Assembly: GCF_008039615.1 (NCBI RefSeq)
Contig: NZ_VDUZ01000056.1
Span: 1-55,891 of the forward strand
DNA from: Vineibacter terrae
GTDB lineage: Bacteria; Pseudomonadota; Alphaproteobacteria; Reyranellales; Reyranellaceae
DNA: 55,891 bases
Reading direction: 5' to 3'
The notes beneath the pieces were generated by a model. It did not search any database, was not told where the DNA came from, and saw only the letters and a list, made by a program, of their open reading frames with translations. Below are positions 1-55,891 of the stretch, in pieces. Every line of letters starts with the position of its first letter. Within the stretch, counting starts at the first letter, position 1. The position numbers and the translations under genes were made by a program.

Positions 1-144
1 GGCAGCGACAAGGACAAGCGCATCTTCCTGCGCGCGGCCAGGACGGTGGACTACGGCGCGCTGATGGAGGTGATGAACGCGCTGCGCGGCGCCGGCTACC
101 TGAAGGTGGCGCTGGTCGGCCTCGAGAGCGGGGACAGCAAGTGA
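1..144 (+). CDS. exbD: ExbD/TolR-type biopolymer transport protein, C-terminal fragment
   Basis: The window opens inside this gene; only the last 47 codons are present, ending in TGA. The residues fit the periplasmic domain of ExbD/TolR (a short stretch like DKRIFLRAARTVDYGALMEVM, then GYLKVALVGLE), which with ExbB uses the proton-motive force to energise TonB at the inner membrane. The stop overlaps the GTG start of the next gene, which encodes TonB, so translational coupling is likely. The fragment is too short to separate ExbD from TolR by sequence; the tonB neighbour favours ExbD. Confidence 0.85.
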   Translation, partial: GSDKDKRIFLRAARTVDYGALMEVMNALRGAGYLKVALVGLESGDSK

Positions 145-1124
145 CGTCGGGTCACTCCCTTCCCCGCAACGCGGGGAAGGTGGCCGAAGGCCGGATGGGG
201 AGCGCTCGTGGTGCTGATGACCAAGACCCCGTCGGCTCCCCTCCGCCCCTTCGGGGCACCTCCCCACTGCGTGGGGAGGTTTTGCGCTGGGGCGTGAGCC
301 TGGGCGTGGTGCTGGCGGCCCATCTGGGCGGCGGCATGGCGCTGCTGGCCTGGCGCATACCGCAGGACATGCCGGCATCGGTGCCGGCCGTGATGATCGA
401 CATGGAGCCCGTGGCCAGCACGCCGGCGCCGCAGGCCGACGATGCGCCGCCGGGCCCCAGGCAGGAGGAGGCCGAGCCGCCCGCCGTCGAGACCGAGGTG
501 CTGGCGCGCGAGCTGCCCGAGCCGGAGCCGCCGGAGCCCGTGACCTTGCCGCAGCCCGACCGGCTGGCCGAGATGCTGCCGCCGCCCGATGTGCCGCCTG
601 AAGTGGTGATCGAGGTGCCGCCGCCCAAGCCGCCACCGCCAAAGCCCAAGCCCGAGGTCAAGCCGAAGCCGGCCGAGAAGCCGGTGCGCAAGCCCGAGCC
701 CAAGCCCCCAGAACCCAAGCCCCCAGAACCCAAGCCCAAGGTGGCGCAGACCACGGCCCCGGCCACGGCGGCAGCGCCGCCGGCGCCTGTCGCCGCGGCG
801 CCGCCGCCGGGCACGGCCAGCCAGCCGTCGCCCGATGCGATCCGTCGCTGGCACGCCGCCCTGGCCGCGCATCTGCAGCGGCACAAGCGCTATCCCGCCG
901 CGGCGCGGCGTGACGGCGAGGAAGGCACGGCCTATCTGCGCATCACCCTGGACCGCAACGGCATGGTGCTGGCCAAGCGGCTGGAGCGCGCCTCGGGCCA
1001 TGCCGCGCTCGACCAGGAGGCCTTGGCGCTGGCCGACCGCGCCCAGCCCCTGCCGCCACCGCCGCCCGAGATGCGGGACGATCGCTTCGAGTTCGTCGTG
1101 CCCCTGCAGTTCGTGCTGCAGTGA
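141..1124 (+). CDS. tonB: TonB-family energy transducer
   Basis: Inner-membrane-anchored protein that transmits ExbBD energy to outer-membrane receptors. From the GTG at 141, a hydrophobic anchor lies at about residues 51-72, a long Pro/Lys/Glu-rich spacer at about 110-205 (including tandem PEPKP units), and a TonB C-terminal domain at about 235-327 (HKRYPAAARR, then GTAYLRITLDRNG). The GTG overlaps the exbD stop by 4 nt (GTGA). The first ~47 codons are largely a palindromic repeat read through in frame, giving an odd N-terminal extension; TTG 282 or GTG 294 just before the anchor are alternative starts. Function is secure, the start is not. Confidence 0.9.
   Translation: MTSGHSLPRNAGKVAEGRMGSARGADDQDPVGSPPPLRGTSPLRGEVLRWGVSLGVVLAAHLGGGMALLAWRIPQDMPASVPAVMIDMEPVASTPAPQADDAPPGPRQEEAEPPAVETEVLARELPEPEPPEPVTLPQPDRLAEMLPPPDVPPEVVIEVPPPKPPPPKPKPEVKPKPAEKPVRKPEPKPPEPKPPEPKPKVAQTTAPATAAAPPAPVAAAPPPGTASQPSPDAIRRWHAALAAHLQRHKRYPAAARRDGEEGTAYLRITLDRNGMVLAKRLERASGHAALDQEALALADRAQPLPPPPPEMRDDRFEFVVPLQFVLQ
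157..280. repeat. Palindromic repeat inside the 5' end of tonB
   Basis: Two hairpin-forming ends, CCTTCCCCGC..GCGGGGAAGG at about 157-180 and CCTCCCCAC..GTGGGGAGG near 260-280, flank a spacer. Next to the left hairpin lies GGCCGAAGGCCGGATGGGG, close to the motif in the larger elements at 1146, 1719 and 20061. It has no stop codon in the tonB frame. Confidence 0.8.
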
Positions 1125-1145
1125 TCTGCTCGCCATGACCTTGGA

Positions 1146-1294
1146 CTACCTTCCCCCGCTTGCGGGGGAAGGTGGCGCGAAGCGCCGGATGGGGGATCGC
1201 TTCAACGCAAATGGTGCGTTCCATCGAGCACCCGTGCGGTTCAGCATCCCCCATCCGCCCTTCGGACACCTTCCCCCGCAAGCGGGGAAAGGTA
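1146..1294. repeat. ~150 bp palindromic element, copy A
   Basis: Each end is itself a hairpin (ACCTTCCCCCGC and its complement around a 2 nt loop), followed inward by GGCGCGAAGCGCCGGATGGG on the left and the matching CCCATCCGCCCTTCGG on the right. The ~50 nt core is not symmetric but is shared with copies B and C (CTTCAACGCAAATGG, then CATCGAGCA). It fills the gap after tonB and may also terminate the exbD-tonB transcript. The orientation is the same as copy B. Confidence 0.9.
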
Positions 1295-1341
1295 TGCAAT
1301 ATTAAGTAGATTTACTGTCAATACATACTATTTTATTGTGC

Positions 1342-1707
1342 ATGATTCTTCGGCACCGGCATCTTGAGCGCGCACGATATCTCAGACGGGAGGCAACTCC
1401 CGCCGAGCGCGATCTGTGGAAACGTCTACGCTTTCGCCAAGTGAGCAATGCAAAGTTCCGCCGCCAGCGACCGATTGGCCGCTACATCGTCGATTTCGTC
1501 TGTCTGGAAGCGAAGCTGATTGTCGAGATCGACGGCAGCCAGCACGCGGATCGGGTATCTTACGACGAAGAGAGAACGCGCTTCCTTGAAGCAATCGGCT
1601 TTCGCGTGATGCGCTTCTGGAACGGCGAACTTCTTGCGCAACCACACCACGTGATGGAGCAGATCTTCACGGCGGTTTCAGAGCGGCTGCGACAGCAGCG
1701 AGATTGA
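1342..1707 (+). CDS. DUF559-family endonuclease-like protein
   Basis: A 121-residue protein of the DUF559 / Vsr-like endonuclease-fold family. Family hallmarks are an N-terminal RARYLRREATPAERDLW segment, then FRRQRPIGRYIVDFVC and KLIVEIDGSQH, which carries the acidic and His residues expected of the active site, then GFRVMRFWNGEL. ATG 1342 is chosen; TTG 1336 lies in frame just upstream. The start follows an unusually AT-rich stretch (about 1297-1340) in this GC-rich DNA, a plausible promoter. The gene lies between copies A and B of the palindromic element with nothing else in the interval. Its biological role is unknown; nuclease activity is inferred from the fold family. Confidence 0.85.
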   Translation: MILRHRHLERARYLRREATPAERDLWKRLRFRQVSNAKFRRQRPIGRYIVDFVCLEAKLIVEIDGSQHADRVSYDEERTRFLEAIGFRVMRFWNGELLAQPHHVMEQIFTAVSERLRQQRD

Positions 1708-1718
1708 CCTGTTGCTAT

Positions 1719-1867
1719 TACCTTTCCCCGCTTGCGGGGGAAGGTGGCGCGAAGCGCCGGATGGGGGATTGCTTCAACGCAAATGGTGCGTCTCATCGAG
1801 CATCCGTGCTGTTGCAGCATCCCCCATCCGCCCTTCGGGCACCTTCCCCCGCAAGCGGGGGAAGGTA
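1719..1867. repeat. ~150 bp palindromic element, copy B
   Basis: Same architecture as copy A: terminal hairpins, GGCGCGAAGCGCCGGATGGG on the inner left, CCCATCCGCCCTTCGGGC on the inner right, and a closely matching asymmetric core. It begins just after the DUF559 gene stop, so the gene is bracketed by two same-orientation copies. The rest of the gap, to 1972, shows no gene. Confidence 0.9.
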
Positions 1868-1972
1868 ATCGAAAACCGACGCGCTCATCCGATTGTTCTT
1901 CCGCTTCCGTCGGACCGAGTCGCGCACGTTCAGAGCGCAACCTGGGATGGCAGCGGCCATGACAAGTGTCGC

Positions 1973-2782
1973 TCACGCTCGCGATGACAGCTCGGCTGCC
2001 GCCAGCGTGGCGACCTCGAGGCGCATCGCGGGATCGGCGCCGTCCGCCATGAGCCACGCCGACGACAGGCCGGCCCAGGCGAGGATCCAGCGCAGCAGCC
2101 GCTGGTGGTCCAGGCCGGCGGCTGCGGCGACGACAGCCACGCGGCGCCGGAAGCGTCCGGGCGCCAGCGCCGTCTGGGCGTCGGGGTTGCAGAACAGGTT
2201 GGCGTAGTCGAAGCCGCGTTCGCCCAGCAGGCCCTTGGGGTCGATCGCCAGCCATCCGCGCGGTCCGAAATCCAGGACGTTGCCGTGGTGGATGTCGCCA
2301 TGCAGCACCACCACGTCCTGCGGCGCCGCCAGCAGCGCGTCCGCCGCCGCAGCCGAGCGCGCCAGGATGCCGCCATGCTGCGCCGCCGCCGGCGCCAGGC
2401 CGCGGAACCACCATGACAGCGGCACGAGGTCGGGCAGGGGACGGGCCCGTGGCATATGCAGGCGGGAAGCGGCCTGGCAGAGAATGCGGCAGGCGGCATC
2501 ATCCTGGCCGCCGCGCGCCAGCGCGGCGAGCGACGCGGTGCCCTGGGCGCGCTCCAGCAGGATGGCGTCGCCGTCCTGCGCCAGCACGCGTGCCGCGCCG
2601 TCGCCGTCCCACCATGCCATCAGCCGGGCGCCGGCCCTTTCCTCGTCGGCCAGCGCGATCTTGAGCATGGCCGGTGTCGCGCCCTGGCGCACGGGCAGCA
2701 GCCGGCTGCCAGGCGTCACGATCGGCGCGCCGTCGGGCACCAGGTCCCAGCGGGCGAGATAGGGGGTTGGACTCACATTCAT
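1973..2782 (-). CDS. Aminoglycoside/hydroxyurea phosphotransferase family protein
   Basis: A 269-residue kinase-fold protein of the APH(6)/hydroxyurea phosphotransferase family, which phosphorylates small hydroxylated substrates such as streptomycin. Visible motifs are VVLHGDIHHGNVLDFG (catalytic loop HGD...N) and WLAIDPKGLLGERGFDYANLF (metal-binding Asp and a family-specific IDPKGL). ATG 2782 is used; the long upstream open frame is an antisense shadow. A predicted LexA box abuts the start codon (2783-2797), so SOS control is possible, although the box may serve the divergent gene at 2863. Substrate unknown; family assignment is firm. Confidence 0.88.
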   Translation of the reverse strand: MNVSPTPYLARWDLVPDGAPIVTPGSRLLPVRQGATPAMLKIALADEERAGARLMAWWDGDGAARVLAQDGDAILLERAQGTASLAALARGGQDDAACRILCQAASRLHMPRARPLPDLVPLSWWFRGLAPAAAQHGGILARSAAAADALLAAPQDVVVLHGDIHHGNVLDFGPRGWLAIDPKGLLGERGFDYANLFCNPDAQTALAPGRFRRRVAVVAAAAGLDHQRLLRWILAWAGLSSAWLMADGADPAMRLEVATLAAAELSSRA

Positions 2783-2797
2783 GTTCCTGTTATGTTC
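2783..2797 (+). promoter_or_regulatory. Predicted LexA (SOS) box
   Basis: GTTCCTGTTATGTTC matches the alphaproteobacterial LexA consensus GTTC-N7-GTTC exactly. It lies 65 bp before the Zn-ribbon gene at 2863 and directly abuts the divergent phosphotransferase start. A 16 bp sequence including it recurs, inverted, at 21548-21563 upstream of another CxxC protein. Confidence 0.75.
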
Positions 2798-2862
2798 TTG
2801 ATCCGGCGCGAGGGGAAGTCGGCGCCGATGTTCCGACGAACGCTGCTGATTGCAAGGATGCC

Positions 2863-3174
2863 ATGCCCGACCGGCCGCCCCACAAGCGTCGCGTCCGCTT
2901 CTTCGAGGATCATGACCCGGCGGCGCGCGCCCGCGAGCACGAGCTGGCGACAACCACCGTGCGCCAGCTCGCGGCACGCGGCGGCCTGGTGCAGGCATGC
3001 TGCTGGCGCTGCCACCGCGAGAAGCTGCTCGACCCGCATGACCTGATGGACCGGCATGCCGACAGGATGGTGAAGGATATCCCGGTCGCGTGCACGCGCT
3101 GCGGCGCCGGCGGGCTGCCCTACACCATGATCCACTGGCCGTCCGGCACGCCGTTGCCCGGCGCGCAGATGTGA
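2863..3174 (+). CDS. Small two-CxxC (zinc-ribbon-like) protein
   Basis: A 103-residue protein with CWRCHREKL at its middle and VACTRCGAGG near the C-terminus; the two CxxC pairs are spaced like a zinc ribbon. Between them lies a helix-like LLDPHDLMDRHADRM. The same layout (CxxC, L..RHG-type helix, CxxC) appears at 20387 and, more divergently, at 21182. ATG 2863 is the first start downstream of the LexA box; the open frame extends further but crosses that box. Function is unknown. Control by LexA is inferred from the box. Possible roles are nucleic-acid or protein binding in the SOS response. Confidence 0.7.
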   Translation: MPDRPPHKRRVRFFEDHDPAARAREHELATTTVRQLAARGGLVQACCWRCHREKLLDPHDLMDRHADRMVKDIPVACTRCGAGGLPYTMIHWPSGTPLPGAQM

Positions 3175-3183
3175 GGCAGTCCG

Positions 3184-3579
3184 ATGCGCCGGCGCCGATC
3201 GCCGCCCCGGGGGAAGGACTCCGCCGCGTCGTCCGCATCGACGGTGACGGAACCGAAGATGCCTTTTGCCGCCGGCCTGGAGGAGCGGGGCGCGCGCGCG
3301 GTCGCCGCGGCGCGCGCCTCGGGCGATGCCCAGGCCCTGGTGCAGGCCTATCGCCGGGCGCGCTGGCATCAGCGCAACCACCATCAGGCCTACAAGGCGG
3401 CGTTCGACATGGTGCGCGCGCGGCGGCCGGATCTGAGCGAGTCCGATATCGCCGACATGGTGATGTTCGTGATCGCATGGGCGTCGCACGAGCACGCGGA
3501 CTGGTTCTGGCGCTGCATCCCGACGACGGACATGGCGTCGGCAATGGTCGACGGCGGCGCGGACGGCCGTCCGGGCTGA
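3184..3579 (+). CDS. Hypothetical protein
   Basis: An open frame of 131 codons beginning 9 bp after the previous stop, so probably cotranscribed with it. ATG 3259 (product starts MPFAAGLEERG) is a more likely start because the first ~25 codons are low-complexity Arg/Ser. The body is helical and rich in Ala, His and Trp (YRRARWHQRNHHQAYKAAF, then SHEHADWFWRCIPTTDMA). I recognise no domain. Confidence 0.55.
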   Translation: MRRRRSPPRGKDSAASSASTVTEPKMPFAAGLEERGARAVAAARASGDAQALVQAYRRARWHQRNHHQAYKAAFDMVRARRPDLSESDIADMVMFVIAWASHEHADWFWRCIPTTDMASAMVDGGADGRPG

Positions 3580-3603
3580 TGCGGTGACAATTTTTGCGAC
3601 GGC

Positions 3604-3628
3604 GGAACCCGCCCGCGCCAAGAACGTT
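3604..3628 (+). promoter_or_regulatory. Predicted EcfG general-stress promoter
   Basis: GGAAC at 3604-3608, 16 nt spacer, CGTT at 3625-3628, an exact match to the EcfG consensus. It would transcribe the winged-helix-like gene at 3777 with a leader of about 140 nt. Confidence 0.7.
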
Positions 3629-3685
3629 CTCGCCGCAACCTTGCGTTCCTTCCTTTCTCTCCCCCAAGCGGATCGCAGGGCCAGG

Positions 3686-3719
3686 CCGGGAGCATGGACT
3701 GCGCGGAGTATGCTCCCGG
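3686..3719 (+). other. Hairpin in the leader of the 3777 gene
   Basis: A perfect 10 bp stem CCGGGAGCAT/ATGCTCCCGG with a 14 nt loop, between the predicted EcfG promoter and the gene it serves. It has no U-tract, so a leader structure is more likely than a terminator. Confidence 0.45.
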
Positions 3720-3776
3720 CCGCCAGGCAAGGGATGGATGCGAAGACGCATCCGGCGAAGATGCATGTGGCAGGAT

Positions 3777-4082
3777 ATGAACCAGATCGACCGTCCGCTC
3801 GCGATCCGACTGTCCGAGGTCGAAGGCCAGATCCTGGATGTGATGGACGAACGTGCCAGCGGCCCGGAGCGCAGTATCGCGCTCGGCGCGCTCGACACGG
3901 CCATGGATGCGCGCGGCTATTCGGGCAGGGCCGTGCTGCGCGCCGTCGAGTCGCTCATCGGCAAGGGCGTGCTGGGTCGCGCGGGCTCGGGATATCTGCA
4001 GCGCCTGGCTGACCCTCCGACCGCCGCCATGCGCCGGCGTCGGCCGGCGCCGCGGCGGCCGCGCCGCAACACCGGCCTGTAG
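3777..4082 (+). CDS. Small winged-helix-like protein, paralogue 1
   Basis: A 101-residue protein starting MNQIDRPLAIRL. The core (EVEGQILDVMDERASG, then MDARGYSGRAVLRAVESLIGKGVL) looks like a winged-helix fold, and the tail is Arg/Pro-rich and basic. A clear paralogue lies at 16214-16546 (EVQNAILDVFDERRS, then MDRRGYGGRLVTRAIEGL). The leader carries an exact EcfG promoter motif. ATG 3777 is chosen because it aligns with the paralogue's beginning. DNA binding is inferred from the fold impression and basic tail. Confidence 0.7.
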   Translation: MNQIDRPLAIRLSEVEGQILDVMDERASGPERSIALGALDTAMDARGYSGRAVLRAVESLIGKGVLGRAGSGYLQRLADPPTAAMRRRRPAPRRPRRNTGL

Positions 4083-4148
4083 CGGCCCTCATTCCTTGGC
4101 GTACTTGAATCACGTCGTGGACTGGAAGACTGAGAGCACCGGCACGCG

Positions 4149-4322
4149 TCAGAACACGGCCTGGCCGACGGCCAGCGCGATGATCACCACGGCGATCGCC
4201 AGGATCAGGAACAGCACGAACAGGAACTTGGCGATGCGCGCGGCAGCCTCGGAAATGCCGGTGAAGCCGAGCGCGCCGGCGATCAGCGAGATGACGAAAG
4301 CGATGAGGGCCCATTTCAGCAT
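4149..4322 (-). CDS. DUF1328 small membrane protein (YtjA family)
   Basis: A 57-residue, very hydrophobic protein starting [20 protein letters not shown], with a second hydrophobic stretch ([20 protein letters not shown]), so two membrane helices. Length and the [14 protein letters not shown] linker match DUF1328. An exact EcfG promoter lies 41 bp upstream. Family members are typically stress- or stationary-phase-associated; the molecular function is unknown. Confidence 0.88.
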
Positions 4323-4362
4323 GGTGGACGCATCCTGCGGCTTGCGGCTTCTGTGGCGATGC

Positions 4363-4387
4363 AACGCGCCCTGCATGGCTTCGTTCC
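4363..4387 (-). promoter_or_regulatory. Predicted EcfG general-stress promoter
   Basis: On the minus strand, GGAAC (4387-4383), 16 nt, CGTT (4366-4363). It points at the DUF1328 gene starting at 4322, with a leader of about 35 nt. Confidence 0.75.
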
Positions 4388-4421
4388 ACGCGCCGCAACC
4401 GCAGAGCGGTGCGCCGGCGAT

Positions 4422-4447
4422 GAAACTTTCCCCGGACATGTCGCGTT
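4422..4447 (+). promoter_or_regulatory. Possible EcfG-like promoter
   Basis: GAAAC at 4422-4426 (one mismatch to GGAAC), 17 nt, CGTT at 4444-4447, about 30 bp before the 4476 gene. Weaker than the other sites. Confidence 0.4.
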
Positions 4448-4475
4448 GATTCCCGAGAACGCAGACGAGGAAGCC

Positions 4476-4685
4476 ATGTCCAATCCTTCTCGACCCGCGC
4501 GACCCGCGTCGCCGCCGCCCAGGCCCGCCGACACGCCGCCGCCGAAGATCAAGGATCCACCGCAGCCGCCACAAGGCGGCGATCGTCCCGGCGAGACGCC
4601 GGTGGAGCTGCCGCCGCGCGATCCGGCATTGCGCAAGATCGGCCCTGAGGACGAGGACCGCTGGCGGCGCGACGACGAGCGCTAA
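4476..4685 (+). CDS. Pro-rich small hypothetical protein
   Basis: A 69-residue, Pro- and charge-rich, probably disordered protein ([18 protein letters not shown], then [21 protein letters not shown]). It is divergent from the DUF1328 gene. No domain is recognised; the compact spacing to the next gene (45 bp) suggests co-expression with it. Confidence 0.55.
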
Positions 4686-4730
4686 CGGCCTCGGGAACAC
4701 CACGAACGCAACGGATCAATGGAGGCGACC

Positions 4731-5015
4731 ATGGCGCGCAAGCAGAAGAAGCTCGACAAGGCGCTGACCGAATCATTCCCCGCGAGCGATCCGGCGGCGA
4801 TCTTGCAGCCCGCGCCGGCAAATGACCTGCGCACGTCGGATGCCAAGGCCGACATGGATCACATCGACATCGACGACGAGCAGGAGGTGCGTTTCTGGGC
4901 CCAGGAGCTGGCGGTCGACGTCGCGCGCATCAAGGAAGCGGTCGACGCCGTCGGCAACAAGGTCGAGCCGGTGCGCCGCTATCTGAAGGCGGAGACGGTC
5001 GGAGGCCGATCATGA
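4731..5015 (+). CDS. DUF3606-domain protein
   Basis: A 94-residue protein. The N-terminus has the LDKALTESFPASDP motif often seen in small alphaproteobacterial proteins. The C-terminal half (HIDIDDEQEVRFWAQEL, then RIKEAVDAVGNKVEPVRRYL) matches DUF3606. ATG 4731 is preferred over ATG 4719 because GGAGG sits 5 nt before it. The stop region overlaps the ATG of the next gene by 4 nt, so the two are translationally coupled. Function unknown; probably stress-related by context. Confidence 0.8.
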   Translation: MARKQKKLDKALTESFPASDPAAILQPAPANDLRTSDAKADMDHIDIDDEQEVRFWAQELAVDVARIKEAVDAVGNKVEPVRRYLKAETVGGRS

Positions 5016-5338
5016 GTCGCAGCCGCACGTTCATCGCGGCGCTGGTCGCCGGCATCATCGGCCTGGGCGTGGCGCAGGCCGGCGCCGAGGACTGGCGCCA
5101 CCAGGACGGCCGCTACTGGGACTGGCGCGACCGCAACCACGACGGCCGCATCGACCGGCGCGATGGCCCGCCGCGCGGCTACTATCCGGCCGAGCGCTAC
5201 CACGACCGCCGGTCGACGACCTATCGGCCCGAAGGCTCGTGCCGTTTCCAGACGCGTCGCGGCGTGATCACCGGCTACAAGCCCGTGGGCAAGGACCGCT
5301 GCTGCATCGAGACCCGCAACGGTCCGTCCTGCCAGTAG
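5012..5338 (+). CDS. Secreted protein with the GKDRCCIETRNGPSCQ tail
   Basis: A 108-residue protein with an N-terminal signal peptide (SRSRTFIAALVAGIIGLGV, cleavage likely after AQAGA). A Trp/Tyr/Asp/Arg-rich middle includes an EF-hand-like DRNHDGRIDRRDG. The extreme C-terminus, GKDRCCIETRNGPSCQ, is identical to the mature end of the 43-residue peptide at 16587-16718. The start overlaps the upstream stop (ATGA). Likely periplasmic with a disulphide-rich tail; no function known. Confidence 0.75.
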   Translation: MSRSRTFIAALVAGIIGLGVAQAGAEDWRHQDGRYWDWRDRNHDGRIDRRDGPPRGYYPAERYHDRRSTTYRPEGSCRFQTRRGVITGYKPVGKDRCCIETRNGPSCQ

Positions 5339-5380
5339 CCGGCTGCTTTCGCCCAAGGCGAGAGATCTGCAGATCTGAGC

Positions 5381-5414
5381 GCGAGGGATCCAGGCACCGT
5401 CCTGGATCCCTCGC
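5381..5414. terminator. Hairpin, probable terminator
   Basis: A perfect 14 bp stem GCGAGGGATCCAGG/CCTGGATCCCTCGC with a 6 nt loop, 43 bp after the secreted-protein stop. No U-tract is visible, so termination is inferred from position. Confidence 0.5.
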
Positions 5415-5571
5415 CGCGTTGCGGATGACCTGACGATGACAGGGTTCTGAAGACCGCTCGACCCTTGACGCTGGCGCTGTCGTGCTGCCCCATACCCGCT
5501 CGCGTAGCTTGACAGGGACAAGAGGCAGGTGCGCAGGAAGCCCGATCGGGCGACAGGGAGGGGAGGTTGCC

Positions 5572-5991
5572 ATGCCATCCATGACCGACACGGCCAAGGC
5601 GTTCTTCGATGCGTGCGAGACCGGCAAGGGCTGGGAGGTATGCAGGGCGTACTGCAGGCCCGACGCGACCTTCTCGGCGCAGGCCGAGCCGCTGACCGAC
5701 GTGCACATGCTGCAGCAATATGCCGAGTGGATGAGGGGCATGCTGATCGTGCTGCCGGATGGCAGCTACCATGTGAAGTCCTTCGCCGCTGACAACGAGC
5801 GCAACAATGTCTGCGTGTACGCGGTGTTCTCGGCCTCGCACACGGGGCCGGGCGGGCCGGTGCCCCCGACAGGCCGCAAGACCGACACGGACTACGTCTA
5901 CGTGATGGAATTCGACGGCGGCAAGATCCGGCACATGACCAAGATCTGGCATGCCGGATGGGCCATGCGCGAGCTCGGCTGGGCCGGCTGA
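5572..5991 (+). CDS. SnoaL-like / NTF2-fold protein
   Basis: A 139-residue protein of the SnoaL-like cone-fold superfamily: DTAKAFFDACETGKGWEVC at the N-terminus, then the typical FSAQAEPLTDVHMLQQYAEW, and a C-terminal DYVYVMEFDGGKIRHMTKIW, which is characteristic of the family. ATG 5572 follows a strong GGGAGG. Such proteins are isomerases, cyclases or binding proteins; the specific activity cannot be read from sequence. Confidence 0.8.
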   Translation: MPSMTDTAKAFFDACETGKGWEVCRAYCRPDATFSAQAEPLTDVHMLQQYAEWMRGMLIVLPDGSYHVKSFAADNERNNVCVYAVFSASHTGPGGPVPPTGRKTDTDYVYVMEFDGGKIRHMTKIWHAGWAMRELGWAG

Positions 5992-6162
5992 GGCGCTCGC
6001 CCATAGGCGCCAGCCTTGACGCACGATTGTGCGGACGGGCGGCTCCTGCCGCGCTCTTCGTCTTGTCGCGGCAATACCATGAGCGCGCCCGGAGCCGCGC
6101 GGTCCGGCAGACGCCGCCGAGACATGAGCGGGCCTGAGGCCCGCGATCCGAGTGACCCCAGG

Positions 6163-6999
6163 TCATCGCCGCACGGCGATCGCGACCAGGCGCCGGCCCT
6201 CGCGGCGGATGCCGTCGCGGCTGGCGATTGCCTCCAGGTCGTGCTCGATCGCGGCGCGCGCCGAAGGCCGCAGCGCCTCGGGCAGATGGCCGAGGAAATT
6301 GCCGAACGAGCTTGCCTCGGCGAAGCGGATGGCGGCCTCGGCCGTGTCATAGGTCTGCACGACCGGCTGCACGGCGATCCTGGTCGGCGTGAAGCCCGCG
6401 GCCTCGAGCAGGTCGTGCATCTCCTGCTCGCTGACCCGGTAGGTGATCTGGGCCCGGGCGCGCGGATGCTCGCGAAAGGGCGGCCGTGACAGCACCTGCG
6501 CCGCCACCTCGTGCAGCGGCGATACGCGGTCCTTCAGGCTGGTGCCGATGCCCAGGCGGCCGCCCGGCCGCAGGACGCGCGCGAGCTGGCGCAGCGGCCC
6601 GGCCTTCTCCGGCAGCCAGTGGAACACGGCGTTGAGGCAGGCGACATCGAAGCCGCCGTCGGGCAGGTCGTCGAGGTCGTAGGCGTTGCCGACGCGGAAC
6701 ACGAGATTGGCTTGCGTCTTGGCCTGCGCCAGCTCGATGCGCAGCGGCAGGGGATCGAGCCCCAGGACGTGGCCGCGGGCCCCGACCAGGCCGGCGATAT
6801 GCTGCGCCAGCAGGCCGGTGCCGCAGCCGAGATCCAGCACGCGCTCGCCGGCGCCGATCGCAAGCTCCGCCACCAGGCGCTGGCCGGAGCGGAACTGGCG
6901 CTCGGCGCTGATGCGCTCGTAGTCGTCGGCCAGGGCGCGCGTGTCCTCGGTCAGCAGCGGTGCCGCCGGCTCGTCGGTGCCTGTGCTCGCTTCATCCAT
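6163..6999 (-). CDS. Class I SAM-dependent methyltransferase
   Basis: A 278-residue protein. Motif I is VLDLGCGTGLLAQHIAG (SAM binding), with an acidic end of strand 2 at HVLGLDPLPLRIELA, FDVACLNAVFHWLPEKAGPL as motif II/III, and VLRPGGRLGIGTS as the post-motif. The C-terminal half includes EMHDLLEAAGFTPTRI. ATG 6999 is chosen; upstream open frame is an antisense shadow. It belongs to the UbiE/ArsM-like group, but the substrate is unknown. Transcribed divergently from the LLM oxidoreductase at 7132. Confidence 0.88.
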   Translation of the reverse strand: MDEASTGTDEPAAPLLTEDTRALADDYERISAERQFRSGQRLVAELAIGAGERVLDLGCGTGLLAQHIAGLVGARGHVLGLDPLPLRIELAQAKTQANLVFRVGNAYDLDDLPDGGFDVACLNAVFHWLPEKAGPLRQLARVLRPGGRLGIGTSLKDRVSPLHEVAAQVLSRPPFREHPRARAQITYRVSEQEMHDLLEAAGFTPTRIAVQPVVQTYDTAEAAIRFAEASSFGNFLGHLPEALRPSARAAIEHDLEAIASRDGIRREGRRLVAIAVRR

Positions 7000-7131
7000 G
7001 TCACGCTCCGGCCTTTGACCATTGTTGACCCGCCGCGCGGAAGTCTGCGATGAAATCGGGGCGTAAGCAAAGCAGACGGCAGCATCAAGAACCTGACGGC
7101 GCCGCCGCTCGGGGAATGGAGGAACCACAGC

Positions 7132-8001
7132 ATGAAGATCGGCGTCTTCTCCACGTTCATGTCGCCGCTGGCGACGCCTGCGATGATCCGCGATTTCGGC
7201 CGCCGCGCCGAAGGCATGGGACTCGAGTCGATCTGGATGGGCGAGCACGTGGCGCTGTTCGACAAGAACACCTACGGCTATCCCGGCTCGAAGGACGGGC
7301 GCATCCCCGTGCCCGAGGGCGGCGGCATGCTCGATGTCACCGCCACCTTCGGCTTCCTGGCGGCCGCGACCAGCAAGCTGCGGTTCGGCACCGGCGTCGC
7401 GCTGGTGCCGCAGCGCAACCCGATCTACACCGCCAAGGAAATGTGCACGCTCGACTGGCTGAGCGACGGGCGCATCGATTTCGGCATCGGTGTCGGCTGG
7501 AACAAGGAGGAGGTCGAGGCCTGCGGCTATCGCTGGGAGGATCGCGGCGCGCGCTGCGACGAGTTCCTCGAGGTGATGCGCCGCTTGTGGACCGAGCCGG
7601 TGGTCGACTTCGCGGGCAAGTGGGTGAAGTTCGAGACCATGCGGCTGGACCCCAAGCCGATCCAGAAGCCGCATGTGCCGATCATCGTCGGCGGCTATGC
7701 CGAGGCGGCCATGCGCCGCGCCGTGCGCTTCGGCGCCGGCTGGTATGGCTTCAATCGCGATCCGGCGGGCACGAAGGAGATGCTGGCGCAGCTCGACGCG
7801 GCGTTCGCGAAGGCCGGCCGCAAGCGCGGCAAGGACTTCCAGATCATCATCACGCCGCCGGTATCGATGTCGGTCGATGCCATGCAGGCCTATGCCGAGG
7901 CCGGGGTCGACCGCCTGATCGTGAACCTCGGCAGCCAGCGGCCGGAGAAGGTCGACCCGCGCATGAAGGAGATCGAGACGCTGGTGAAGATGGCGGCGTG
8001 A
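7132..8001 (+). CDS. LLM-class F420-dependent oxidoreductase
   Basis: A 289-residue luciferase-like (alpha/beta-barrel) oxidoreductase. It starts MKIGVFSTFMSPLATP after GGAGGAACC. Family markers are GLESIWMGEHV, LRFGTGVALVPQRNP, TLDWLSDGRIDFGIGVGWNKEE and PIIVGGYAEAAMRRAVRFGAGWYG. Such enzymes use F420 or FMN to oxidise small organics. No F420 biosynthesis genes lie in the window, so cofactor and substrate remain open. Confidence 0.88.
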   Translation: MKIGVFSTFMSPLATPAMIRDFGRRAEGMGLESIWMGEHVALFDKNTYGYPGSKDGRIPVPEGGGMLDVTATFGFLAAATSKLRFGTGVALVPQRNPIYTAKEMCTLDWLSDGRIDFGIGVGWNKEEVEACGYRWEDRGARCDEFLEVMRRLWTEPVVDFAGKWVKFETMRLDPKPIQKPHVPIIVGGYAEAAMRRAVRFGAGWYGFNRDPAGTKEMLAQLDAAFAKAGRKRGKDFQIIITPPVSMSVDAMQAYAEAGVDRLIVNLGSQRPEKVDPRMKEIETLVKMAA

Positions 8002-8110
8002 GCAGCTGGCGCGCTCGCGCCACGACGCCGTCATTCCCGGGCATGGCGGGCTTGCCCGCGATGCTCGGGGCGACAGATCCCGCAGCCGCCACGCCGTCGC
8101 TGGAGCCAGG

Positions 8111-9253
8111 ATGACGGATTGCAGTCCGGCCTTCTCGCTCATGACGGGCGGCCCGTTCTACCGCCTGCTCCTGCGGCTGAGCCTGGTGCGGCCGCCGCTG
8201 GGGCTCCTGTGGCGGCGCGTCGCTGCCGTTCTGGCGATCGCGTGGCTGCCGCTGCCGATCCTGGCCGCGATCGCCGACGGCCACGCGACCACGTCGACGC
8301 TGTCCTTGTTCCTCGCCAATGTCGAGGGCCATGTCCGCCTGCTGGTCGTGCTGCCGCTGCTGCTGGCGGCGGAGATCCCCTGCCATCGACGCCTGGGCGT
8401 GGCTGTAGAGCAGTTCCTGTCACGCGGGCTGGTGGCTGATGCCGACCACAGCCGGTTTGACGCGGCCGTGGCAGCGGCGCTGCGCCGGCGCGATGCGTTG
8501 CTCCCGGAGCTGGTCCTGCTTGCCCTGGTCTATCTCAGCAGCGATTGGCTCTGGCATTGGCGCGACACGCCCGGGGGAGAGGTATGGTTCGCCGTCGTCA
8601 GCAACGGCGGCAGCCACCCGACAGTGCCCGGTGTGTGGTTCGTGCTGGTCAGCGTGCCGCTCTTCCAGTTCGTGCTGCTGCGCTGGTACTGGCGGCAGCT
8701 GATCTGGTTCCACCTGCTATGGCGCATCTCGCGCCTCGAGCTGAGCTTGCCGGCGGCACATCCGGACGCCGCGGCCGGCCTGGGCTTCCTGGCCGACAGC
8801 GCCCGTGCCTTCGTCCTGGTGCTGCTGGCGCACGGCGCGCTGCTGGCAGGACGGGTCGTCGATCACGTGACCGCCACCGGCGCCGACCTCACGGCCTTCA
8901 AGGGCGATGTCGCGGTGATGGTGGTGGTCCTGCTGGCCCTGAACCTGGGGCCGCTGTGCTTCTTCTCGCCGCAGCTCGCGGAGGCCAGGCGCCAGGGGCT
9001 GCTGCGCTATGGGCAGCGCGCGGCGCGGAACATTCCGCGTGTCTCGAATGGCGTCGATCCAGATGGTATCGATCACGCGCTGGCCACGGTCACGAGCAAC
9101 TACGACCGGGTCCAGAAGATTCGCATGATGCCTTTCAGCCTGGCATTCGCCGGGCGGCTGGCCGTCATCATTCTGCTGCCATTGATTCCGGTCGCCGGCG
9201 CGGCCCTGCCGGTCGGCACATTGGCGATGCGCCTGGCGAAGATCATCCTGTGA
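8111..9253 (+). CDS. Multi-pass integral membrane protein
   Basis: A 380-residue protein with about six hydrophobic segments (for example VAAVLAIAWLPLPILAAIA, LLVVLPLLLAAEIP, FVLVLLAHGALLAG, VMVVVLLALNLGPLCF and LAVIILLPLIPVAGAAL), and soluble loops rich in Arg. No enzymatic motif is recognised. The 3' end overlaps the convergent 9243-9611 gene by 11 bp. Confidence 0.75.
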   Translation: MTDCSPAFSLMTGGPFYRLLLRLSLVRPPLGLLWRRVAAVLAIAWLPLPILAAIADGHATTSTLSLFLANVEGHVRLLVVLPLLLAAEIPCHRRLGVAVEQFLSRGLVADADHSRFDAAVAAALRRRDALLPELVLLALVYLSSDWLWHWRDTPGGEVWFAVVSNGGSHPTVPGVWFVLVSVPLFQFVLLRWYWRQLIWFHLLWRISRLELSLPAAHPDAAAGLGFLADSARAFVLVLLAHGALLAGRVVDHVTATGADLTAFKGDVAVMVVVLLALNLGPLCFFSPQLAEARRQGLLRYGQRAARNIPRVSNGVDPDGIDHALATVTSNYDRVQKIRMMPFSLAFAGRLAVIILLPLIPVAGAALPVGTLAMRLAKIIL

Positions 9254-9611
9254 CCGTGCGCACGCGCTGCGGATCTGCGTCCAGCCGCTGATCGCTGCGA
9301 TCCGGGCCTTGCAGGCGGCGCATTGCTGCCAGCACGCGCGCGACCTGCTGCTCGGCGATGCAGATCGATTGCATCGCCTCGCTTTCCTCTCCCAGTGACC
9401 GCGTAATGGGAAGGCTGGCGCAGCGGCCCAGGCGGTGCAGGCTCGCCTTGGCCGTCTGGATCTCGCGCAAGGCGAGCTGGATCATCCCTGCATCCCAGGC
9501 GGCGCGCCGATCGAGGTTGCGCACAGGGCCTTCATGCTCCTGACAGCGCTCGCGCACGTGCTCTGCCAGATCGTACGGCAACAAAACGTCGGATGAATCG
9601 TCTCGCGTCAT
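9243..9611 (-). CDS. Hypothetical protein
   Basis: A 122-residue soluble, helical protein (DLAEHVRERCQEHEGPVRNLDRR, wrapped around conserved-looking Cys/His, then AEQQVARVLAAMRRLQGPD). An exact EcfG promoter motif lies at 9623-9647, very close to ATG 9611, which would leave almost no leader; a downstream TTG may be the true start. Function unknown. Confidence 0.5.
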   Translation of the reverse strand: MTRDDSSDVLLPYDLAEHVRERCQEHEGPVRNLDRRAAWDAGMIQLALREIQTAKASLHRLGRCASLPITRSLGEESEAMQSICIAEQQVARVLAAMRRLQGPDRSDQRLDADPQRVRTVTG

Positions 9612-9622
9612 CGCATCCGGAC

Positions 9623-9647
9623 AACGCCGCGTCACTCCCGTAGTTCC
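9623..9647 (-). promoter_or_regulatory. Predicted EcfG general-stress promoter
   Basis: On the minus strand, GGAAC (9647-9643), 16 nt, CGTT (9626-9623). It is divergent from the plus-strand EcfG promoter at 9669, the two -35 elements being 21 bp apart. Confidence 0.65.
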
Positions 9648-9668
9648 AGGCATGCAAGGCCGCGCGCG

Positions 9669-9694
9669 GGAACAAACCACGAGGCCGGCCCGTT
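9669..9694 (+). promoter_or_regulatory. Predicted EcfG general-stress promoter
   Basis: GGAAC at 9669-9673, 17 nt, CGTT at 9691-9694 followed by T. It would transcribe the secreted protein at 9787 with a leader of about 85 nt. Confidence 0.7.
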
Positions 9695-9786
9695 TGCGTG
9701 CCAGCGCAGCACCAGGGTCTTCCCTGGCGGCGTCCCCAGGGCGTTGGCAGCGGCTGCTTCCGGATATTCAACATGACGTGGCTACA

Positions 9787-10122
9787 ATGCGCTTAACAGG
9801 CAAGCTCGCCGTTGCCTTCGTGGTGCTCACAGGCCCGGCAATGGCTCACGGGTTGCATGACTGGATACGGCAAGGGAATTTCCGCGATGCTGCCGGCAAC
9901 AGTTGCTGCTCGGAGCTCGACTGTCGGATGATCCCGGTCAATTCCGGCGATGTGGTGGAGCTGGAGAATGGCGATTTCCGCTATGTGCCCACCGGCGAAG
10001 TGATCCCGCGCAACGAGACGCGTCTGTCGCCGGACGACAACTACTGGCGCTGCTATTGGCACCAGAATGGCCAGGAGCTGACGCGCAAGATGTGCTTCTG
10101 GCGGCCGGTGCGCGACAGCTGA
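9787..10122 (+). CDS. Small secreted Cys-containing protein
   Basis: A 111-residue protein with a signal peptide (RLTGKLAVAFVVLTGPAMAHG). The mature part has NSCCSELDCRMIPV and DNYWRCYWHQNG ending in KMCFWRP, so five cysteines that could pair in the periplasm. The open frame continues upstream, but ATG 9787 gives a clean signal sequence. EcfG control is predicted from the 9669 site. No enzymatic motif. Confidence 0.75.
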   Translation: MRLTGKLAVAFVVLTGPAMAHGLHDWIRQGNFRDAAGNSCCSELDCRMIPVNSGDVVELENGDFRYVPTGEVIPRNETRLSPDDNYWRCYWHQNGQELTRKMCFWRPVRDS

Positions 10123-10149
10123 GGCCGGTGTCGGCCGTCGCGCGAGTCG

Positions 10150-10184
10150 CGACTGTCATCCCGCGTAGCGAGGGATGACAGTCG
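10150..10184. terminator. Bidirectional terminator-like hairpin
   Basis: A perfect 13 bp stem CGACTGTCATCCC/GGGATGACAGTCG with a 9 nt loop, between the convergent genes ending at 10122 and 10209. The sequence belongs to the GTCATCCC..GGGATGAC palindrome family that also occurs at 41974 and 54396. Confidence 0.6.
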
Positions 10185-10208
10185 TATCGAACTCGGCAGT
10201 TCCCGGCC

Positions 10209-10367
10209 CTAGTATCTCGAATACGCGGGCGCCGGTACGACGACCGTTGTTGGCGGCGGCTCGGCCGGCTTGACGTACACGGTGCGCTCGGTGTGGCTGC
10301 AGCCGGCGATGGCCGCCGACATCAGCGTCGGCAGAACGATCAGGCACAACATGCGTGACAGGCTCAT
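10209..10367 (-). CDS. Small lipoprotein
   Basis: A 52-residue protein with a lipoprotein signal: MSLSRMLCLIVLPTLMSAA followed by IAGC, so Cys22-23 is the likely lipidation site. The mature part is short and Pro-rich (VKPAEPPPTTVVVPAP). A good AGGAGAG site lies before ATG 10367, and a perfect EcfG promoter lies 25 bp further up. It resembles the small EcfG-controlled lipoproteins common in alphaproteobacteria; role unknown. Confidence 0.75.
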   Translation of the reverse strand: MSLSRMLCLIVLPTLMSAAIAGCSHTERTVYVKPAEPPPTTVVVPAPAYSRY

Positions 10368-10391
10368 GGCTTCTCTCCTGGTCGGACAAGA

Positions 10392-10416
10392 AACGGCGCG
10401 CGGCCTGCAAGGTTCC
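10392..10416 (-). promoter_or_regulatory. Predicted EcfG general-stress promoter
   Basis: On the minus strand, GGAAC (10416-10412), 16 nt, CGTT (10395-10392) followed by T. It gives an ~18 nt leader to the lipoprotein gene. Divergent from the ligD-side promoter at 10432. Confidence 0.75.
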
Positions 10417-10431
10417 TGACGCCCGGTGACG

Positions 10432-10456
10432 GGAACTGTCACCTTGGGCACGCGTT
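10432..10456 (+). promoter_or_regulatory. Predicted EcfG promoter of the ligD transcript
   Basis: GGAAC at 10432-10436, 16 nt, CGTT at 10453-10456. The start site would be near 10463, ahead of a short ORF (10490) and ligD. Confidence 0.75.
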
Positions 10457-10489
10457 GTAGCCCATGCAGACGACGAGGAACCGCAATCC

Positions 10490-10621
10490 ATGACCCGCAA
10501 TGTCGGGCCGGTCGTATCGGCTGGCGTCATTGGCCTGTGCATCGCCATGAAGGCGCTCGTATGCTGCTCGTGGGACACCGCGTGCAGCGTGGCCCGCTTG
10601 AAGCAATCGCGCACAACCTAG
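10490..10621 (+). CDS. Possible 43-residue membrane peptide
   Basis: A short open frame beginning MTRNVGPVVSAGVIGLCIAM with one hydrophobic stretch and a Cys-rich middle (VCCSWDTACS), ending in TAG. A purine-rich GACGAGGAA sits 8-10 nt before the ATG, and the predicted EcfG start site is about 27 nt upstream. It could be a leader peptide or a real small protein cotranscribed with ligD; the length is close to chance expectation, so support is modest. Confidence 0.35.
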   Translation: MTRNVGPVVSAGVIGLCIAMKALVCCSWDTACSVARLKQSRTT

Positions 10622-10696
10622 AGACTGCGGAGAGCTGGAACCGGTCCCGCGGGCGCCTCGTTGACCGTCATCGCCGAAGCCGGTCGGGAGACGCGA

Positions 10697-12931
10697 TTGG
10701 CAAATCGTTCCCTTGCACGGTATCGCGCCAAGCGCGACTTCACCCGCACCGCGGAGCCCAGCGGCAAGACCGGCGTGGTGCCCTCGGCGCGGCTTCGCTT
10801 CGTCGTGCAGAAGCATGCCGCGAGCCGGCTCCACTACGATTTCCGCCTCGAGCTCGATGGTGTCTTCAAATCGTGGGCTGTCACGCGTGGCCCGTCGCTC
10901 GATCCCCACGACAAGCGGCTGGCGGTCGAGGTCGAGGATCATCCGCTGGCCTATGGCGACTTCGAGGGCACGATCCCGAAAGGAGAGTACGGTGGTGGCA
11001 CCGTGCTCCTCTGGGATCGCGGGTATTGGACTCCTGAGCCGGGAGCTTCGCCGCAGGCGGCGTTGCGCGCCGGGAGCCTGAAGTTCGCCCTCGACGGCGA
11101 GAAGCTCGCAGGCGGCTGGGCTCTGGTGCGGTTCCGGCGCGACGACGGCAAGCGCAACAACTGGCTGCTGATCAAGCATCGCGACCAGGCAGCGCAAGAT
11201 GGCCGGGGCGAGGCTGTGCTCGAGAATGACCGTTCCGTCGCCTCGGGGCGCGACATGGAGCAGATCACGGCCGGCGAGGGCAGGGGGCCGGCCCCGTTCA
11301 TGACGGCCGGGCGGCGGCGTGGCAAGGCCGGCGCGGTCTGGCCCTCCAATCGCCGCAAGGATGAAGACGACGATGCCGCACCGGCCGCGCCGCGGCCCGG
11401 CGTGAAGCTGCCGCGCGGGCGCATGCCCGATTTCATCGCGCCGCAATTGTGCCAGCTCGTCGAGCGTCCGCCCGAAGCCGCCGGCTGGGGGCATGAGGTA
11501 AAGCTGGACGGCTATCGCGTGCAGGCGCGCATCCTTGACGGCGAGGCCACGGTCAAGACGCGCAAGGGCCTGGATTGGTCGGACAAGTTCCCACAGATCG
11601 CCAAGGCGGCCGGCACGCTGCCGGATGCGATCATCGACGGCGAGGTGGTGGCGCTCGACGGCAACGGCGCGCCGGATTTCGCCGCGCTGCAGGCCGCGCT
11701 GTCGGAGCGCGACACGCGCAACTTGACGTTCTTCGCCTTCGACCTGCTGGTCGAAGGCGAGGAGGATCTGCGCCGCCTGCCGCTCGCCGAACGCAAGGCG
11801 CGCCTGAAGGTGCTGCTGGAGGCCAATGCCCGGAAGCTGGGACCCTCTTTCCGCTATGTCGAGCACCTCGAAAGCGCAGGCGATGCGGTGCTACGCTCGG
11901 CCTGTCGCATGTCGCTGGAGGGCATCGTGTCGAAGCGGCTGGATGCGCCCTATCGCTCGGGCCGCAGCGGCGCCTGGACCAAGGCGAAGTGCCGCGCCGG
12001 GCGCGAGGTGGCCGTCGTGATGGGCGTGCCGATCTCCAACCCCGACAAGAAGCTGTGGCCCGATGTCGATGGCGAGCCGGCCACGAAGCTGGAGCTGGCG
12101 CGTTACTACGAGGCTGTCGGCGGCTGGATGATGCCGCACCTGGAAGGGCGGCCGTGCTCGATCGTGCGCGCGCCGGACGGCATCGCCGGCGAGCAGTTCT
12201 TCCAGCGCCATGCCGGCCCCGGCACCTCGAGCCTGATCGCGCAGGCGCGCATCTCCGGTGACCGCAAGCCGTACCTGCAGATCGATCGGATCCAAGGCCT
12301 TGCGGCCATGGCGCAGGTCGCGGCGCTGGAGCTGCATCCCTGGAACAACCGGCCCGGCGATCCGATGCTGCCCGGCCGGCTGATCTTCGACCTCGATCCG
12401 GCGCCGGATGTGGGCTTCGAGGCGGTGATCGCGGCGGCGCGCGAGCTGAAGCGCCGGTTGGAGGATCTCGGGCTGGTGCCGTTCTGCAAGACCACCGGCG
12501 GCAAGGGCCTGCATGTGGTGACGCCGCTGACGCAGTCGCGCCGCAGCGGGCCGGACTGGAAGGCAGCGAAAGCATTCGCGCGCGCGCTTTGCGAACGGAT
12601 GGCTGCCGACAGTCCCGATCGCTACGTCATGACCATGGCCAAGAAGGCGCGCACGGGCCGGATCTTCCTGGACTACCTGCGCAACGACCGGTTCGCCACC
12701 GCCGTGGCGCCGCTGTCGCCGCGCGCCCGGCCCGGGGCCACGGTGTCGATGCCTCTGACCTGGAGCCAGGTGCGCGCCGGGCTTGACCCGCGGCGCTACA
12801 CCCTGCGCAGCGCGCCGGCCCTGATCGCGCGCAGCAAGGCATGGGCAGACTATGCCGACAGCGAGCGGCCTCTCGCACCAGCGATTGCGGCATTGACGGC
12901 TCCTACATCGCGCCGCCGGCGCGCCGCATGA
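10697..12931 (+). CDS. ligD: DNA ligase D lacking a recognisable OB-fold
   Basis: Bacterial end-joining ligase/polymerase, 744 residues from TTG 10697 (GGGAG 7 nt upstream; TTG 10661 is an alternative). Order: phosphoesterase domain at about 35-170 ([28 protein letters not shown]); ligase nucleotidyltransferase domain with adenylated Lys269 in VKLDGYR and [18 protein letters not shown]; then a primase-polymerase domain with IFDLDPAPD (Asp565/567) and [13 protein letters not shown]. The ligase domain runs straight from [12 protein letters not shown] (about residue 430) into the polymerase start [14 protein letters not shown]. The ~100-residue OB-fold expected between them in LigD is absent, with no frameshift. 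Ku is not in the window. EcfG control is predicted. Confidence 0.92.
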
Positions 12932-12976
12932 AGCTGTCATCCCCAGAGGCGTGGCGACATGGCCCGGACGGGAAGG

Positions 12977-13014
12977 TCACACGCCGGGGGCGCGCCACTC
13001 CGTGGCGCGTCATG
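12977..13014. repeat. Short hairpin repeat, copy 1
   Basis: CACACGCCGGGGG followed by CGCGCCACTCCGTGGCGCG, whose arms pair around a TCC loop, then TCATG. Other copies are at 19914, 45204 and, inverted, 45331. Together with ordinary spacer it fills the ligD-YihY gap. Confidence 0.8.
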
Positions 13015-13084
13015 GTAACGTTTCAGGCGATTCATCCCGCTGACCACGGGATGGTGAATCGGACGACGGAGGGTGACGCCATCC

Positions 13085-13957
13085 ATGCGTGCAGGCTGGG
13101 TATTGCTGAGGAGCACGATCGACGGCTTCGTCGAGGACGAGATGCTGAGCCGCGGGGCGGCGATCGCCTACTACAGCGTGTTCGCGCTGGCGCCCGTGCT
13201 GATCATCGCCATCGCGGTCGCCGGCCTGGTCTTCGGGCCGGACGCGGCGCAGGGGGCGATCGTCGCCGAGCTCAGCGGGCTGATGGGCGAGAGGAGCGCC
13301 GATGTGCTGCAGTCGGTGGTGCGCAGCGCCAGCGATCCCGGCAGCGGCACCTGGGCGACGGTGATCGGCATCGGTGCGCTGATGGTGACGGCCAGCGGCG
13401 TCTTCAGCGAGATGCAGGCGGCGCTCAACCGGGTGTGGAAAGCCAAGCCGCAGACGTCGGTCCTCTCGCGCCTCGTGCGCGCGCGGCTCGTCAGCCTGGG
13501 GCTGGTGCTGGCCCTGGGCTTCCTGATGACCATCTCGCTGGTGGTGAACGCCGGCCTGTCGGCGATCGACACCTATGTGAAAGGCTTCGTTCCCGGCGGG
13601 CACGTGCTGCTGCAGGTCGTCACCTTCGTGGCGTCCTTCGCCCTGATCTCCCTGCTGTTCGCCGCCATCTACAAGGCGCTGCCCGACACGCAGATCCCGT
13701 GGCGCGACGTGACCATGGGCGCCATCGTCACGGCGCTGCTGATGACCCTCGGCAAGTCCCTGATCGCCTTCTATCTCGGCAGCAGCAGCGTGGCGTCGGC
13801 CTACGGCGCCGCCGGTGCGCTGGCGCTGATGCTGGTCTGGATCTTCTATTCGGCGCAGATCTTCCTGCTGGGCGCCGAGTTCACGCGCGCCTATGCCGAG
13901 CTGCGCGGTGACCGCCGGCGACCGGCATCGGCTCGCGTCAGCGGCGCCGACGGTTGA
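13085..13957 (+). CDS. YihY/BrkB-family membrane protein
   Basis: A 290-residue integral membrane protein with about six helices. Family marks are DEMLSRGAAIAYYSVFALAP near the N-terminus, GTWATVIGIGALMVTASGVF, ALPDTQIPWRDVTMGAIVTA, and AYGAAGALALMLVWIFYSAQ with IFLLGAEFTRAYA at the end. ATG 13085 follows GGAGGG at 12 nt; GTG 13073 is too close to it. Family function is unresolved despite the old ribonuclease BN label. Its end overlaps the convergent DUF883-like gene by 20 bp. Confidence 0.88.
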   Translation: MRAGWVLLRSTIDGFVEDEMLSRGAAIAYYSVFALAPVLIIAIAVAGLVFGPDAAQGAIVAELSGLMGERSADVLQSVVRSASDPGSGTWATVIGIGALMVTASGVFSEMQAALNRVWKAKPQTSVLSRLVRARLVSLGLVLALGFLMTISLVVNAGLSAIDTYVKGFVPGGHVLLQVVTFVASFALISLLFAAIYKALPDTQIPWRDVTMGAIVTALLMTLGKSLIAFYLGSSSVASAYGAAGALALMLVWIFYSAQIFLLGAEFTRAYAELRGDRRRPASARVSGADG

Positions 13958-14312
13958 GATGGGCGCTGAGCCAGCCCAGCCCGAACGCGATCGAGACGGC
14001 GCAGAAAGGGCGGGTGCGTATGCCGTCCTCCAGCGCCGCGACGTCCTCGGCCAGGGCGTCGCGGGTGGATCGCAGCTGCTCGCCAACGGCTGAGTCGGCC
14101 GCCCGGATTGCGTCGTCGGCGAGGTGGTCGACCAGCGCCGAGCCCAGGGACAGGAACGCGCGGCCGCTGTCCTCGATGGCATGCTTGGCATCGGCGCCAC
14201 CCGACGCCAGCGACTGCTCCATCGTCGTCAGGATGCGTTGCATCCGGCGGCGCAGCTCCTGCGCTTCACGCTGCATCGACTGTGCCGTCCGCCTGGTTTG
14301 CCAGCTCACCAT
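13938..14312 (-). CDS. DUF883/ElaB-like membrane-anchored protein
   Basis: A 124-residue protein: a long helical, coiled-coil-like region (MQREAQELRRRMQRILTTME, then LRSTRDALAEDVAALEDGIR) followed by a C-terminal membrane segment (PFCAVSIAFGLGWLSAHL) and a basic RRRR tail. This layout is that of ElaB/DUF883 proteins, which anchor to the inner membrane and in E. coli bind ribosomes. A palindromic EcfG motif lies 45 bp upstream. Confidence 0.7.
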   Translation of the reverse strand: MVSWQTRRTAQSMQREAQELRRRMQRILTTMEQSLASGGADAKHAIEDSGRAFLSLGSALVDHLADDAIRAADSAVGEQLRSTRDALAEDVAALEDGIRTRPFCAVSIAFGLGWLSAHLNRRRR

Positions 14313-14356
14313 GGTGCTGCTCCGTCCCGTTCGCGGCGTCGTTGGACGCCGATGCT

Positions 14357-14384
14357 GGAACGCCCGGCCGGAGCCGGGCGTTCC
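14357..14384 (-). promoter_or_regulatory. Palindromic EcfG promoter motif
   Basis: GGAACGCCCGGC and its complement around a 4 nt centre. Read on either strand it gives GGAAC-N17-CGTT. The minus-strand reading fits the DUF883-like gene (leader about 40 nt). It could equally fold as a hairpin, so promoter function is less certain than at the other sites. Confidence 0.5.
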
Positions 14385-14472
14385 GCGTGGACAAGCGTTC
14401 CCGCCGGCCGACGTCGCCTTCGAAACGGGGTGCCGCGCGCGCTCGGCGCGCACGCAATCCGGTGGCATGGGA

Positions 14473-14727
14473 TCAGGAGACAACGGCATCCGGGCCGCTT
14501 CCGGCGGCGGTCTCGTCATGCGGATCCGTACCGGCAGCGCTTCCGTTTGCGTTGGCAGGCGTCTTGCCGGGCGGCGCGGCATTTGCCGTGCGCGCCGACC
14601 CGGGCATCACGCTGTCCACCACGGCGACGACATCGGCAATATCGGCGCATGCCCGTGGGCTGTCGCCATCGACGGTGACGGCGAACCCGTGACCCTCACG
14701 CTTCACGTCGATTCGGTGGCCGCTCAT
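14473..14727 (-). CDS. Hypothetical protein
   Basis: An 84-residue protein. The first 40 residues (MSGHRIDVKREGHGFAVTVD, then SPRACADIADVVAVVDSVM) look folded; the rest is Ala/Gly/Pro-rich and probably disordered. No family recognised. The 270 bp upstream (14728-14997) shows only a weak EcfG-like motif (GGAAC at 14828-14824 with CGCT instead of CGTT) and no gene. Confidence 0.5.
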   Translation of the reverse strand: MSGHRIDVKREGHGFAVTVDGDSPRACADIADVVAVVDSVMPGSARTANAAPPGKTPANANGSAAGTDPHDETAAGSGPDAVVS

Positions 14728-14997
14728 GACTCCAATCCCCGACAAGCACCGGCGGTTGCCGCCGGCCATCGCGCCTGGCCGTGGCGGCCAGGATCACAGG
14801 CAAAGCGCCGGAAGGACGACTTGGTTCCCGCGCCTGAAAGAATTTTCCAATCGACCAGGTCCGCCCATCGCCTGCTTCAGCCAACCAACTTCATCCCCGG
14901 TGATGATAGGCCTTGAACGGCGCGGTAATCGGGATGAAGCTTCCACGGTCGGTGCAAGCACCGACGCCACGGATGTGCTCCTTTGCGGTGTCGTGCC

Positions 14998-15345
14998 ATG
15001 GGCAGACGAACCTTCGAGACACCGGCCCCTTGGGGCATCGGGCCTGGACCGGCGAAGCTCTACTCGATCGACGGCGCGCTGCATGCCGTCACCATGTGGC
15101 TGGACCTTACGCCGGTCCGGCCCAACACACGCAGCGAGCGCGAGATGATGCTGACCTTGCGCGACGTGCTGTCGGCTATTCCTGCCAGCGCGATCGAGGC
15201 GGATCTCATGTCTGCCAAGCGCGCGATCAAGGGCATGGTGAAGTACGCCAACAGCAGCGAAGCCTCCGTCGGGCGCCTCCTGGCCGCCACCGCGCCGCTG
15301 CGGCCGATCGCACGGCTTTCCGCGACGCGGGCGAAGGGCGATTGA
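14998..15345 (+). CDS. Hypothetical protein
   Basis: A 115-residue protein beginning MGRRTFETPAPWGIGPGPAK. The middle (SERE, then MMLTLRDVLSAIPASAIEAD and KRAIKGMVKYANSSEASVG) is helical. ATG 14998 is the likely start; 14983 is in frame upstream. No family recognised. Confidence 0.5.
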   Translation: MGRRTFETPAPWGIGPGPAKLYSIDGALHAVTMWLDLTPVRPNTRSEREMMLTLRDVLSAIPASAIEADLMSAKRAIKGMVKYANSSEASVGRLLAATAPLRPIARLSATRAKGD

Positions 15346-15441
15346 GGGCGCCTGTGATCACGTGAGGGCAGGGCGCGGCGGGCCTTGGCGCGGCAGGGCG
15401 GCGCCCCTCACTATCATGGCAAGCCATCGCGGGGGCCTGCC

Positions 15442-15708
15442 ATGTCGAGTGGTCAGCCAGGCAAGTACTTCGACAAGCCGGTCCGCATGCGGGTCGGCGA
15501 CGGGGTCGGCTTGATCCGAAACGTCGAGGAAGCGCTCGATTGGATCGAGCATCGACCGGCCGAGGTGAAGATGCCGTTCGTGGACGCGGCAGCGGCGCTG
15601 CGCCGGGCGCGCAGCTCCGGGACCGCCGCCGACGCGGCAGCGGCGCGGTCGGCGTTCGAGGCGGCGCTGGCTGCCGCCGGGCTGCTTGCGCATCGTTCGC
15701 CGGAGTGA
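15442..15708 (+). CDS. DUF982-family protein
   Basis: An 88-residue protein. Typical DUF982 features are FDKPVRMRVGDGVGLIRNVE followed by EALDWIEHRPAE and a helical Ala-rich second half. Proteins of this size and family are common in rhizobia-like alphaproteobacteria; function unknown. Confidence 0.75.
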   Translation: MSSGQPGKYFDKPVRMRVGDGVGLIRNVEEALDWIEHRPAEVKMPFVDAAAALRRARSSGTAADAAAARSAFEAALAAAGLLAHRSPE

Positions 15709-15753
15709 TCGCGCCTCGGTCCACGCCGCCCCGAAGTGAAGGATGTGTGCGCC

Positions 15754-16176
15754 ATGCCGCTGCCGACGTGGTCCAGGACAGGTCTTGCCGTGGTGGCGCT
15801 GGCGGTCGTGTCGGCCGGCGGCGCGCGGGCGCAGGAGAGCTATCTGTGCACCGAGGAGCAGTCCACCGGCTTCCTCTTCGACAAGGTCCGGCGCGCCTGG
15901 CAGCCCTCCGTGCTGGTCGCGGACAGGAAGCTGGTCGTGCATCTGGACCAGGGTGCGACGCGGACCTGGTTCGTCTCGGAAGGCGGGCGTCGCACGTCTT
16001 CGTATTGGTGCCCCAGCGGTTGGGTCAACGACGAGATGAGCTGCACCGGCATCGCCGGCTCGTTCTGGATGAACCGCAAGACCATGCGCTTCCTCTATGT
16101 CTACAAATGGGGCTACCTCGACGGCGACTCGCCCGACACTCCCAACATCACCATCGGGCGCTGCTCGCCCGGCTAG
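15754..16176 (+). CDS. Secreted hypothetical protein
   Basis: A 140-residue protein with a signal peptide (PLPTWSRTGLAVVALAVVSAGG, cleavage near ARA-QE). The mature domain has YLCTEEQSTGFLFDKVRRAW, then SYWCPSGW and MSCTGIAGSFWMN with a terminal GRCSPG, so four cysteines. It resembles a family of conserved secreted proteins of unknown function in alphaproteobacteria. ATG 15754 rather than GTG 15736 gives the cleaner signal peptide. Confidence 0.7.
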   Translation: MPLPTWSRTGLAVVALAVVSAGGARAQESYLCTEEQSTGFLFDKVRRAWQPSVLVADRKLVVHLDQGATRTWFVSEGGRRTSSYWCPSGWVNDEMSCTGIAGSFWMNRKTMRFLYVYKWGYLDGDSPDTPNITIGRCSPG

Positions 16177-16213
16177 CGCACGTCGGACTGAACGCAGCGA
16201 GTCCCTTTCTCTC

Positions 16214-16546
16214 CTACACCTCCAGCGCCGTTCGCCGCTTCAGGCGGCTGCGTCGCCCGGTGCGCCGCGTCTTCCTGGCCGCCGCCGCGGTCGGCGGTGC
16301 GGCGCACAGCTCGAGATCGTTGGGCCCCAGGCGGCGCAGGCGGCCGGCGCGGCAAAGGCCCTCGATAGCGCGCGTCACCAGGCGTCCGCCATAGCCGCGC
16401 CGGTCCATGGCGAGCTGGATCTCAGCCATATGCAGGGCCGATCCCGGCCGGCTGCGGCGCTCATCGAACACGTCCAGGATCGCGTTCTGCACCTCCAGCA
16501 GCCGCAGCGCCACGGGCAGGGCGGTTGGCTTGGGCTTCGATGTCAC
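16214..16546 (-). CDS. Small winged-helix-like protein, paralogue 2
   Basis: A 110-residue protein starting at GTG 16546. The core EVQNAILDVFDERRS and MDRRGYGGRLVTRAIEGL aligns along its length with the 3777-4082 protein, and both end in a basic Arg/Thr-rich tail. It follows the Cys-peptide gene by 40 bp on the same strand, so the EcfG promoter at 16750 probably drives both. The start is inferred from the paralogue; no good ribosome binding site is seen. Confidence 0.65.
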   Translation of the reverse strand: MTSKPKPTALPVALRLLEVQNAILDVFDERRSRPGSALHMAEIQLAMDRRGYGGRLVTRAIEGLCRAGRLRRLGPNDLELCAAPPTAAAARKTRRTGRRSRLKRRTALEV

Positions 16547-16586
16547 TGGCCGGCCTGGAAGCGGGGAGGTGCGCTGCGTGCAGCCG

Positions 16587-16718
16587 TCACTGGCAGGACG
16601 GCCCGTTGCGCGTCTCGATGCAGCAGCGGTCCTTGCCCCAGCCTTCGGCGCTGGCTTGCGCGGCGAAGCCCAGGCCCAGCGTGCCGGCAACCAGCATGGC
16701 GATGACCATCCGCGGCAT
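16587..16718 (-). CDS. 43-residue secreted Cys-rich peptide
   Basis: A short gene absent from long-ORF views. The signal peptide is PRMVIAMLVAGTLGLGFAAQ with cleavage near ASA-E; the mature product is only about 20 residues and ends GKDRCCIETRNGPSCQ, identical to the tail of the protein at 5012-5338. GGAAGGA lies 7 nt before ATG 16718 and a perfect EcfG promoter 25 nt above that. Three cysteines suggest a disulphide plus one free thiol. Possibly a periplasmic stress peptide; function unknown. Confidence 0.75.
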   Translation of the reverse strand: MPRMVIAMLVAGTLGLGFAAQASAEGWGKDRCCIETRNGPSCQ

Positions 16719-16749
16719 CTCGATATCCTTCCAGCCTTGCTGGAAAGGA

Positions 16750-16775
16750 AACGTCACGCCGGATGAGCGAGTTCC
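16750..16775 (-). promoter_or_regulatory. Predicted EcfG general-stress promoter
   Basis: On the minus strand, GGAAC (16775-16771), 17 nt, CGTT (16753-16750) followed by T. It points at the Cys-peptide gene (leader about 25 nt). Confidence 0.75.
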
Positions 16776-16808
16776 GCGATCGCGCGGCTGCCGGCCGCCG
16801 ATGCCGGC

Positions 16809-17216
16809 TCACGCCCGGCGCGCGGCTGCGGCGGACAGGCGCCCGGTGTCCAGCATCCGCCGGCAGGCGTGCTTGATGTCGGCAGGCTGATATGGCTTGT
16901 CGAAGAACACGCTGCCCGCGACCCGGCGCGTAGAGCTGCTGCTGGAACGGCCCGAGGCATAGATGACGGGCATCATGCGGTCGGCCCGGCGCGCGGCCAC
17001 CGCGACGTCCCAGCCGGACACGCGGCCGCCCAGGCGGATATCCGTGAACACGACGTCGATCGCGGCGTCGCGCGCCAGCGTGTCGACCGCCTGCTCGCCG
17101 CTGGGCACCGCGACGACACGCCAGCCCATGTCCTCGAAATACATGGCGACGACCTCGCGCACGGCCCATTCGTCTTCGACGATCAGTATCGTCAGTGGCA
17201 ACTGTTCATCACGCAT
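16809..17216 (-). CDS. Stand-alone response-regulator receiver
   Basis: A 135-residue CheY-like receiver. Acidic pocket LIVEDE (residues 11-16), phosphoacceptor Asp59 in VVFTDIRLGG, and Lys107 in FFDKPYQ are all present; no output domain. It is divergent from the receiver-kinase pair at 17409, across a 192 bp shared region, and may be a second target of that kinase. No EcfG motif is seen on its own side. Confidence 0.88.
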   Translation of the reverse strand: MRDEQLPLTILIVEDEWAVREVVAMYFEDMGWRVVAVPSGEQAVDTLARDAAIDVVFTDIRLGGRVSGWDVAVAARRADRMMPVIYASGRSSSSSTRRVAGSVFFDKPYQPADIKHACRRMLDTGRLSAAAARRA

Positions 17217-17331
17217 GGTGGAGCTCGTGAACGCCGGTGCTTCGAACTGCGAGGGCGCCTCCAAGGCACCCGTTCTTCGTCGCCGATGCCAACGCCGGGG
17301 GCGGACGCCAGTTGCGGCACGGCATCGCCCG

Positions 17332-17356
17332 GGAACCTTTCGGCCAGGATGGCGTT
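17332..17356 (+). promoter_or_regulatory. Predicted EcfG promoter of the receiver/kinase operon
   Basis: GGAAC at 17332-17336, 16 nt, CGTT at 17353-17356. Leader of about 46 nt to the receiver gene at 17409. Confidence 0.7.
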
Positions 17357-17408
17357 TTCCACTGTTTGAGGGAGGTTTCTGGGGGAGGTCCCTGGCACTC
17401 CCGGTTGG

Positions 17409-17825
17409 ATGGCGAGGGAGCGGCGCTTGTCGTTGAGCGGGACACGCGTGTTCGTGGTCGAGGACGAGGCGCTGCTCGTCCTTGCCCTGGAGGACCTCCT
17501 GTCGGACATGGGATGCGATCTGGTCGGCCACGCGCAGCAGCTCGAGGATGCCTTGAGCAAGGCCAGCGCGCTGGATTTCGACGTCGCCATCCTGGACGTC
17601 AATCTCGGCGGCGTCCGCAGCGACCCCGTGGGCGAGGCCCTGGCGCGGCGCGGCATCCCCTTCGTGTTCGTCTCGGGGTATGGCGAGGCGGCGCTCCCCG
17701 CCGGCTTCCGGGACTGTCCGCTGGTCAACAAGCCCTATGCCGCGGCCAGCCTGCAGGCCGGGCTCCTGCAGGCCCTGGGGCGGCGCGATCCCAACGCCGC
17801 GGCATCGACGGCCGGCTCGCCATGA
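17409..17825 (+). CDS. Stand-alone response-regulator receiver
   Basis: A 138-residue receiver. Acidic residues VVEDEALL (about 16-23), phosphoacceptor Asp63 in AILDVNLGG, and Lys108 in LVNKPYAA; it ends with a short disordered tail. The stop overlaps the kinase ATG by 4 nt (ATGA), so it is coupled to the kinase. Because HWE-family kinases commonly feed receivers of the general-stress pathway, it may tune EcfG activity, but PhyR, NepR and EcfG themselves are not in the window. Confidence 0.88.
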   Translation: MARERRLSLSGTRVFVVEDEALLVLALEDLLSDMGCDLVGHAQQLEDALSKASALDFDVAILDVNLGGVRSDPVGEALARRGIPFVFVSGYGEAALPAGFRDCPLVNKPYAAASLQAGLLQALGRRDPNAAASTAGSP

Positions 17826-19891
17826 CGGCGCGCGCGGGTGAGGCGAAGCCGGCCGGATGGCCGGCCGGCGTCCATCTGCTTGTCTTCGCCCTGCTCATCG
17901 CGGTGCCCTTGATCCTGGTCACGGGCGCGCTGCTGCTGCGCGCCATCCAGCTCGAGCGCGAGCAGATCGAGGGGCGCGTCAGCAAAGTGCTGCGGGGGAT
18001 CGTCGACGAGCTCGACCGCGACATCGACCGGCAGCTCGCGGTCCTGACCACGCTGGCCACGTCGCCGACCTTGATCGCGGCCGACTGGCCGGCCTTCTAT
18101 GACCAGGCCAAGGCCGGCCTGGGCGGCAGGGCCTATATCGTGCTCGTCGATCGCGACGGACGGCAGCTCGTCAACACCTACGTGCCCTACGGCCAGGCGC
18201 CGGCCATGACCGGCGACCCCGAGACCGTGGTGCGCATGCGCGCCGCGAGCGGGCCGGTGGTGTCCGATCTGTTCGTCAGCCTGGTCACGAAGCAGCCGGT
18301 CTACAACATCTCGATCCCGGTGCTGCGGGACGGCGCGCTGCGCTACATCCTCAGCATCGGCCTCACCCCGCGGGATCTGAGCGAGCTGCTTCAGAACGTC
18401 GAGCCGGGATGGACGGCGATGATCTGGGATGCCAAGGGCAGGATCCTGGCGCGCTCGCGCGACCATAGCCGCTTCGTCGGCACCATGGTGCCGCAGCATC
18501 TGCGCGAGGCGCTGCAGTCGAAGGTCCGGCGCGCGACGGATGTCGACAATGTCGGCGTCCTGGCGGCGGCCGAAACCAGCGGCCTGTCGCGCTGGCGCAT
18601 CGCCGTCGGCGTTCCCGCCGGCCTGATCGATCGGCAGGTCAACGACTCGCTGCTGTTCTGGGGCGGCACGATCGTGCTGGCGGCGGCGATCATGCTGGGG
18701 CTGGCGTTCGTCTTCGGCCGCGAGATCACGCGGCCGCTGGCTGGCGCCACCGCGGCAGCCCGGGCGCTGGGGCGCCGCCAGCCGTTCGATGTCCCCGCTT
18801 CGCGTCTGCGCGAGGCCAACGCCGTGACCGCGGCATTGCGCAAGGCGGCAGGCGATCTCGATGAAAGCTCGGCTGCGCTGCGCGACAGCGAGGCCCGCCT
18901 GCGGACGGCGGCCGAGGCCGCCCGGTTCGGCCCCCATGAGTATGACGTCGCCGCCGACGTCACCATCCGCTCGCCGCAGATGCGTCGCCTGCTGGGGGCG
19001 GACGATGCGGCGCAGAAGGGCAGCTTCGAATCGGGCATCGCCTTCGTGCACCCCGACGACCGGGCGGCGGTGCGCCAGCGCAAGCAGCAGATCCTGGCCG
19101 GCACGCAGGCCGACTACGAGCTCGAATACCGCATCCAGCGGCCGGACGGCGCCGTCCGCTGGGTGATGGACCGCGGCCAGGTGAGCCGCGACAGCAATCT
19201 CAGGGCCCGCCGCGTCCTGGGCGTGCTGATCGACATCTCGCAGATGAAGGCCGCCGAGCAGCGCCAGCGCCTGCTGTTCGACGAGCTGAACCATCGCGTC
19301 AAGAACACGCTGGCCATCGTGCAGTCGCTGGCGCAGCAGACGCTGCGCGGGAACCCCGATCCGCGGGCCTTCGCGGACACCTTCGGCGATCGCCTGGCCG
19401 CGCTGGCGCGCGCCCATGATCTGCTGATGCAGGAGGCGTGGCAGGGAACACCGCTGCGGGAGATCATCGCCACCGCGCTGGCGCCCTTCATCAGCCAGGG
19501 GCGGTCGATCGACATCTCGGGCGCCGCAATCACCGTGCCGGCCGGGGTGACGATCACGCTCAGCCTAATGCTGCATGAGCTGGCCAGCAATGCCGCCAAG
19601 TTCGGCGCCCTGTCGGTTGCCGATGGCCGGCTGCTGATATCCTGGACGGTGGCCAGCGTTGCGGCAGGGGAGGCCGTCGAGCTGGCCTGGGTCGAGCGCA
19701 ATGGCCCGGCCGTCGTGCCGCCGGCGCGCAAGGGGTTCGGTACCCGCCTGTTCGCGGCCGGGTCCCTGCAGATCGACGGGCGGCATGAGCTCGACTACGC
19801 GCCCGAGGGGCTGCGGTGCCGCCTGAACTTCGCCGTGCCGCGGCCGGAGGTCCGCGCGCTCCGGGCCGGCTACGTCGACCACAAGGACTGA
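17822..19891 (+). CDS. HWE/HisKA_2-family sensor histidine kinase
   Basis: A 689-residue inner-membrane kinase. First membrane helix about 18-40 (HLLVFALLIAVPLILVTGAL), extracytoplasmic sensor about 45-275, second helix about 278-300, a HAMP-like linker (REITRPLAGATAAARAL), a PAS-like domain about 360-470 (FVHPDDRAAVRQR, then YELEYRIQRPDGAVRWVMD), and an H-box with His491 in ELNHRVKNTLAIVQSLAQQT, the HWE/HisKA_2 type. An HATPase N-box is seen in MLHELASNAAKFGAL. It is coupled to the upstream receiver. The stimulus is unknown. A longer in-frame N-terminal extension is rejected in favour of ATG 17822. Confidence 0.92.
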   Translation: MTARAGEAKPAGWPAGVHLLVFALLIAVPLILVTGALLLRAIQLEREQIEGRVSKVLRGIVDELDRDIDRQLAVLTTLATSPTLIAADWPAFYDQAKAGLGGRAYIVLVDRDGRQLVNTYVPYGQAPAMTGDPETVVRMRAASGPVVSDLFVSLVTKQPVYNISIPVLRDGALRYILSIGLTPRDLSELLQNVEPGWTAMIWDAKGRILARSRDHSRFVGTMVPQHLREALQSKVRRATDVDNVGVLAAAETSGLSRWRIAVGVPAGLIDRQVNDSLLFWGGTIVLAAAIMLGLAFVFGREITRPLAGATAAARALGRRQPFDVPASRLREANAVTAALRKAAGDLDESSAALRDSEARLRTAAEAARFGPHEYDVAADVTIRSPQMRRLLGADDAAQKGSFESGIAFVHPDDRAAVRQRKQQILAGTQADYELEYRIQRPDGAVRWVMDRGQVSRDSNLRARRVLGVLIDISQMKAAEQRQRLLFDELNHRVKNTLAIVQSLAQQTLRGNPDPRAFADTFGDRLAALARAHDLLMQEAWQGTPLREIIATALAPFISQGRSIDISGAAITVPAGVTITLSLMLHELASNAAKFGALSVADGRLLISWTVASVAAGEAVELAWVERNGPAVVPPARKGFGTRLFAAGSLQIDGRHELDYAPEGLRCRLNFAVPRPEVRALRAGYVDHKD

Positions 19892-19913
19892 GAGGACGCA
19901 CGGTCGTGCGGAC

Positions 19914-19948
19914 AGACGCCGGGGGCGCGCCACTCTGTGGCGCGTCAA
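19914..19948. repeat. Short hairpin repeat, copy 2
   Basis: GACGCCGGGGG followed by CGCGCCACTCTGTGGCGCG, the same family as 12977 and 45204. Starts 23 bp after the kinase stop. Confidence 0.8.
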
Positions 19949-19958
19949 CCCTCCGGGG

Positions 19959-20060
19959 CAGGGCGATCGCATATGCTGCCGTTCACCCCTCGCCCCGTGG
20001 GAGCGCTTCCATATGCGATCATGCTGCCCTCAGGGGCAGGGCATTCGCATATGGGTTTTT
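19959..20060. repeat. CATATG-type palindromic repeats, left part
   Basis: A run of related units: GGGGCAGGGCGATCGCATATG, then an inverted partner CATATGCGATCATGCTG, then GGGGCAGGGCATTCGCATATG again. The segment CATATGCTGCCGTTCACCCC at its start recurs inverted at about 49510-49535. It flanks palindromic element copy C. Confidence 0.7.
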
Positions 20061-20217
20061 GACTACCTTCCCCCGCTTGCGGGGGAAGGTGCCCGAAGGG
20101 CGGATGGGGGGTGTTGCAACGGCGCGGGTGCTCGATGGGATGCACCATTTGCGTTGAAGCGCCCCCCATCATCCGGCGCTTCGCGCCACCTTCCCCCGCA
20201 AGCGGGGGAAGGTAGTC
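20061..20217. repeat. ~155 bp palindromic element, copy C
   Basis: Same structure as copies A and B but in the opposite orientation; the reverse complement gives GCGCTTCAACGCAAATGG and CATCGAGCACCCG in the core. Bounded by GACTACC and GGTAGTC. It lies in the 495 bp gap between the kinase and the 20387 gene. Confidence 0.9.
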
Positions 20218-20231
20218 GAAACCGACACTTC

Positions 20232-20263
20232 CGCTCATATGCGAATGCCCTGCCCTCAAGGGG
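20232..20263. repeat. CATATG-type repeat, right part
   Basis: CATATGCGAATGCCCTGCCC followed by TCAAGGGG is the inverse of the unit at about 20026-20052, so copy C sits between two arms of a second palindrome. Confidence 0.7.
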
Positions 20264-20386
20264 GGAAGGATGAAGTCACACGCTCCGCGCCTTTCGGCAT
20301 GATCTGGCGCCGGCCGGCCGCGTCACTACATAAGACAGGCAGGAAGGCCGCGGCCGGCATCCGCGGCGTCACCGCGCGAGGCGACG

Positions 20387-20620
20387 ATGCGCGAACCGCC
20401 AAGGACCCTGGGCGATCTCTCCGACGGCGATCTCGGGTTGGCGCTGGAATGCCCCAGCTGCGGCCGCAAGACAGGGATGTTCCGCGACGCGCTGATCGCC
20501 AGGCATGGGCGCGAAGCCACGATCGAGGCCGTCGGACGGGCGGCGGTCTGCTCGCGCTGCCATCATCGCGGCGCCAAGACGCATGTCGTGCGCCCGCGAT
20601 ACTGGCGGCCGGCGGCATGA
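20387..20620 (+). CDS. Small two-CxxC (zinc-ribbon-like) protein
   Basis: A 77-residue protein with LECPSCGRKTG and AVCSRCHHRGA flanking a helix (MFRDALIARHGREATIEAVG). Layout and spacing match the 2863-3174 protein. No LexA box or EcfG motif is seen upstream, where repeats end about 120 bp away. Function unknown. Confidence 0.65.
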   Translation: MREPPRTLGDLSDGDLGLALECPSCGRKTGMFRDALIARHGREATIEAVGRAAVCSRCHHRGAKTHVVRPRYWRPAA

Positions 20621-20637
20621 TGCCGGCGCGCGGCGCC

Positions 20638-20889
20638 TCAGAACGGCACGTCGTCGGGATCGGCGCTGTCGGCGTGCGCCCACTGGCAGCGCGGGCCGTC
20701 CGATGCGGCCGCGAGCACCGGCCGCAGGGCGTCGAGGGCATGCCGGATGTCGCGGCGCTCCGCCGGGCGGTCGATGTCCAGGTCGTAGCGGCGCTGCAGG
20801 ATGTCGAGCACCGACTCGAGGCGCGCCGCTTCGTCCATCTGCCAGGCCGGCGGCCTGCCGTCGATCTCAAACATCAGCTGAATGCTCAT
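20638..20889 (-). CDS. Hypothetical protein, third gene of the LexA-box operon
   Basis: An 83-residue acidic protein starting MSIQLMFEIDGRPPAWQMDE, continuing with a helical ARLESVLDILQRRYDLDI. ATG 20889 has GGAG 7 nt upstream and overlaps the stop of the preceding gene by 4 nt. No family recognised. Confidence 0.6.
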   Translation of the reverse strand: MSIQLMFEIDGRPPAWQMDEAARLESVLDILQRRYDLDIDRPAERRDIRHALDALRPVLAAASDGPRCQWAHADSADPDDVPF

Positions 20890-21185
20890 GGCTGTCTCCA
20901 TCCGTCATGGCTGGCGTCAGGCGCGACGCTTTGAAGATGCCGCCGGAACAGCCCGGCGTGGAAAAGCGAGGGGAAGGCGAACACCAGGCGGTCGAACGGG
21001 CGCAGGACCAGGTAGCGGCCGCTGGCGAGCGCGTCGGCGGCGCGCTTCAACGCCGCCAGCCGCTCGGCGTCGTGGGCCACGTGGTCGGGGATGTCGACGG
21101 CAGCCTCGTACACCTCGGCCTCCCCGGTTGCGGCCACGACCGCGTCGTGCGTGATTTGCGTGATCGGCAGCGCCACGGCGCTCAC
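20886..21185 (-). CDS. Hypothetical protein, second gene of the LexA-box operon
   Basis: A 99-residue protein (VALPITQITHDAVVAATGEA, then LASGRYLVLRPFDRLVFAFP). Starts at GTG 21185, overlapping the upstream TGA by 4 nt, and its own stop overlaps the next ATG by 4 nt; the double overlap supports it as real and coupled. No family recognised. Confidence 0.6.
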   Translation of the reverse strand: MSAVALPITQITHDAVVAATGEAEVYEAAVDIPDHVAHDAERLAALKRAADALASGRYLVLRPFDRLVFAFPSLFHAGLFRRHLQSVAPDASHDGWRQP

Positions 21186-21478
21186 CGCAGGAACGGCAGC
21201 CGCATCTGCGTATCGCCGGCCGGCGCCGCCGCGACGCCGACGATGCCGACGCGCCCGGAATCGGGGCAGACGAGGCGGTGGCAGGCCTCGATGAAGGTCG
21301 GGTTGATGCAGCCCAGCTGCGCCTCGATCTGGCGCACGCTGGCGAACCGCACCTGGTGCGAGGGCCGGCAGTGCGAGCACCACAGGTGCAGCTCCTGGCC
21401 GTCGGCATAGACGTTGCGCACCCGCAGCGGCTGTCCATGCCGGTCGCGATAAAGCGGCGAGGCGGCGCGCAGCCGCAC
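21182..21478 (-). CDS. Cys-pair protein, first gene of the LexA-box operon
   Basis: A 98-residue protein with LHLWCSHCRPSHQVRF and, further on, ACHRLVCPDSGRVGIVGV, so two Cys/His clusters like a zinc ribbon. GTG 21478 is the best in-frame start but lacks a clear ribosome binding site, so the 5' end is uncertain. A LexA box lies about 70 bp upstream, at the same distance as in front of the 2863 gene. More divergent from the other two CxxC proteins than they are from each other. Confidence 0.55.
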   Translation of the reverse strand: MRLRAASPLYRDRHGQPLRVRNVYADGQELHLWCSHCRPSHQVRFASVRQIEAQLGCINPTFIEACHRLVCPDSGRVGIVGVAAAPAGDTQMRLPFLR

Positions 21479-21548
21479 GCGGCCGCCGGCGGCACCACCA
21501 TGGCGGGGCTGTGATCGATGTGCCGTGTGAGAGCGTCGGGCATGACCA

Positions 21549-21563
21549 GAACATAACAGGAAC
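21549..21563 (-). promoter_or_regulatory. Predicted LexA (SOS) box
   Basis: GAACATAACAGGAAC, the inverse of the box at 2783-2797 with every base identical (GTTC-N7-GTTC on the minus strand). It precedes the three-gene minus-strand operon. Confidence 0.75.
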
Positions 21564-22005
21564 AAGAAGACCTGTCGAGTCACACACCCGGTTGTGTCCG
21601 ACATGAGGTCGAGGCCACAAATGATTGATCTGCCGTCTGTTTTCCGGCGCAAAGGCGGCTGTCCGGCGGTCCCTGCCGCCGGAATGTCCTGGGGCCGAGA
21701 CCGCCACGCCGGCGCGGCATGTAAGCAGGTCATGCCGCCGCCGTGCCACCCGGCGCGGGCTTGCGATAAGGGGTGGCATCGCCGTGGTGTTATGCATCGC
21801 ATACGACAGCGACGATGGCGGCATGCAGTCGCCGCCATAACAGAAACGTATGACGCATGACGTTTTGTAAGTTGCTCCGACCGGCCTCCGTCGCGCTTCA
21901 TCCCGCAAGCGGGCAGTGGCGATCGCCCCGGCACCGCGCAGCATCACGATCCGATCTCGACGTCCGCCGCCGGTGCTCGGATCCACAGGGTTCGGTTTCT
22001 GAGAG
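21564..22005. promoter_or_regulatory. Gap upstream of the hyu cluster with two dyads
   Basis: No gene is visible. At 21791-21803 lies TATGCATCGCATA (5 bp arms, T-N11-A), the form of a LysR-type operator. At 21815-21838 an 8 bp stem ATGGCGGC/GCCGCCAT forms a hairpin. Base composition is lower in GC near 21840-21870. This is the likely control region for hyuA onward. Confidence 0.35.
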
Positions 22006-24081
22006 ATGAGCATTCAGATCGCCTTCGACGTAGGTGGGACGTTCACGGACTTCGCTTTCAGCCGCGAGGATCGGATTGGATCGACCTTCCTCAAGGTGCC
22101 CACGACCTATCCCAATCCCGCCGATGGCGTTCTGGCAGGCATCGCCGAGCTGCTGCGGCTCAAGCTGTTTGACATCAAGGACGCGGACGCGGCGTTCCAC
22201 GCCACGACCATCGCCACCAATGCCGTCCTCGAGCGCAAGGGGGCGCGTGTCGCGCTGCTGACGACCAAGGGCTTCCGCGACATCCTGATCATCGGCCGCC
22301 AGAAGCGCCCGCAGACTTATCTGTTGAATGTCGCCAAGCCGGCGCCGCTGGTGCAGCGGCGCGCGATCATGGAGGTGGACGAGCGCACCGATCCCGACGG
22401 CGCCGTTCGCACGCCTGTCGATCCCGGCGAGATCGCGGCTATCGCCGGCGCGATCGAGGCGGGCGGCTACGAGGCGGTCGCGATCTGCTTCCTGCATTCA
22501 TACGCCAACGCGGGGAACGAGCGGCTGGTCGCGCAGATCCTGGGCGAACGTCTTCCCGGCGTGCGGATCTCGCTCTCCAGCGAGATATCACCGAAGATCC
22601 GCGAGTACGAGCGCACCAGCACGACCGTCGCCGACGCTTATGTCGCGCCGGCGGTCAACAGCTACATATCTCAGCTGCGCCGGTCCCTGGTCGACCTCGG
22701 TGCCGCCGACAACCTGCAGATCATGCAATCCAATGGCGGCCTGATCTCGCAGGAGCTGGCCTGCCAGTACCCCGTCAGGATCATCGAATCGGGTCCGGCC
22801 GCCGGCGTGCTGATGTGCGCCGCTATCGGCCGCGCTGAAGGCGTCGGCAAGCTGCTGACGTTCGACATGGGCGGGACGACCGCGAAGCTGGGAGCAATCG
22901 ATGACGGCGAGCCCGCCATTGTCGCCGGCTTCGAGGTCGACGTCGTCGACTACAAGAAGGGCAGCGGCCTGCCGCTCAATATCTCGAGCATCGAGCTTGT
23001 CGAGATCGGCGCCGGCGGTGGCAGCATCGCCTCTGCCGAGATGAACCTTCTCACCGTCGGTCCCCGCAGCGCCGCGTCGCGGCCCGGTCCGGCCTGCTAC
23101 GGCAAGGGGGGCACCTTGCCGACCGTCACCGACGCCAACCTCGTGCTCGGCTATATCGGCAGCGAAGGCTTCAACGGCGGCGCGATGAGGCTCGACCGCG
23201 ATGCGGCCAGAGCCGCAATCGATACCGTCGCCAGGCCTCTGGGCCTGTCCATCGAGCAGGCGGCCTGGGGCATCCATGCGCTGTCGACGAACAACATGGA
23301 ACGCGCCTTGCGCATCGTCTCGATCGAGCGCGGCCGTGACCCTCGGGACTACACCCTTGTCGCGTTCGGCGGCGCCGGACCGCTGCACGCGGCGCGCCTC
23401 GCGCGGCAGGCAGCGGTGCGGCGGATGCTGGTGCCGTTTGGCGCCGGCGTCGGCTCGGCGATGGGGCTGCTGGCCGCCGTCCCCAAGCTGGATGCCCTGG
23501 TTACCCGCATCCTGCCGCTGGCGCTGGAATCGGCCAGCGAGATCGACGTGATCTACACGGCCCTGGCCGCCAGGCTGGCCGAGGATGCGGCTCGCCTGGG
23601 GGCGAAGGGCGCCGCCAGGCTGAGCCGTATCGCCTATATGCGCTATCAAGGGCAGGGCTTCGAGATCAAGGTGGGCCTGGATGACGGGCCGATCGATGAG
23701 AGCTTCATCCGCGCCGCGCAGGCCCGCTTCGCCGATGCCTATCGCCGTATCTACGGTGGCACCGTGCCCGACTCGCGTGTCGAGGTCACGGACTGGCAGC
23801 TCATCTGGCAGGTCGAGGATGGTCGTGGACGGCGTGCGGAGCCGGCGCTGATTCGCCACGACGCAGCGCTGCCGTCGCATCGCGATGTCTATTTTCCGGA
23901 GCTCGGCGGCTACGTGAAATGCCCGCTGCACTGGCGCTCGAGCCTGTCTTCGGGCACCTGGATCGACGGTCCGGCGATCATTGTCGAGAACGAGACCTCG
24001 ACGGTGCTGCTGCCCGGCGACCGGGCCGAGATCACGGCGCAGGCCAACATCCACGTCCACATCGGCAAGGACGGGGCCTAG
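22006..24081 (+). CDS. hyuA: Hydantoinase/oxoprolinase subunit A
   Basis: A 691-residue HyuA-type subunit of ATP-dependent cyclic amidases (hydantoinase, 5-oxoprolinase, caprolactamase). The N-terminal IAFDVGGTFTDFAFS is the phosphate-binding loop; then FHATTIATNAVLERKGARVAL, the ESGPAAGVLMCAAIG region, LLTFDMGGTTAKLGAI, and GGAGPLHAARLARQ complete the actin-like ATPase fold. It pairs with HyuB at 29926, separated by a transporter and an old yellow enzyme. Substrate not determinable from sequence. Confidence 0.93.
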   Translation: MSIQIAFDVGGTFTDFAFSREDRIGSTFLKVPTTYPNPADGVLAGIAELLRLKLFDIKDADAAFHATTIATNAVLERKGARVALLTTKGFRDILIIGRQKRPQTYLLNVAKPAPLVQRRAIMEVDERTDPDGAVRTPVDPGEIAAIAGAIEAGGYEAVAICFLHSYANAGNERLVAQILGERLPGVRISLSSEISPKIREYERTSTTVADAYVAPAVNSYISQLRRSLVDLGAADNLQIMQSNGGLISQELACQYPVRIIESGPAAGVLMCAAIGRAEGVGKLLTFDMGGTTAKLGAIDDGEPAIVAGFEVDVVDYKKGSGLPLNISSIELVEIGAGGGSIASAEMNLLTVGPRSAASRPGPACYGKGGTLPTVTDANLVLGYIGSEGFNGGAMRLDRDAARAAIDTVARPLGLSIEQAAWGIHALSTNNMERALRIVSIERGRDPRDYTLVAFGGAGPLHAARLARQAAVRRMLVPFGAGVGSAMGLLAAVPKLDALVTRILPLALESASEIDVIYTALAARLAEDAARLGAKGAARLSRIAYMRYQGQGFEIKVGLDDGPIDESFIRAAQARFADAYRRIYGGTVPDSRVEVTDWQLIWQVEDGRGRRAEPALIRHDAALPSHRDVYFPELGGYVKCPLHWRSSLSSGTWIDGPAIIVENETSTVLLPGDRAEITAQANIHVHIGKDGA

Positions 24082-24152
24082 GCCACGGCGCGTTGACCGA
24101 TCCGGCGCATCTGTGCCGACAAGTCCAATTCCTCACAGAGAAGTAGACCATC

Positions 24153-25310
24153 ATGCGAACGACATTGCTCGCGGCCGCCGCGCTGGCGCTGGCTGCCCTG
24201 ATCAACCCGCCCCAGGGTGCCGCCGCCGACCTGAAGCTGGGCGTCATCGCGCCGTTGTCGGGCGGTGGGACCGATTGGGGAATCGGAACACAGCGTGGCG
24301 TCGAGCTGGCCGTCGACGAGATCAACGCCGCCGGTGGGCTGCGCGTCGGCAGCGAGACCTACCGCGTCTCGACGGTCACCTACGACGACCAGTACAGTGG
24401 CCAGGGTGGAACGACCGCGGCAACCAGGCTGATCGAGGGCGACGGGGTCAAGTTCATCTTCGGACCGCTGGGCTCGACGCCGGTGCTCGCGGCGCAGGCG
24501 GTGGCGGCGCCCGGCAAGGCCGTCATTCTGTCCAGCGGCTATTCCCCCCGCATCCTGACCCCGCAAGGGCGGCACAATTTCCGCGTCACCCTGGCGACGC
24601 CGGAATTCGCTCCGGCCTTCATCGGCTGGCTGCGCCGCACGAATGCCCAGGCCAAGCGTGTCGGCATCATCAGCCCCAACGATGCCACGGGGCAAAGCGT
24701 GGTGCCGATTCTGGTCGACGCCTACAAGAAGGCCGGCTTCGAGGTCGTGCTCGATGAGAAGGTCGAGCGCGGCACCTCGGATTTCACGCCCCTCGTCACG
24801 CGGATGATCGCGCAGCGTATCGAGGTCATCGAGCTTGATTCGAGCACGCCCGGCGATGCGGGCCTGATCGTCAAGCAGGCCAGGCAGCTGGGATACCGCG
24901 GCATGATCATGCAGACCGGCGGGCCGGCCATCGACGAGGTCGTCAACATCGCGGGCGGGCTGGCCGAAGGCTACACGACGATGGAGTGGTTCGATGCCGG
25001 CAGCCCCGAAGCGGCGCCCCTCGTCGCGGCCTACCGCGCCAAGTACGGCAAGGCGCCGATGAATGCCTTCGTGCCGATCATGTACAACGCCGCCAAGCTG
25101 CTGTTCGAAGCCGTCAAGCGAGCCGGCTCCACCGACGTGACGGCGGTCTCGGCCGAGCTCGAGAAGCTGGAGGGGCATCCCTCGCTGTTCGGGGCCGTCC
25201 GCTGGGGCGGTCAGGAGCGCTATGGGATCAACCATCAGCTCATGACCGACTTCTTCATCGCGCAGGTAAAGCAAGGCAAGCCGACGGTCATCGACCGGGT
25301 ACGGCCCTGA
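24153..25310 (+). CDS. Branched-chain-type ABC substrate-binding protein
   Basis: A 385-residue periplasmic binding protein of the LivJ family. The signal peptide (RTTLLAAAALALAALINPPQ) is cleaved near AAA-D. Typical sequence follows: LKLGVIAPLSGGGTDWGIGT, then GVELAVDEINAAGGL and FIFGPLGSTPVLAAQAVAAP. It is the first of five transporter genes and probably binds the substrate attacked by HyuAB, or its ring-opened product. Confidence 0.92.
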   Translation: MRTTLLAAAALALAALINPPQGAAADLKLGVIAPLSGGGTDWGIGTQRGVELAVDEINAAGGLRVGSETYRVSTVTYDDQYSGQGGTTAATRLIEGDGVKFIFGPLGSTPVLAAQAVAAPGKAVILSSGYSPRILTPQGRHNFRVTLATPEFAPAFIGWLRRTNAQAKRVGIISPNDATGQSVVPILVDAYKKAGFEVVLDEKVERGTSDFTPLVTRMIAQRIEVIELDSSTPGDAGLIVKQARQLGYRGMIMQTGGPAIDEVVNIAGGLAEGYTTMEWFDAGSPEAAPLVAAYRAKYGKAPMNAFVPIMYNAAKLLFEAVKRAGSTDVTAVSAELEKLEGHPSLFGAVRWGGQERYGINHQLMTDFFIAQVKQGKPTVIDRVRP

Positions 25311-25340
25311 GATCGCCCGAAGGGCACGACGAGGCCGGCT

Positions 25341-26210
25341 GTGTTCACGTTCGCCATCCTGTCCCAGATCGCGTTGAACGGCATCACGCTCAGCGCGATC
25401 TACATCCTCGTGGCTTTGGGGTTCACGCTCATCTTCGGGGTGATGCGGATCGTGAACTTCGCGCACGGCGAGTTTGCCATGCTGGGCGGCTTCGCGCTGT
25501 CCTTCTTCTACGTGTCGCTGGGGCTGCACTTCCTGGTGGCGCTGCCGATCGCCGCGGTGGCGGTCGGCGCCTTCTCGCTGGTGCTGGAGCGCGTCGTCTA
25601 CCGGCGCTTCTATCAGCGCGAGATGCCGGGAATGATCGCATCCCTGGGCGTCTCGATCGCGCTGATGTATGGCGGCGTCGCCCTATGGGGCACGCACCAG
25701 CGCTCCATTCCGAGCGCGTTCTCCGCCGTCTATACGATCGGTCCCATCTTCGTGACGGCCGAGCGTGTCGTCGTCATCGGCGTCTGCCTGGTAAGCCTCG
25801 CCCTGTTCTATCTCGTGCTGCGGTTCACGCGCATCGGCCTTGCCATGCGCGTGGTCGCTGAAGACCGGATCACGGCCGAAGCCCAGGGCATCGACACGGT
25901 GGCCACCTATCGCTTTGCCTTCTTCATCTCGACGGCGATGGCGGCTCTGGCCGGCGGGCTGATCGGCCAGCTGTTCTCCCTGTCGCCGTTCATGGGGCTG
26001 ATGCCGCTCGTGAAGGCGTTCATCGTCGTGATCCTCGGCGGCCTGGGCGGAATCCTTGGCGCCGCCATCGGCGGGCTCGTGCTCGGCCTGGGCGAAAGCT
26101 TCGTCAGCACGTTCTACGGCGCGTCGGCGGCACAGTTCATCTCGTTCGGCCTGATCATCGCCATCCTGCTGTTCCGGCCCCAGGGCCTGGTCGGACGGAA
26201 GGAAGGGTGA
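25341..26210 (+). CDS. livH: Branched-chain-type ABC permease (LivH)
   Basis: A 289-residue permease with about eight helices. Starts at GTG 25341. The LivH signature is MRIVNFAHGEFAMLGGFAL near the N-terminus, with AEDRITAEAQGIDTVATYRF in the cytoplasmic loop and VILGGLGGILGAAIGGLVLG near the end. Immediately followed by LivM. Confidence 0.92.
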   Translation: MFTFAILSQIALNGITLSAIYILVALGFTLIFGVMRIVNFAHGEFAMLGGFALSFFYVSLGLHFLVALPIAAVAVGAFSLVLERVVYRRFYQREMPGMIASLGVSIALMYGGVALWGTHQRSIPSAFSAVYTIGPIFVTAERVVVIGVCLVSLALFYLVLRFTRIGLAMRVVAEDRITAEAQGIDTVATYRFAFFISTAMAALAGGLIGQLFSLSPFMGLMPLVKAFIVVILGGLGGILGAAIGGLVLGLGESFVSTFYGASAAQFISFGLIIAILLFRPQGLVGRKEG

Positions 26211-26211
26211 G

Positions 26212-27201
26212 ATGGCGCTGCTGCTCGACTCCGATGATGCCCCGTCCGCGCGCTGGCGGCCGCTGGCGCGGTGGGCGGCGTGGGCCGCGGCCGCGGCCGC
26301 GCTGCTCGCCTTTCCGCTGGCCGCCGGCGGCTTCCTGACGCACACCGCGACATTGGTCCTGCTGACCGTCATCGGCGCCGCGGGCTTCCACCTGATCCTG
26401 CGCGTCGGCCTGGTGTCGCTGGGCCATGCGGCCTTCGCCGGCATCGGCGGCTACACGTCCGTCATCCTGATGATGACGTTCGGGCTGCCGTGGATCGTCT
26501 GCTTCGTCGCCGGCGGCGTGAGCGCGGCGGCGCTGGCGCTGCTGGTCGGCCCGATCGTGCTGAGGCTGAAGGGCGTCTACTTCGTCCTCATCACCTTCAC
26601 CTTCGGCGAGATCCTGCGGCTCATCTTCAACGACTGGCAAAGCATGACCGGCGGCGCCAACGGCATCAGCCATATTCCGCCGCCATGGCCGGCCCTCATG
26701 GACACCAGGGCCTACTACTACCTGGCTCTCTTCGCCGCCGGCGCGGCGATCCTGTTCTGCGCCCGCCTGCTTGCAAGCGATTTCGGCCGCAAGATGGACG
26801 CGATCCGCGAGAGCGAGAGCCTGGCCGAGGCCAACGGCATCCCCGTCTTCGCCGTCAAGGTCATCGTCTTCGCCATCGGCTGCACGCTTGCCGGCCTGCA
26901 GGGCAGCCTACAGGCCCACTTCATCCGGCTGATCTCGCCGCTGGCCTACAGCTTCCAGGAATCCCTCAATTTCCTGGTCATGAACGTCGTGGGGGGCAGC
27001 AACTCCCTGGTCGGGCCGATTGTCGGCACCGTGTTCCTGGTCGCCCTGCCGGAGTTCCTGCGCGGCTGGGTCGAGTACCAGTTCATCATCTATGGCGTCA
27101 TCCTCGTCGTCGTCATGGCGGCGCTGCCCGGCGGGCTCGTCGAGCTGTGGCAGCGCGCTTGCCGGTGGATCACGTCGCTGTCGACGCGGAGCGGCCGATG
27201 A
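26212..27201 (+). CDS. livM: Branched-chain-type ABC permease (LivM)
   Basis: A 329-residue permease with about nine helices, starting one base after the LivH stop. LivM signatures are GLVSLGHAAFAGIGGYTSVI, LKGVYFVLITFTFGEILRLI and MNVVGGSNSLVGPIVGTVFL. The stop overlaps the LivG ATG by 4 nt. Confidence 0.92.
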   Translation: MALLLDSDDAPSARWRPLARWAAWAAAAAALLAFPLAAGGFLTHTATLVLLTVIGAAGFHLILRVGLVSLGHAAFAGIGGYTSVILMMTFGLPWIVCFVAGGVSAAALALLVGPIVLRLKGVYFVLITFTFGEILRLIFNDWQSMTGGANGISHIPPPWPALMDTRAYYYLALFAAGAAILFCARLLASDFGRKMDAIRESESLAEANGIPVFAVKVIVFAIGCTLAGLQGSLQAHFIRLISPLAYSFQESLNFLVMNVVGGSNSLVGPIVGTVFLVALPEFLRGWVEYQFIIYGVILVVVMAALPGGLVELWQRACRWITSLSTRSGR

Positions 27202-27963
27202 GCGTTCTGCTGGCCGTGCAAGGGCTTGGAAAGTCGTTCCGCGGGCTTCGCGCCGTCAACGACGTCTCCTTCGACATACGCGAGCGCGAGATCGTCGGTC
27301 TGATCGGCCCCAACGGGGCTGGCAAGACCACGGCCATCAACCTGATCAGCGGCGCCATCAGGCCCACGAGCGGCGTCGTGCGCTTCAGGGGCGCCGACGT
27401 GACCGGCATGCCGGCCCACAGGCTGGCCCGCCTCGGGCTCATCCGGACGTTCCAGGCCACCAACGTCTATGCCGGCAAGACCGTCTTTGAGAACGTCTAT
27501 GTCGGCACGTTCTCGTCGCGTCCGTCCGGATTCTGGCCGTCGCTGCTGCTGACGGCAGCCTTCCGTCGCGAGCGCGAGCAGACCCGCTCGCGCATCGAGG
27601 CGCTGCTCGAGGATCTCGGCTTGAGGGACCTGGCCGACACGCCGGCCGCCGACCTTCCTTACGGCTACCAGAAGATGCTCGGCCTCGCGACGGCGCTCGC
27701 CGGCAAGCCGAAATTGATCATGCTCGACGAGCCGGCCGCCGGCCTGAGCGCGGAGGAGGCGGACCTGATCTCGGTGCTGATCGGCCGCGTCCGCGACCAG
27801 GGCGTGAGCGTGCTGGTCGTCGATCACAACATGAGGTTCATGGCCAAGATCTGCAACAGGATGGTGGTGCTGCATCACGGCATGGAGCTGACCTCGGGGC
27901 CGACGGCCGATGTCGTGCGCGATCCCCGGGTCCTGGAAGCCTATCTCGGAACGGAGCACTCAG

Positions 27964-27971
<8 letters not shown>
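27198..27971 (+). CDS. livG: Branched-chain-type ABC ATPase (LivG)
   Basis: A 257-residue ATPase. Walker A GPNGAGKTT, signature LPYGYQKMLGLATAL (as in other LivG proteins, not the canonical LSGGQ), Walker B LIMLDEPAAGL and the H-loop VLVVDHNM. ATG 27198 overlaps the LivM stop. Confidence 0.93.
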
Positions 27972-28670
<699 letters not shown>

Positions 28671-28671
<1 letters not shown>

Positions 28672-29876
28672 TGAAGAAGTCCGACAAGGCAAACGTCCCG
28701 ACGCGGTTGTTCAGCCCCGTCGCCCTGCGCGGCATCTCCGCCCGCAACCGCGTCGTCGTCTCGCCGATGTGCCAGTACCGGTCCGTCGACGGCTCACCGA
28801 CGGACTGGCACCTGGTGAACAGTGGTCGCTATGCGATCGGTGGCGCCGGCATCGTCTTCTACGAGGAGACGGCGGTGGAGGCGAGGGGCCGCAAATCCTA
28901 TGGCTGCGCGTCCATCGAGCGCGACGGGCAGATCCCGGCATATCGGCGCATCACCGACTTCATCCGGGCGATGGGGGCGGTGCCGGCCATTCAGCTCGGA
29001 CACTCCGGCGCCAAAGGCTCGGTCAAGGGAGCGATGGACGAGTGGACGCCGCTGACCGCCGGCGACGCCGCCGCGGGCCTGGCGCCATGGCAGACGATCT
29101 CGGCATCCGCGCATCCTTTCGGCACCGGACGGCCGCCGTCGACGGCGATGGACCAGGGCGAGATCGACCGCGTCGTCGCGGCCTTCGCCGCGGCGGCGGC
29201 GCGCAGCCATGCGGCCGGCTTCGATATTTGCGAGATCCACGGCGCCCACGGCTATCTCATCCACCAGTTCCTGTCGCCGGTCACCAACACGCGAGCCGAC
29301 CGGTACGGCGCCGACCGGGCAGGCCGGATGCGCTTTGCGCTCGAGGTGACAGAGGCGGTGCGGGCGGCGTGGCCCGCCCACAAGCCGCTCTTCTTCAGGG
29401 TGTCGGCCCGTGACGGCCGTGGCGGCCTATGGGACATCGACGACAGCGTGGCCTTGGCCGGCGCGCTGAAGGAGCGGGGCGTGGACGTCGTGGACTGCTC
29501 GTCGGGCGGCATCACCGGCACGTCGAGCATGCCGGTGGTGCCGCGTGTGCCGGGCTACCAGGTCGAGTTCGCGCGGCGCATCAAGCAGGCGGCAGGCGTG
29601 CCGACCATGGCGGTCGGCCTGATCACCGAGCCGGCGCAGGCCGAGGCGATCCTGCAGGCCGGCGATGCCGACCTCATCGCCCTGGCCCGCGAGCTGATGT
29701 TCAACGCCGATTGGCCGGTCCACGCTGCCAAGGCGCTCGGCCACGGGGCGTATCTGAGCCTCCTGCCGCCCGATTTCGCGTTCAGGCTCCATCGACGCGA
29801 CGAGGTCGGCCGGCTACCGTTCAATCAGGTCGGGGCATCGCTTGCCCATGCCGACGCGCTGGTCGAGTCCACATGA
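28671..29876 (+). CDS. Old yellow enzyme family oxidoreductase (YqjM-type)
   Basis: A 401-residue FMN-dependent TIM-barrel ene-reductase. YqjM-type marks are Cys34 and Tyr36 in SPMCQYR, IQLGHSGAKGS, the EIHGAHGYLIHQFLSP substrate His pair at 190 and 193, and VDVVDCSSGGI with MAVGLI. These enzymes reduce activated C=C bonds with NAD(P)H. Coupled to livF, it may reduce an unsaturated version of the cluster's substrate or product. A paralogue lies at 53263. Confidence 0.92.
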
Positions 29877-29925
29877 CCGCCCCGCGCCGCGTCGCCAGAG
29901 AGCACATCGCCAGAGAGGATGTCAC

Positions 29926-31635
29926 ATGACCGCCAGCGGCACGATCGCGACCCCGAAAGTCGACGCCGTGACGATCTCCGTCATCGCCAACGGCCTTGTC
30001 GCGATCGCGGAAGAGATGGGCACGGCCCTGCGCAACTCGGCCTACTCGTCGGCCGTTCGCGAGGGTGACGATTTTTCCACCGGCTTGTTCGACGCCCGCG
30101 GGCGTCTGATCGCGCAAGGGAACTTCACGCCGGGCCACCTGGGCGCGATGCCTTACGTGCTGCAGCACGTGCTGGCGTACTATCCTCCCGAGAAGCTTCG
30201 CAAGGACGACGCCATCTTCCTGAACGATGCCGGGCTGGGGTCGGGGCATTTTCCCGACTGCTATCTGGTGTCCCCCGTGCATGAGGGCGAGGTGCTGATC
30301 GGCTTCGTCGCGAGCATCGCTCACCATGTCGATGTCGGTGGCGCTGCTCCCGGATCGCAGCTCGTTCAAGGGGTGACCGAAGCCTTTCAGGAAGGTATTC
30401 GCGTTCTTCCCGTCCGGGCGGTACGCGACGATGCCTTCGACGAGGAGTTCCTGCGGCTGTTCCTCGGCAATGTGCGTCTGCCGGAGATCGTGCGCGGCGA
30501 TCTGCATGCGCAGAAGAGCGCCAACCACATCGGCAAGGTGCAGCTCAGGCAGATGTACCGGCATGTCGGCGCCGCGACGCTGGCGGCGGCCATCGAGGAG
30601 CTTCTCGAGCGTTCCGAGAGGTTCGCGCGCGATGAGCTGAGGAAGCTGCCGGCCGGCTGCTATCGCTTCACCGACCACTTCGACGACGCCGGCCCGGGCA
30701 CCGAGCCGATCCGGGTGTCGGTCGCGGTCACGGTGGGCGACGGCGACATCGAGTTCGATTTTTCCGACAGCAGCGACCAGGTGGGTGCGGCGATCAACGC
30801 CTACCTGAACTATACGCGCGCCTACTCCTTCTTCGCGGTCAAGGTCTTCACCAATCCCAACCTGCCGCAGAACGATGGCGCGATCCGGGCGGTGAAGGTG
30901 ACGTCGCGCCCCGGATCATTCTTCAACGCGACGTTCCCGGCGCCCAGCGGCGGGCGTGCGACCATCCAGGTGAGGATCTTCGAGGCCATCAACGGCGCGC
31001 TGGCCCAGGCCGTGCCCGAACGGGCCATCGCGGCCTTCTCGCATTGGAGCAATCCCAATATCGGCGGCATCGACGATCGGACCGGCAAGCCGTTCATCTA
31101 CTATGACCTGATCATGGGCGGCTACGGCGGAACCCATCATGGCGATGGCGCCGAAGCGGTCGCTGCCGTGATGAACTGCGCCAACATCCCGGTGGAGATG
31201 CATGAGATCACGACGCCCGTGCGGGTCCACCGCCTTGAGCTCATCGCCGATTCGGGCGGGCCGGGCGAGTTCCGCGGCGGCTGCGGCCTGCGCAAGGACG
31301 TCGAGCTGCTGGCCTCGGCCGCGCGGGTGTCGCTGCTCAGCGATCGGCACAAGTTCCAACCCTACGGACTCGAGGGGGGCGGATCGGGGCGGCTCGGCGA
31401 AACCGTGCTGATCCGCGACGGTCAGGAGATCGCCCTCGGCTCCAAGGAAGTGCACGCTCTGAAGCGCGGCGACATCATGAGCTTCCGCCTATCCGGCGCC
31501 GGCGGCTTCGGCGACCCGCAGAAGCGCTCGCTCGATGCGATCCGGCGGGACGTGGCGGAGGGCTACGTCACCGTCGAGGCGGTGCGGCACCACTATCCCC
31601 AGGCAGCGCGCAGCGCTCGTCCCGATCGCTCGTGA
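29926..31635 (+). CDS. hyuB: Hydantoinase/oxoprolinase subunit B
   Basis: A 569-residue HyuB-type subunit, starting ATG 29926. Family marks are VIANGLVAIAEEMGTALRNS, AYSSAVREGDDFSTGLFDA, QGNFTPGHLGAMPYVLQHV, GSGHFPDCYLVSPVHEGE and HHVDVGGAAPGS near the metal-binding region, with RGGCGLRKDVELLASAAR in the C-terminal part. It completes the amidase with HyuA at 22006. Five transporter genes and the old yellow enzyme separate the subunit genes, all on the same strand. Confidence 0.93.
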   Translation: MTASGTIATPKVDAVTISVIANGLVAIAEEMGTALRNSAYSSAVREGDDFSTGLFDARGRLIAQGNFTPGHLGAMPYVLQHVLAYYPPEKLRKDDAIFLNDAGLGSGHFPDCYLVSPVHEGEVLIGFVASIAHHVDVGGAAPGSQLVQGVTEAFQEGIRVLPVRAVRDDAFDEEFLRLFLGNVRLPEIVRGDLHAQKSANHIGKVQLRQMYRHVGAATLAAAIEELLERSERFARDELRKLPAGCYRFTDHFDDAGPGTEPIRVSVAVTVGDGDIEFDFSDSSDQVGAAINAYLNYTRAYSFFAVKVFTNPNLPQNDGAIRAVKVTSRPGSFFNATFPAPSGGRATIQVRIFEAINGALAQAVPERAIAAFSHWSNPNIGGIDDRTGKPFIYYDLIMGGYGGTHHGDGAEAVAAVMNCANIPVEMHEITTPVRVHRLELIADSGGPGEFRGGCGLRKDVELLASAARVSLLSDRHKFQPYGLEGGGSGRLGETVLIRDGQEIALGSKEVHALKRGDIMSFRLSGAGGFGDPQKRSLDAIRRDVAEGYVTVEAVRHHYPQAARSARPDRS

Positions 31636-31720
31636 TCTTCAAGCCTGCCGCGGCGTGGCTCCGGCGCGATCGCCGGGCCGGCTGGCGGGCATCAGCCTTT
31701 TCTGGAGAGGACCATACGAC

Positions 31721-32980
31721 ATGACGAGGGCATCGGGCGCGGCAGCGGCGCCGAGCGAAGCACAGGTGGCGCGCCGCGCCGCGACGGACCGCGGCGAGAC
31801 CTACTTCCACCCCAACCTCATCCCCACGCACAAGCGCCTGCCGATCGCGTTCACCCATGGGCAGGGCGTTTGGCTCTACGACGAGAAGGGCCGGAAATAT
31901 ATCGATCTGCTGGCCGGCATCGCCGTCGACAGCCTCGGCCACGCGCATCCGCGCCTTGCCGGCGCGATCGCCGATCAGGCCCACAAGCTGATCCATGTCT
32001 CGAACAACTTCCATATCGCCATCCAGGAGCGGCTGGCGGAGCAGCTCGCCCGCCTGTCGCGAATGGACAAGGTGTTCTTCGCCAACTCGGGCGCCGAAGC
32101 CAACGAGGCGGCCATCAAGCTGGCCCGGCTCCATGGGCACAGGAAGGGCATCGACCGCCCCCGTATCGTCGTCATGGAGAAGGCGTTCCACGGCCGCACG
32201 CTGGCGACGTTGTGGGCGGGCGGCAACACCAAGATCCAGGCTGGCTTCGGGCCGCCGGTGGACGGCTTCGTCCGCGTGCCGCTCGGCGACGTCGCGGCGA
32301 TCGAGCGGGCGCTTGCCGAAGATCCCGGCATCGTGGCTGTCCTGCTCGAGGTGGTCCAGGGTGAGGGGGGCGTCAATCTCCTCGCCCCGCGCGTGATGAA
32401 GGAGATCGAGGCGCTGTGCGCGGCCAACGGTCTGCTGCTCATGCTCGACGAGGTGCAGACCGGCATCGGCCGGACGGGACGCTTCCTTGCGTTCCAGCAT
32501 GCCGATGTCGCGCCCGACGTCGTGACCTTGGCGAAAGGGCTGGGTGGCGGTGTGCCCATCGGCGCTTGCCTCGTCGCCGCGAAGGCCGTGGACCTTTTCG
32601 GCGTCGGCGCGCACGGCTCGACGTTCGGCGGCAATCCCTTGGCCTGCGCCGCTGCGACAGCCGTGCTCGACGTGATCGAGGAGGACGACCTGTGCGGCAA
32701 TGCGCGGGTGGTCGGCCAATACATGGCTGAGCGGCTGCGCGAGCGCCTTGCGGGGCCGGGCGTGGCCGAGGTGCGCGGGCTGGGCCTGCTCATCGGCATC
32801 GAGCTTGAGCAGCCGTGCCCGGACCTCATGCGGCATGCGCTCGATGCTGGTGTCGTGCTCAGCGTCACGGCCGATAAGGTCGTCAGGCTCGTGCCGCCGC
32901 TGACGATCACCCGGGACGAGGCCGACTACGCCATGGATAGGCTCGTGCCGGTCATCAAGAGCGCTGCGCGCACCTCGTAG
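31721..32980 (+). CDS. Class III (PLP) aminotransferase
   Basis: A 419-residue aminotransferase of the acetylornithine/4-aminobutyrate/omega-amino acid group. PLP Lys272 in VVTLAKGLGGG; also VFFANSGAEANEAAIKLAR, AFHGRTLATL, LLMLDEVQTGIGRTG and GSTFGGNPLACAAATAVL. GGAGAGG lies 10 nt before ATG 31721. In this context the likely job is transamination of the omega-amino acid released by HyuAB; it could alternatively be an ArgD-like enzyme. Confidence 0.92.
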   Translation: MTRASGAAAAPSEAQVARRAATDRGETYFHPNLIPTHKRLPIAFTHGQGVWLYDEKGRKYIDLLAGIAVDSLGHAHPRLAGAIADQAHKLIHVSNNFHIAIQERLAEQLARLSRMDKVFFANSGAEANEAAIKLARLHGHRKGIDRPRIVVMEKAFHGRTLATLWAGGNTKIQAGFGPPVDGFVRVPLGDVAAIERALAEDPGIVAVLLEVVQGEGGVNLLAPRVMKEIEALCAANGLLLMLDEVQTGIGRTGRFLAFQHADVAPDVVTLAKGLGGGVPIGACLVAAKAVDLFGVGAHGSTFGGNPLACAAATAVLDVIEEDDLCGNARVVGQYMAERLRERLAGPGVAEVRGLGLLIGIELEQPCPDLMRHALDAGVVLSVTADKVVRLVPPLTITRDEADYAMDRLVPVIKSAARTS

Positions 32981-32991
32981 ATGCATCTGGC

Positions 32992-33048
32992 GCCGTCGCC
33001 CCGAGCGTGGCTCCGTGGAAGATCCGCCGCCGCGCTCGGGATGACGGC
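32992..33048. terminator. Bidirectional terminator-like palindrome
   Basis: Arms GCCGTC..CCCGAGCG and CGCTCGGG..GACGGC with a two-base mismatch, in the 78 bp gap between the converging aminotransferase and LysR genes. Related to the CCCGAGCG palindromes at 41974 and 54396. Confidence 0.5.
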
Positions 33049-33058
33049 CGTGGCTCGC

Positions 33059-34018
33059 TCAACCTGACGGACGCGCCTTGCCCGGAGGGGCGATCGGGTC
33101 CGTCTGCTGCGCGACCTCGGCACGAAGCCACGCCATGAAGGACCGCAGCCCGCGGTTCTGCGGTCGATCGGCAGGCCAAAGCGCATAGTAGGCGAGATTG
33201 CGGGCGATCGGGGTGAAGAGCGCCATGAGCTGGCCGCGGGCGAGCTCCGACTGCAGCAGGCGCGGCTGGCCGATCGCAATGCCGAGGCCCTCGATCGCGG
33301 CCTGATAGGTCAGGACGGAGCTCGGGAATGTCATGGCCTTTTCCGAGATGACATCGGGCCGGTTGACCGCCAGCAGCCAGTCCGGCCAGTCACGCATGCG
33401 ATATTGCGAATGCAGCAGCTTGTGCGCCGCGATGTCGTCGATCGTCTTCAATGCGACGGACCCGCGCAGCAGGGCAGGGCTGCACACCGGCTGGATGACG
33501 TCGGGAAAGAGACGCTCCGACACCACGCCGCGGTCCGCGGTCGATCCGAGCTGGATCGCCACGTCCACGCGGTCGCGCGAGAAGTCGACCGGCGCGACCG
33601 CGCTGACGAGCCGGATCGTGATCCTGGGATAGCTCTTGTGGAAGGTGCCCAGCCGCGGAATGAGCCATTTCACCGCGAAGGTGGGATAGATCTTCACGCG
33701 CAACGGCAGCATCAGCTCGCGCGCGCGCAGATCGGATGTGGCTGATGCGATGGCCTGCAGCGCCGGCGCGATCCGGGCATAGTATTCGCTGCCCTCCGGC
33801 GTGAGGTTCGTGACGTTGCGGTCGCGGCTGAAGAGACGAACGTTCAGGAAGTTCTCGAGTGTCGCGATCTGCCGGCTGACGGCAGGCTGCGTGACGTTGA
33901 GCTCGTCCGCAGCTTTCGTGAAGCTTCCCAGCCTTGCCGCAATCTCAAAAACGCGCAGCGGATTCAGAGGCGTGCCGTCGTATGCCACGATACAGACCAA
34001 CTCATGCATAAACGTCAT
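33059..34018 (-). CDS. LysR-family transcriptional regulator
   Basis: A 319-residue regulator. The N-terminal winged helix reads LRVFEIAARLGSFTKAADEL, then LNVTQPAVSRQIATLENFLN; the substrate-binding domain follows (LPLRVKIYPTFAVKWLIPRL, typical of GcvA-like members). It is divergent from the acyl-CoA dehydrogenase operon and ends against the hyu operon, so it could control either. ATG 34018 or ATG 34009 may be the start. No effector can be read from sequence. Confidence 0.92.
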   Translation of the reverse strand: MTFMHELVCIVAYDGTPLNPLRVFEIAARLGSFTKAADELNVTQPAVSRQIATLENFLNVRLFSRDRNVTNLTPEGSEYYARIAPALQAIASATSDLRARELMLPLRVKIYPTFAVKWLIPRLGTFHKSYPRITIRLVSAVAPVDFSRDRVDVAIQLGSTADRGVVSERLFPDVIQPVCSPALLRGSVALKTIDDIAAHKLLHSQYRMRDWPDWLLAVNRPDVISEKAMTFPSSVLTYQAAIEGLGIAIGQPRLLQSELARGQLMALFTPIARNLAYYALWPADRPQNRGLRSFMAWLRAEVAQQTDPIAPPGKARPSG

Positions 34019-34096
34019 GCCCTATAACCAAACGGCAGTTGTCTGTCGAGGACGTCGGATCGACTAAGGGGCAACGACGTCTCGCCGAGGGCAATC

Positions 34097-35263
34097 ATGA
34101 ATTTCGAGTTGAGTGATGAGCAGCGTCTGTTCGCAGACAATGTGAGGCGCTTCGCGCTTGGCGAGCTGGCGGACGGCGCCTTGAGGAGAGCGCACGAGCC
34201 GGCGTTTCCCTTCGACGTCGCGCGCCTGATGGCGAAGCAGGGGCTGCTGGGCATCACGCTGCCCGAGGCGGACGGCGGGCAGGGCGGGACGCTGATGGAC
34301 GCGGTCATCGCCATCGAGCAGGTCGCGCTCGTCTGCCCGCGCAGCGCCGACGTGATCCAGGCCGGTAATTTCGGCCCGCTGCGCACATTCGCCGAGTTCG
34401 CCAGCAGCGAGCAGAAATCGCGATGGCTGGGCGACCTGCTTGCCGGAAAGATCGCGATCAGTCTTGCCATGACGGAGCCGGAAGCCGGGTCGGCGGTGAC
34501 CGACCTGCGCACGACGGCGACGGCGGACGGCGACGGCTACCTGATCAACGGCACGAAGGTGTTCGCGACGCACAGTCCCGATGCGGCGCTGTTTCTGGTC
34601 TATGTCCGCTTCGGACCGGACGTGCGCAATATCGGATCTGTCATCGTCGAGCGTGGAACACCCGGCCTCGAGGTCGGCAGGCCGTCGCCGCTGCTGGGCG
34701 GCGAGCACTGGTGCCAGCTGTACTTCGAGGGCTGCCGCATTCCCGCCGGCAACGTGCTGCTCGGTCCGGGCGGCTTCAAGAAGCAGATGTCGGGCTTCAA
34801 TGTCGAGCGCATCGGCAATTCGGCCCGGTCGCTGTCCCTGGGCAGGCATGCCTACGAGCTCGCGCGCGAGCACGCGTCGCACCGGCGACAGTTCGGGCGC
34901 GCCTTGTGCGAGTTCCAGGGGCTGCAATGGAGCTTCGCCGACATGGCGATCAAGCTGGCATCGGCGCAGCTGCTTCTCTACCGCGCCGCGACCAACGCCG
35001 ATCGCGGGCTGCCGTCGGCGTTCGAAACCGCGCTGGCCAAGGCGGCCTGCAACCGGGCCGGCTTCGAGGTGTCCGATGCCGCGCTCCAGGTCATGGGCGG
35101 CCTGGGCTACAGCCAGGAGCACCTGGTCGAGTATTGCTTCCGGCGCACGCGCGGCTGGATGATCGCGGGCGGCTCGACCGAGATCCTCAAGACGCGCATT
35201 GCCGAGGCCATCTTCGATCGGCGCTTCCCGCAACGGGCGCCGAAGGCGCAAGCGGCCGAGTGA
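34097..35263 (+). CDS. Acyl-CoA dehydrogenase
   Basis: A 388-residue FAD enzyme. N-terminal FELSDEQRLFADNVRRFA, the FAD-contacting motif ISLAMTEPEAGSAVTDLRT, and C-terminal GLGYSQEHLVEYCFRRTRGW. The usual catalytic YEGT region reads MIAGGSTEILKTR, so Glu at that position is Gly; the base may lie elsewhere, as in several FadE subfamilies. GAGGG precedes ATG 34097. Probably oxidises the acyl-CoA made by the next gene. Confidence 0.9.
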   Translation: MNFELSDEQRLFADNVRRFALGELADGALRRAHEPAFPFDVARLMAKQGLLGITLPEADGGQGGTLMDAVIAIEQVALVCPRSADVIQAGNFGPLRTFAEFASSEQKSRWLGDLLAGKIAISLAMTEPEAGSAVTDLRTTATADGDGYLINGTKVFATHSPDAALFLVYVRFGPDVRNIGSVIVERGTPGLEVGRPSPLLGGEHWCQLYFEGCRIPAGNVLLGPGGFKKQMSGFNVERIGNSARSLSLGRHAYELAREHASHRRQFGRALCEFQGLQWSFADMAIKLASAQLLLYRAATNADRGLPSAFETALAKAACNRAGFEVSDAALQVMGGLGYSQEHLVEYCFRRTRGWMIAGGSTEILKTRIAEAIFDRRFPQRAPKAQAAE

Positions 35264-35267
35264 CGAC

Positions 35268-37346
35268 ATGTCGAGCGACCACGCGTTGGGACGCGCCCTG
35301 CTGGCCCCGCAGCGTATCGCGATCGTCGGGGCATCCGATGACCCGGGCAAGACATCGTCGCGGCCGTTGAGCTATCTGCGCCGCAGCGGCTACGCGGGAA
35401 CCGTCTACCCGGTCAACGCCAGGCGGCAGACGGTGCTGGGGGAGCCGTGCTGGCCCAGCCTCGCCGCCTTGCCGGAGCGCCCGGACCACGCGTTCATCGT
35501 TGCGCCCACGGACACCGTGGCCGGCACGGTCGAGGAATGCGGGCGCCTGGGGATCAAGGTCGCCACGGTGCTGGCGGACGGATTTTCCGAGGCCGGCCCG
35601 CAAGGGCGGGAGCGGCAGGAAAGGCTGCTGCGGGCCGCACGGCAATCGGGCGTGCGACTTCTGGGGCCGAGCAGCCTGGGCATGGTGAACAACGCCGATC
35701 GCGTGATCCTCACCGCGAACGCCGCATTCGCCGAGCCGGACCTGCCGGTCGGCGGCACTTTTGCCGCATCCCAGAGCGGCAGCCTGATTGGCGCTCTGGT
35801 CTCGCGCGGGCGCGCGCGTGGTGTCGGCTTCCACGGGCTCGTATCCGTCGGCAACGAAGCCGACCTCGGCATCGGCGAGATCTGCGCGCTGACCCTCGAC
35901 GATCCCAGGGTCACGAGCTACCTGCTGTTCCTCGAAGGCATCCGCCACGGTGCACAGCTGGCGGCGTTCGCGCGCGCGGCGGCGGCGCGTGCCAAGCCCA
36001 TCATCGCCTACATGCTGGGCCGCTCGGCCGAGGCGCGCGAGCTTGCCGTCACGCACACCGGCGCGCTCGCCACGGAGGCCGATCTCGCGGATGCATTTCT
36101 GGCCGCCAACGGCATTGCCCGGGTCGGGAGCTTCGATGCCCTCCTGGAAGGCGTTCTCGTCCTGCCGCGCCTGCCCATCCGGCGGCGGGGCCAGCGCCGG
36201 CCCCAGGTCGGCGTGGTCACCACCACGGGAGGCGGCGCGGCCATGGTGGTCGACCAGCTGGCGCTGCGCGGGATTGCGACCGTGGCGCCGATGCCCCAGA
36301 CCGTGGCGCGGCTTGCCGAGCGAGGCGTTCGTGTCGAGCCAAGCCGCATCGTCGACCTCACGCTGGGCGGCACGCGCTATGCCGTGATGAAGGCAGCGCT
36401 CGATGTGCTGTCGTCGGCGCCGGAGTTCGATCTCGTCGTGGCCGTTGTCGGTTCCTCGGCGCGCTTTCAGCCGGACCTGGCGGTGAAGCCCATCATCGAC
36501 AGCGCCGGCGCGCCCACGCCGATCGTGGCCTTCATCGTTCCCGAGGCGCCGGCGGCGCTCGAGCAATTGTCCCGGGGTGGCGTGCCGAGCTTCCGCACCC
36601 CCGAGGCCTGCGCCGATGCGATTGCCGCGGCCTGGAGCCGCCGCGACCCACCCGTTCGCGCGCCACGTGCAGAGGCGGCCAGCGCAGCGCGCCGTACCCT
36701 GGACGAGCTGGAATCCTATCGTCTTCTCGATCGGCTGGGCATCGCGCGCGCGCCAGGGCAGGTCCTGGGACCCGCCGATGCGATCGACGGTATCGCCTAT
36801 CCCGTGGTCGCCAAGATCCTGTCTGCCGATGTGCCGCACAAGAGCGATGCCGGCGGCGTGGAGGTCGGCATCGCCGATGCCGACGCCCTGACCGCGGCGA
36901 TGCAGCGGATCCGCGCTTGCGTCGCATCACACGTGCCCGGCGCCGACGTCAGCCGCATCCTGGTTCAGCCCCATGTCGCGGCGGTCGGCGAAGCGCTGGT
37001 CGGCTACCGCGTCGACCCGCTCGTCGGTCCGATCGTCATGGTGGCGGCCGGCGGCGTGCGTGCCGAGCTTTATCGCGATCGCAGCGTGCGGCTCGCGCCG
37101 GTCGATCTCGACGGCGCGCGCGAGATGATCGCCGAGGTGACGGGCCTTGCTGCTCTCGACGGCTATAGAGGCTCGACGCCGGGCGATCTCGAGGCGCTGG
37201 CGCGCGCGATCGTGACCCTGTCGACCCTTGCCGACATGGACGAGCCGGCGGTGCTCGAAGCGGAGATCAATCCGCTTCTCGTCAAGGCAAGAGGCGAAGG
37301 CGTCGTCGCCGTCGACGCCTTGGTGGTCATCGCGGCGCAGCCGTAG
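35268..37346 (+). CDS. ADP-forming acyl-CoA synthetase (CoA-binding plus ATP-grasp)
   Basis: A 692-residue fused acyl-CoA ligase of the acetate-CoA ligase (ADP-forming) type. The N-terminal CoA-binding Rossmann domain starts IAIVGASDDPGKTSSRPLSYL, the phospho-His candidate is His263 in AVTHTGALATEADL, and the C-terminal ATP-grasp half has LLDRLGIARAPGQVL and YPVVAKILSADVPHKSDAGG. Starts 4 bp after the dehydrogenase stop. It would activate a carboxylic acid to its CoA thioester, reversibly. Confidence 0.9.
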   Translation: MSSDHALGRALLAPQRIAIVGASDDPGKTSSRPLSYLRRSGYAGTVYPVNARRQTVLGEPCWPSLAALPERPDHAFIVAPTDTVAGTVEECGRLGIKVATVLADGFSEAGPQGRERQERLLRAARQSGVRLLGPSSLGMVNNADRVILTANAAFAEPDLPVGGTFAASQSGSLIGALVSRGRARGVGFHGLVSVGNEADLGIGEICALTLDDPRVTSYLLFLEGIRHGAQLAAFARAAAARAKPIIAYMLGRSAEARELAVTHTGALATEADLADAFLAANGIARVGSFDALLEGVLVLPRLPIRRRGQRRPQVGVVTTTGGGAAMVVDQLALRGIATVAPMPQTVARLAERGVRVEPSRIVDLTLGGTRYAVMKAALDVLSSAPEFDLVVAVVGSSARFQPDLAVKPIIDSAGAPTPIVAFIVPEAPAALEQLSRGGVPSFRTPEACADAIAAAWSRRDPPVRAPRAEAASAARRTLDELESYRLLDRLGIARAPGQVLGPADAIDGIAYPVVAKILSADVPHKSDAGGVEVGIADADALTAAMQRIRACVASHVPGADVSRILVQPHVAAVGEALVGYRVDPLVGPIVMVAAGGVRAELYRDRSVRLAPVDLDGAREMIAEVTGLAALDGYRGSTPGDLEALARAIVTLSTLADMDEPAVLEAEINPLLVKARGEGVVAVDALVVIAAQP

Positions 37347-37381
37347 CGGCCGGCCGCCGCGACGACGGAGCAGGGACGACA

Positions 37382-38764
37382 ATGCAGGCAGTCAAGCAAT
37401 CCGCGGCCGCGCCAGCGGGGCCGACCGAAGCACTGGTGCGCTGGGCGCGTGCGGTGCGTTTTGACGATCTCGACCCGCAGGTGCGGCATGCCGCCGTGCG
37501 GCATGCCATCGACACGATCGGCGTCATCGCCGCAGGCAGCCAGAGCAGCCTGACGTGCCAGGTCGGGGCGCTGATGCGGGAAGAGGCGGGCGGCGTCCCG
37601 GTCCCGGGCTTCGGCAAGCGCCTGGACCCGCTCGATGCGTGCTACCTCGCAGGCTGCGCCGCGCATGGGCTGGAGCTCGACGACGGCTACCGCCAGGGCT
37701 CGATCCACCCTGGCGTCGCCGTCCTGCCGCCGGCCATTGCGGCTTGCGGCGGCAGCCGTATTCATGGCCGGCAATTCCTGCGCGCGGTGGTCGTCGGCTA
37801 CGAAGCCATCACGTCCATCGCCCGCGTCTCGCATCCTGATCTGCGCCAGCGGGGCTTCCATCCCACCGGCGTAGTCGGCGTGCTGGGGGCGGCGCTCACG
37901 GCCGCGACGCTTTGGGACCTCGAGCCGGACGAGACGGTGAAGGCGCTGGGCATCGCCGCCAGCAGCGCTGCCGGCCTGTTCGCATTCGTGGCCGGCGGCG
38001 CCGACGTCAAGCGGCTGCATGCCGCGCACGCCGCCCGCGAGGGGGGCTGGGCGGCCATGCTGGCGCGGCAAGGCGTGTCGGGGCCGCCGGCGGTCATCGA
38101 AGGACCGGACGGATTCCTGCAGGCGTTTCCGGGCCGGCCCGATGCGGCCGCCGGGCTGACCTTTGCCGCGGACGGCGCGTTCGGGATCACCGACTGCTAC
38201 GTCAAGCCGCATCCCTGCTGCCGGCATCTGCAGCCGGCGCTTGAGGCGTTGATCGAGCTGGTCGAGCGTCATGCGATCGCAGCCGAGGACGTCGAGCGCA
38301 TCGATGTGGAAACCTACTCGATCGCGGCCAGCCACGCCGGCACGCCGTGGCACGACATGGCCAGCGCGCAGCTCAGCTTTCCCTTCATCCTGCTGCTGGG
38401 TCTGCGCTATCGCGACGTATCCCTGCGCCACTTCGAGCCCGGCATCCTGGCCGATGCGGCCTTTGCCCGGCTGGCCGGACTCGTCCACATCACGTCCAGC
38501 CCGCAAATGGACGGGCTCTATCCGCAGCAGCGCCCAGCCCGTGTCACCATCCGCGCGAAGGGCATGAGCGTCGAGATGTTCAAGCCGGAAGCCCTGGGCT
38601 CGCGACAGCTCCCGCTGAGCGATACGGGGCTTTCGGAAAAGTTCCTCGGCCTCGTCGCGCCCGTATGCGGCGACGCCGTCGCGCGCCAGGTCCTGGACGA
38701 GCTGTGGCATCTGCCGGCCGCACCGGATGTCGGTGCCATCCTTCGCCGCCTGGCCCCGCGCTAG
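37382..38764 (+). CDS. MmgE/PrpD-family protein
   Basis: A 460-residue protein of the 2-methylcitrate dehydratase / cis-aconitate decarboxylase superfamily. Motifs are [20 protein letters not shown]-like [53 protein letters not shown] and [18 protein letters not shown]. It could hydrate, dehydrate or decarboxylate a dicarboxylate or its relative. Third gene of the operon. Confidence 0.9.
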
Positions 38765-38795
38765 CCGCGGCCAGGCCTGCTTCTCGGGAGCCCTC

Positions 38796-40229
38796 ATGAC
38801 ATATCGCGACACGAGCCTGCATGTGGCAGGGCAATGGCGGGCCGGCGCCGGGGCCGAGACCCTCGACGTGCTGAACCCCGCGACCGGCGAGCCGATCGGC
38901 ACGGTCGCGGTCGCGGCCGAGGCGGATTTGCAGGCAGCCGCCGAGGCGGCGGCGCGGGGCTTCGATGCCTGGCGCGCCGTCAGCGCCTACGAGCGCAGCA
39001 AGGTGATGCGCCAGGCCGCTGGCATCCTGCGCGGCAAGGCCGACGATATCGCCCGTACGATGACGCTGGAGCAGGGCAAGCCGCTGGTGGAGGCAAGGAC
39101 GGAAGCCGCCAACGCAGCGGACCTGATCGAATGGTTCGCAGAGGAGGGGCGTCGCGCCTATGGCCGGTTGATTCCGGCGCGCAGCGATGCCGTGCAGCAG
39201 GCTGTCGTCAAGGAGCCTGTCGGGCCTGTGGTTGCGTTCACGCCCTGGAACTTTCCGCTCAGCCAGTCGGTGCGGAAGCTCGCGGCGGCGCTGTGCACCG
39301 GCTGCTCGGTGATCCTGAAGGGACCCGAGGAGACGCCGGCAAGCTGCGCGGCGCTGATCGGCGTCTTCCTCGAGGCCGGCGTGCCGGGGGACGTGCTCAA
39401 CCTGGTCTTCGGCCGGCCGGCGGAGATTTCCCGGTTTCTGATCGCGCATCCGCTGGTGCGCAAGGTGTCGTTCACGGGCTCGACGGCGGTCGGCCGCCAG
39501 ATCGCGTCGCTGGCCGGGCTGCACATGAAGCGCATCACGCTGGAGCTGGGCGGCCATGCGCCGGTCATCCTCTTCGCGGACGCGGACATGACGCAGGCGG
39601 CGCGCGTGCTGCCAGCCCAGAAGTTTCGCAACGCCGGGCAGGTATGCGTCTCGCCGACCCGGTTCCTCGTGCACGAGAGCCTGTTCGAGCCCTTCGTGGC
39701 TGCCATGGCCGGCCACGCGCGCGCCTTGAAGGTTGGCGATGGCCTTGCCCCGGCGACAAGCATGGGGCCGCTTGCCCACGCCCGCCGGCTGGATGCCATG
39801 GAGGCGCTGGTCGCCGATGCGGTCGGCAAGGGGGCGTCCCTGATCACCGGCGGCAAGCGCCTGGGCAACCGCGGCTTCTTCTTCGAGCCGACGGTCCTGG
39901 CCGACCTGCCCATGACGGCGCGGATCATGAACGAGGAGCCGTTCGGCCCGGTCGCGGTGATCCAGCGGTTCTCCCAGCCCGAGGAGGCGATCGCGGAGGC
40001 CAACCGCTTGCCGTTCGGCCTCGCGGCCTATGCCTACACCCGTTCGTCCGCGAACGCGGCGCTGGTCGCGCGCAAGATCCAGAGTGGGATGATCTCCATC
40101 AACCATCACGGGCTTGGCCTGCCCGAGACCCCCTTCGGCGGCGTGAAGGATTCGGGCTACGGCAGCGAAGGGGGAAGCGAGGCGCTGGATGGCTATCTGG
40201 CCACCAAGCTCGTCTCCCACGCCGCGTAG
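38796..40229 (+). CDS. NAD(P)-dependent aldehyde dehydrogenase
   Basis: A 477-residue aldehyde dehydrogenase closest in pattern to succinate-semialdehyde dehydrogenases. Cofactor loop [31 protein letters not shown], catalytic Glu250 in [10 protein letters not shown], and nucleophile Cys284 in [17 protein letters not shown] precedes ATG 38796. In context it would oxidise the semialdehyde produced by the class III aminotransferase. Confidence 0.93.
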
Positions 40230-40339
40230 GCCGCAACGGCGCTCGGCGCGCCCTTGCGGGATCGTCGGCGAGGATTCGTCCTCGAGCAGCACGGCCAGCA
40301 GACCTGTCCGAGGCTTCTCCGGCGGCCTGCGAGAAGTGC

Positions 40340-41674
40340 TCAGGCAGGCGAGGCGTAGGCCTTCACGACCTCGGCGTGGGCCCACTTGGCCGCCTCGTCG
40401 GCCGGCATGCCCTGGATCGCCTTGGCGTACATGTCGACGATGATGTACTTGGTCACCACCTCGGCGGCCTTGCGGTTGGGCGGCCCGGCATAGCCTGCGA
40501 GCCGGCCGAACGGCGGTATGTCGCGGAACGGCCGCAGCACCGGATCGGCGTCCCACACCGCGTGCTTCTCCCATTCCTTGGTGGCGCCGTCGCTGTAGCC
40601 CTGCTGCGAGGTGAACCACGCATCATAGGCCGGCTTCGAATGCACCCAGCGCAGGAACGTCTTGGCCGCCGCCTGGTTCTTGGAATAGCCCATCAGCATG
40701 TCGGTGAACGGGGTCGGCAGGTTGAACTGGCCGCCGGCGCCCTTGGGGATGCGCGCGTGCAGGATGTCCTGCACCATCGGCGTGCCCTTCTCGGTCAGGT
40801 ACGTCGTGGGCTTGCGCTTGGCTTCGATGTAGATCGAGGCGCCGTTGTTGGTGGCGCTGACCGTGCCGGACAGGAAGGCGCGGTTGTTGTTGGTGTCGTC
40901 CCAGGCGAGCCCGCCTTCGTCGCAGGCCTCCTTCCAGAGGGCGACGGCGAACTTGATCGACTCGACCGTCTCCTTGCTGTCGAGCACCACGGTCCTGCCG
41001 TCGGCCTCGACCTCCTTGCCGCCCCATGACCAGAGATAGGGGTACCACCAGGCCGGCGCGTCGCCGAACGTGTGCCCGGCGGTCTGGCCGATCGGCTGGC
41101 CCTTGGCCTTCAGCTTCCTGCCGGCATCGCGAAAGGCATCCCAGGTCTCGGGGAAGGTGTTGTGCCCGACCGCCTCGAACCACGATTTGCGGTAGGCGAT
41201 CAGCCCGCCGCCGACCGTCCACGGCACGCCGATCCACTTGCTGCCGACCGTGGCGACGAGGCGGGAGACGTCGTAGTAGCCGCCCTGGGCCTTGCCGATC
41301 TCCTCGGCCACGTCGCTGCTGTCGGCCAGGCTCTCGGCATAGAGCTGCGGCCAGTTGCCGATGGCCATGATGATGTCGGGGCCGGATCCGGACTGGATTG
41401 CCGCGGTGATGCGCGACTGCAGGTCGTTGGCGTTGATGGACTCGAGCTTGAGCGTGATGCCGGTTGCCTTCTTGCATTCCTGCGTGATCTGGCCCTTGAG
41501 CAGCACGTCGGAGGCGGGCACGAAATCGGCCCAGCGCAGCCAGTGGACGGTTGTCTCCTGCGCCAGCGCCGGGGCACGGCCGCTGGCCAGGACGGCGGCG
41601 AGGCCGCCGCTTTGCGCCGCGACCGCGCCGGTCCCGGACAGCTTGAGAAATCTACGTCGCGCGATGCGAGCCAT
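40340..41674 (-). CDS. Tat-exported sugar-type ABC solute-binding protein
   Basis: A 444-residue family-1 extracellular solute-binding protein. It opens with a Tat signal (ARIARRRFLKLSGTGAVAAQ). The binding domain includes SGSGPDIIMAIGNWPQLYAE and PYLWSWGGKEVEADGRTVVL. No permease or ATPase lies next to it in the window, unusual for this class. The ligand is unknown. Confidence 0.9.
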   Translation of the reverse strand: MARIARRRFLKLSGTGAVAAQSGGLAAVLASGRAPALAQETTVHWLRWADFVPASDVLLKGQITQECKKATGITLKLESINANDLQSRITAAIQSGSGPDIIMAIGNWPQLYAESLADSSDVAEEIGKAQGGYYDVSRLVATVGSKWIGVPWTVGGGLIAYRKSWFEAVGHNTFPETWDAFRDAGRKLKAKGQPIGQTAGHTFGDAPAWWYPYLWSWGGKEVEADGRTVVLDSKETVESIKFAVALWKEACDEGGLAWDDTNNNRAFLSGTVSATNNGASIYIEAKRKPTTYLTEKGTPMVQDILHARIPKGAGGQFNLPTPFTDMLMGYSKNQAAAKTFLRWVHSKPAYDAWFTSQQGYSDGATKEWEKHAVWDADPVLRPFRDIPPFGRLAGYAGPPNRKAAEVVTKYIIVDMYAKAIQGMPADEAAKWAHAEVVKAYASPA

Positions 41675-42126
41675 GATTTCCTCCCGTCGATTGTGATGCG
41701 CTGTGCTGATGCGCCGTTGGCCGCGCGCCGGCGTGCCGCGGCGTCATCTGACAACTCGAACGAACAGAACCACGCGTTGCTGTCGTCCTGGGCGGAGCGA
41801 AGGCTCTGGGGCGGCCGCTCCGCGCTGAGCGCTACCGTCGCTGCGGCCGGAGCGTCCGGCCGGGCGGGGGGCACTGAGGACAACGCTGCCGAAGACTACG
41901 CCCATTCGGCCCGCGCCGCAGCCCCGGCCTGAGGGGCTGCCGCCTATGGCGCGACGCTGCGCGGCCACGCTTCCCGTCATCCCGAGCGCCCCTTCGACAA
42001 GCTCAGGAGAGGGGGCGCTCGGGATGACGGCAGGGCGGTCGTATCAGCCATCCGCGATTCCAGGTGCTGGGCTGTCGCCCGGGGCTGCTACTCTCTCGCC
42101 GACCGGTTGACGGGTGGAGTATCGCC
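41675..42126. other. Gap between the SBP and the CocE hydrolase
   Basis: No gene is visible in these 452 bp, but the region holds a long hairpin at 41974-42030: a perfect 19 bp stem CCGTCATCCCGAGCGCCCC and its complement around a 19 nt loop. That belongs to the GTCATCCCGAG palindrome family. The ribosome-binding site of the divergent SBP sits at its left edge. Confidence 0.6.
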
Positions 42127-44055
42127 TTGATCGTGACCGCCTTCGCGCGCGACGTGCGCGTCATCGAGCACACGATGATCCCGCTGCGCGACGGCACCAG
42201 GCTGGCCGCCCGCATCTGGCTGCCGCGGGACGCGGAGCAGGATCCCGTCCCGGCGATCCTGGAGTACCTGCCGTACCGCAAGCGCGACGGCACGCACGAG
42301 CGGGATGCGCTGACGCATCCCTACCTGGCCGGCCACGGCTACGCCGCCGTGCGTGTCGATATCCGCGGCAGCGGCGAGTCCGACGGCCTGCTGCAGGACG
42401 AGTACACGAGGCAGGAGCAGGACGATGCCCTGGAGGTCATCGCCTGGCTTGCCGCCCAGCCCTGGTGCAGCGGCGCGGTCGGCATGATGGGGATCTCATG
42501 GGGCGGCTTCAACGCCCTGCAGGTGGCGGCGCTGCGGCCGCCGGCGTTGAAGGCCATCGTCTCCATCTGCTCGACCGATGACCGCTACCGCGACGACGTG
42601 CACTACATGGGCGGCGCGCGCCTGGGGGCGGGGCTGGGGTGGGCGTCGTTCTTCTTCCGCTCCATGTGCCATCCGCCCGATCCGCTGCTGGTGGGCGATC
42701 GCTGGCGTGCGATGTGGCTCGAGCGGCTGGCGCATGTCCCGCTGTTCCTCGAGGCCTGGCTGCGCCACCAGCGACGCGATGCGTACTGGCGGCACGGGTC
42801 GATATGCGAGGACTACGGCGCCATAAGGTGCCCGGTCTATCTCGTCGGCGGCTGGACCGACGGCTACACCAACGCCGTGCCGCGCATGCTGGCGCGCCTG
42901 TCGTGTCCCCGCAAAGGCCTCATCGGCCCATGGGCGCACGCCTATCCGCATTTCGCGCGCCCGGGTCCGCAGATCGGGTTCCTGCAGGAGATGCTGCGGT
43001 GGTGGGACCAGTGGCTGAAAGGCATCGACACGGGCGTGATGAACGAGCCGATGCTGCGCGCCTGGATGACGCAAAGCGTGCGGCCGGCCCGTCACCATCA
43101 CGCGCTTCCCGGGCGGTGGATCGGCGAGCCGGGCTGGCCGCCACCCGGCATGACCGCCTGCCGGCTGTTCCTGGCGGATGGCGGATTGGAAACGCAGGCG
43201 GCGGCCCTGGCGCCGCGGTCGGTCTGCACCCCCCAGACCGTGGGTAGGCACGCCGGTGAATGGTGTCCGTTCGGCGGCTCGGACCAAGCCGGCGATCAGC
43301 GTGAGGACGATGCGCGGTCGCTGACGTTCGAGACGCCGCCGCTGGAGCGCGCCCTGGAAATCCTCGGCGCGCCGATCCTCACCGTCGAGGTCGCCTCCGA
43401 CAAGCCGGTTGCCCACCTCGTCGCGCGCCTGTGCGACGTCCATCCCTCAGGCGAGTCGCTGCGTGTGTCCTACGGCGTGCTCAACCTGACGCATCGCGAC
43501 GGGCACGAGACGCCGGTGCCGCTTGCCGCCGGGCAGCGCTACCGGGTGCGCATCCAGCTCAACAACACCGGTTGCGTCCTGCCGGCCGGGCACAGGGTCA
43601 GGCTGGCGCTGTCGACGACGTACTGGCCGCTGATCTGGCCCAGCCCGGAGAAGGCTGCATTGACGATCTTCGGCGGCAGCCTCGACCTGCCGGTGCGGCC
43701 GCCGCGCGAGCCGGAGGCATTGCGGCCTTTCCCCGAGCCGCAGACCGCCACACCCGAGACGATCACCACCGTCCGCCCGGGCGTGCACCGCATCGAGCGC
43801 CTCGGGCTCGAGCTGGGCTCGGAGGGCACGTCGACCTTCCACATTGATGACGACGACCCGCTGAGCGCGGTCGCCGAGCTGCGGCGGGCCGACACGCTCG
43901 CGCGCGATGCCTGGAGGATCCGGATCGAGACACGCCTGCGTCTGTCCTGCACCCGCGATGCCTTCCGCCTGCAGGCCGGCTTGCGCGCCTGGGGAGGCGA
44001 CGAGGAGGTGTGCGCCCGCGACTGGGACCGCACCATCGCCCGCGACTGTATCTGA
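42127..44055 (+). CDS. CocE/NonD-family serine hydrolase
   Basis: A 642-residue alpha/beta hydrolase of the CocE/glutaryl-7-ACA acylase/X-Pro dipeptidyl-peptidase group. The nucleophile is Ser124 in GMMGISWGGFN, candidate Asp in VYLVGGWTDGYTN and candidate His in GPWAHAYPHF; a C-terminal jelly-roll domain has YRVRIQLNNTGCVLPAGHRV. TTG 42127 is chosen (GGAG 7 nt upstream); GTG 42133 is an alternative. Substrate is an ester or amide, unknown. Confidence 0.88.
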   Translation: MIVTAFARDVRVIEHTMIPLRDGTRLAARIWLPRDAEQDPVPAILEYLPYRKRDGTHERDALTHPYLAGHGYAAVRVDIRGSGESDGLLQDEYTRQEQDDALEVIAWLAAQPWCSGAVGMMGISWGGFNALQVAALRPPALKAIVSICSTDDRYRDDVHYMGGARLGAGLGWASFFFRSMCHPPDPLLVGDRWRAMWLERLAHVPLFLEAWLRHQRRDAYWRHGSICEDYGAIRCPVYLVGGWTDGYTNAVPRMLARLSCPRKGLIGPWAHAYPHFARPGPQIGFLQEMLRWWDQWLKGIDTGVMNEPMLRAWMTQSVRPARHHHALPGRWIGEPGWPPPGMTACRLFLADGGLETQAAALAPRSVCTPQTVGRHAGEWCPFGGSDQAGDQREDDARSLTFETPPLERALEILGAPILTVEVASDKPVAHLVARLCDVHPSGESLRVSYGVLNLTHRDGHETPVPLAAGQRYRVRIQLNNTGCVLPAGHRVRLALSTTYWPLIWPSPEKAALTIFGGSLDLPVRPPREPEALRPFPEPQTATPETITTVRPGVHRIERLGLELGSEGTSTFHIDDDDPLSAVAELRRADTLARDAWRIRIETRLRLSCTRDAFRLQAGLRAWGGDEEVCARDWDRTIARDCI

Positions 44056-44151
44056 CGGACGGGAGGGGACCTTGCCACGCCAGAGCGTTTCGGGCTCAGT
44101 CATCCTGAGCGTTTCCCTGCTGCGCTGGCGGTCGCCATCCAGCCCGTGATC

Positions 44152-44487
44152 CTACTTTCCCCGCGCCTTGCGGGCCGCGTAGCGGGCGTCCCGTGCCGCC
44201 TTGCGCTCGGCTTCGAGCGCGGCGTCGCGGACCGCCGCTTCAGCCTCGCGCGCCGCCTGCTGCGCCGCCTTCGCCGCGGCCGCGCGCTCTTCCTCCGCGC
44301 GCTTGGCCGCCTTGCGTTCAGCGATCCGGGCATCGCGTGCGGCCGCCGCCGCACGGCGGGCTTCCTGCTGCTGCGCGAAGTCGGCGCGCGCCGACGGATC
44401 GCTGGCGCGGGCCCGGGCAAGGCGAGCCTGCGTTGCTTTTGCCGCCGTGCTCAACCGGTCGGCCAGGCTCGTTTCTCTGTCTCTCAT
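44152..44487 (-). CDS. DUF6481-like coiled-coil protein
   Basis: A 111-residue, Ala/Arg/Glu/Lys-rich, almost entirely helical protein (ATQARLARARASDPSARADF, then AERKAAKRAEEERAAAAKA). It resembles the DUF6481 family of small basic coiled-coil proteins. Composition is strongly biased, so homology claims are soft; the gene itself is likely real. Confidence 0.6.
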   Translation of the reverse strand: MRDRETSLADRLSTAAKATQARLARARASDPSARADFAQQQEARRAAAAARDARIAERKAAKRAEEERAAAAKAAQQAAREAEAAVRDAALEAERKAARDARYAARKARGK

Positions 44488-44710
44488 TGCTCTCGATCTC
44501 TCGCGGTATCGGTCAAAGACATCGCTTTCGCAGGGCGGTCTTCGGCCGGGCGCTGAAGCAGCCGCAACAAAGGCTGATGACAGGCATCAATCTTCGACGT
44601 GTGCCGCCGCACCGGCGCAAAGCCGCAGCATAGATAGTCGCCGGGGTCGCGCTTTGCATCAGAAAAACCGATGGCCGGCCGCCGGCGCGATTCGGGGCGG
44701 CGGCCGCGAC

Positions 44711-44896
44711 TTACGGCTGCTTGTCCGTTCGGGTGGTCGGCAGGCACGAAAAGGTGACCTGGGCCCGGGTATGGTCGTTCTTCGCCGTATTCCCGGCCTG
44801 CCGGCAGGACGCCTCGTCCGCGTACGTGATCGGGGGCGACCATACCGCGATGCCGTTGCCGCCGCCCGCCATGAACACGATCAATAGAATGAACAT
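44711..44896 (-). CDS. Small membrane-anchored or exported protein
   Basis: A 61-residue protein: hydrophobic MFILLIVFMAGGGNGIAVW at the N-terminus, then a short polar part with two cysteines (ADEASCRQAGNTAK, TFSCLPTT). GGGGAGAGG lies directly before ATG 44896. Pattern fits a small exported protein; function unknown. Confidence 0.6.
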   Translation of the reverse strand: MFILLIVFMAGGGNGIAVWSPPITYADEASCRQAGNTAKNDHTRAQVTFSCLPTTRTDKQP

Positions 44897-45180
44897 CCTC
44901 TCTCCCCGTAGCGCACCTCGAGGCGACCGCCTGCCAGGGACACGGGCCGGCCGATGCGCGCAGCGACAACGTCCCATGAGCGCCCAGCCCACATTCGCCG
45001 CATGTTCTTGTTCGCGTATCGGCGCGAGCGGAACGACCACTGACAGTAGCCCGTGGCCTGTCCCCGATCCAGCGGCGTCTGGGTGGAAAGCGCTTTCCAC
45101 GCGTGCCGTCGCGCTGGCGGCGCAGTTCGGGCTGATCGGCCCCGCCAGCGCCTGACAAGGCTGACCGGAGGGCAGGGCAA
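44881..45180 (-). CDS. Possible small HTH-like ORF, start unknown
   Basis: An open frame whose last ~50 residues (NKNMRRMWAGRSWDVVAARI, then GRPVSLAGGRLEVRY) look like a GcrA/SANT-type helix-turn-helix. No convincing start codon with a ribosome binding site is seen, and the upstream part is low quality, so it may be a gene remnant. Its end overlaps the next gene's start by 16 bp. Confidence 0.3.
   Translation of the reverse strand: MPCPPVSLVRRWRGRSARTAPPARRHAWKALSTQTPLDRGQATGYCQWSFRSRRYANKNMRRMWAGRSWDVVAARIGRPVSLAGGRLEVRYGERGCSFY
45083..45100. promoter_or_regulatory. Perfect 18 bp palindrome, LacI-operator-like
   Basis: GTGGAAAGCGCTTTCCAC is a perfect dyad with the TGxAA-CG-TTxCA-like core of LacI-family operators (TGGAAAGCGCTTTCCA). 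No LacI-family gene is in the window. Confidence 0.35.
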
Positions 45181-45203
45181 TCACATTGGCTCAGGCAGAA
45201 TGG

Positions 45204-45241
45204 TCACACGCTGGGGGCGCGCCACTCCGTGGCGCGTCATG
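45204..45241. repeat. Short hairpin repeat, copy 3
   Basis: CACACGCTGGGGG plus the CGCGCCACTCCGTGGCGCG hairpin. Faces copy 4 at 45331 in inverted orientation across 90 bp. The rest of the 44897-45522 gap shows no other clear gene. Confidence 0.8.
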
Positions 45242-45330
45242 CGCATGACCGCAAACCGACGCCGCACGACATCGGCGCCTGCTGCCCGCGTGGTCGGCCC
45301 ATGATCGCGCAGCATGCCTCAAACTGAGGC

Positions 45331-45369
45331 CATGACGCGCCACAGAGTGGCGCACCCCCAGCATGTGAT
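45331..45369. repeat. Short hairpin repeat, copy 4 (inverted)
   Basis: CATGACGCGCCACAGAGTGG then CGCACCCCCAGCATGTGA, the reverse complement of the family seen at 12977, 19914 and 45204. Confidence 0.8.
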
Positions 45370-45522
45370 CCTTCCGCCCGGACCATGCCGCTGCGCCATA
45401 TGCCGGAATGCACCATTCCATTGCCGTCGCGGCCGGCGAGGAATAGCCTCCGTGCCCAGGCGGCCGGCACCGCTCACGGCGCCGCGCTCCGCCTGTGCTC
45501 CATTGTCAGATTGGAGGGCACC

Positions 45523-47349
45523 ATGCGGGTGATTTCTCCCTGGCCTCCGCTTCTCGTCGCAGGTGCGGCGCTGGGCGGCTTGTTCGCACCGTTCGCCGTT
45601 GGCAGAGTTCCGACCGACAGCATCGGCATTGCCTCCAATGCCGCGCCGACGTTTGGCGCCGACGTCCCCATCTGCCGTGGGTCGCCGTCGCCCGGCGCTG
45701 CCGGCGTCATGTTCCGACTGGCCCAGGCACGCACGGAAGTGCCGCAGGCGGAAATGCAGGCCGCCTCGCCGGCGGCCGCTTTCGCCGGCACGGATCCGCC
45801 ACTATGGGAGGGGCTCGGCGGGGTGACGTACAGGATCACCACCGCGAACGAGCTGGCGCAGTCCTATTTCAATCAGGGGCTCCGGCTCGCCTACGCGTTC
45901 AATCACAGCGAGGCGCAGCGCGCCTTCCGCAAGGCGCAGAAGCTCGACCCCGAGTGCGCCATGTGCTTCTGGGGCGAAGCGCTGGTGCTCGGGCCCAACA
46001 TCAATCTGCCGATGCAGGAAGACGCGGTGGCGCCCGCCTTCGCGGCAGCCGAGAAGGCGCGCATGCTCGCCTCCAGGGCGACCCCGCGCGAGCAGGCGCT
46101 GATCGCGGCGCTCTCGACCCGCTACGCCAGCGACGCGAAGGCGGACCGGGCGCCGCTCGATGCCGCCTATGCGCTGGCCATGGAGAAGGTCGCGGCCCAG
46201 TTCCCGCAGGACAACGAGATCGCGGTGCTCTTTGCCGAAGCGGTGATGGACCTCAGCCCGTGGGACTACTGGCAGCCCGGCGGCCGGGAGCCAAACCCGC
46301 AGAGCGGCCCCATCGTGCCGACGCTCGAGCGCGTGCTGGCGCGCGACCCGAACCATCCCGGCGCGATCCACTTCTACATCCACGCGGTCGAGGCGTCGGA
46401 CGGGCCCGAGCGTGCCGAGCCCTATGCGGACCGGCTGCGGGGAGCCATTCCCGGCGCCGGCCACCTCGTGCACATGCCGAGCCACATCTACTACCGGGTC
46501 GGGCGCTATCTTGACGCGCTGGCCGAGAACAAGGCGGCGATCGAGGTCGACGAAAAATACCTGGCGGCGACCAATGCGCCCATGGGCGTGTATCGCCTCG
46601 GGTACTACCCGCACAACGTCCATTTCGTGCTGGCGTCTGCCCAGATGGCGGGCGACGGACCCACCGTCATCGCGGCGGCCGAGAAGCTGCGCGGCCTCAT
46701 CCCCGACGAGATGGCGCGCGGCATCGCGCTGGTGCAGCCGGTCAAGGCGGCGCCTTACTTCGCCCATGCGCTGTTCAGCCCTGCCGCCACCGTTCTGGCG
46801 CTGCCCGACCCCGGCGACGCCATTGCGTACGTCAAGGCCATGTGGCACTACGCGCGCGGCGTTGCCTATGCGGCACAGGGCGATCTTCCCGCCGCCAAGG
46901 CGGAGGCGAATGCGATCGCGGTCCTCGAGGGCGGCGATTTCACGTTGCTCAAATCCTCGGGCGTTCCGGCACAGGACGTGCTGGCGCTGGCGCGCGCCGT
47001 CATCGAAGCCCGCATCGCGCAGCGTCAGGGCAACAAGGCTGCGGCGATCGAGCGGTTCGAGCGTGCGGCTGCGCTGCAGGACGGGCTGCCCTACACCGAG
47101 CCACCCTACTGGTACTACCCTGTGCGGCAGTCGCTCGCGGTCGCGCTGATGCAGGCCGGCCTGCTCGACGAAGCGGAGGAGCAGTTCCAGCGCGCGCTCA
47201 AGCGCGCCCCAAGCAACGGCTGGTCGTGGTACGGTCTTGCCGCGCTCTACAGGGCGCGCGGCAAGGTCGACCAGGCGAGCAAGCTGGAAGCGGATCTCGC
47301 CAGGATGTGGATCGGCGACCGGCAGCTGTTGGAGCTGTCGAAGTTGTGA
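45523..47349 (+). CDS. TPR-repeat protein
   Basis: A 608-residue protein with a hydrophobic N-terminus (WPPLLVAGAALGGLFAPFAV), so probably exported. Tetratricopeptide-type pairs follow, for example YFNQGLRLAYAFNHSEAQRA with KLDPECAMCFWGEAL, and C-terminal repeats DEAEEQFQRALKRAPSNGWS with YRARGKVDQASKLEADLA. A central HFYIHAVEASDGPERAEPYA and HMPSHIYYRVGRYLDALAEN are characteristic of a conserved exported TPR family. ATG 45523 follows GGAGGG. Role unknown; TPRs suggest protein contacts. Confidence 0.85.
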   Translation: MRVISPWPPLLVAGAALGGLFAPFAVGRVPTDSIGIASNAAPTFGADVPICRGSPSPGAAGVMFRLAQARTEVPQAEMQAASPAAAFAGTDPPLWEGLGGVTYRITTANELAQSYFNQGLRLAYAFNHSEAQRAFRKAQKLDPECAMCFWGEALVLGPNINLPMQEDAVAPAFAAAEKARMLASRATPREQALIAALSTRYASDAKADRAPLDAAYALAMEKVAAQFPQDNEIAVLFAEAVMDLSPWDYWQPGGREPNPQSGPIVPTLERVLARDPNHPGAIHFYIHAVEASDGPERAEPYADRLRGAIPGAGHLVHMPSHIYYRVGRYLDALAENKAAIEVDEKYLAATNAPMGVYRLGYYPHNVHFVLASAQMAGDGPTVIAAAEKLRGLIPDEMARGIALVQPVKAAPYFAHALFSPAATVLALPDPGDAIAYVKAMWHYARGVAYAAQGDLPAAKAEANAIAVLEGGDFTLLKSSGVPAQDVLALARAVIEARIAQRQGNKAAAIERFERAAALQDGLPYTEPPYWYYPVRQSLAVALMQAGLLDEAEEQFQRALKRAPSNGWSWYGLAALYRARGKVDQASKLEADLARMWIGDRQLLELSKL

Positions 47350-47428
47350 CCCTGGTATCGGCTATCGCGAGAAAGTCATGACGGATGTATCGGCGACCAG
47401 TGATTCCAGGCACTAGAGCGCGTTGCGT

Positions 47429-47782
47429 TTAGGTAGAAGCGCAGCCCTTGCAGGCATAGCTCGCACCGGTCTCGAAGCGCAGCAGGCCCGTGGCCGGCAT
47501 CCAGGGTGTCCCCACGAGATGCTGGCGCACCAGGTGTCCGCGGCCGCCCGGGCCGGTCACGTGAACGTGGTAGATGCGGTTCTGCTCGGCGCGCCGGACG
47601 AAGACATCCGAACCCGAAGGGATGATGGTGACGTCGTTCGTGGCGCGCTCGTAGTGGAAGGTCCGTCCTCCGTAGACGTCACCATCTTCGGTCCTCCCCT
47701 TGCAATCGCCGGGACTTGGCCACGGGGCGCAAAGCGCCGAATCCGGTCGACGGGAGCCGCGAATTCTGACGTAGCCCGGCAT
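47429..47782 (-). CDS. Hypothetical protein, start uncertain
   Basis: The frame is open to 47905, where only a TTG is available; ATG 47782 gives a 117-residue product (MPGYVRIRGSRRPDSALCAP, then GGRTFHYERATNDVTIIPSG and a final ASYACKGCAST with CxxC). Codon use in the C-terminal part looks coding. No domain recognised and no clear ribosome binding site. The region 47783-48078 shows nothing else. Confidence 0.45.
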   Translation of the reverse strand: MPGYVRIRGSRRPDSALCAPWPSPGDCKGRTEDGDVYGGRTFHYERATNDVTIIPSGSDVFVRRAEQNRIYHVHVTGPGGRGHLVRQHLVGTPWMPATGLLRFETGASYACKGCAST

Positions 47783-48078
47783 CCGGGCCGGCTGGATCCT
47801 GGGCTGCGCTGTCGCAGCTCGATTGTCAGGGACGCGCAAATGGAACGGCCGCGCGGCTGGAGCGGTTGCCGGATCCGACGGCAGGGTATCTCGATCGTGC
47901 GCCAAGTGGTAGCGCCACCGCCTCTGCCCGGGGTGAATGGCGACGCTCGCGCGCCTGTGTCAACGCGACACAACGTGAAGCGCTGGCGCGATCCCTCGAT
48001 GGCCTTGCAGCAGGTGGCTGTCAGCACGGCGCAGGCACGGGCCGATTGCCAAGGCTGCCCGCGGCTCCCGCGATGCCG

Positions 48079-48831
48079 TCACTGCGCCGCGGCGCGGCTG
48101 AGCCAGTCCTCGAAGCGGGTCGGGCCAAGCCGCGGATCGGCGCCGGGCGTCAGCGACCGGTCGTCCAGCTCGGTGCCGAAGTAGCGGGCGTGGATGTCCG
48201 CGATCACCTCGCGCTTGTCGCCCTGGGCGCAAAGCACCTTGCGGGCGAGCGTGTCGAGGGGGCTGGCATCGGGGCCGGCGATCTCGACGGTGCCGTTCAA
48301 CGGCGGCCCGACGGCCAGGTCAGCCAGCGCCGCAGCGACGTCGTCGGCCGCGATCGGCTGCAGCAGCGCGGGCGACAGCCGGATCACGCCGTCTTGCGCG
48401 CCGGCCTCGGCGATGCGGCCGATGAACTCGAAGAACTGCGTCGCACGCAGGATCGAGTAGGGGATCCCGGATGCCTTGATCAGCGTCTCCTGGGCCAGCT
48501 TGGCGCGCAGATAGCCGCTCCGCGGCAGCCGGTCGGCACCGACGACGGATAGGGCGAGGTGATGCCTGACGCCGGCCTCGGCTTCCGCCGCGCCCAGGTT
48601 GCGGGCCGATGCCTGGAAGAAGTCCAGGACGGCCTTGTCCTCGAACGAAGGCGCGTTCGCTACGTCGACGACGACCGTGGTCCCGGCAAAAGCCGCCGCC
48701 AGCCCTTCACCCGTGACGGCGTTGACACCCGATTTCGGCGACGCCGCCACGACCGCGTGGCCCTTCTGGCGCAGCCTGTTGACGACGTTCGTTCCGATCA
48801 GGCCGCTGCCGCCGATGACGACGATCCTCAT
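48079..48831 (-). CDS. NmrA-like NAD(P)-binding protein
   Basis: A 250-residue atypical short-chain-dehydrogenase-like protein. The N-terminal Rossmann motif is IVVIGGSGLIGTNVVNRLRQ (GGSGLIG). HHLALSVVGADRLPRSGYLR and PYSILRATQFFEFIG match NmrA-type and NAD(P)H-binding family members. These are often sensors or weak oxidoreductases. ATG 48831. Confidence 0.88.
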   Translation of the reverse strand: MRIVVIGGSGLIGTNVVNRLRQKGHAVVAASPKSGVNAVTGEGLAAAFAGTTVVVDVANAPSFEDKAVLDFFQASARNLGAAEAEAGVRHHLALSVVGADRLPRSGYLRAKLAQETLIKASGIPYSILRATQFFEFIGRIAEAGAQDGVIRLSPALLQPIAADDVAAALADLAVGPPLNGTVEIAGPDASPLDTLARKVLCAQGDKREVIADIHARYFGTELDDRSLTPGADPRLGPTRFEDWLSRAAAQ

Positions 48832-48866
48832 GTTCAGCTCTCCGTGTTGGGCTCGACAGGGCGGAG

Positions 48867-48943
48867 GATGCCGGATCGCCGGCCGCAAGACCTTGCCGCA
48901 GCCTCCAGCCGGGGTTGGATTTCCCTTGATTGTTCGTCCAAGC
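48867..48943. repeat. 77 bp direct repeat, left copy
   Basis: Begins GATGCCGGATCGCCGGCCG and ends TTCCCTTGATTGTTCGTCCA. About four in five positions match 49346-49422, which has the same length and direction. Downstream, at 48961-48998, lies CACCCCTCGCCCCGCGAGAG, related to the CATATG-type repeats. Confidence 0.75.
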
Positions 48944-49009
48944 GGGGCAGGTCGCGCCTGTTCACCCCTCGCCCCGCGAGAGCGGGGAGAGGAGGCGAGG
49001 CGTGCCCGC

Positions 49010-49219
49010 TCAGCTCGACGGGTCCGCGACGGCAGGCGATTCCTTCACAAGGACGTCGGTATCGATCAGCGCCGGATGATAGCCGGGGAAGGCGGCATCC
49101 CAGCCCAGCGCCATGAGCAGGCCGACCGCCATCCCGGCGAAGAACGCCGAGACGATCAGGACACGAAGCAGATCGAGCTTCGAGTCGGCCGCCTTTTCGC
49201 TTCGCGCCATACGCAACAT
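49010..49219 (-). CDS. Small single-pass membrane protein
   Basis: A 69-residue protein: charged N-terminus (LRMARSEKAADSKLD), then a hydrophobic segment (LLRVLIVSAFFAGMAVGLLM), then a short extracytoplasmic part with GYHPALIDTD. An ideal GGAGG sits 6 nt before ATG 49219. It lies between the two 77 bp direct repeats. No family recognised. Confidence 0.65.
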   Translation of the reverse strand: MLRMARSEKAADSKLDLLRVLIVSAFFAGMAVGLLMALGWDAAFPGYHPALIDTDVLVKESPAVADPSS

Positions 49220-49345
49220 CTTTGCCTCCTTTGGCCGCATGTGGCTCTGGTCGGGCGCTTCGCAAATGACCTTCCCTCATGGGCTTGATAGAATTCGATC
49301 GGCGCTGCTGGCGAGGCTGAGAAGCCTCGGCCTCGCGGTAAGCAA

Positions 49346-49422
49346 GATGCCGGATCGCCGGCCGGAAGACCTTGCAGTCGTCTTCGACCGGGATTGAAAT
49401 TCCCTTGATTCTTCGTCTAAGC
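49346..49422. repeat. 77 bp direct repeat, right copy
   Basis: Partner of 48867-48943, same orientation, beginning with the same 19 bases. Together the two copies bracket the small membrane-protein gene. Confidence 0.75.
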
Positions 49423-49506
49423 CCGTCGCGGGCTTTATGATGGTTGCGTGGCCCGGCAGGACGGCGCTGCGCCCTCGGGGTGATCGCCGTCTCCTCTCCC
49501 TGCCGC

Positions 49507-49556
49507 GGGGCGAGGGGTGAACGGCGGCATATGCGATCGCCCTGGCGGTCAAGGGG
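49507..49556. repeat. CATATG-type repeat, inverted copy
   Basis: GAGGGGTGAACGGCGGCATA followed by TGCGATCGCCCTG is the reverse complement of the unit at about 19959-19996. Sits directly before the wHTH regulator gene. Confidence 0.7.
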
Positions 49557-49564
49557 GGACCGAC

Positions 49565-50566
49565 GTGCGCTATGCGTTCGAGGACTACGTGCTCGACCCC
49601 GAGCGCCGGGAGCTCACGCGCGGCGCCGAGCCGGTGTCCATCGGGCCGCAGGTCTTCGACCTGCTGCTCTACCTGGTTCGCAATCGCGGGCACGTCGTCA
49701 GCAAGGACGACCTGCTGGACACCGTGTGGAGCGGGCGCATCGTTTCCGAATCGACCCTGACGAGCCACATCAACGCGGCGCGCAAGGCCATCGGCGACAG
49801 CGGCCAGGAGCAGCACCTGATCCGCACCGTGGCGCGCAAGGGCTTCCGGTTCGTCGGCGACGTCGCGGAGAATGAGCAGGCAGGCGGCAGCTCATCCCCG
49901 GCGGGGACCGAGCCGCCGGTGCTGGGCAGGGCGCCCGCCCAGGCGTTGTCGCTTCCCGACAGGCCATCCATCGCCGCCTTGCCGTTCCTCAACCTGAGCG
50001 GCGACGCCGAGCAGGAGTATTTCACCGACGGGGTGGTGGAGGACATCATCTCGGCGCTGTCGCGCATGCGCTGGCTGTTCGTGATCGCGCGCAATTCGAG
50101 CTTCACGTACAAGGGCCGGGCGGTCGATGTGAAGCAGGTGGGCCGCGAGCTGGGCGTGCGCTATGTGCTGGAAGGCAGCCTGCGCAAGGCGGCGAACCGC
50201 GTGCGCATCACGGGACAGCTCGTCGATGCGGCCACCGGACACCACCTGTGGGCCGAACGCTACGAAGGCGCGCTCGACGACATCTTCGAGCTGCAGGACC
50301 GGATCACGCAGAGCGTCGTCGGCGCGATCGCGCCGCAGCTGGAGCGCGCCGAGATCGAACGCGCCGAGCGCAAGCCGACCGGGAGCCTTGACGCCTACGA
50401 CTACTTCCTGCGCGGCATGGCGCGCTTCCATGCCGGCGGGCGGGAAGGCCTGGAGGTCAATCCCAGGCTGCGGCTGGCCAGCCTCGACCCGTGGCTGCCC
50501 CTTCGACGGCCGCAGGACGCGGCGCTGGTCGACGACGGCCTGCGGAAGGCCGGCCTGCCGGAGTGA
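49565..50566 (+). CDS. wHTH/TolB-like regulator with an apparent TPR deletion
   Basis: A 333-residue protein, GTG start 49565. The N-terminal OmpR/CadC-type winged helix (about 1-95: FEDYVLDPERRELTRGAEPV, LTSHINAARKAIGDSGQEQ) is followed by a TolB-like beta domain (about 130-270: AVDVKQVGRELGVRYVLEGS, ATGHHLWAERYEGALDDIFE). The first TPR-like line (DAYDYFLRGMARFHAGGREG) then runs within ~20 residues into the family's usual C-terminal end (LPLRRPQDAALVDDGLRKAG). Full-length relatives carry about 200 residues of TPRs in between. Retained binding domain, lost sensor/interaction part. Confidence 0.8.
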   Translation: MRYAFEDYVLDPERRELTRGAEPVSIGPQVFDLLLYLVRNRGHVVSKDDLLDTVWSGRIVSESTLTSHINAARKAIGDSGQEQHLIRTVARKGFRFVGDVAENEQAGGSSSPAGTEPPVLGRAPAQALSLPDRPSIAALPFLNLSGDAEQEYFTDGVVEDIISALSRMRWLFVIARNSSFTYKGRAVDVKQVGRELGVRYVLEGSLRKAANRVRITGQLVDAATGHHLWAERYEGALDDIFELQDRITQSVVGAIAPQLERAEIERAERKPTGSLDAYDYFLRGMARFHAGGREGLEVNPRLRLASLDPWLPLRRPQDAALVDDGLRKAGLPE

Positions 50567-50570
50567 GGGA

Positions 50571-51059
50571 ATGGCCACGCTTCATTTCATTTGCGGCAAG
50601 GCGGGAGCGGGAAAGACGACCCTTGCCCGCGAGCTGGGCCGCACGCTGCCTGCCGTGGTGATGTGCGAGGACGAGTGGATCGCGACGCTCGGCTTGGAGA
50701 CCCGCTCGCTCGAGGACTTCGTCAAGGCATCCTCGAAATGGCGCAGCCTGGTCGGCCCGCTCGCCATCCAGCTCTTGCGGCTGGGCGTTTCCGTGGTCTT
50801 CGACTTTGCCGGCAACACCGTCAAGAGCAGGCAGTGGGCGCGCGGTGTTTTCGAGGCCGCCGAGGCCGACCACGTGCTGCACGTCATCGAGGCCACCGAC
50901 GCCCAGTGCCTCGCCAATATCCATCGGCGCAACGACGAGAAGCCGTCGGGCATCTACTGGGGATACGTCAGCGACGAGACGTTCCACGGCGTGACGGCAT
51001 ATTTCGCGCTGCCGCAGCCCGAGGAGGGGTTTCGCATCGTGGCGCACGCGCGGCCGTGA
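50571..51059 (+). CDS. P-loop kinase / AAA-type ATP-binding protein
   Basis: A 162-residue small kinase-like protein: Walker A FICGKAGAGKTTLARELG, a lid-like CEDEWIATLGLETRSLEDFV region, and VVFDFAGNTVKSRQWARGVF. Resembles zeta-toxin/chloramphenicol phosphotransferase-like kinases, as found in many small-molecule phosphotransferases. ATG 50571 lies 4 bp after the regulator's stop, so cotranscription is likely. Substrate unknown. Confidence 0.8.
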   Translation: MATLHFICGKAGAGKTTLARELGRTLPAVVMCEDEWIATLGLETRSLEDFVKASSKWRSLVGPLAIQLLRLGVSVVFDFAGNTVKSRQWARGVFEAAEADHVLHVIEATDAQCLANIHRRNDEKPSGIYWGYVSDETFHGVTAYFALPQPEEGFRIVAHARP

Positions 51060-51080
51060 GCAATCCTGATCGCCACGCAT

Positions 51081-51144
51081 GAGGGATCTTCCGCGAAGGA
51101 CGCGTGGTGCGCCATTCGCGAAGGATCCTCGCTGCGCTCGGGAC
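51081..51144. repeat. Degenerate GAGGGATC palindrome
   Basis: GAGGGATCTTCCGCGAA and an imperfect inverse TTCGCGAAGGATCCTC followed by GCTGCGCTCGGGACA. A decayed relative of the 54396 palindrome, in the convergent gap before the 51177 gene end. Confidence 0.5.
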
Positions 51145-51176
51145 AGTCGCGACTCACCTTCCATCGAGAGTCAGTA

Positions 51177-52649
51177 TCAGTGCCGCTGCCAGGCCCACGT
51201 GCCGCTCCAGGCACGCTCCCAGACGGTGCCTAGCTCGTCCTCGCCGAAAACGCTGATTCGCTGCCATGGTCCCGCGTCGACCACGGCCGCGCCGCTGACG
51301 CGCAGGCGCACCGGGTGCACGCCGGCCGGGCCCCAGTCACGCGTCTCCGGCAAGACGGTGAGCGGTCCCCAGCTCCATACGCTTCCATCCCAGAAGAAGT
51401 CGACCAAGTGGCCGCCCGTATGCGTCGGCAAGCCGGAGTTCAACCTGTCCACGGGGTCGGTCGTGCCGAACAGGTTGATCCGAAGCGTCGAGCCATCCCG
51501 CCACACGACACCATTGGATAGCTCAAACCCCTTTCCCCGGACCAGGTTTGGCGGCGAACCGTAGTCCGTCCATGGGCGCCAGTCCGGTCCATCCGTGTAT
51601 CGGCTGTAAAGATGATAGCCATCCTCGGCCTTTGCCGTGACGAAAACGGCGATACGTCGTCGTCCGTCGACATGGTATTGCAAGGCGACTGGAGCTCGCA
51701 TGTCTGTGATGCCGCCGTCTGGTTGGCCCAAGGAAAACCAGCACCAGGACGCGCAGCTCCGGGTATCGTACCAAAGAGCCCACAGGTCTGCTGTGTCGGC
51801 AGTGGCGAACACATAGCCGTTTCCATAGCCCAAGGCATTCGTCCAGATTGCGCTGTTCGGGCCGACGCGAAGGTAGAAGCGGCCCGTGGGTCGATCATGG
51901 TCGACGTAGCGCCACGTGCTGCCGTCATGCCACAACTCGCGCAGCGAGTGGCCGATTACATGGCGATCACGGTCAAGCTGGATTGCGACACCAAAAAGGT
52001 TCTGTCGCTGCGTCGATCCGTCGAGCCAGGTGATCCCGGTGGACGGGATGAAGTCCACACCCGCGGCGTTCGCGGGCGGGGCGAGATGGACAAAGGAGTA
52101 CGCGCCGGGAATCTGGCGCCACATGGGAAGACCAACGCTGACGTCACCGCCGGGAGAAAACAGCCGAAAATTGTAGGCCGCCGTGAAGCGCGCGGTCCAG
52201 ATGCCGGTCGATGGCTCGACATACATGCCGCCCAGAGCCACAAGCGAGCTCGACAGCGGTGCATCGCCCCCGACCTCGGGCTGATTGCGCCAGGTCCATG
52301 CTGACCAGGCGCCGGTCGCATTGGTGCCAGTCCAGACCTTGTGTCGAAGGCCACCGCTGGTGCGGTGGAAGAGAAAGATGCGCTGGTCCTGATCTGCGGG
52401 ATTGCCGGTTCGAAGTTGCGCCAGATCGTTGGTCGCCGCCGAGACATGAGCCGGCATGGCGGTGTCCAGCTCAGCCTGGGCCCAAGCGGCGCCAGGGACT
52501 GTATTGCCCGGCAGCGCCGCGATGGTCGCGACCAGCACGAGAGGCACTATGCCAGCCACCTTGTGGCGCTCATGGGCATTGTCAGATGTGCCGTTGGGAC
52601 ACCGAGTTCCGGCACGGGTCCATCCGGTTGCCAGAGTTGCCGCCGACAT
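51177..52649 (-). CDS. Large secreted protein, beta-propeller-like repeats
   Basis: A 490-residue protein from ATG 52649. A long N-region precedes a hydrophobic export segment (AGIVPLVLVATIAALPG). The body contains repeating Trp/Gly-rich units such as HKVWTGTNATGAWSAW, WLDGSTQRQNLFGVAIQLDR, VWRDGSTLRINLFGTTDPVD and FFWDGSVWSWGPLT, suggesting a lectin-like or sialidase-like beta-propeller. No catalytic motif is seen. Base composition here is less GC-rich than flanking genes, consistent with acquisition. Fold assignment is an impression from repeats. Confidence 0.7.
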   Translation of the reverse strand: MSAATLATGWTRAGTRCPNGTSDNAHERHKVAGIVPLVLVATIAALPGNTVPGAAWAQAELDTAMPAHVSAATNDLAQLRTGNPADQDQRIFLFHRTSGGLRHKVWTGTNATGAWSAWTWRNQPEVGGDAPLSSSLVALGGMYVEPSTGIWTARFTAAYNFRLFSPGGDVSVGLPMWRQIPGAYSFVHLAPPANAAGVDFIPSTGITWLDGSTQRQNLFGVAIQLDRDRHVIGHSLRELWHDGSTWRYVDHDRPTGRFYLRVGPNSAIWTNALGYGNGYVFATADTADLWALWYDTRSCASWCWFSLGQPDGGITDMRAPVALQYHVDGRRRIAVFVTAKAEDGYHLYSRYTDGPDWRPWTDYGSPPNLVRGKGFELSNGVVWRDGSTLRINLFGTTDPVDRLNSGLPTHTGGHLVDFFWDGSVWSWGPLTVLPETRDWGPAGVHPVRLRVSGAAVVDAGPWQRISVFGEDELGTVWERAWSGTWAWQRH

Positions 52650-53262
52650 GCTGATCACGCCGACCTCCCGCCGCTGGCCCGCGCCACGTCGGCGCGGGTA
52701 ACCTTCCACTGGGAATTCCGGCCTGTTCCTCTGGACAAGCATGGCATCGACGGCGTTCCACCCGCTATCCGCGCGCTGCCGATCGCATCCGCTTTCGGCA
52801 CTTCTTTCGTGGCAGCACAGCCGATCGTGTGCAGGCAGCCCAATTGGGAAAGCCGACCTGCCGGAATGGCGGTGAAATTTCTTGTTCGTAAAACGAGAAT
52901 GGTGTAAGTTGGTGTCGTTGGAGCACGCGTAAGCCCGCCGCCGGGAGTAACGGGCGCTTCGTCAGCCCCACGACACGGGACAAAGCCGCCGCCGGGCTTT
53001 CGAGACGGGCGCCTGCGAAGGCAGGACAGCCGGTTGCCGCCAGCGGGGCGTGGCGCGAAGGGAATTGGCGCCAATCGCGCAATCGGCGCCGCCGGCCGCG
53101 AGCCCGGCGGAAGCTCTTGGCAGGATTGGAGAATTTCCCGTCGCGCAATCAGCGCCAATCGCGCAGGCGGATGTCGCCGCATCGGCGAGCGGGCTTCTCA
53201 CAAATTGCGGATGACGGCAGTATCGCCGTCCAGTCATCTCGATCCGCTGGAAGGAAGTAGCC
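52650..53262. other. Gap with short direct repeats
   Basis: No credible gene in 613 bp. GCGCCAATCGCGCA occurs at 53068-53081 and again at 53152-53165, and CGCGCAATCRGCGCC at 53076-53090 and 53142-53156. AAGGAAG near 53251 is the ribosome binding site of the next gene. The promoter of the secreted-protein gene is presumably near 52650-52900, which is relatively AT-rich around 52870-52915. Confidence 0.5.
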
Positions 53263-54387
53263 TTGAGCCATCCGCTGTTGTTCACGCCGTTGCCGTTGCG
53301 CAGCGTGGTCGCGCCCAATCGGGTCGTGATCTCGCCGATGGTGCAGTACCGCGCCACCGACGGGTTCGCCAACGACTACCACCTCGTCCATCTCGGCAAG
53401 TTCGCGCTCGGCAAGGCGGGCATGGTGTTCACCGAGAACGTCGCGGTCGAGCCGCGGGGACGCGTCACGCAGGGCGACCTCGGGCTGTGGAGCGATTCGC
53501 ATATCGAGGGCCTGCGCCGCGTCGCAAGCTTCATCAAGGCCGAGGGCGCGCTGGCGGCGACGCAGATCACCCACTCCGGCCGCAAGGGCTCGACGCCGCG
53601 CGCCTTCGAAGGCTCGGTGCTGAACGAGCAGCACGCGGCCAAGGGCTGGCATCCCTGGGAGGTGGTGGGCCCGACCGCCGATCCGGTGGCGCCCGGCTGG
53701 CTGCGCCCGCGCCAGCTCACGGCGGCGGAGATCGGCGACCTCGTGAGCCGCTTCGCCGTCGCGGCAAGGCGGGCCGACGCGGCCGGCTTCGACGTGCTGG
53801 AGATCCATGGCGCGCACGGCTACCTGCTGGCCTCGTTCCTGTCGCCCGTCAGCAACACCCGCAACGACGCCTATGGCGGCGACCGGGCGGGGCGCATGCG
53901 CTTCCCGCTCGACGTGGCGCGCGCCGTGCGCGCCGCCTGGCCAGCGCACAAGCCGCTCTTCTTCCGCGTCTCGGCGCTGGACGGCGCCGATGGCTGGAAC
54001 CTCGACGACACCGTGGTGCTGGCGGCCGAGCTGAAGGCGGTGGGCGTCGATGTCATGGACTGCTCCTCGGGCGGCCTGACCGGCGTGGCCACCGCGGCGC
54101 CGATCAAGCGGGCGCCGGGCTTCCAGGTGCCGTTCGCGGCCCGGGTGCGGCGCGAGGCGGGCATCAAGAGCATGGCGGTGGGCCTGATCCTCGACGGGCC
54201 GCAGGCCGAGGCGATCCTGCAGGCCGGCGACGCCGACCTGATCGCCATCGGCCGCCAGGCGCTCTTCGAGCCGTTCTGGGCCCTGCACGCGGCGCAGGCG
54301 CTGGGCTGCGACCCGGACTGGACGATGTGGAACCCGGAATACGGCTGGTGGCTCGACAAGCGCGAGCACACGCTGGGAAGGAAGTAG
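53263..54387 (+). CDS. Old yellow enzyme family oxidoreductase, Cys-less variant
   Basis: A 374-residue FMN-binding TIM-barrel protein, TTG start at 53263 with AAGGAAG 6-12 nt before it. It is close to the 28671 enzyme throughout (EIHGAHGYLLASFLSP; AWPAHKPLFFRVSALDGADG; CSSGGLTGV). However, the YqjM-type redox-tuning Cys is replaced: SPMVQYR has Val27 where the paralogue has Cys34. Tyr29 and the HGAH histidines are kept. Likely an ene-reductase or related activity with altered potential. Confidence 0.9.
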   Translation: MSHPLLFTPLPLRSVVAPNRVVISPMVQYRATDGFANDYHLVHLGKFALGKAGMVFTENVAVEPRGRVTQGDLGLWSDSHIEGLRRVASFIKAEGALAATQITHSGRKGSTPRAFEGSVLNEQHAAKGWHPWEVVGPTADPVAPGWLRPRQLTAAEIGDLVSRFAVAARRADAAGFDVLEIHGAHGYLLASFLSPVSNTRNDAYGGDRAGRMRFPLDVARAVRAAWPAHKPLFFRVSALDGADGWNLDDTVVLAAELKAVGVDVMDCSSGGLTGVATAAPIKRAPGFQVPFAARVRREAGIKSMAVGLILDGPQAEAILQAGDADLIAIGRQALFEPFWALHAAQALGCDPDWTMWNPEYGWWLDKREHTLGRK

Positions 54388-54395
54388 CGGGGCAA

Positions 54396-54483
54396 TGTCA
54401 TCCCGAGCGCAGCGAGGGATCTCCTGCGAATGACGCACGGTGCGTCCGGCCGCGGGAGATCCCTCGCTGCGCTCGGGATGACA
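54396..54483. terminator. Long palindrome, probable terminator
   Basis: A perfect 29 bp stem: TGTCATCCCGAGCGCAGCGA continuing with GGGATCTCC, and its complement at 54455-54483. It starts 8 bp after the old yellow enzyme stop. This sequence belongs to a palindromic repeat common in many genomes. Confidence 0.65.
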
Positions 54484-54533
54484 GGCTCGGAACATCATCG
54501 TAACCTTCGTGCAAATTGATGGGGAGTGATGTC

Positions 54534-55751
54534 ATGTCCAGGAGTCGCAAGGTCAGCGTATCGCGTCGCAGCTTCATCGCCGGCACGGCGGCCGCGCTGG
54601 GCCTGCCGGCCATCGCCGGGGCCCAGCCCGCCGCCGTGAAGGTGGGCATCATCCACCCCGTCACCGGCTTCGTGGCCTACAACGGCCAGCAGGGCAGGCT
54701 GGGCGCCACCATGGCGGTGGAGGACGTCAACAAGGCGGGTGGCATCAAGGCCATGGGCGGCGCCAGGCTCGAGGCGCTGCTGGGCGACAGCCAGTCCAAG
54801 GTCGAGGTCGGCGTCAGCGAAGTCGAGAAGATGAACGAGGCGGGCGTGGCGGCCTATATCGGCTGCTTCCAGAGCCCGGTGGGCATTGCCGCCAGCCAGG
54901 CGGCCGCCAAGTACAACACGCCGTTCCTGATCGATGTCGGCGCCTCGGACCTCTTGGTCACGCGCGGCCTGAAGAACGTGTTCCGGCTCAAGCCCGGCTT
55001 CGGCGCCTGCGTCGACCAGGGCATCGCGGCGCTGGGCGCGCTCAACGAGGCTGCCGGCAAGCCGGCCAGGTCGGCCGTGATCGTGCACGAGAGCGGCGAG
55101 TTCGGCACCGGCACCGCCAAGCTGCTGGCGGGCAAGCTGCCCTCGGTGGGCATCGAGGCCAAGGAGCTGATCGGCCACGACAATCCGACGCGCAACTTCG
55201 ACAACGTCGCGCTGCGCATCCGCTCGATGGCGCCCGACCTCGTGATCATGTCGAACTATCAGAACGAGTACGTGCTGCTGGCGCGCACGCTCTACCAGCA
55301 GAAGGTGAACCTCGCCGGCCTGTTCTCGGTGCTGGGCGGCGGCTTCAACTACAAGTTCGTCAAGGAGCTGCCCGACGTGGCGCAGTACATGATGGACACC
55401 AACCACTGGTTCAACCCGAAGTCCGACAAGGCGCAGGCGCTGAAGAAGCGGGTCGAAGCGGGCGGCGCGCTGTTCACCTTCGAGGTCTACCTGGCGTACT
55501 CGACGGTGATGCTGCTGGCCGACGCCCTGGAGCATGCCGGCTCGGCCGACAAGGCGAAGCTCGTCGCCGCGCTCGATGCCTCGACCTTCAAGGCCGAGCT
55601 GCTGCCCTACGGGCCCACGAAATTCGTCAACGGCCAGAACCAGGGCGGCCGCGCCGCGGTGATGCAGGCGCTGAAGGGCGACATCGAGGTCATCGCCCCG
55701 CCCGAGTTCGCCTCCGCCAAGGCCGTGTTCCCCAGGCCCAAGTTCGGCTGA
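54534..55751 (+). CDS. Branched-chain-type ABC substrate-binding protein
   Basis: A 405-residue LivJ-family binding protein with a Tat-like signal (SVSRRSFIAGTAAALGLPAI, cleaved near AGA). Binding domain motifs are VKVGIIHPVTGFVAYNGQQG, TMAVEDVNKAGGIKAMGG and IGCFQSPVGIAASQAAAKYN. ATG 54534 has GGGAG 8 nt upstream; TTG 54516 is less likely. Its permeases may lie beyond the window. A second OYE-plus-binding-protein neighbourhood, as at 24153-29876. Confidence 0.92.
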   Translation: MSRSRKVSVSRRSFIAGTAAALGLPAIAGAQPAAVKVGIIHPVTGFVAYNGQQGRLGATMAVEDVNKAGGIKAMGGARLEALLGDSQSKVEVGVSEVEKMNEAGVAAYIGCFQSPVGIAASQAAAKYNTPFLIDVGASDLLVTRGLKNVFRLKPGFGACVDQGIAALGALNEAAGKPARSAVIVHESGEFGTGTAKLLAGKLPSVGIEAKELIGHDNPTRNFDNVALRIRSMAPDLVIMSNYQNEYVLLARTLYQQKVNLAGLFSVLGGGFNYKFVKELPDVAQYMMDTNHWFNPKSDKAQALKKRVEAGGALFTFEVYLAYSTVMLLADALEHAGSADKAKLVAALDASTFKAELLPYGPTKFVNGQNQGGRAAVMQALKGDIEVIAPPEFASAKAVFPRPKFG

Positions 55752-55891
55752 CCTTGAAAGGTTCACCACAGAGTTCCGCACCGACTACGTCGGCCACAAG
55801 GGCTGAAACGGGTGCTAAGCTGTTGTCCGGCCGGCATCGAGGTTGGTCGGATCCCTAGTGCAGAGGAGCCTGACACAGAGTTTGAACCCTG
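55752..55891. other. Window end, no gene visible
   Basis: 140 bp after the last stop with no coding signal or hairpin I can support; any permease genes would begin beyond the window. Confidence 0.6.

Follow-up and report, generated by a model that had tools for sequence, protein, structure and literature searches.

Within the window, by which we mean the whole 55,891-nt stretch of Vineibacter terrae DNA that was analyzed, small genes of several kinds, two putative winged-helix genes, ligD and a receiver-kinase pair are interspersed with predicted EcfG-type promoters (Table 1). On both strands together we found 11 exact matches to GGAAC-N16/17-CGTT, which represent 10 distinct sites, all of them in the 13.8 kb between positions 3604 and 17356, with none in the remaining 42 kb. 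The original prediction, which took this stretch for an EcfG general-stress island, had listed nine exact sites; all nine are present, but two further matches, at 10637-10662 and 14357-14382, both on the plus strand, had been missed. The latter and the listed site at 14359 are a single palindrome read on both strands. The near match that had been named at 4422 reads GAAAC-N17-CGTT, with one mismatch, and the three proposed divergent pairs correspond to 4363/4422, 9623/9669 and 10392/10432. Almost all of the sites had been placed before a start codon in the correct direction; we find this for 10 of 10, at distances of 11-136 nt, as counted to starts that include hand-chosen ones. Several start positions are our own choice because the gene caller left K, M and N uncalled and gave L, Q and Y other start codons; K, L, M and N, all small and with hand-picked starts, make up 4 of the 10 downstream ORFs.

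Table 1. Predicted promoters, genes and related features of the island
Feature	Position	Strand	Description
EcfG-type promoter, exact	3604..3628	+	136 nt before gene B
Gene B	3765..4082	+	undescribed putative winged-helix protein, paralogue of V
DUF1328 small membrane protein	4149..4322	-	Pfam PF07043, E 2.2e-12
GCAAC variant	4361	+	overlaps 4363 promoter
EcfG-type promoter, exact	4363..4387	-	40 nt before DUF1328 gene
Near match GAAAC-N17-CGTT	4422..4447	+	28 nt before ORF D
ORF D	4476..4685	+	69 aa, proline-rich, no Pfam family; DUF3606 gene next
DUF3606 protein	4719..5015	+	PF12244
Protein F	5012..5338	+	signal-like N-terminus, no Pfam match
ORF K	9243..9611	-	122 aa, no Pfam family, hand-chosen start
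EcfG-type promoter, exact	9623..9647	-	11 nt before ORF K
EcfG-type promoter, exact	9669..9694	+	92 nt before ORF L
ORF L	9787..10122	+	111 aa, apparently secreted, no family, hand-chosen start
ORF M	10209..10367	-	52-aa putative lipoprotein, no Pfam family, hand-chosen start
EcfG-type promoter, exact	10392..10416	-	24 nt before ORF M
EcfG-type promoter, exact	10432..10456	+	33 nt before ORF N
ORF N	10490-10621	+	43 aa
EcfG-type promoter, exact	10637..10662	+	34 nt before ligD start
ligD	10697..12931	+	phosphoesterase, ligase adenylation and polymerase domains; no OB-fold domain
Gene Q	13938..14312	-	DUF883/ElaB-like
Perfect palindrome	14357..14384	.	12-bp arms, exact EcfG motif on both strands; minus copy 46 nt before Q
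Gene V	16214..16546	-	second putative winged-helix paralogue
Peptide W	16587..16718	-	43 aa, signal-like N-terminus, Cys-containing end, no Pfam match
EcfG-type promoter, exact	16750..16775	-	31 nt before W, 203 nt before V
Response regulator X	16809-17216		Response_reg E 8.2e-14
GCAAC-N16-CGTT variant	17291..17315	-	74 nt before X
EcfG-type promoter, exact	17332..17356	+	52 nt before Y
Response regulator Y	17409..17825	+	single-domain, hand-chosen start, precedes HWE kinase; Response_reg E 2.1e-9
HWE histidine kinase	17822..19891	+	with PAS; HWE_HK E 8.4e-28

Some of these genes can be described further. ORF D and the DUF3606 gene possibly share one operon, and the translations of F and W end in the same 16 residues. 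Gene Q scores 22 bits against NCBIfam PRK10132, for which the cut-off is 157, and its paralogue on contig C2 matches DUF883_C. The HWE kinase, whose Cache-like N-terminus scores below Pfam's cut-off, does lie behind an EcfG-type promoter as predicted, but as the second gene of an operon after the receiver-domain gene Y and not as the first. The SnoaL, methyltransferase, LLM and YihY genes of the island have neither an exact nor a one-mismatch site at spacings 16-17. There are no tRNA genes in the window that could mark island borders, and positions 1-22000 gave no match to known RNA families at gathering score.

Position and clustering of the motif

Dinucleotide shuffles of the window (n = 100) gave a mean of 0.45 matches and a maximum of 2, and the reversed-pattern control in the 8.76-Mb genome corresponds to ∼0.75 matches per window length. 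The enrichment in the window is restricted to spacings 16 and 17; when the spacing of GGAAC-Nk-CGTT was scanned, k = 16 gave 6 matches and k = 17 gave 5, whereas every other k from 0 to 40 gave 0-2.

For the genome as a whole the raw excess is weak (149 forward matches versus 117 for the reversed pattern), and it is absent in the relatives G002 (165 versus 167) and G022 (73 versus 82), so we dropped the raw count as evidence. The signal resides instead in the position and clustering of the motif. In the 148 of 149 places for which the context was read (one on contig C86 was left out), matches are over-represented in noncoding DNA, where 70 of the 137 outside the window lie, compared with an expected noncoding share of 19% (P = 7e-17). 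Among those outside matches with a called gene downstream, 54/67 face the gene start; for 25 of the 70 noncoding ones the gene caller placed no start on the same strand in the next 260 nt. The densest 14 kb of the genome is the island itself, with 11 matches; the next densest holds 3, and random placement (n = 2000) gathered at most 6 in a cluster.

A composition effect, in which a G+C-rich window yields functionless GGAAC/CGTT matches, would fit the 67 of the 148 matches that sit inside called genes, presumably by chance. For the cluster as a whole, however, the shuffles, the spacing scan, the reversed control, the scan statistic and the footprints in relatives all speak against it, and we consider this explanation extremely improbable. 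Individually, the sites at 14357/14359 and 9623 are less secure than the cluster. Other predicted targets of the motif in the genome belong to the CsbD, Cu/Zn SOD, MscS, EgtB-like, encapsulated-ferritin-like and iron permease families. Symmetric bidirectional promoters (GGAACG...CGTTCC), considered because the two boxes are partial mirror images of each other, were rejected as a general class, with no enrichment among noncoding (2/81, both strands of one palindrome) over coding matches (0/67); in the set of relatives the only two fully symmetric matches both come from L032, an own-genome locus inside that set.

Recurrence of the sites before ligD, the putative winged-helix genes and gene Q

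That ligD stands under an EcfG-type promoter was part of the original prediction, and an exact site is indeed present, although it is the one at 10637 and not any of the nine then listed. In relatives (the best-scoring 18 of the same family among 28 with any LigD match) the site before ligD is exact in 11 of 18, the GCAAC variant in 3 and absent in 4, whereas only 0.8% of random 300-nt stretches contain an exact match. The protein resembles the bacterial NHEJ ligase LigD in having the phosphoesterase, adenylation and polymerase domains, but differs in that Pfam detects no OB-fold (PF04679), which is found in the congener G003 and aligned in G002. In the alignment with these two proteins, residues 440 and 441 adjoin at a 145-column gap, a junction that falls near position 12017 of the window.

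The putative winged-helix genes B and V encode proteins that are 46% identical. Gene B has no Pfam or NCBIfam match; its predicted H-E-H-H-E-E order is compatible with a winged-helix topology, in a model with a mean pLDDT of only 69, and its best PDB rows are winged-helix domains, the best at E 5.8e-3 and none at E ≤ 0.001. For nine of the 10 homologue matches, a GGAAC or GCAAC site precedes either the gene itself or the operon that contains it, the one without being a doubtful match; of random 250-nt stretches, 1.0% have such a site. The family is a candidate second tier of regulation, and B and V probably act as secondary regulators that would bind DNA. Given that the sites are conserved before both ligD and the winged-helix genes in relatives, the reading of the island sites as promoters is supported.

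Before gene Q the motif is embedded in the palindrome, and a terminator or another hairpin is an alternative to a promoter at this position. The two arms of 12 bp are perfect, the predicted fold is one strong hairpin, the element sits in the interval that separates the stop of R from the start of Q, and none of the other noncoding matches of this genome (81 in all) shows full symmetry. Against this, the palindrome lies 46 nt before Q in the correct direction, and in the sequence read neither strand has a T run after it. Moreover, ordinary exact sites stand directly before the own Q paralogue on C2 and five of eight Q homologues in relatives, at 32-73 nt. For a sixth homologue a site precedes the operon, and for the other two neither a GGAAC nor a GCAAC site was found. 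We therefore regard a hairpin without promoter function as possible, if rather doubtful, and retain the promoter reading for this site.

The general-stress switch and its known counterparts

All parts of the PhyR-NepR-EcfG switch are present in the genome, on contigs other than that of the island. PhyR, with PhyR_sigma2 and receiver domains, is encoded on C26; NepR scores just over the Pfam cut-off (26.2 versus 25.7 bits), and two EcfG-like sigma genes adjoin nepR, with EcfG on C28. As both ECF proteins fall below the NCBIfam equivalog cut-offs, we identify them as EcfG by their linkage to nepR and their resemblance to the sister-genus genes. Autoregulation of the switch genes, reported to be usual, was not seen here, there being no GGAAC/GCAAC-N16/17-CGTT within 400 nt before ecfG2, ecfG1, nepR or phyR. 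The sites could in principle be read by a different ECF sigma factor of overlapping promoter preference, as further ECF sigma genes exist besides the two at the nepR locus (e.g. C20:137451 and C85:20562) and, in R. etli, EcfG paralogues have been reported to act on separate sets of targets. Yet the box sequence and spacing are those of the published EcfG consensus, and the predicted targets are similar to known EcfG targets, making another sigma factor improbable.

The sister genus is represented by four genomes whose switch locus we read, chosen for having a winged-helix match (G013, of a third genus and also matched, was left out). In all four, G005, G018, G019 and G022, the distance between the winged-helix gene and nepR is 7.5-11 kb, and the same neighborhood also contains ecfG, phyR and CsbD-like genes. 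The locus holds 8, 9, 5 and 7 GGAAC plus GCAAC sites, respectively, where the bounds for counting inside and outside were set after the sites were seen. The similarity shared by lipoprotein M and a lipoprotein of the sister-genus block is too short for a claim of homology.

These loci bear on whether the clustering has a function. Real promoters could have been gathered in one neighborhood by duplication and drift, a view to which the paralogous pairs of the island (B/V and the peptides F/W), the division of the homologous genes among contigs C1, C12 and C34 in G002, and the location of the own regulators away from the island all lend weight, and which we consider quite conceivable. It is opposed by the four sister-genus genomes; because some of the same gene kinds adjoin nepR-ecfG-phyR there, the linkage either recurs or was retained. 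More tentatively, the Reyranellaceae may possess an inherited stress super-locus that physically unites the sigma-factor switch with many effector genes, the undescribed winged-helix family among them being a dedicated second tier, and in the lineage of the window the effector half may have become detached from the switch and grown by local duplication. The island and its regulator-linked sister-genus counterpart make up a defined gene set on which selection for holding stress regulons together can be tested.

Taken together, the noncoding excess, the top-ranking cluster, the switch in the genome and the recurrence of the ligD and winged-helix sites support the general-stress island originally proposed, and the region is very probably one in which ten σEcfG promoters jointly activate about ten transcription units. 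We infer both the dependence on EcfG and the induction by stress from the promoters and the switch. Under stress, HWE kinases, including the island-encoded one with its receiver protein, would be activated and pass phosphate to PhyR, phosphorylated PhyR would pull NepR off EcfG, and EcfG-RNA polymerase would recognize GGAAC/CGTT. The transcripts would then code for small proteins that are secreted or reside in the membrane (DUF1328, DUF883-like, Cys peptides and the lipoprotein), the two winged-helix proteins, LigD as a repair protein and the receiver-kinase pair; the last of these may feed back on the switch. Six of the 10 first genes behind the island promoters match no Pfam family, and guilt by association requires tight clusters such as this.

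The promoter type and most of the gene kinds are known, whereas the putative winged-helix family and the promoter clustering look new. In work on Sphingopyxis and Sphingomonas (PMC7083833, PMC6599016, PMC8103513), GGAAC and GCAAC are reported to be the two commonest -35 boxes of Sphingopyxis, whose general-stress targets include ku-ligD, mscS and csbD, and those of S. melonis include Ku, topoisomerase IB and a TIGR03440 protein. The reported control of ku-ligD in Sphingopyxis parallels the predicted EcfG-type promoter before our ligD. Thus, the boxes, spacing, switch proteins and target kinds agree with the PhyR-NepR-EcfG regulon as described for Sphingopyxis granuli and Sphingomonas melonis, but ten promoters in 14 kb, an island without a switch gene and a new winged-helix family among the targets set the present genome apart. 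Methylobacterium extorquens, with six ecfG genes and none at the phyR locus, shares with our genome the scattered switch genes and the ecfG without an EcfG-type promoter, whereas the clustering of targets seen here is not described in the available text of that report (PMC4814048).

Number, spacing and placement of the sites

A pattern scan of the whole window for GGAAC-N16/17-CGTT returned 11 matches, every one within 3604-17356, whereas shuffled versions of the window averaged 0.45 matches and never exceeded 2. The nine sites listed in the original prediction were all correct, but two had been overlooked: 10637, immediately 5' of ligD, and 14357, the opposite strand of the palindrome at 14359. 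With the spacer varied from 0 to 40, the window gave 6 matches at 16, 5 at 17 and at most 2 at every other length. Across the 8.76-Mb genome the motif occurs 149 times, compared with 117 for a reversed control, and the densest 14 kb is the island with its 11 matches, the runner-up having 3; 2000 rounds of random placement on a single 8.76-Mb line reached a maximum of 6.

DNA was fetched for 148 of the 149 places, and a codon-usage script was used to call genes in it. Of the 137 matches outside the window, 70 are noncoding, as against 19.3% of the fetched sequence (P 7e-17), which bears out the enrichment upstream of genes proposed earlier as a check; because the gene caller overlooks small genes, the noncoding share is overestimated and the test is conservative. 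Where a downstream gene was called (67 noncoding matches), the match faces the start of that gene in 54 cases and its end in 13, and with a looser gene threshold a same-strand start lies within 260 nt of 45 of the 70, with none for the other 25.

Coordinates of features in the window and in fetched loci; distances run from each site, in window order, to the first gene behind it, and for K, L, M, N, Q and Y depend on start codons picked by hand
Feature	Coordinates	Gene or content
Site 1	3604	winged-helix gene B, 136 nt
Site 2		DUF1328 gene, 40 nt
Site 3		ORF K, 11 nt
Site 4		ORF L, 92 nt
Site 5		putative lipoprotein M, 24 nt
Site 6		ORF N, 33 nt
Site 7	10637	ligD, 34 nt
Site 8		gene Q, 46 nt
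Site 9		peptide W, 31 nt, then winged-helix V
Site 10		receiver Y, 52 nt, then HWE kinase
Predicted hairpin	3690-3732	strong; lies in gene B's long leader, downstream of the 3604 promoter
Overlapping element	4361-4387	+ strand GCAAC variant over - strand exact motif
LigD	10697-12931
Kinase family gene	1973-2782	aminoglycoside/hydroxyurea kinase (PF04655, E 1.6e-84)
Dispersed repeat (by eye)	~1149-1290, 1722-1867, 20060-20220	CTTCCCCCGCTTGCGGGGGAAGG-type arms
DUF559 gene	1336-1707	PF04480; flanked by two copies of the CTTCCCCCGCTTGCGGGGGAAGG-type repeat
CsbD-like sequence, contig C28	L081 11538-11765
Second cluster, contig C1	L271 4080-13186
G002 stretch, contig C12	L270 3986-14567	HWE-kinase and receiver genes, with five exact sites over the surrounding 10.6 kb

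The 27-bp overlapping element could serve two divergent genes. Pfam families in the island comprise DUF1328, DUF3606, the LigD domains, BrkB/YihY, two receivers and the HWE kinase. Six of the ten first genes behind sites (B, K, L, M, N and W) have no Pfam match and Q has sub-threshold family matches only, so the earlier remark that most of the genes are undescribed small proteins holds.

Conservation in relatives

An exact site lies within 300 nt 5' of ligD in 11 of 18 relatives, two of these (L069 and L071) being identical in sequence and not independent; the other seven have a GCAAC one-mismatch site in three cases and none in four. An exact match occurs in 0.8% of 300-nt stretches drawn at random from the same loci. 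In the congener G002 a topoisomerase IB gene divergent from ligD has an exact site of its own. The LigD of the window retains its polymerase and phosphoesterase domains, and the OB-fold part of its ligase domain, present in two congeners, is missing in frame (junction near 12017); contig C4 of the same genome carries another LigD-like gene, which is longer.

Homologues of Q in relatives have an exact site 40-73 nt upstream in five of eight cases (L260, L261, L262, L263 and L266), and the Q paralogue in the same genome (L265) has one 32 nt upstream, Q itself likewise being preceded by one. At L259 the site stands before the first gene of the operon, and neither L264, which has a GAAAC variant, nor L267 has a GGAAC/GCAAC site.

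B and V are paralogues, and a search for their family gave 10 matches across 8 of 41 genomes, strong ones being restricted to the genus; profile comparison relates the family to a short sister-genus family (probability 95%, E 1.9e-8). A GGAAC/GCAAC site precedes nine of the ten genes, within 250 nt for B, V, G002, G003, G005, G018, G019 and G022 (measured in G005, G018 and G022 from a small membrane gene called before the winged-helix gene) and at 114 nt for a partial match in a third genus, G013. The tenth, a second G003 match (L191) that tblastn did not recover, has no upstream site. Such a site occurs in 1.0% of 250-nt stretches taken at random. The structure model (mean pLDDT 69) has the order helix-strand-helix-helix-strand-strand, and its top PDB matches are winged-helix domains (best E 5.8e-3); the function of these proteins is inferred only from this predicted fold.

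In four sister-genus genomes selected for having a winged-helix match (G005, G018, G019 and G022), 7.5-11 kb separate that gene from nepR, and the neighbourhood also contains phyR, one or more ecfG genes, kinase genes and CsbD-like genes. In G018 and G022 the block also has a DUF1328 gene, and in these two and G005 a lipoprotein gene; its neighbours in G018 and, by eye, in G005, G019 and G022 include genes with EgtB- and EgtD-type domains, and in G022 ligD falls within the same stretch. Exact and GCAAC sites together number 8, 9, 5 and 7, respectively, in blocks of 11.6-16.2 kb whose bounds were drawn after the sites were seen; the remainder of each fetched stretch has none, and eleven control -35 variants gave 0 or 1 each within the same bounds.

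Switch genes and the general-stress reading

The Vineibacter terrae nepR gene lies on contig C28 beside two ECF sigma genes, which are 60-72% identical to sigma genes at sister-genus nepR loci; because both proteins score under the NCBIfam equivalog cut-offs, their naming as EcfG rests on this identity and on nepR linkage. PhyR, with PhyR_sigma2, PhyR_sigma-like and receiver domains, is encoded on C26 and is followed by a kinase, of HisKA2/HWE type by eye. No GGAAC/GCAAC site occurs within 400 nt 5' of nepR, phyR or the two sigma genes, which speaks against a simple EcfG picture. Beside the sigma genes, an exact motif stands upstream of a sequence that is CsbD-like by eye and is split over two frames, through a broken gene or a sequencing error.

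Twenty proteins were scanned, including L192, which is PhyR and was not there for promoter reasons, and L016, whose match was below the cut-off. Among the motif-bearing genes outside the island are those for CsbD and DUF3309 proteins, Cu/Zn superoxide dismutase, a mechanosensitive channel and an EgtB-like protein, together with an iron permease, an encapsulated-ferritin-like protein and an Na/H exchanger that carries a Usp domain. The second, looser stress cluster on C1 has Ku, two receivers and an HWE-like kinase; its exact sites number three, and a GCAAC variant lies ~93 nt upstream of the Ku start as called.

Motif enrichment in the window, position and conservation support in silico the proposed general-stress island, and the simplest account is that its sites would be sigma-EcfG promoters and the region an unusually clustered part of the general-stress regulon. 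The placement of receiver Y and the HWE kinase behind an EcfG-type promoter of their own suggests that they may exert positive feedback.

The literature searched, which lay mostly outside subscription journals, yielded no paper treating Reyranella together with EcfG and, on clustering or neighbourhood of EcfG targets, no target island. The promoter type, like most of the named gene kinds, is already known; new against that literature are the site density, the winged-helix family and the regulator-linked block. The switch genes lie inside such a cluster in the sister genus and on other contigs in Vineibacter terrae; PMC4814048 reports them as likewise scattered in Methylobacterium. Published EcfG regulons (PMC7083833 and PMC6599016) include ku-ligD, mscS and csbD, along with topoisomerase IB and a TIGR03440 protein.
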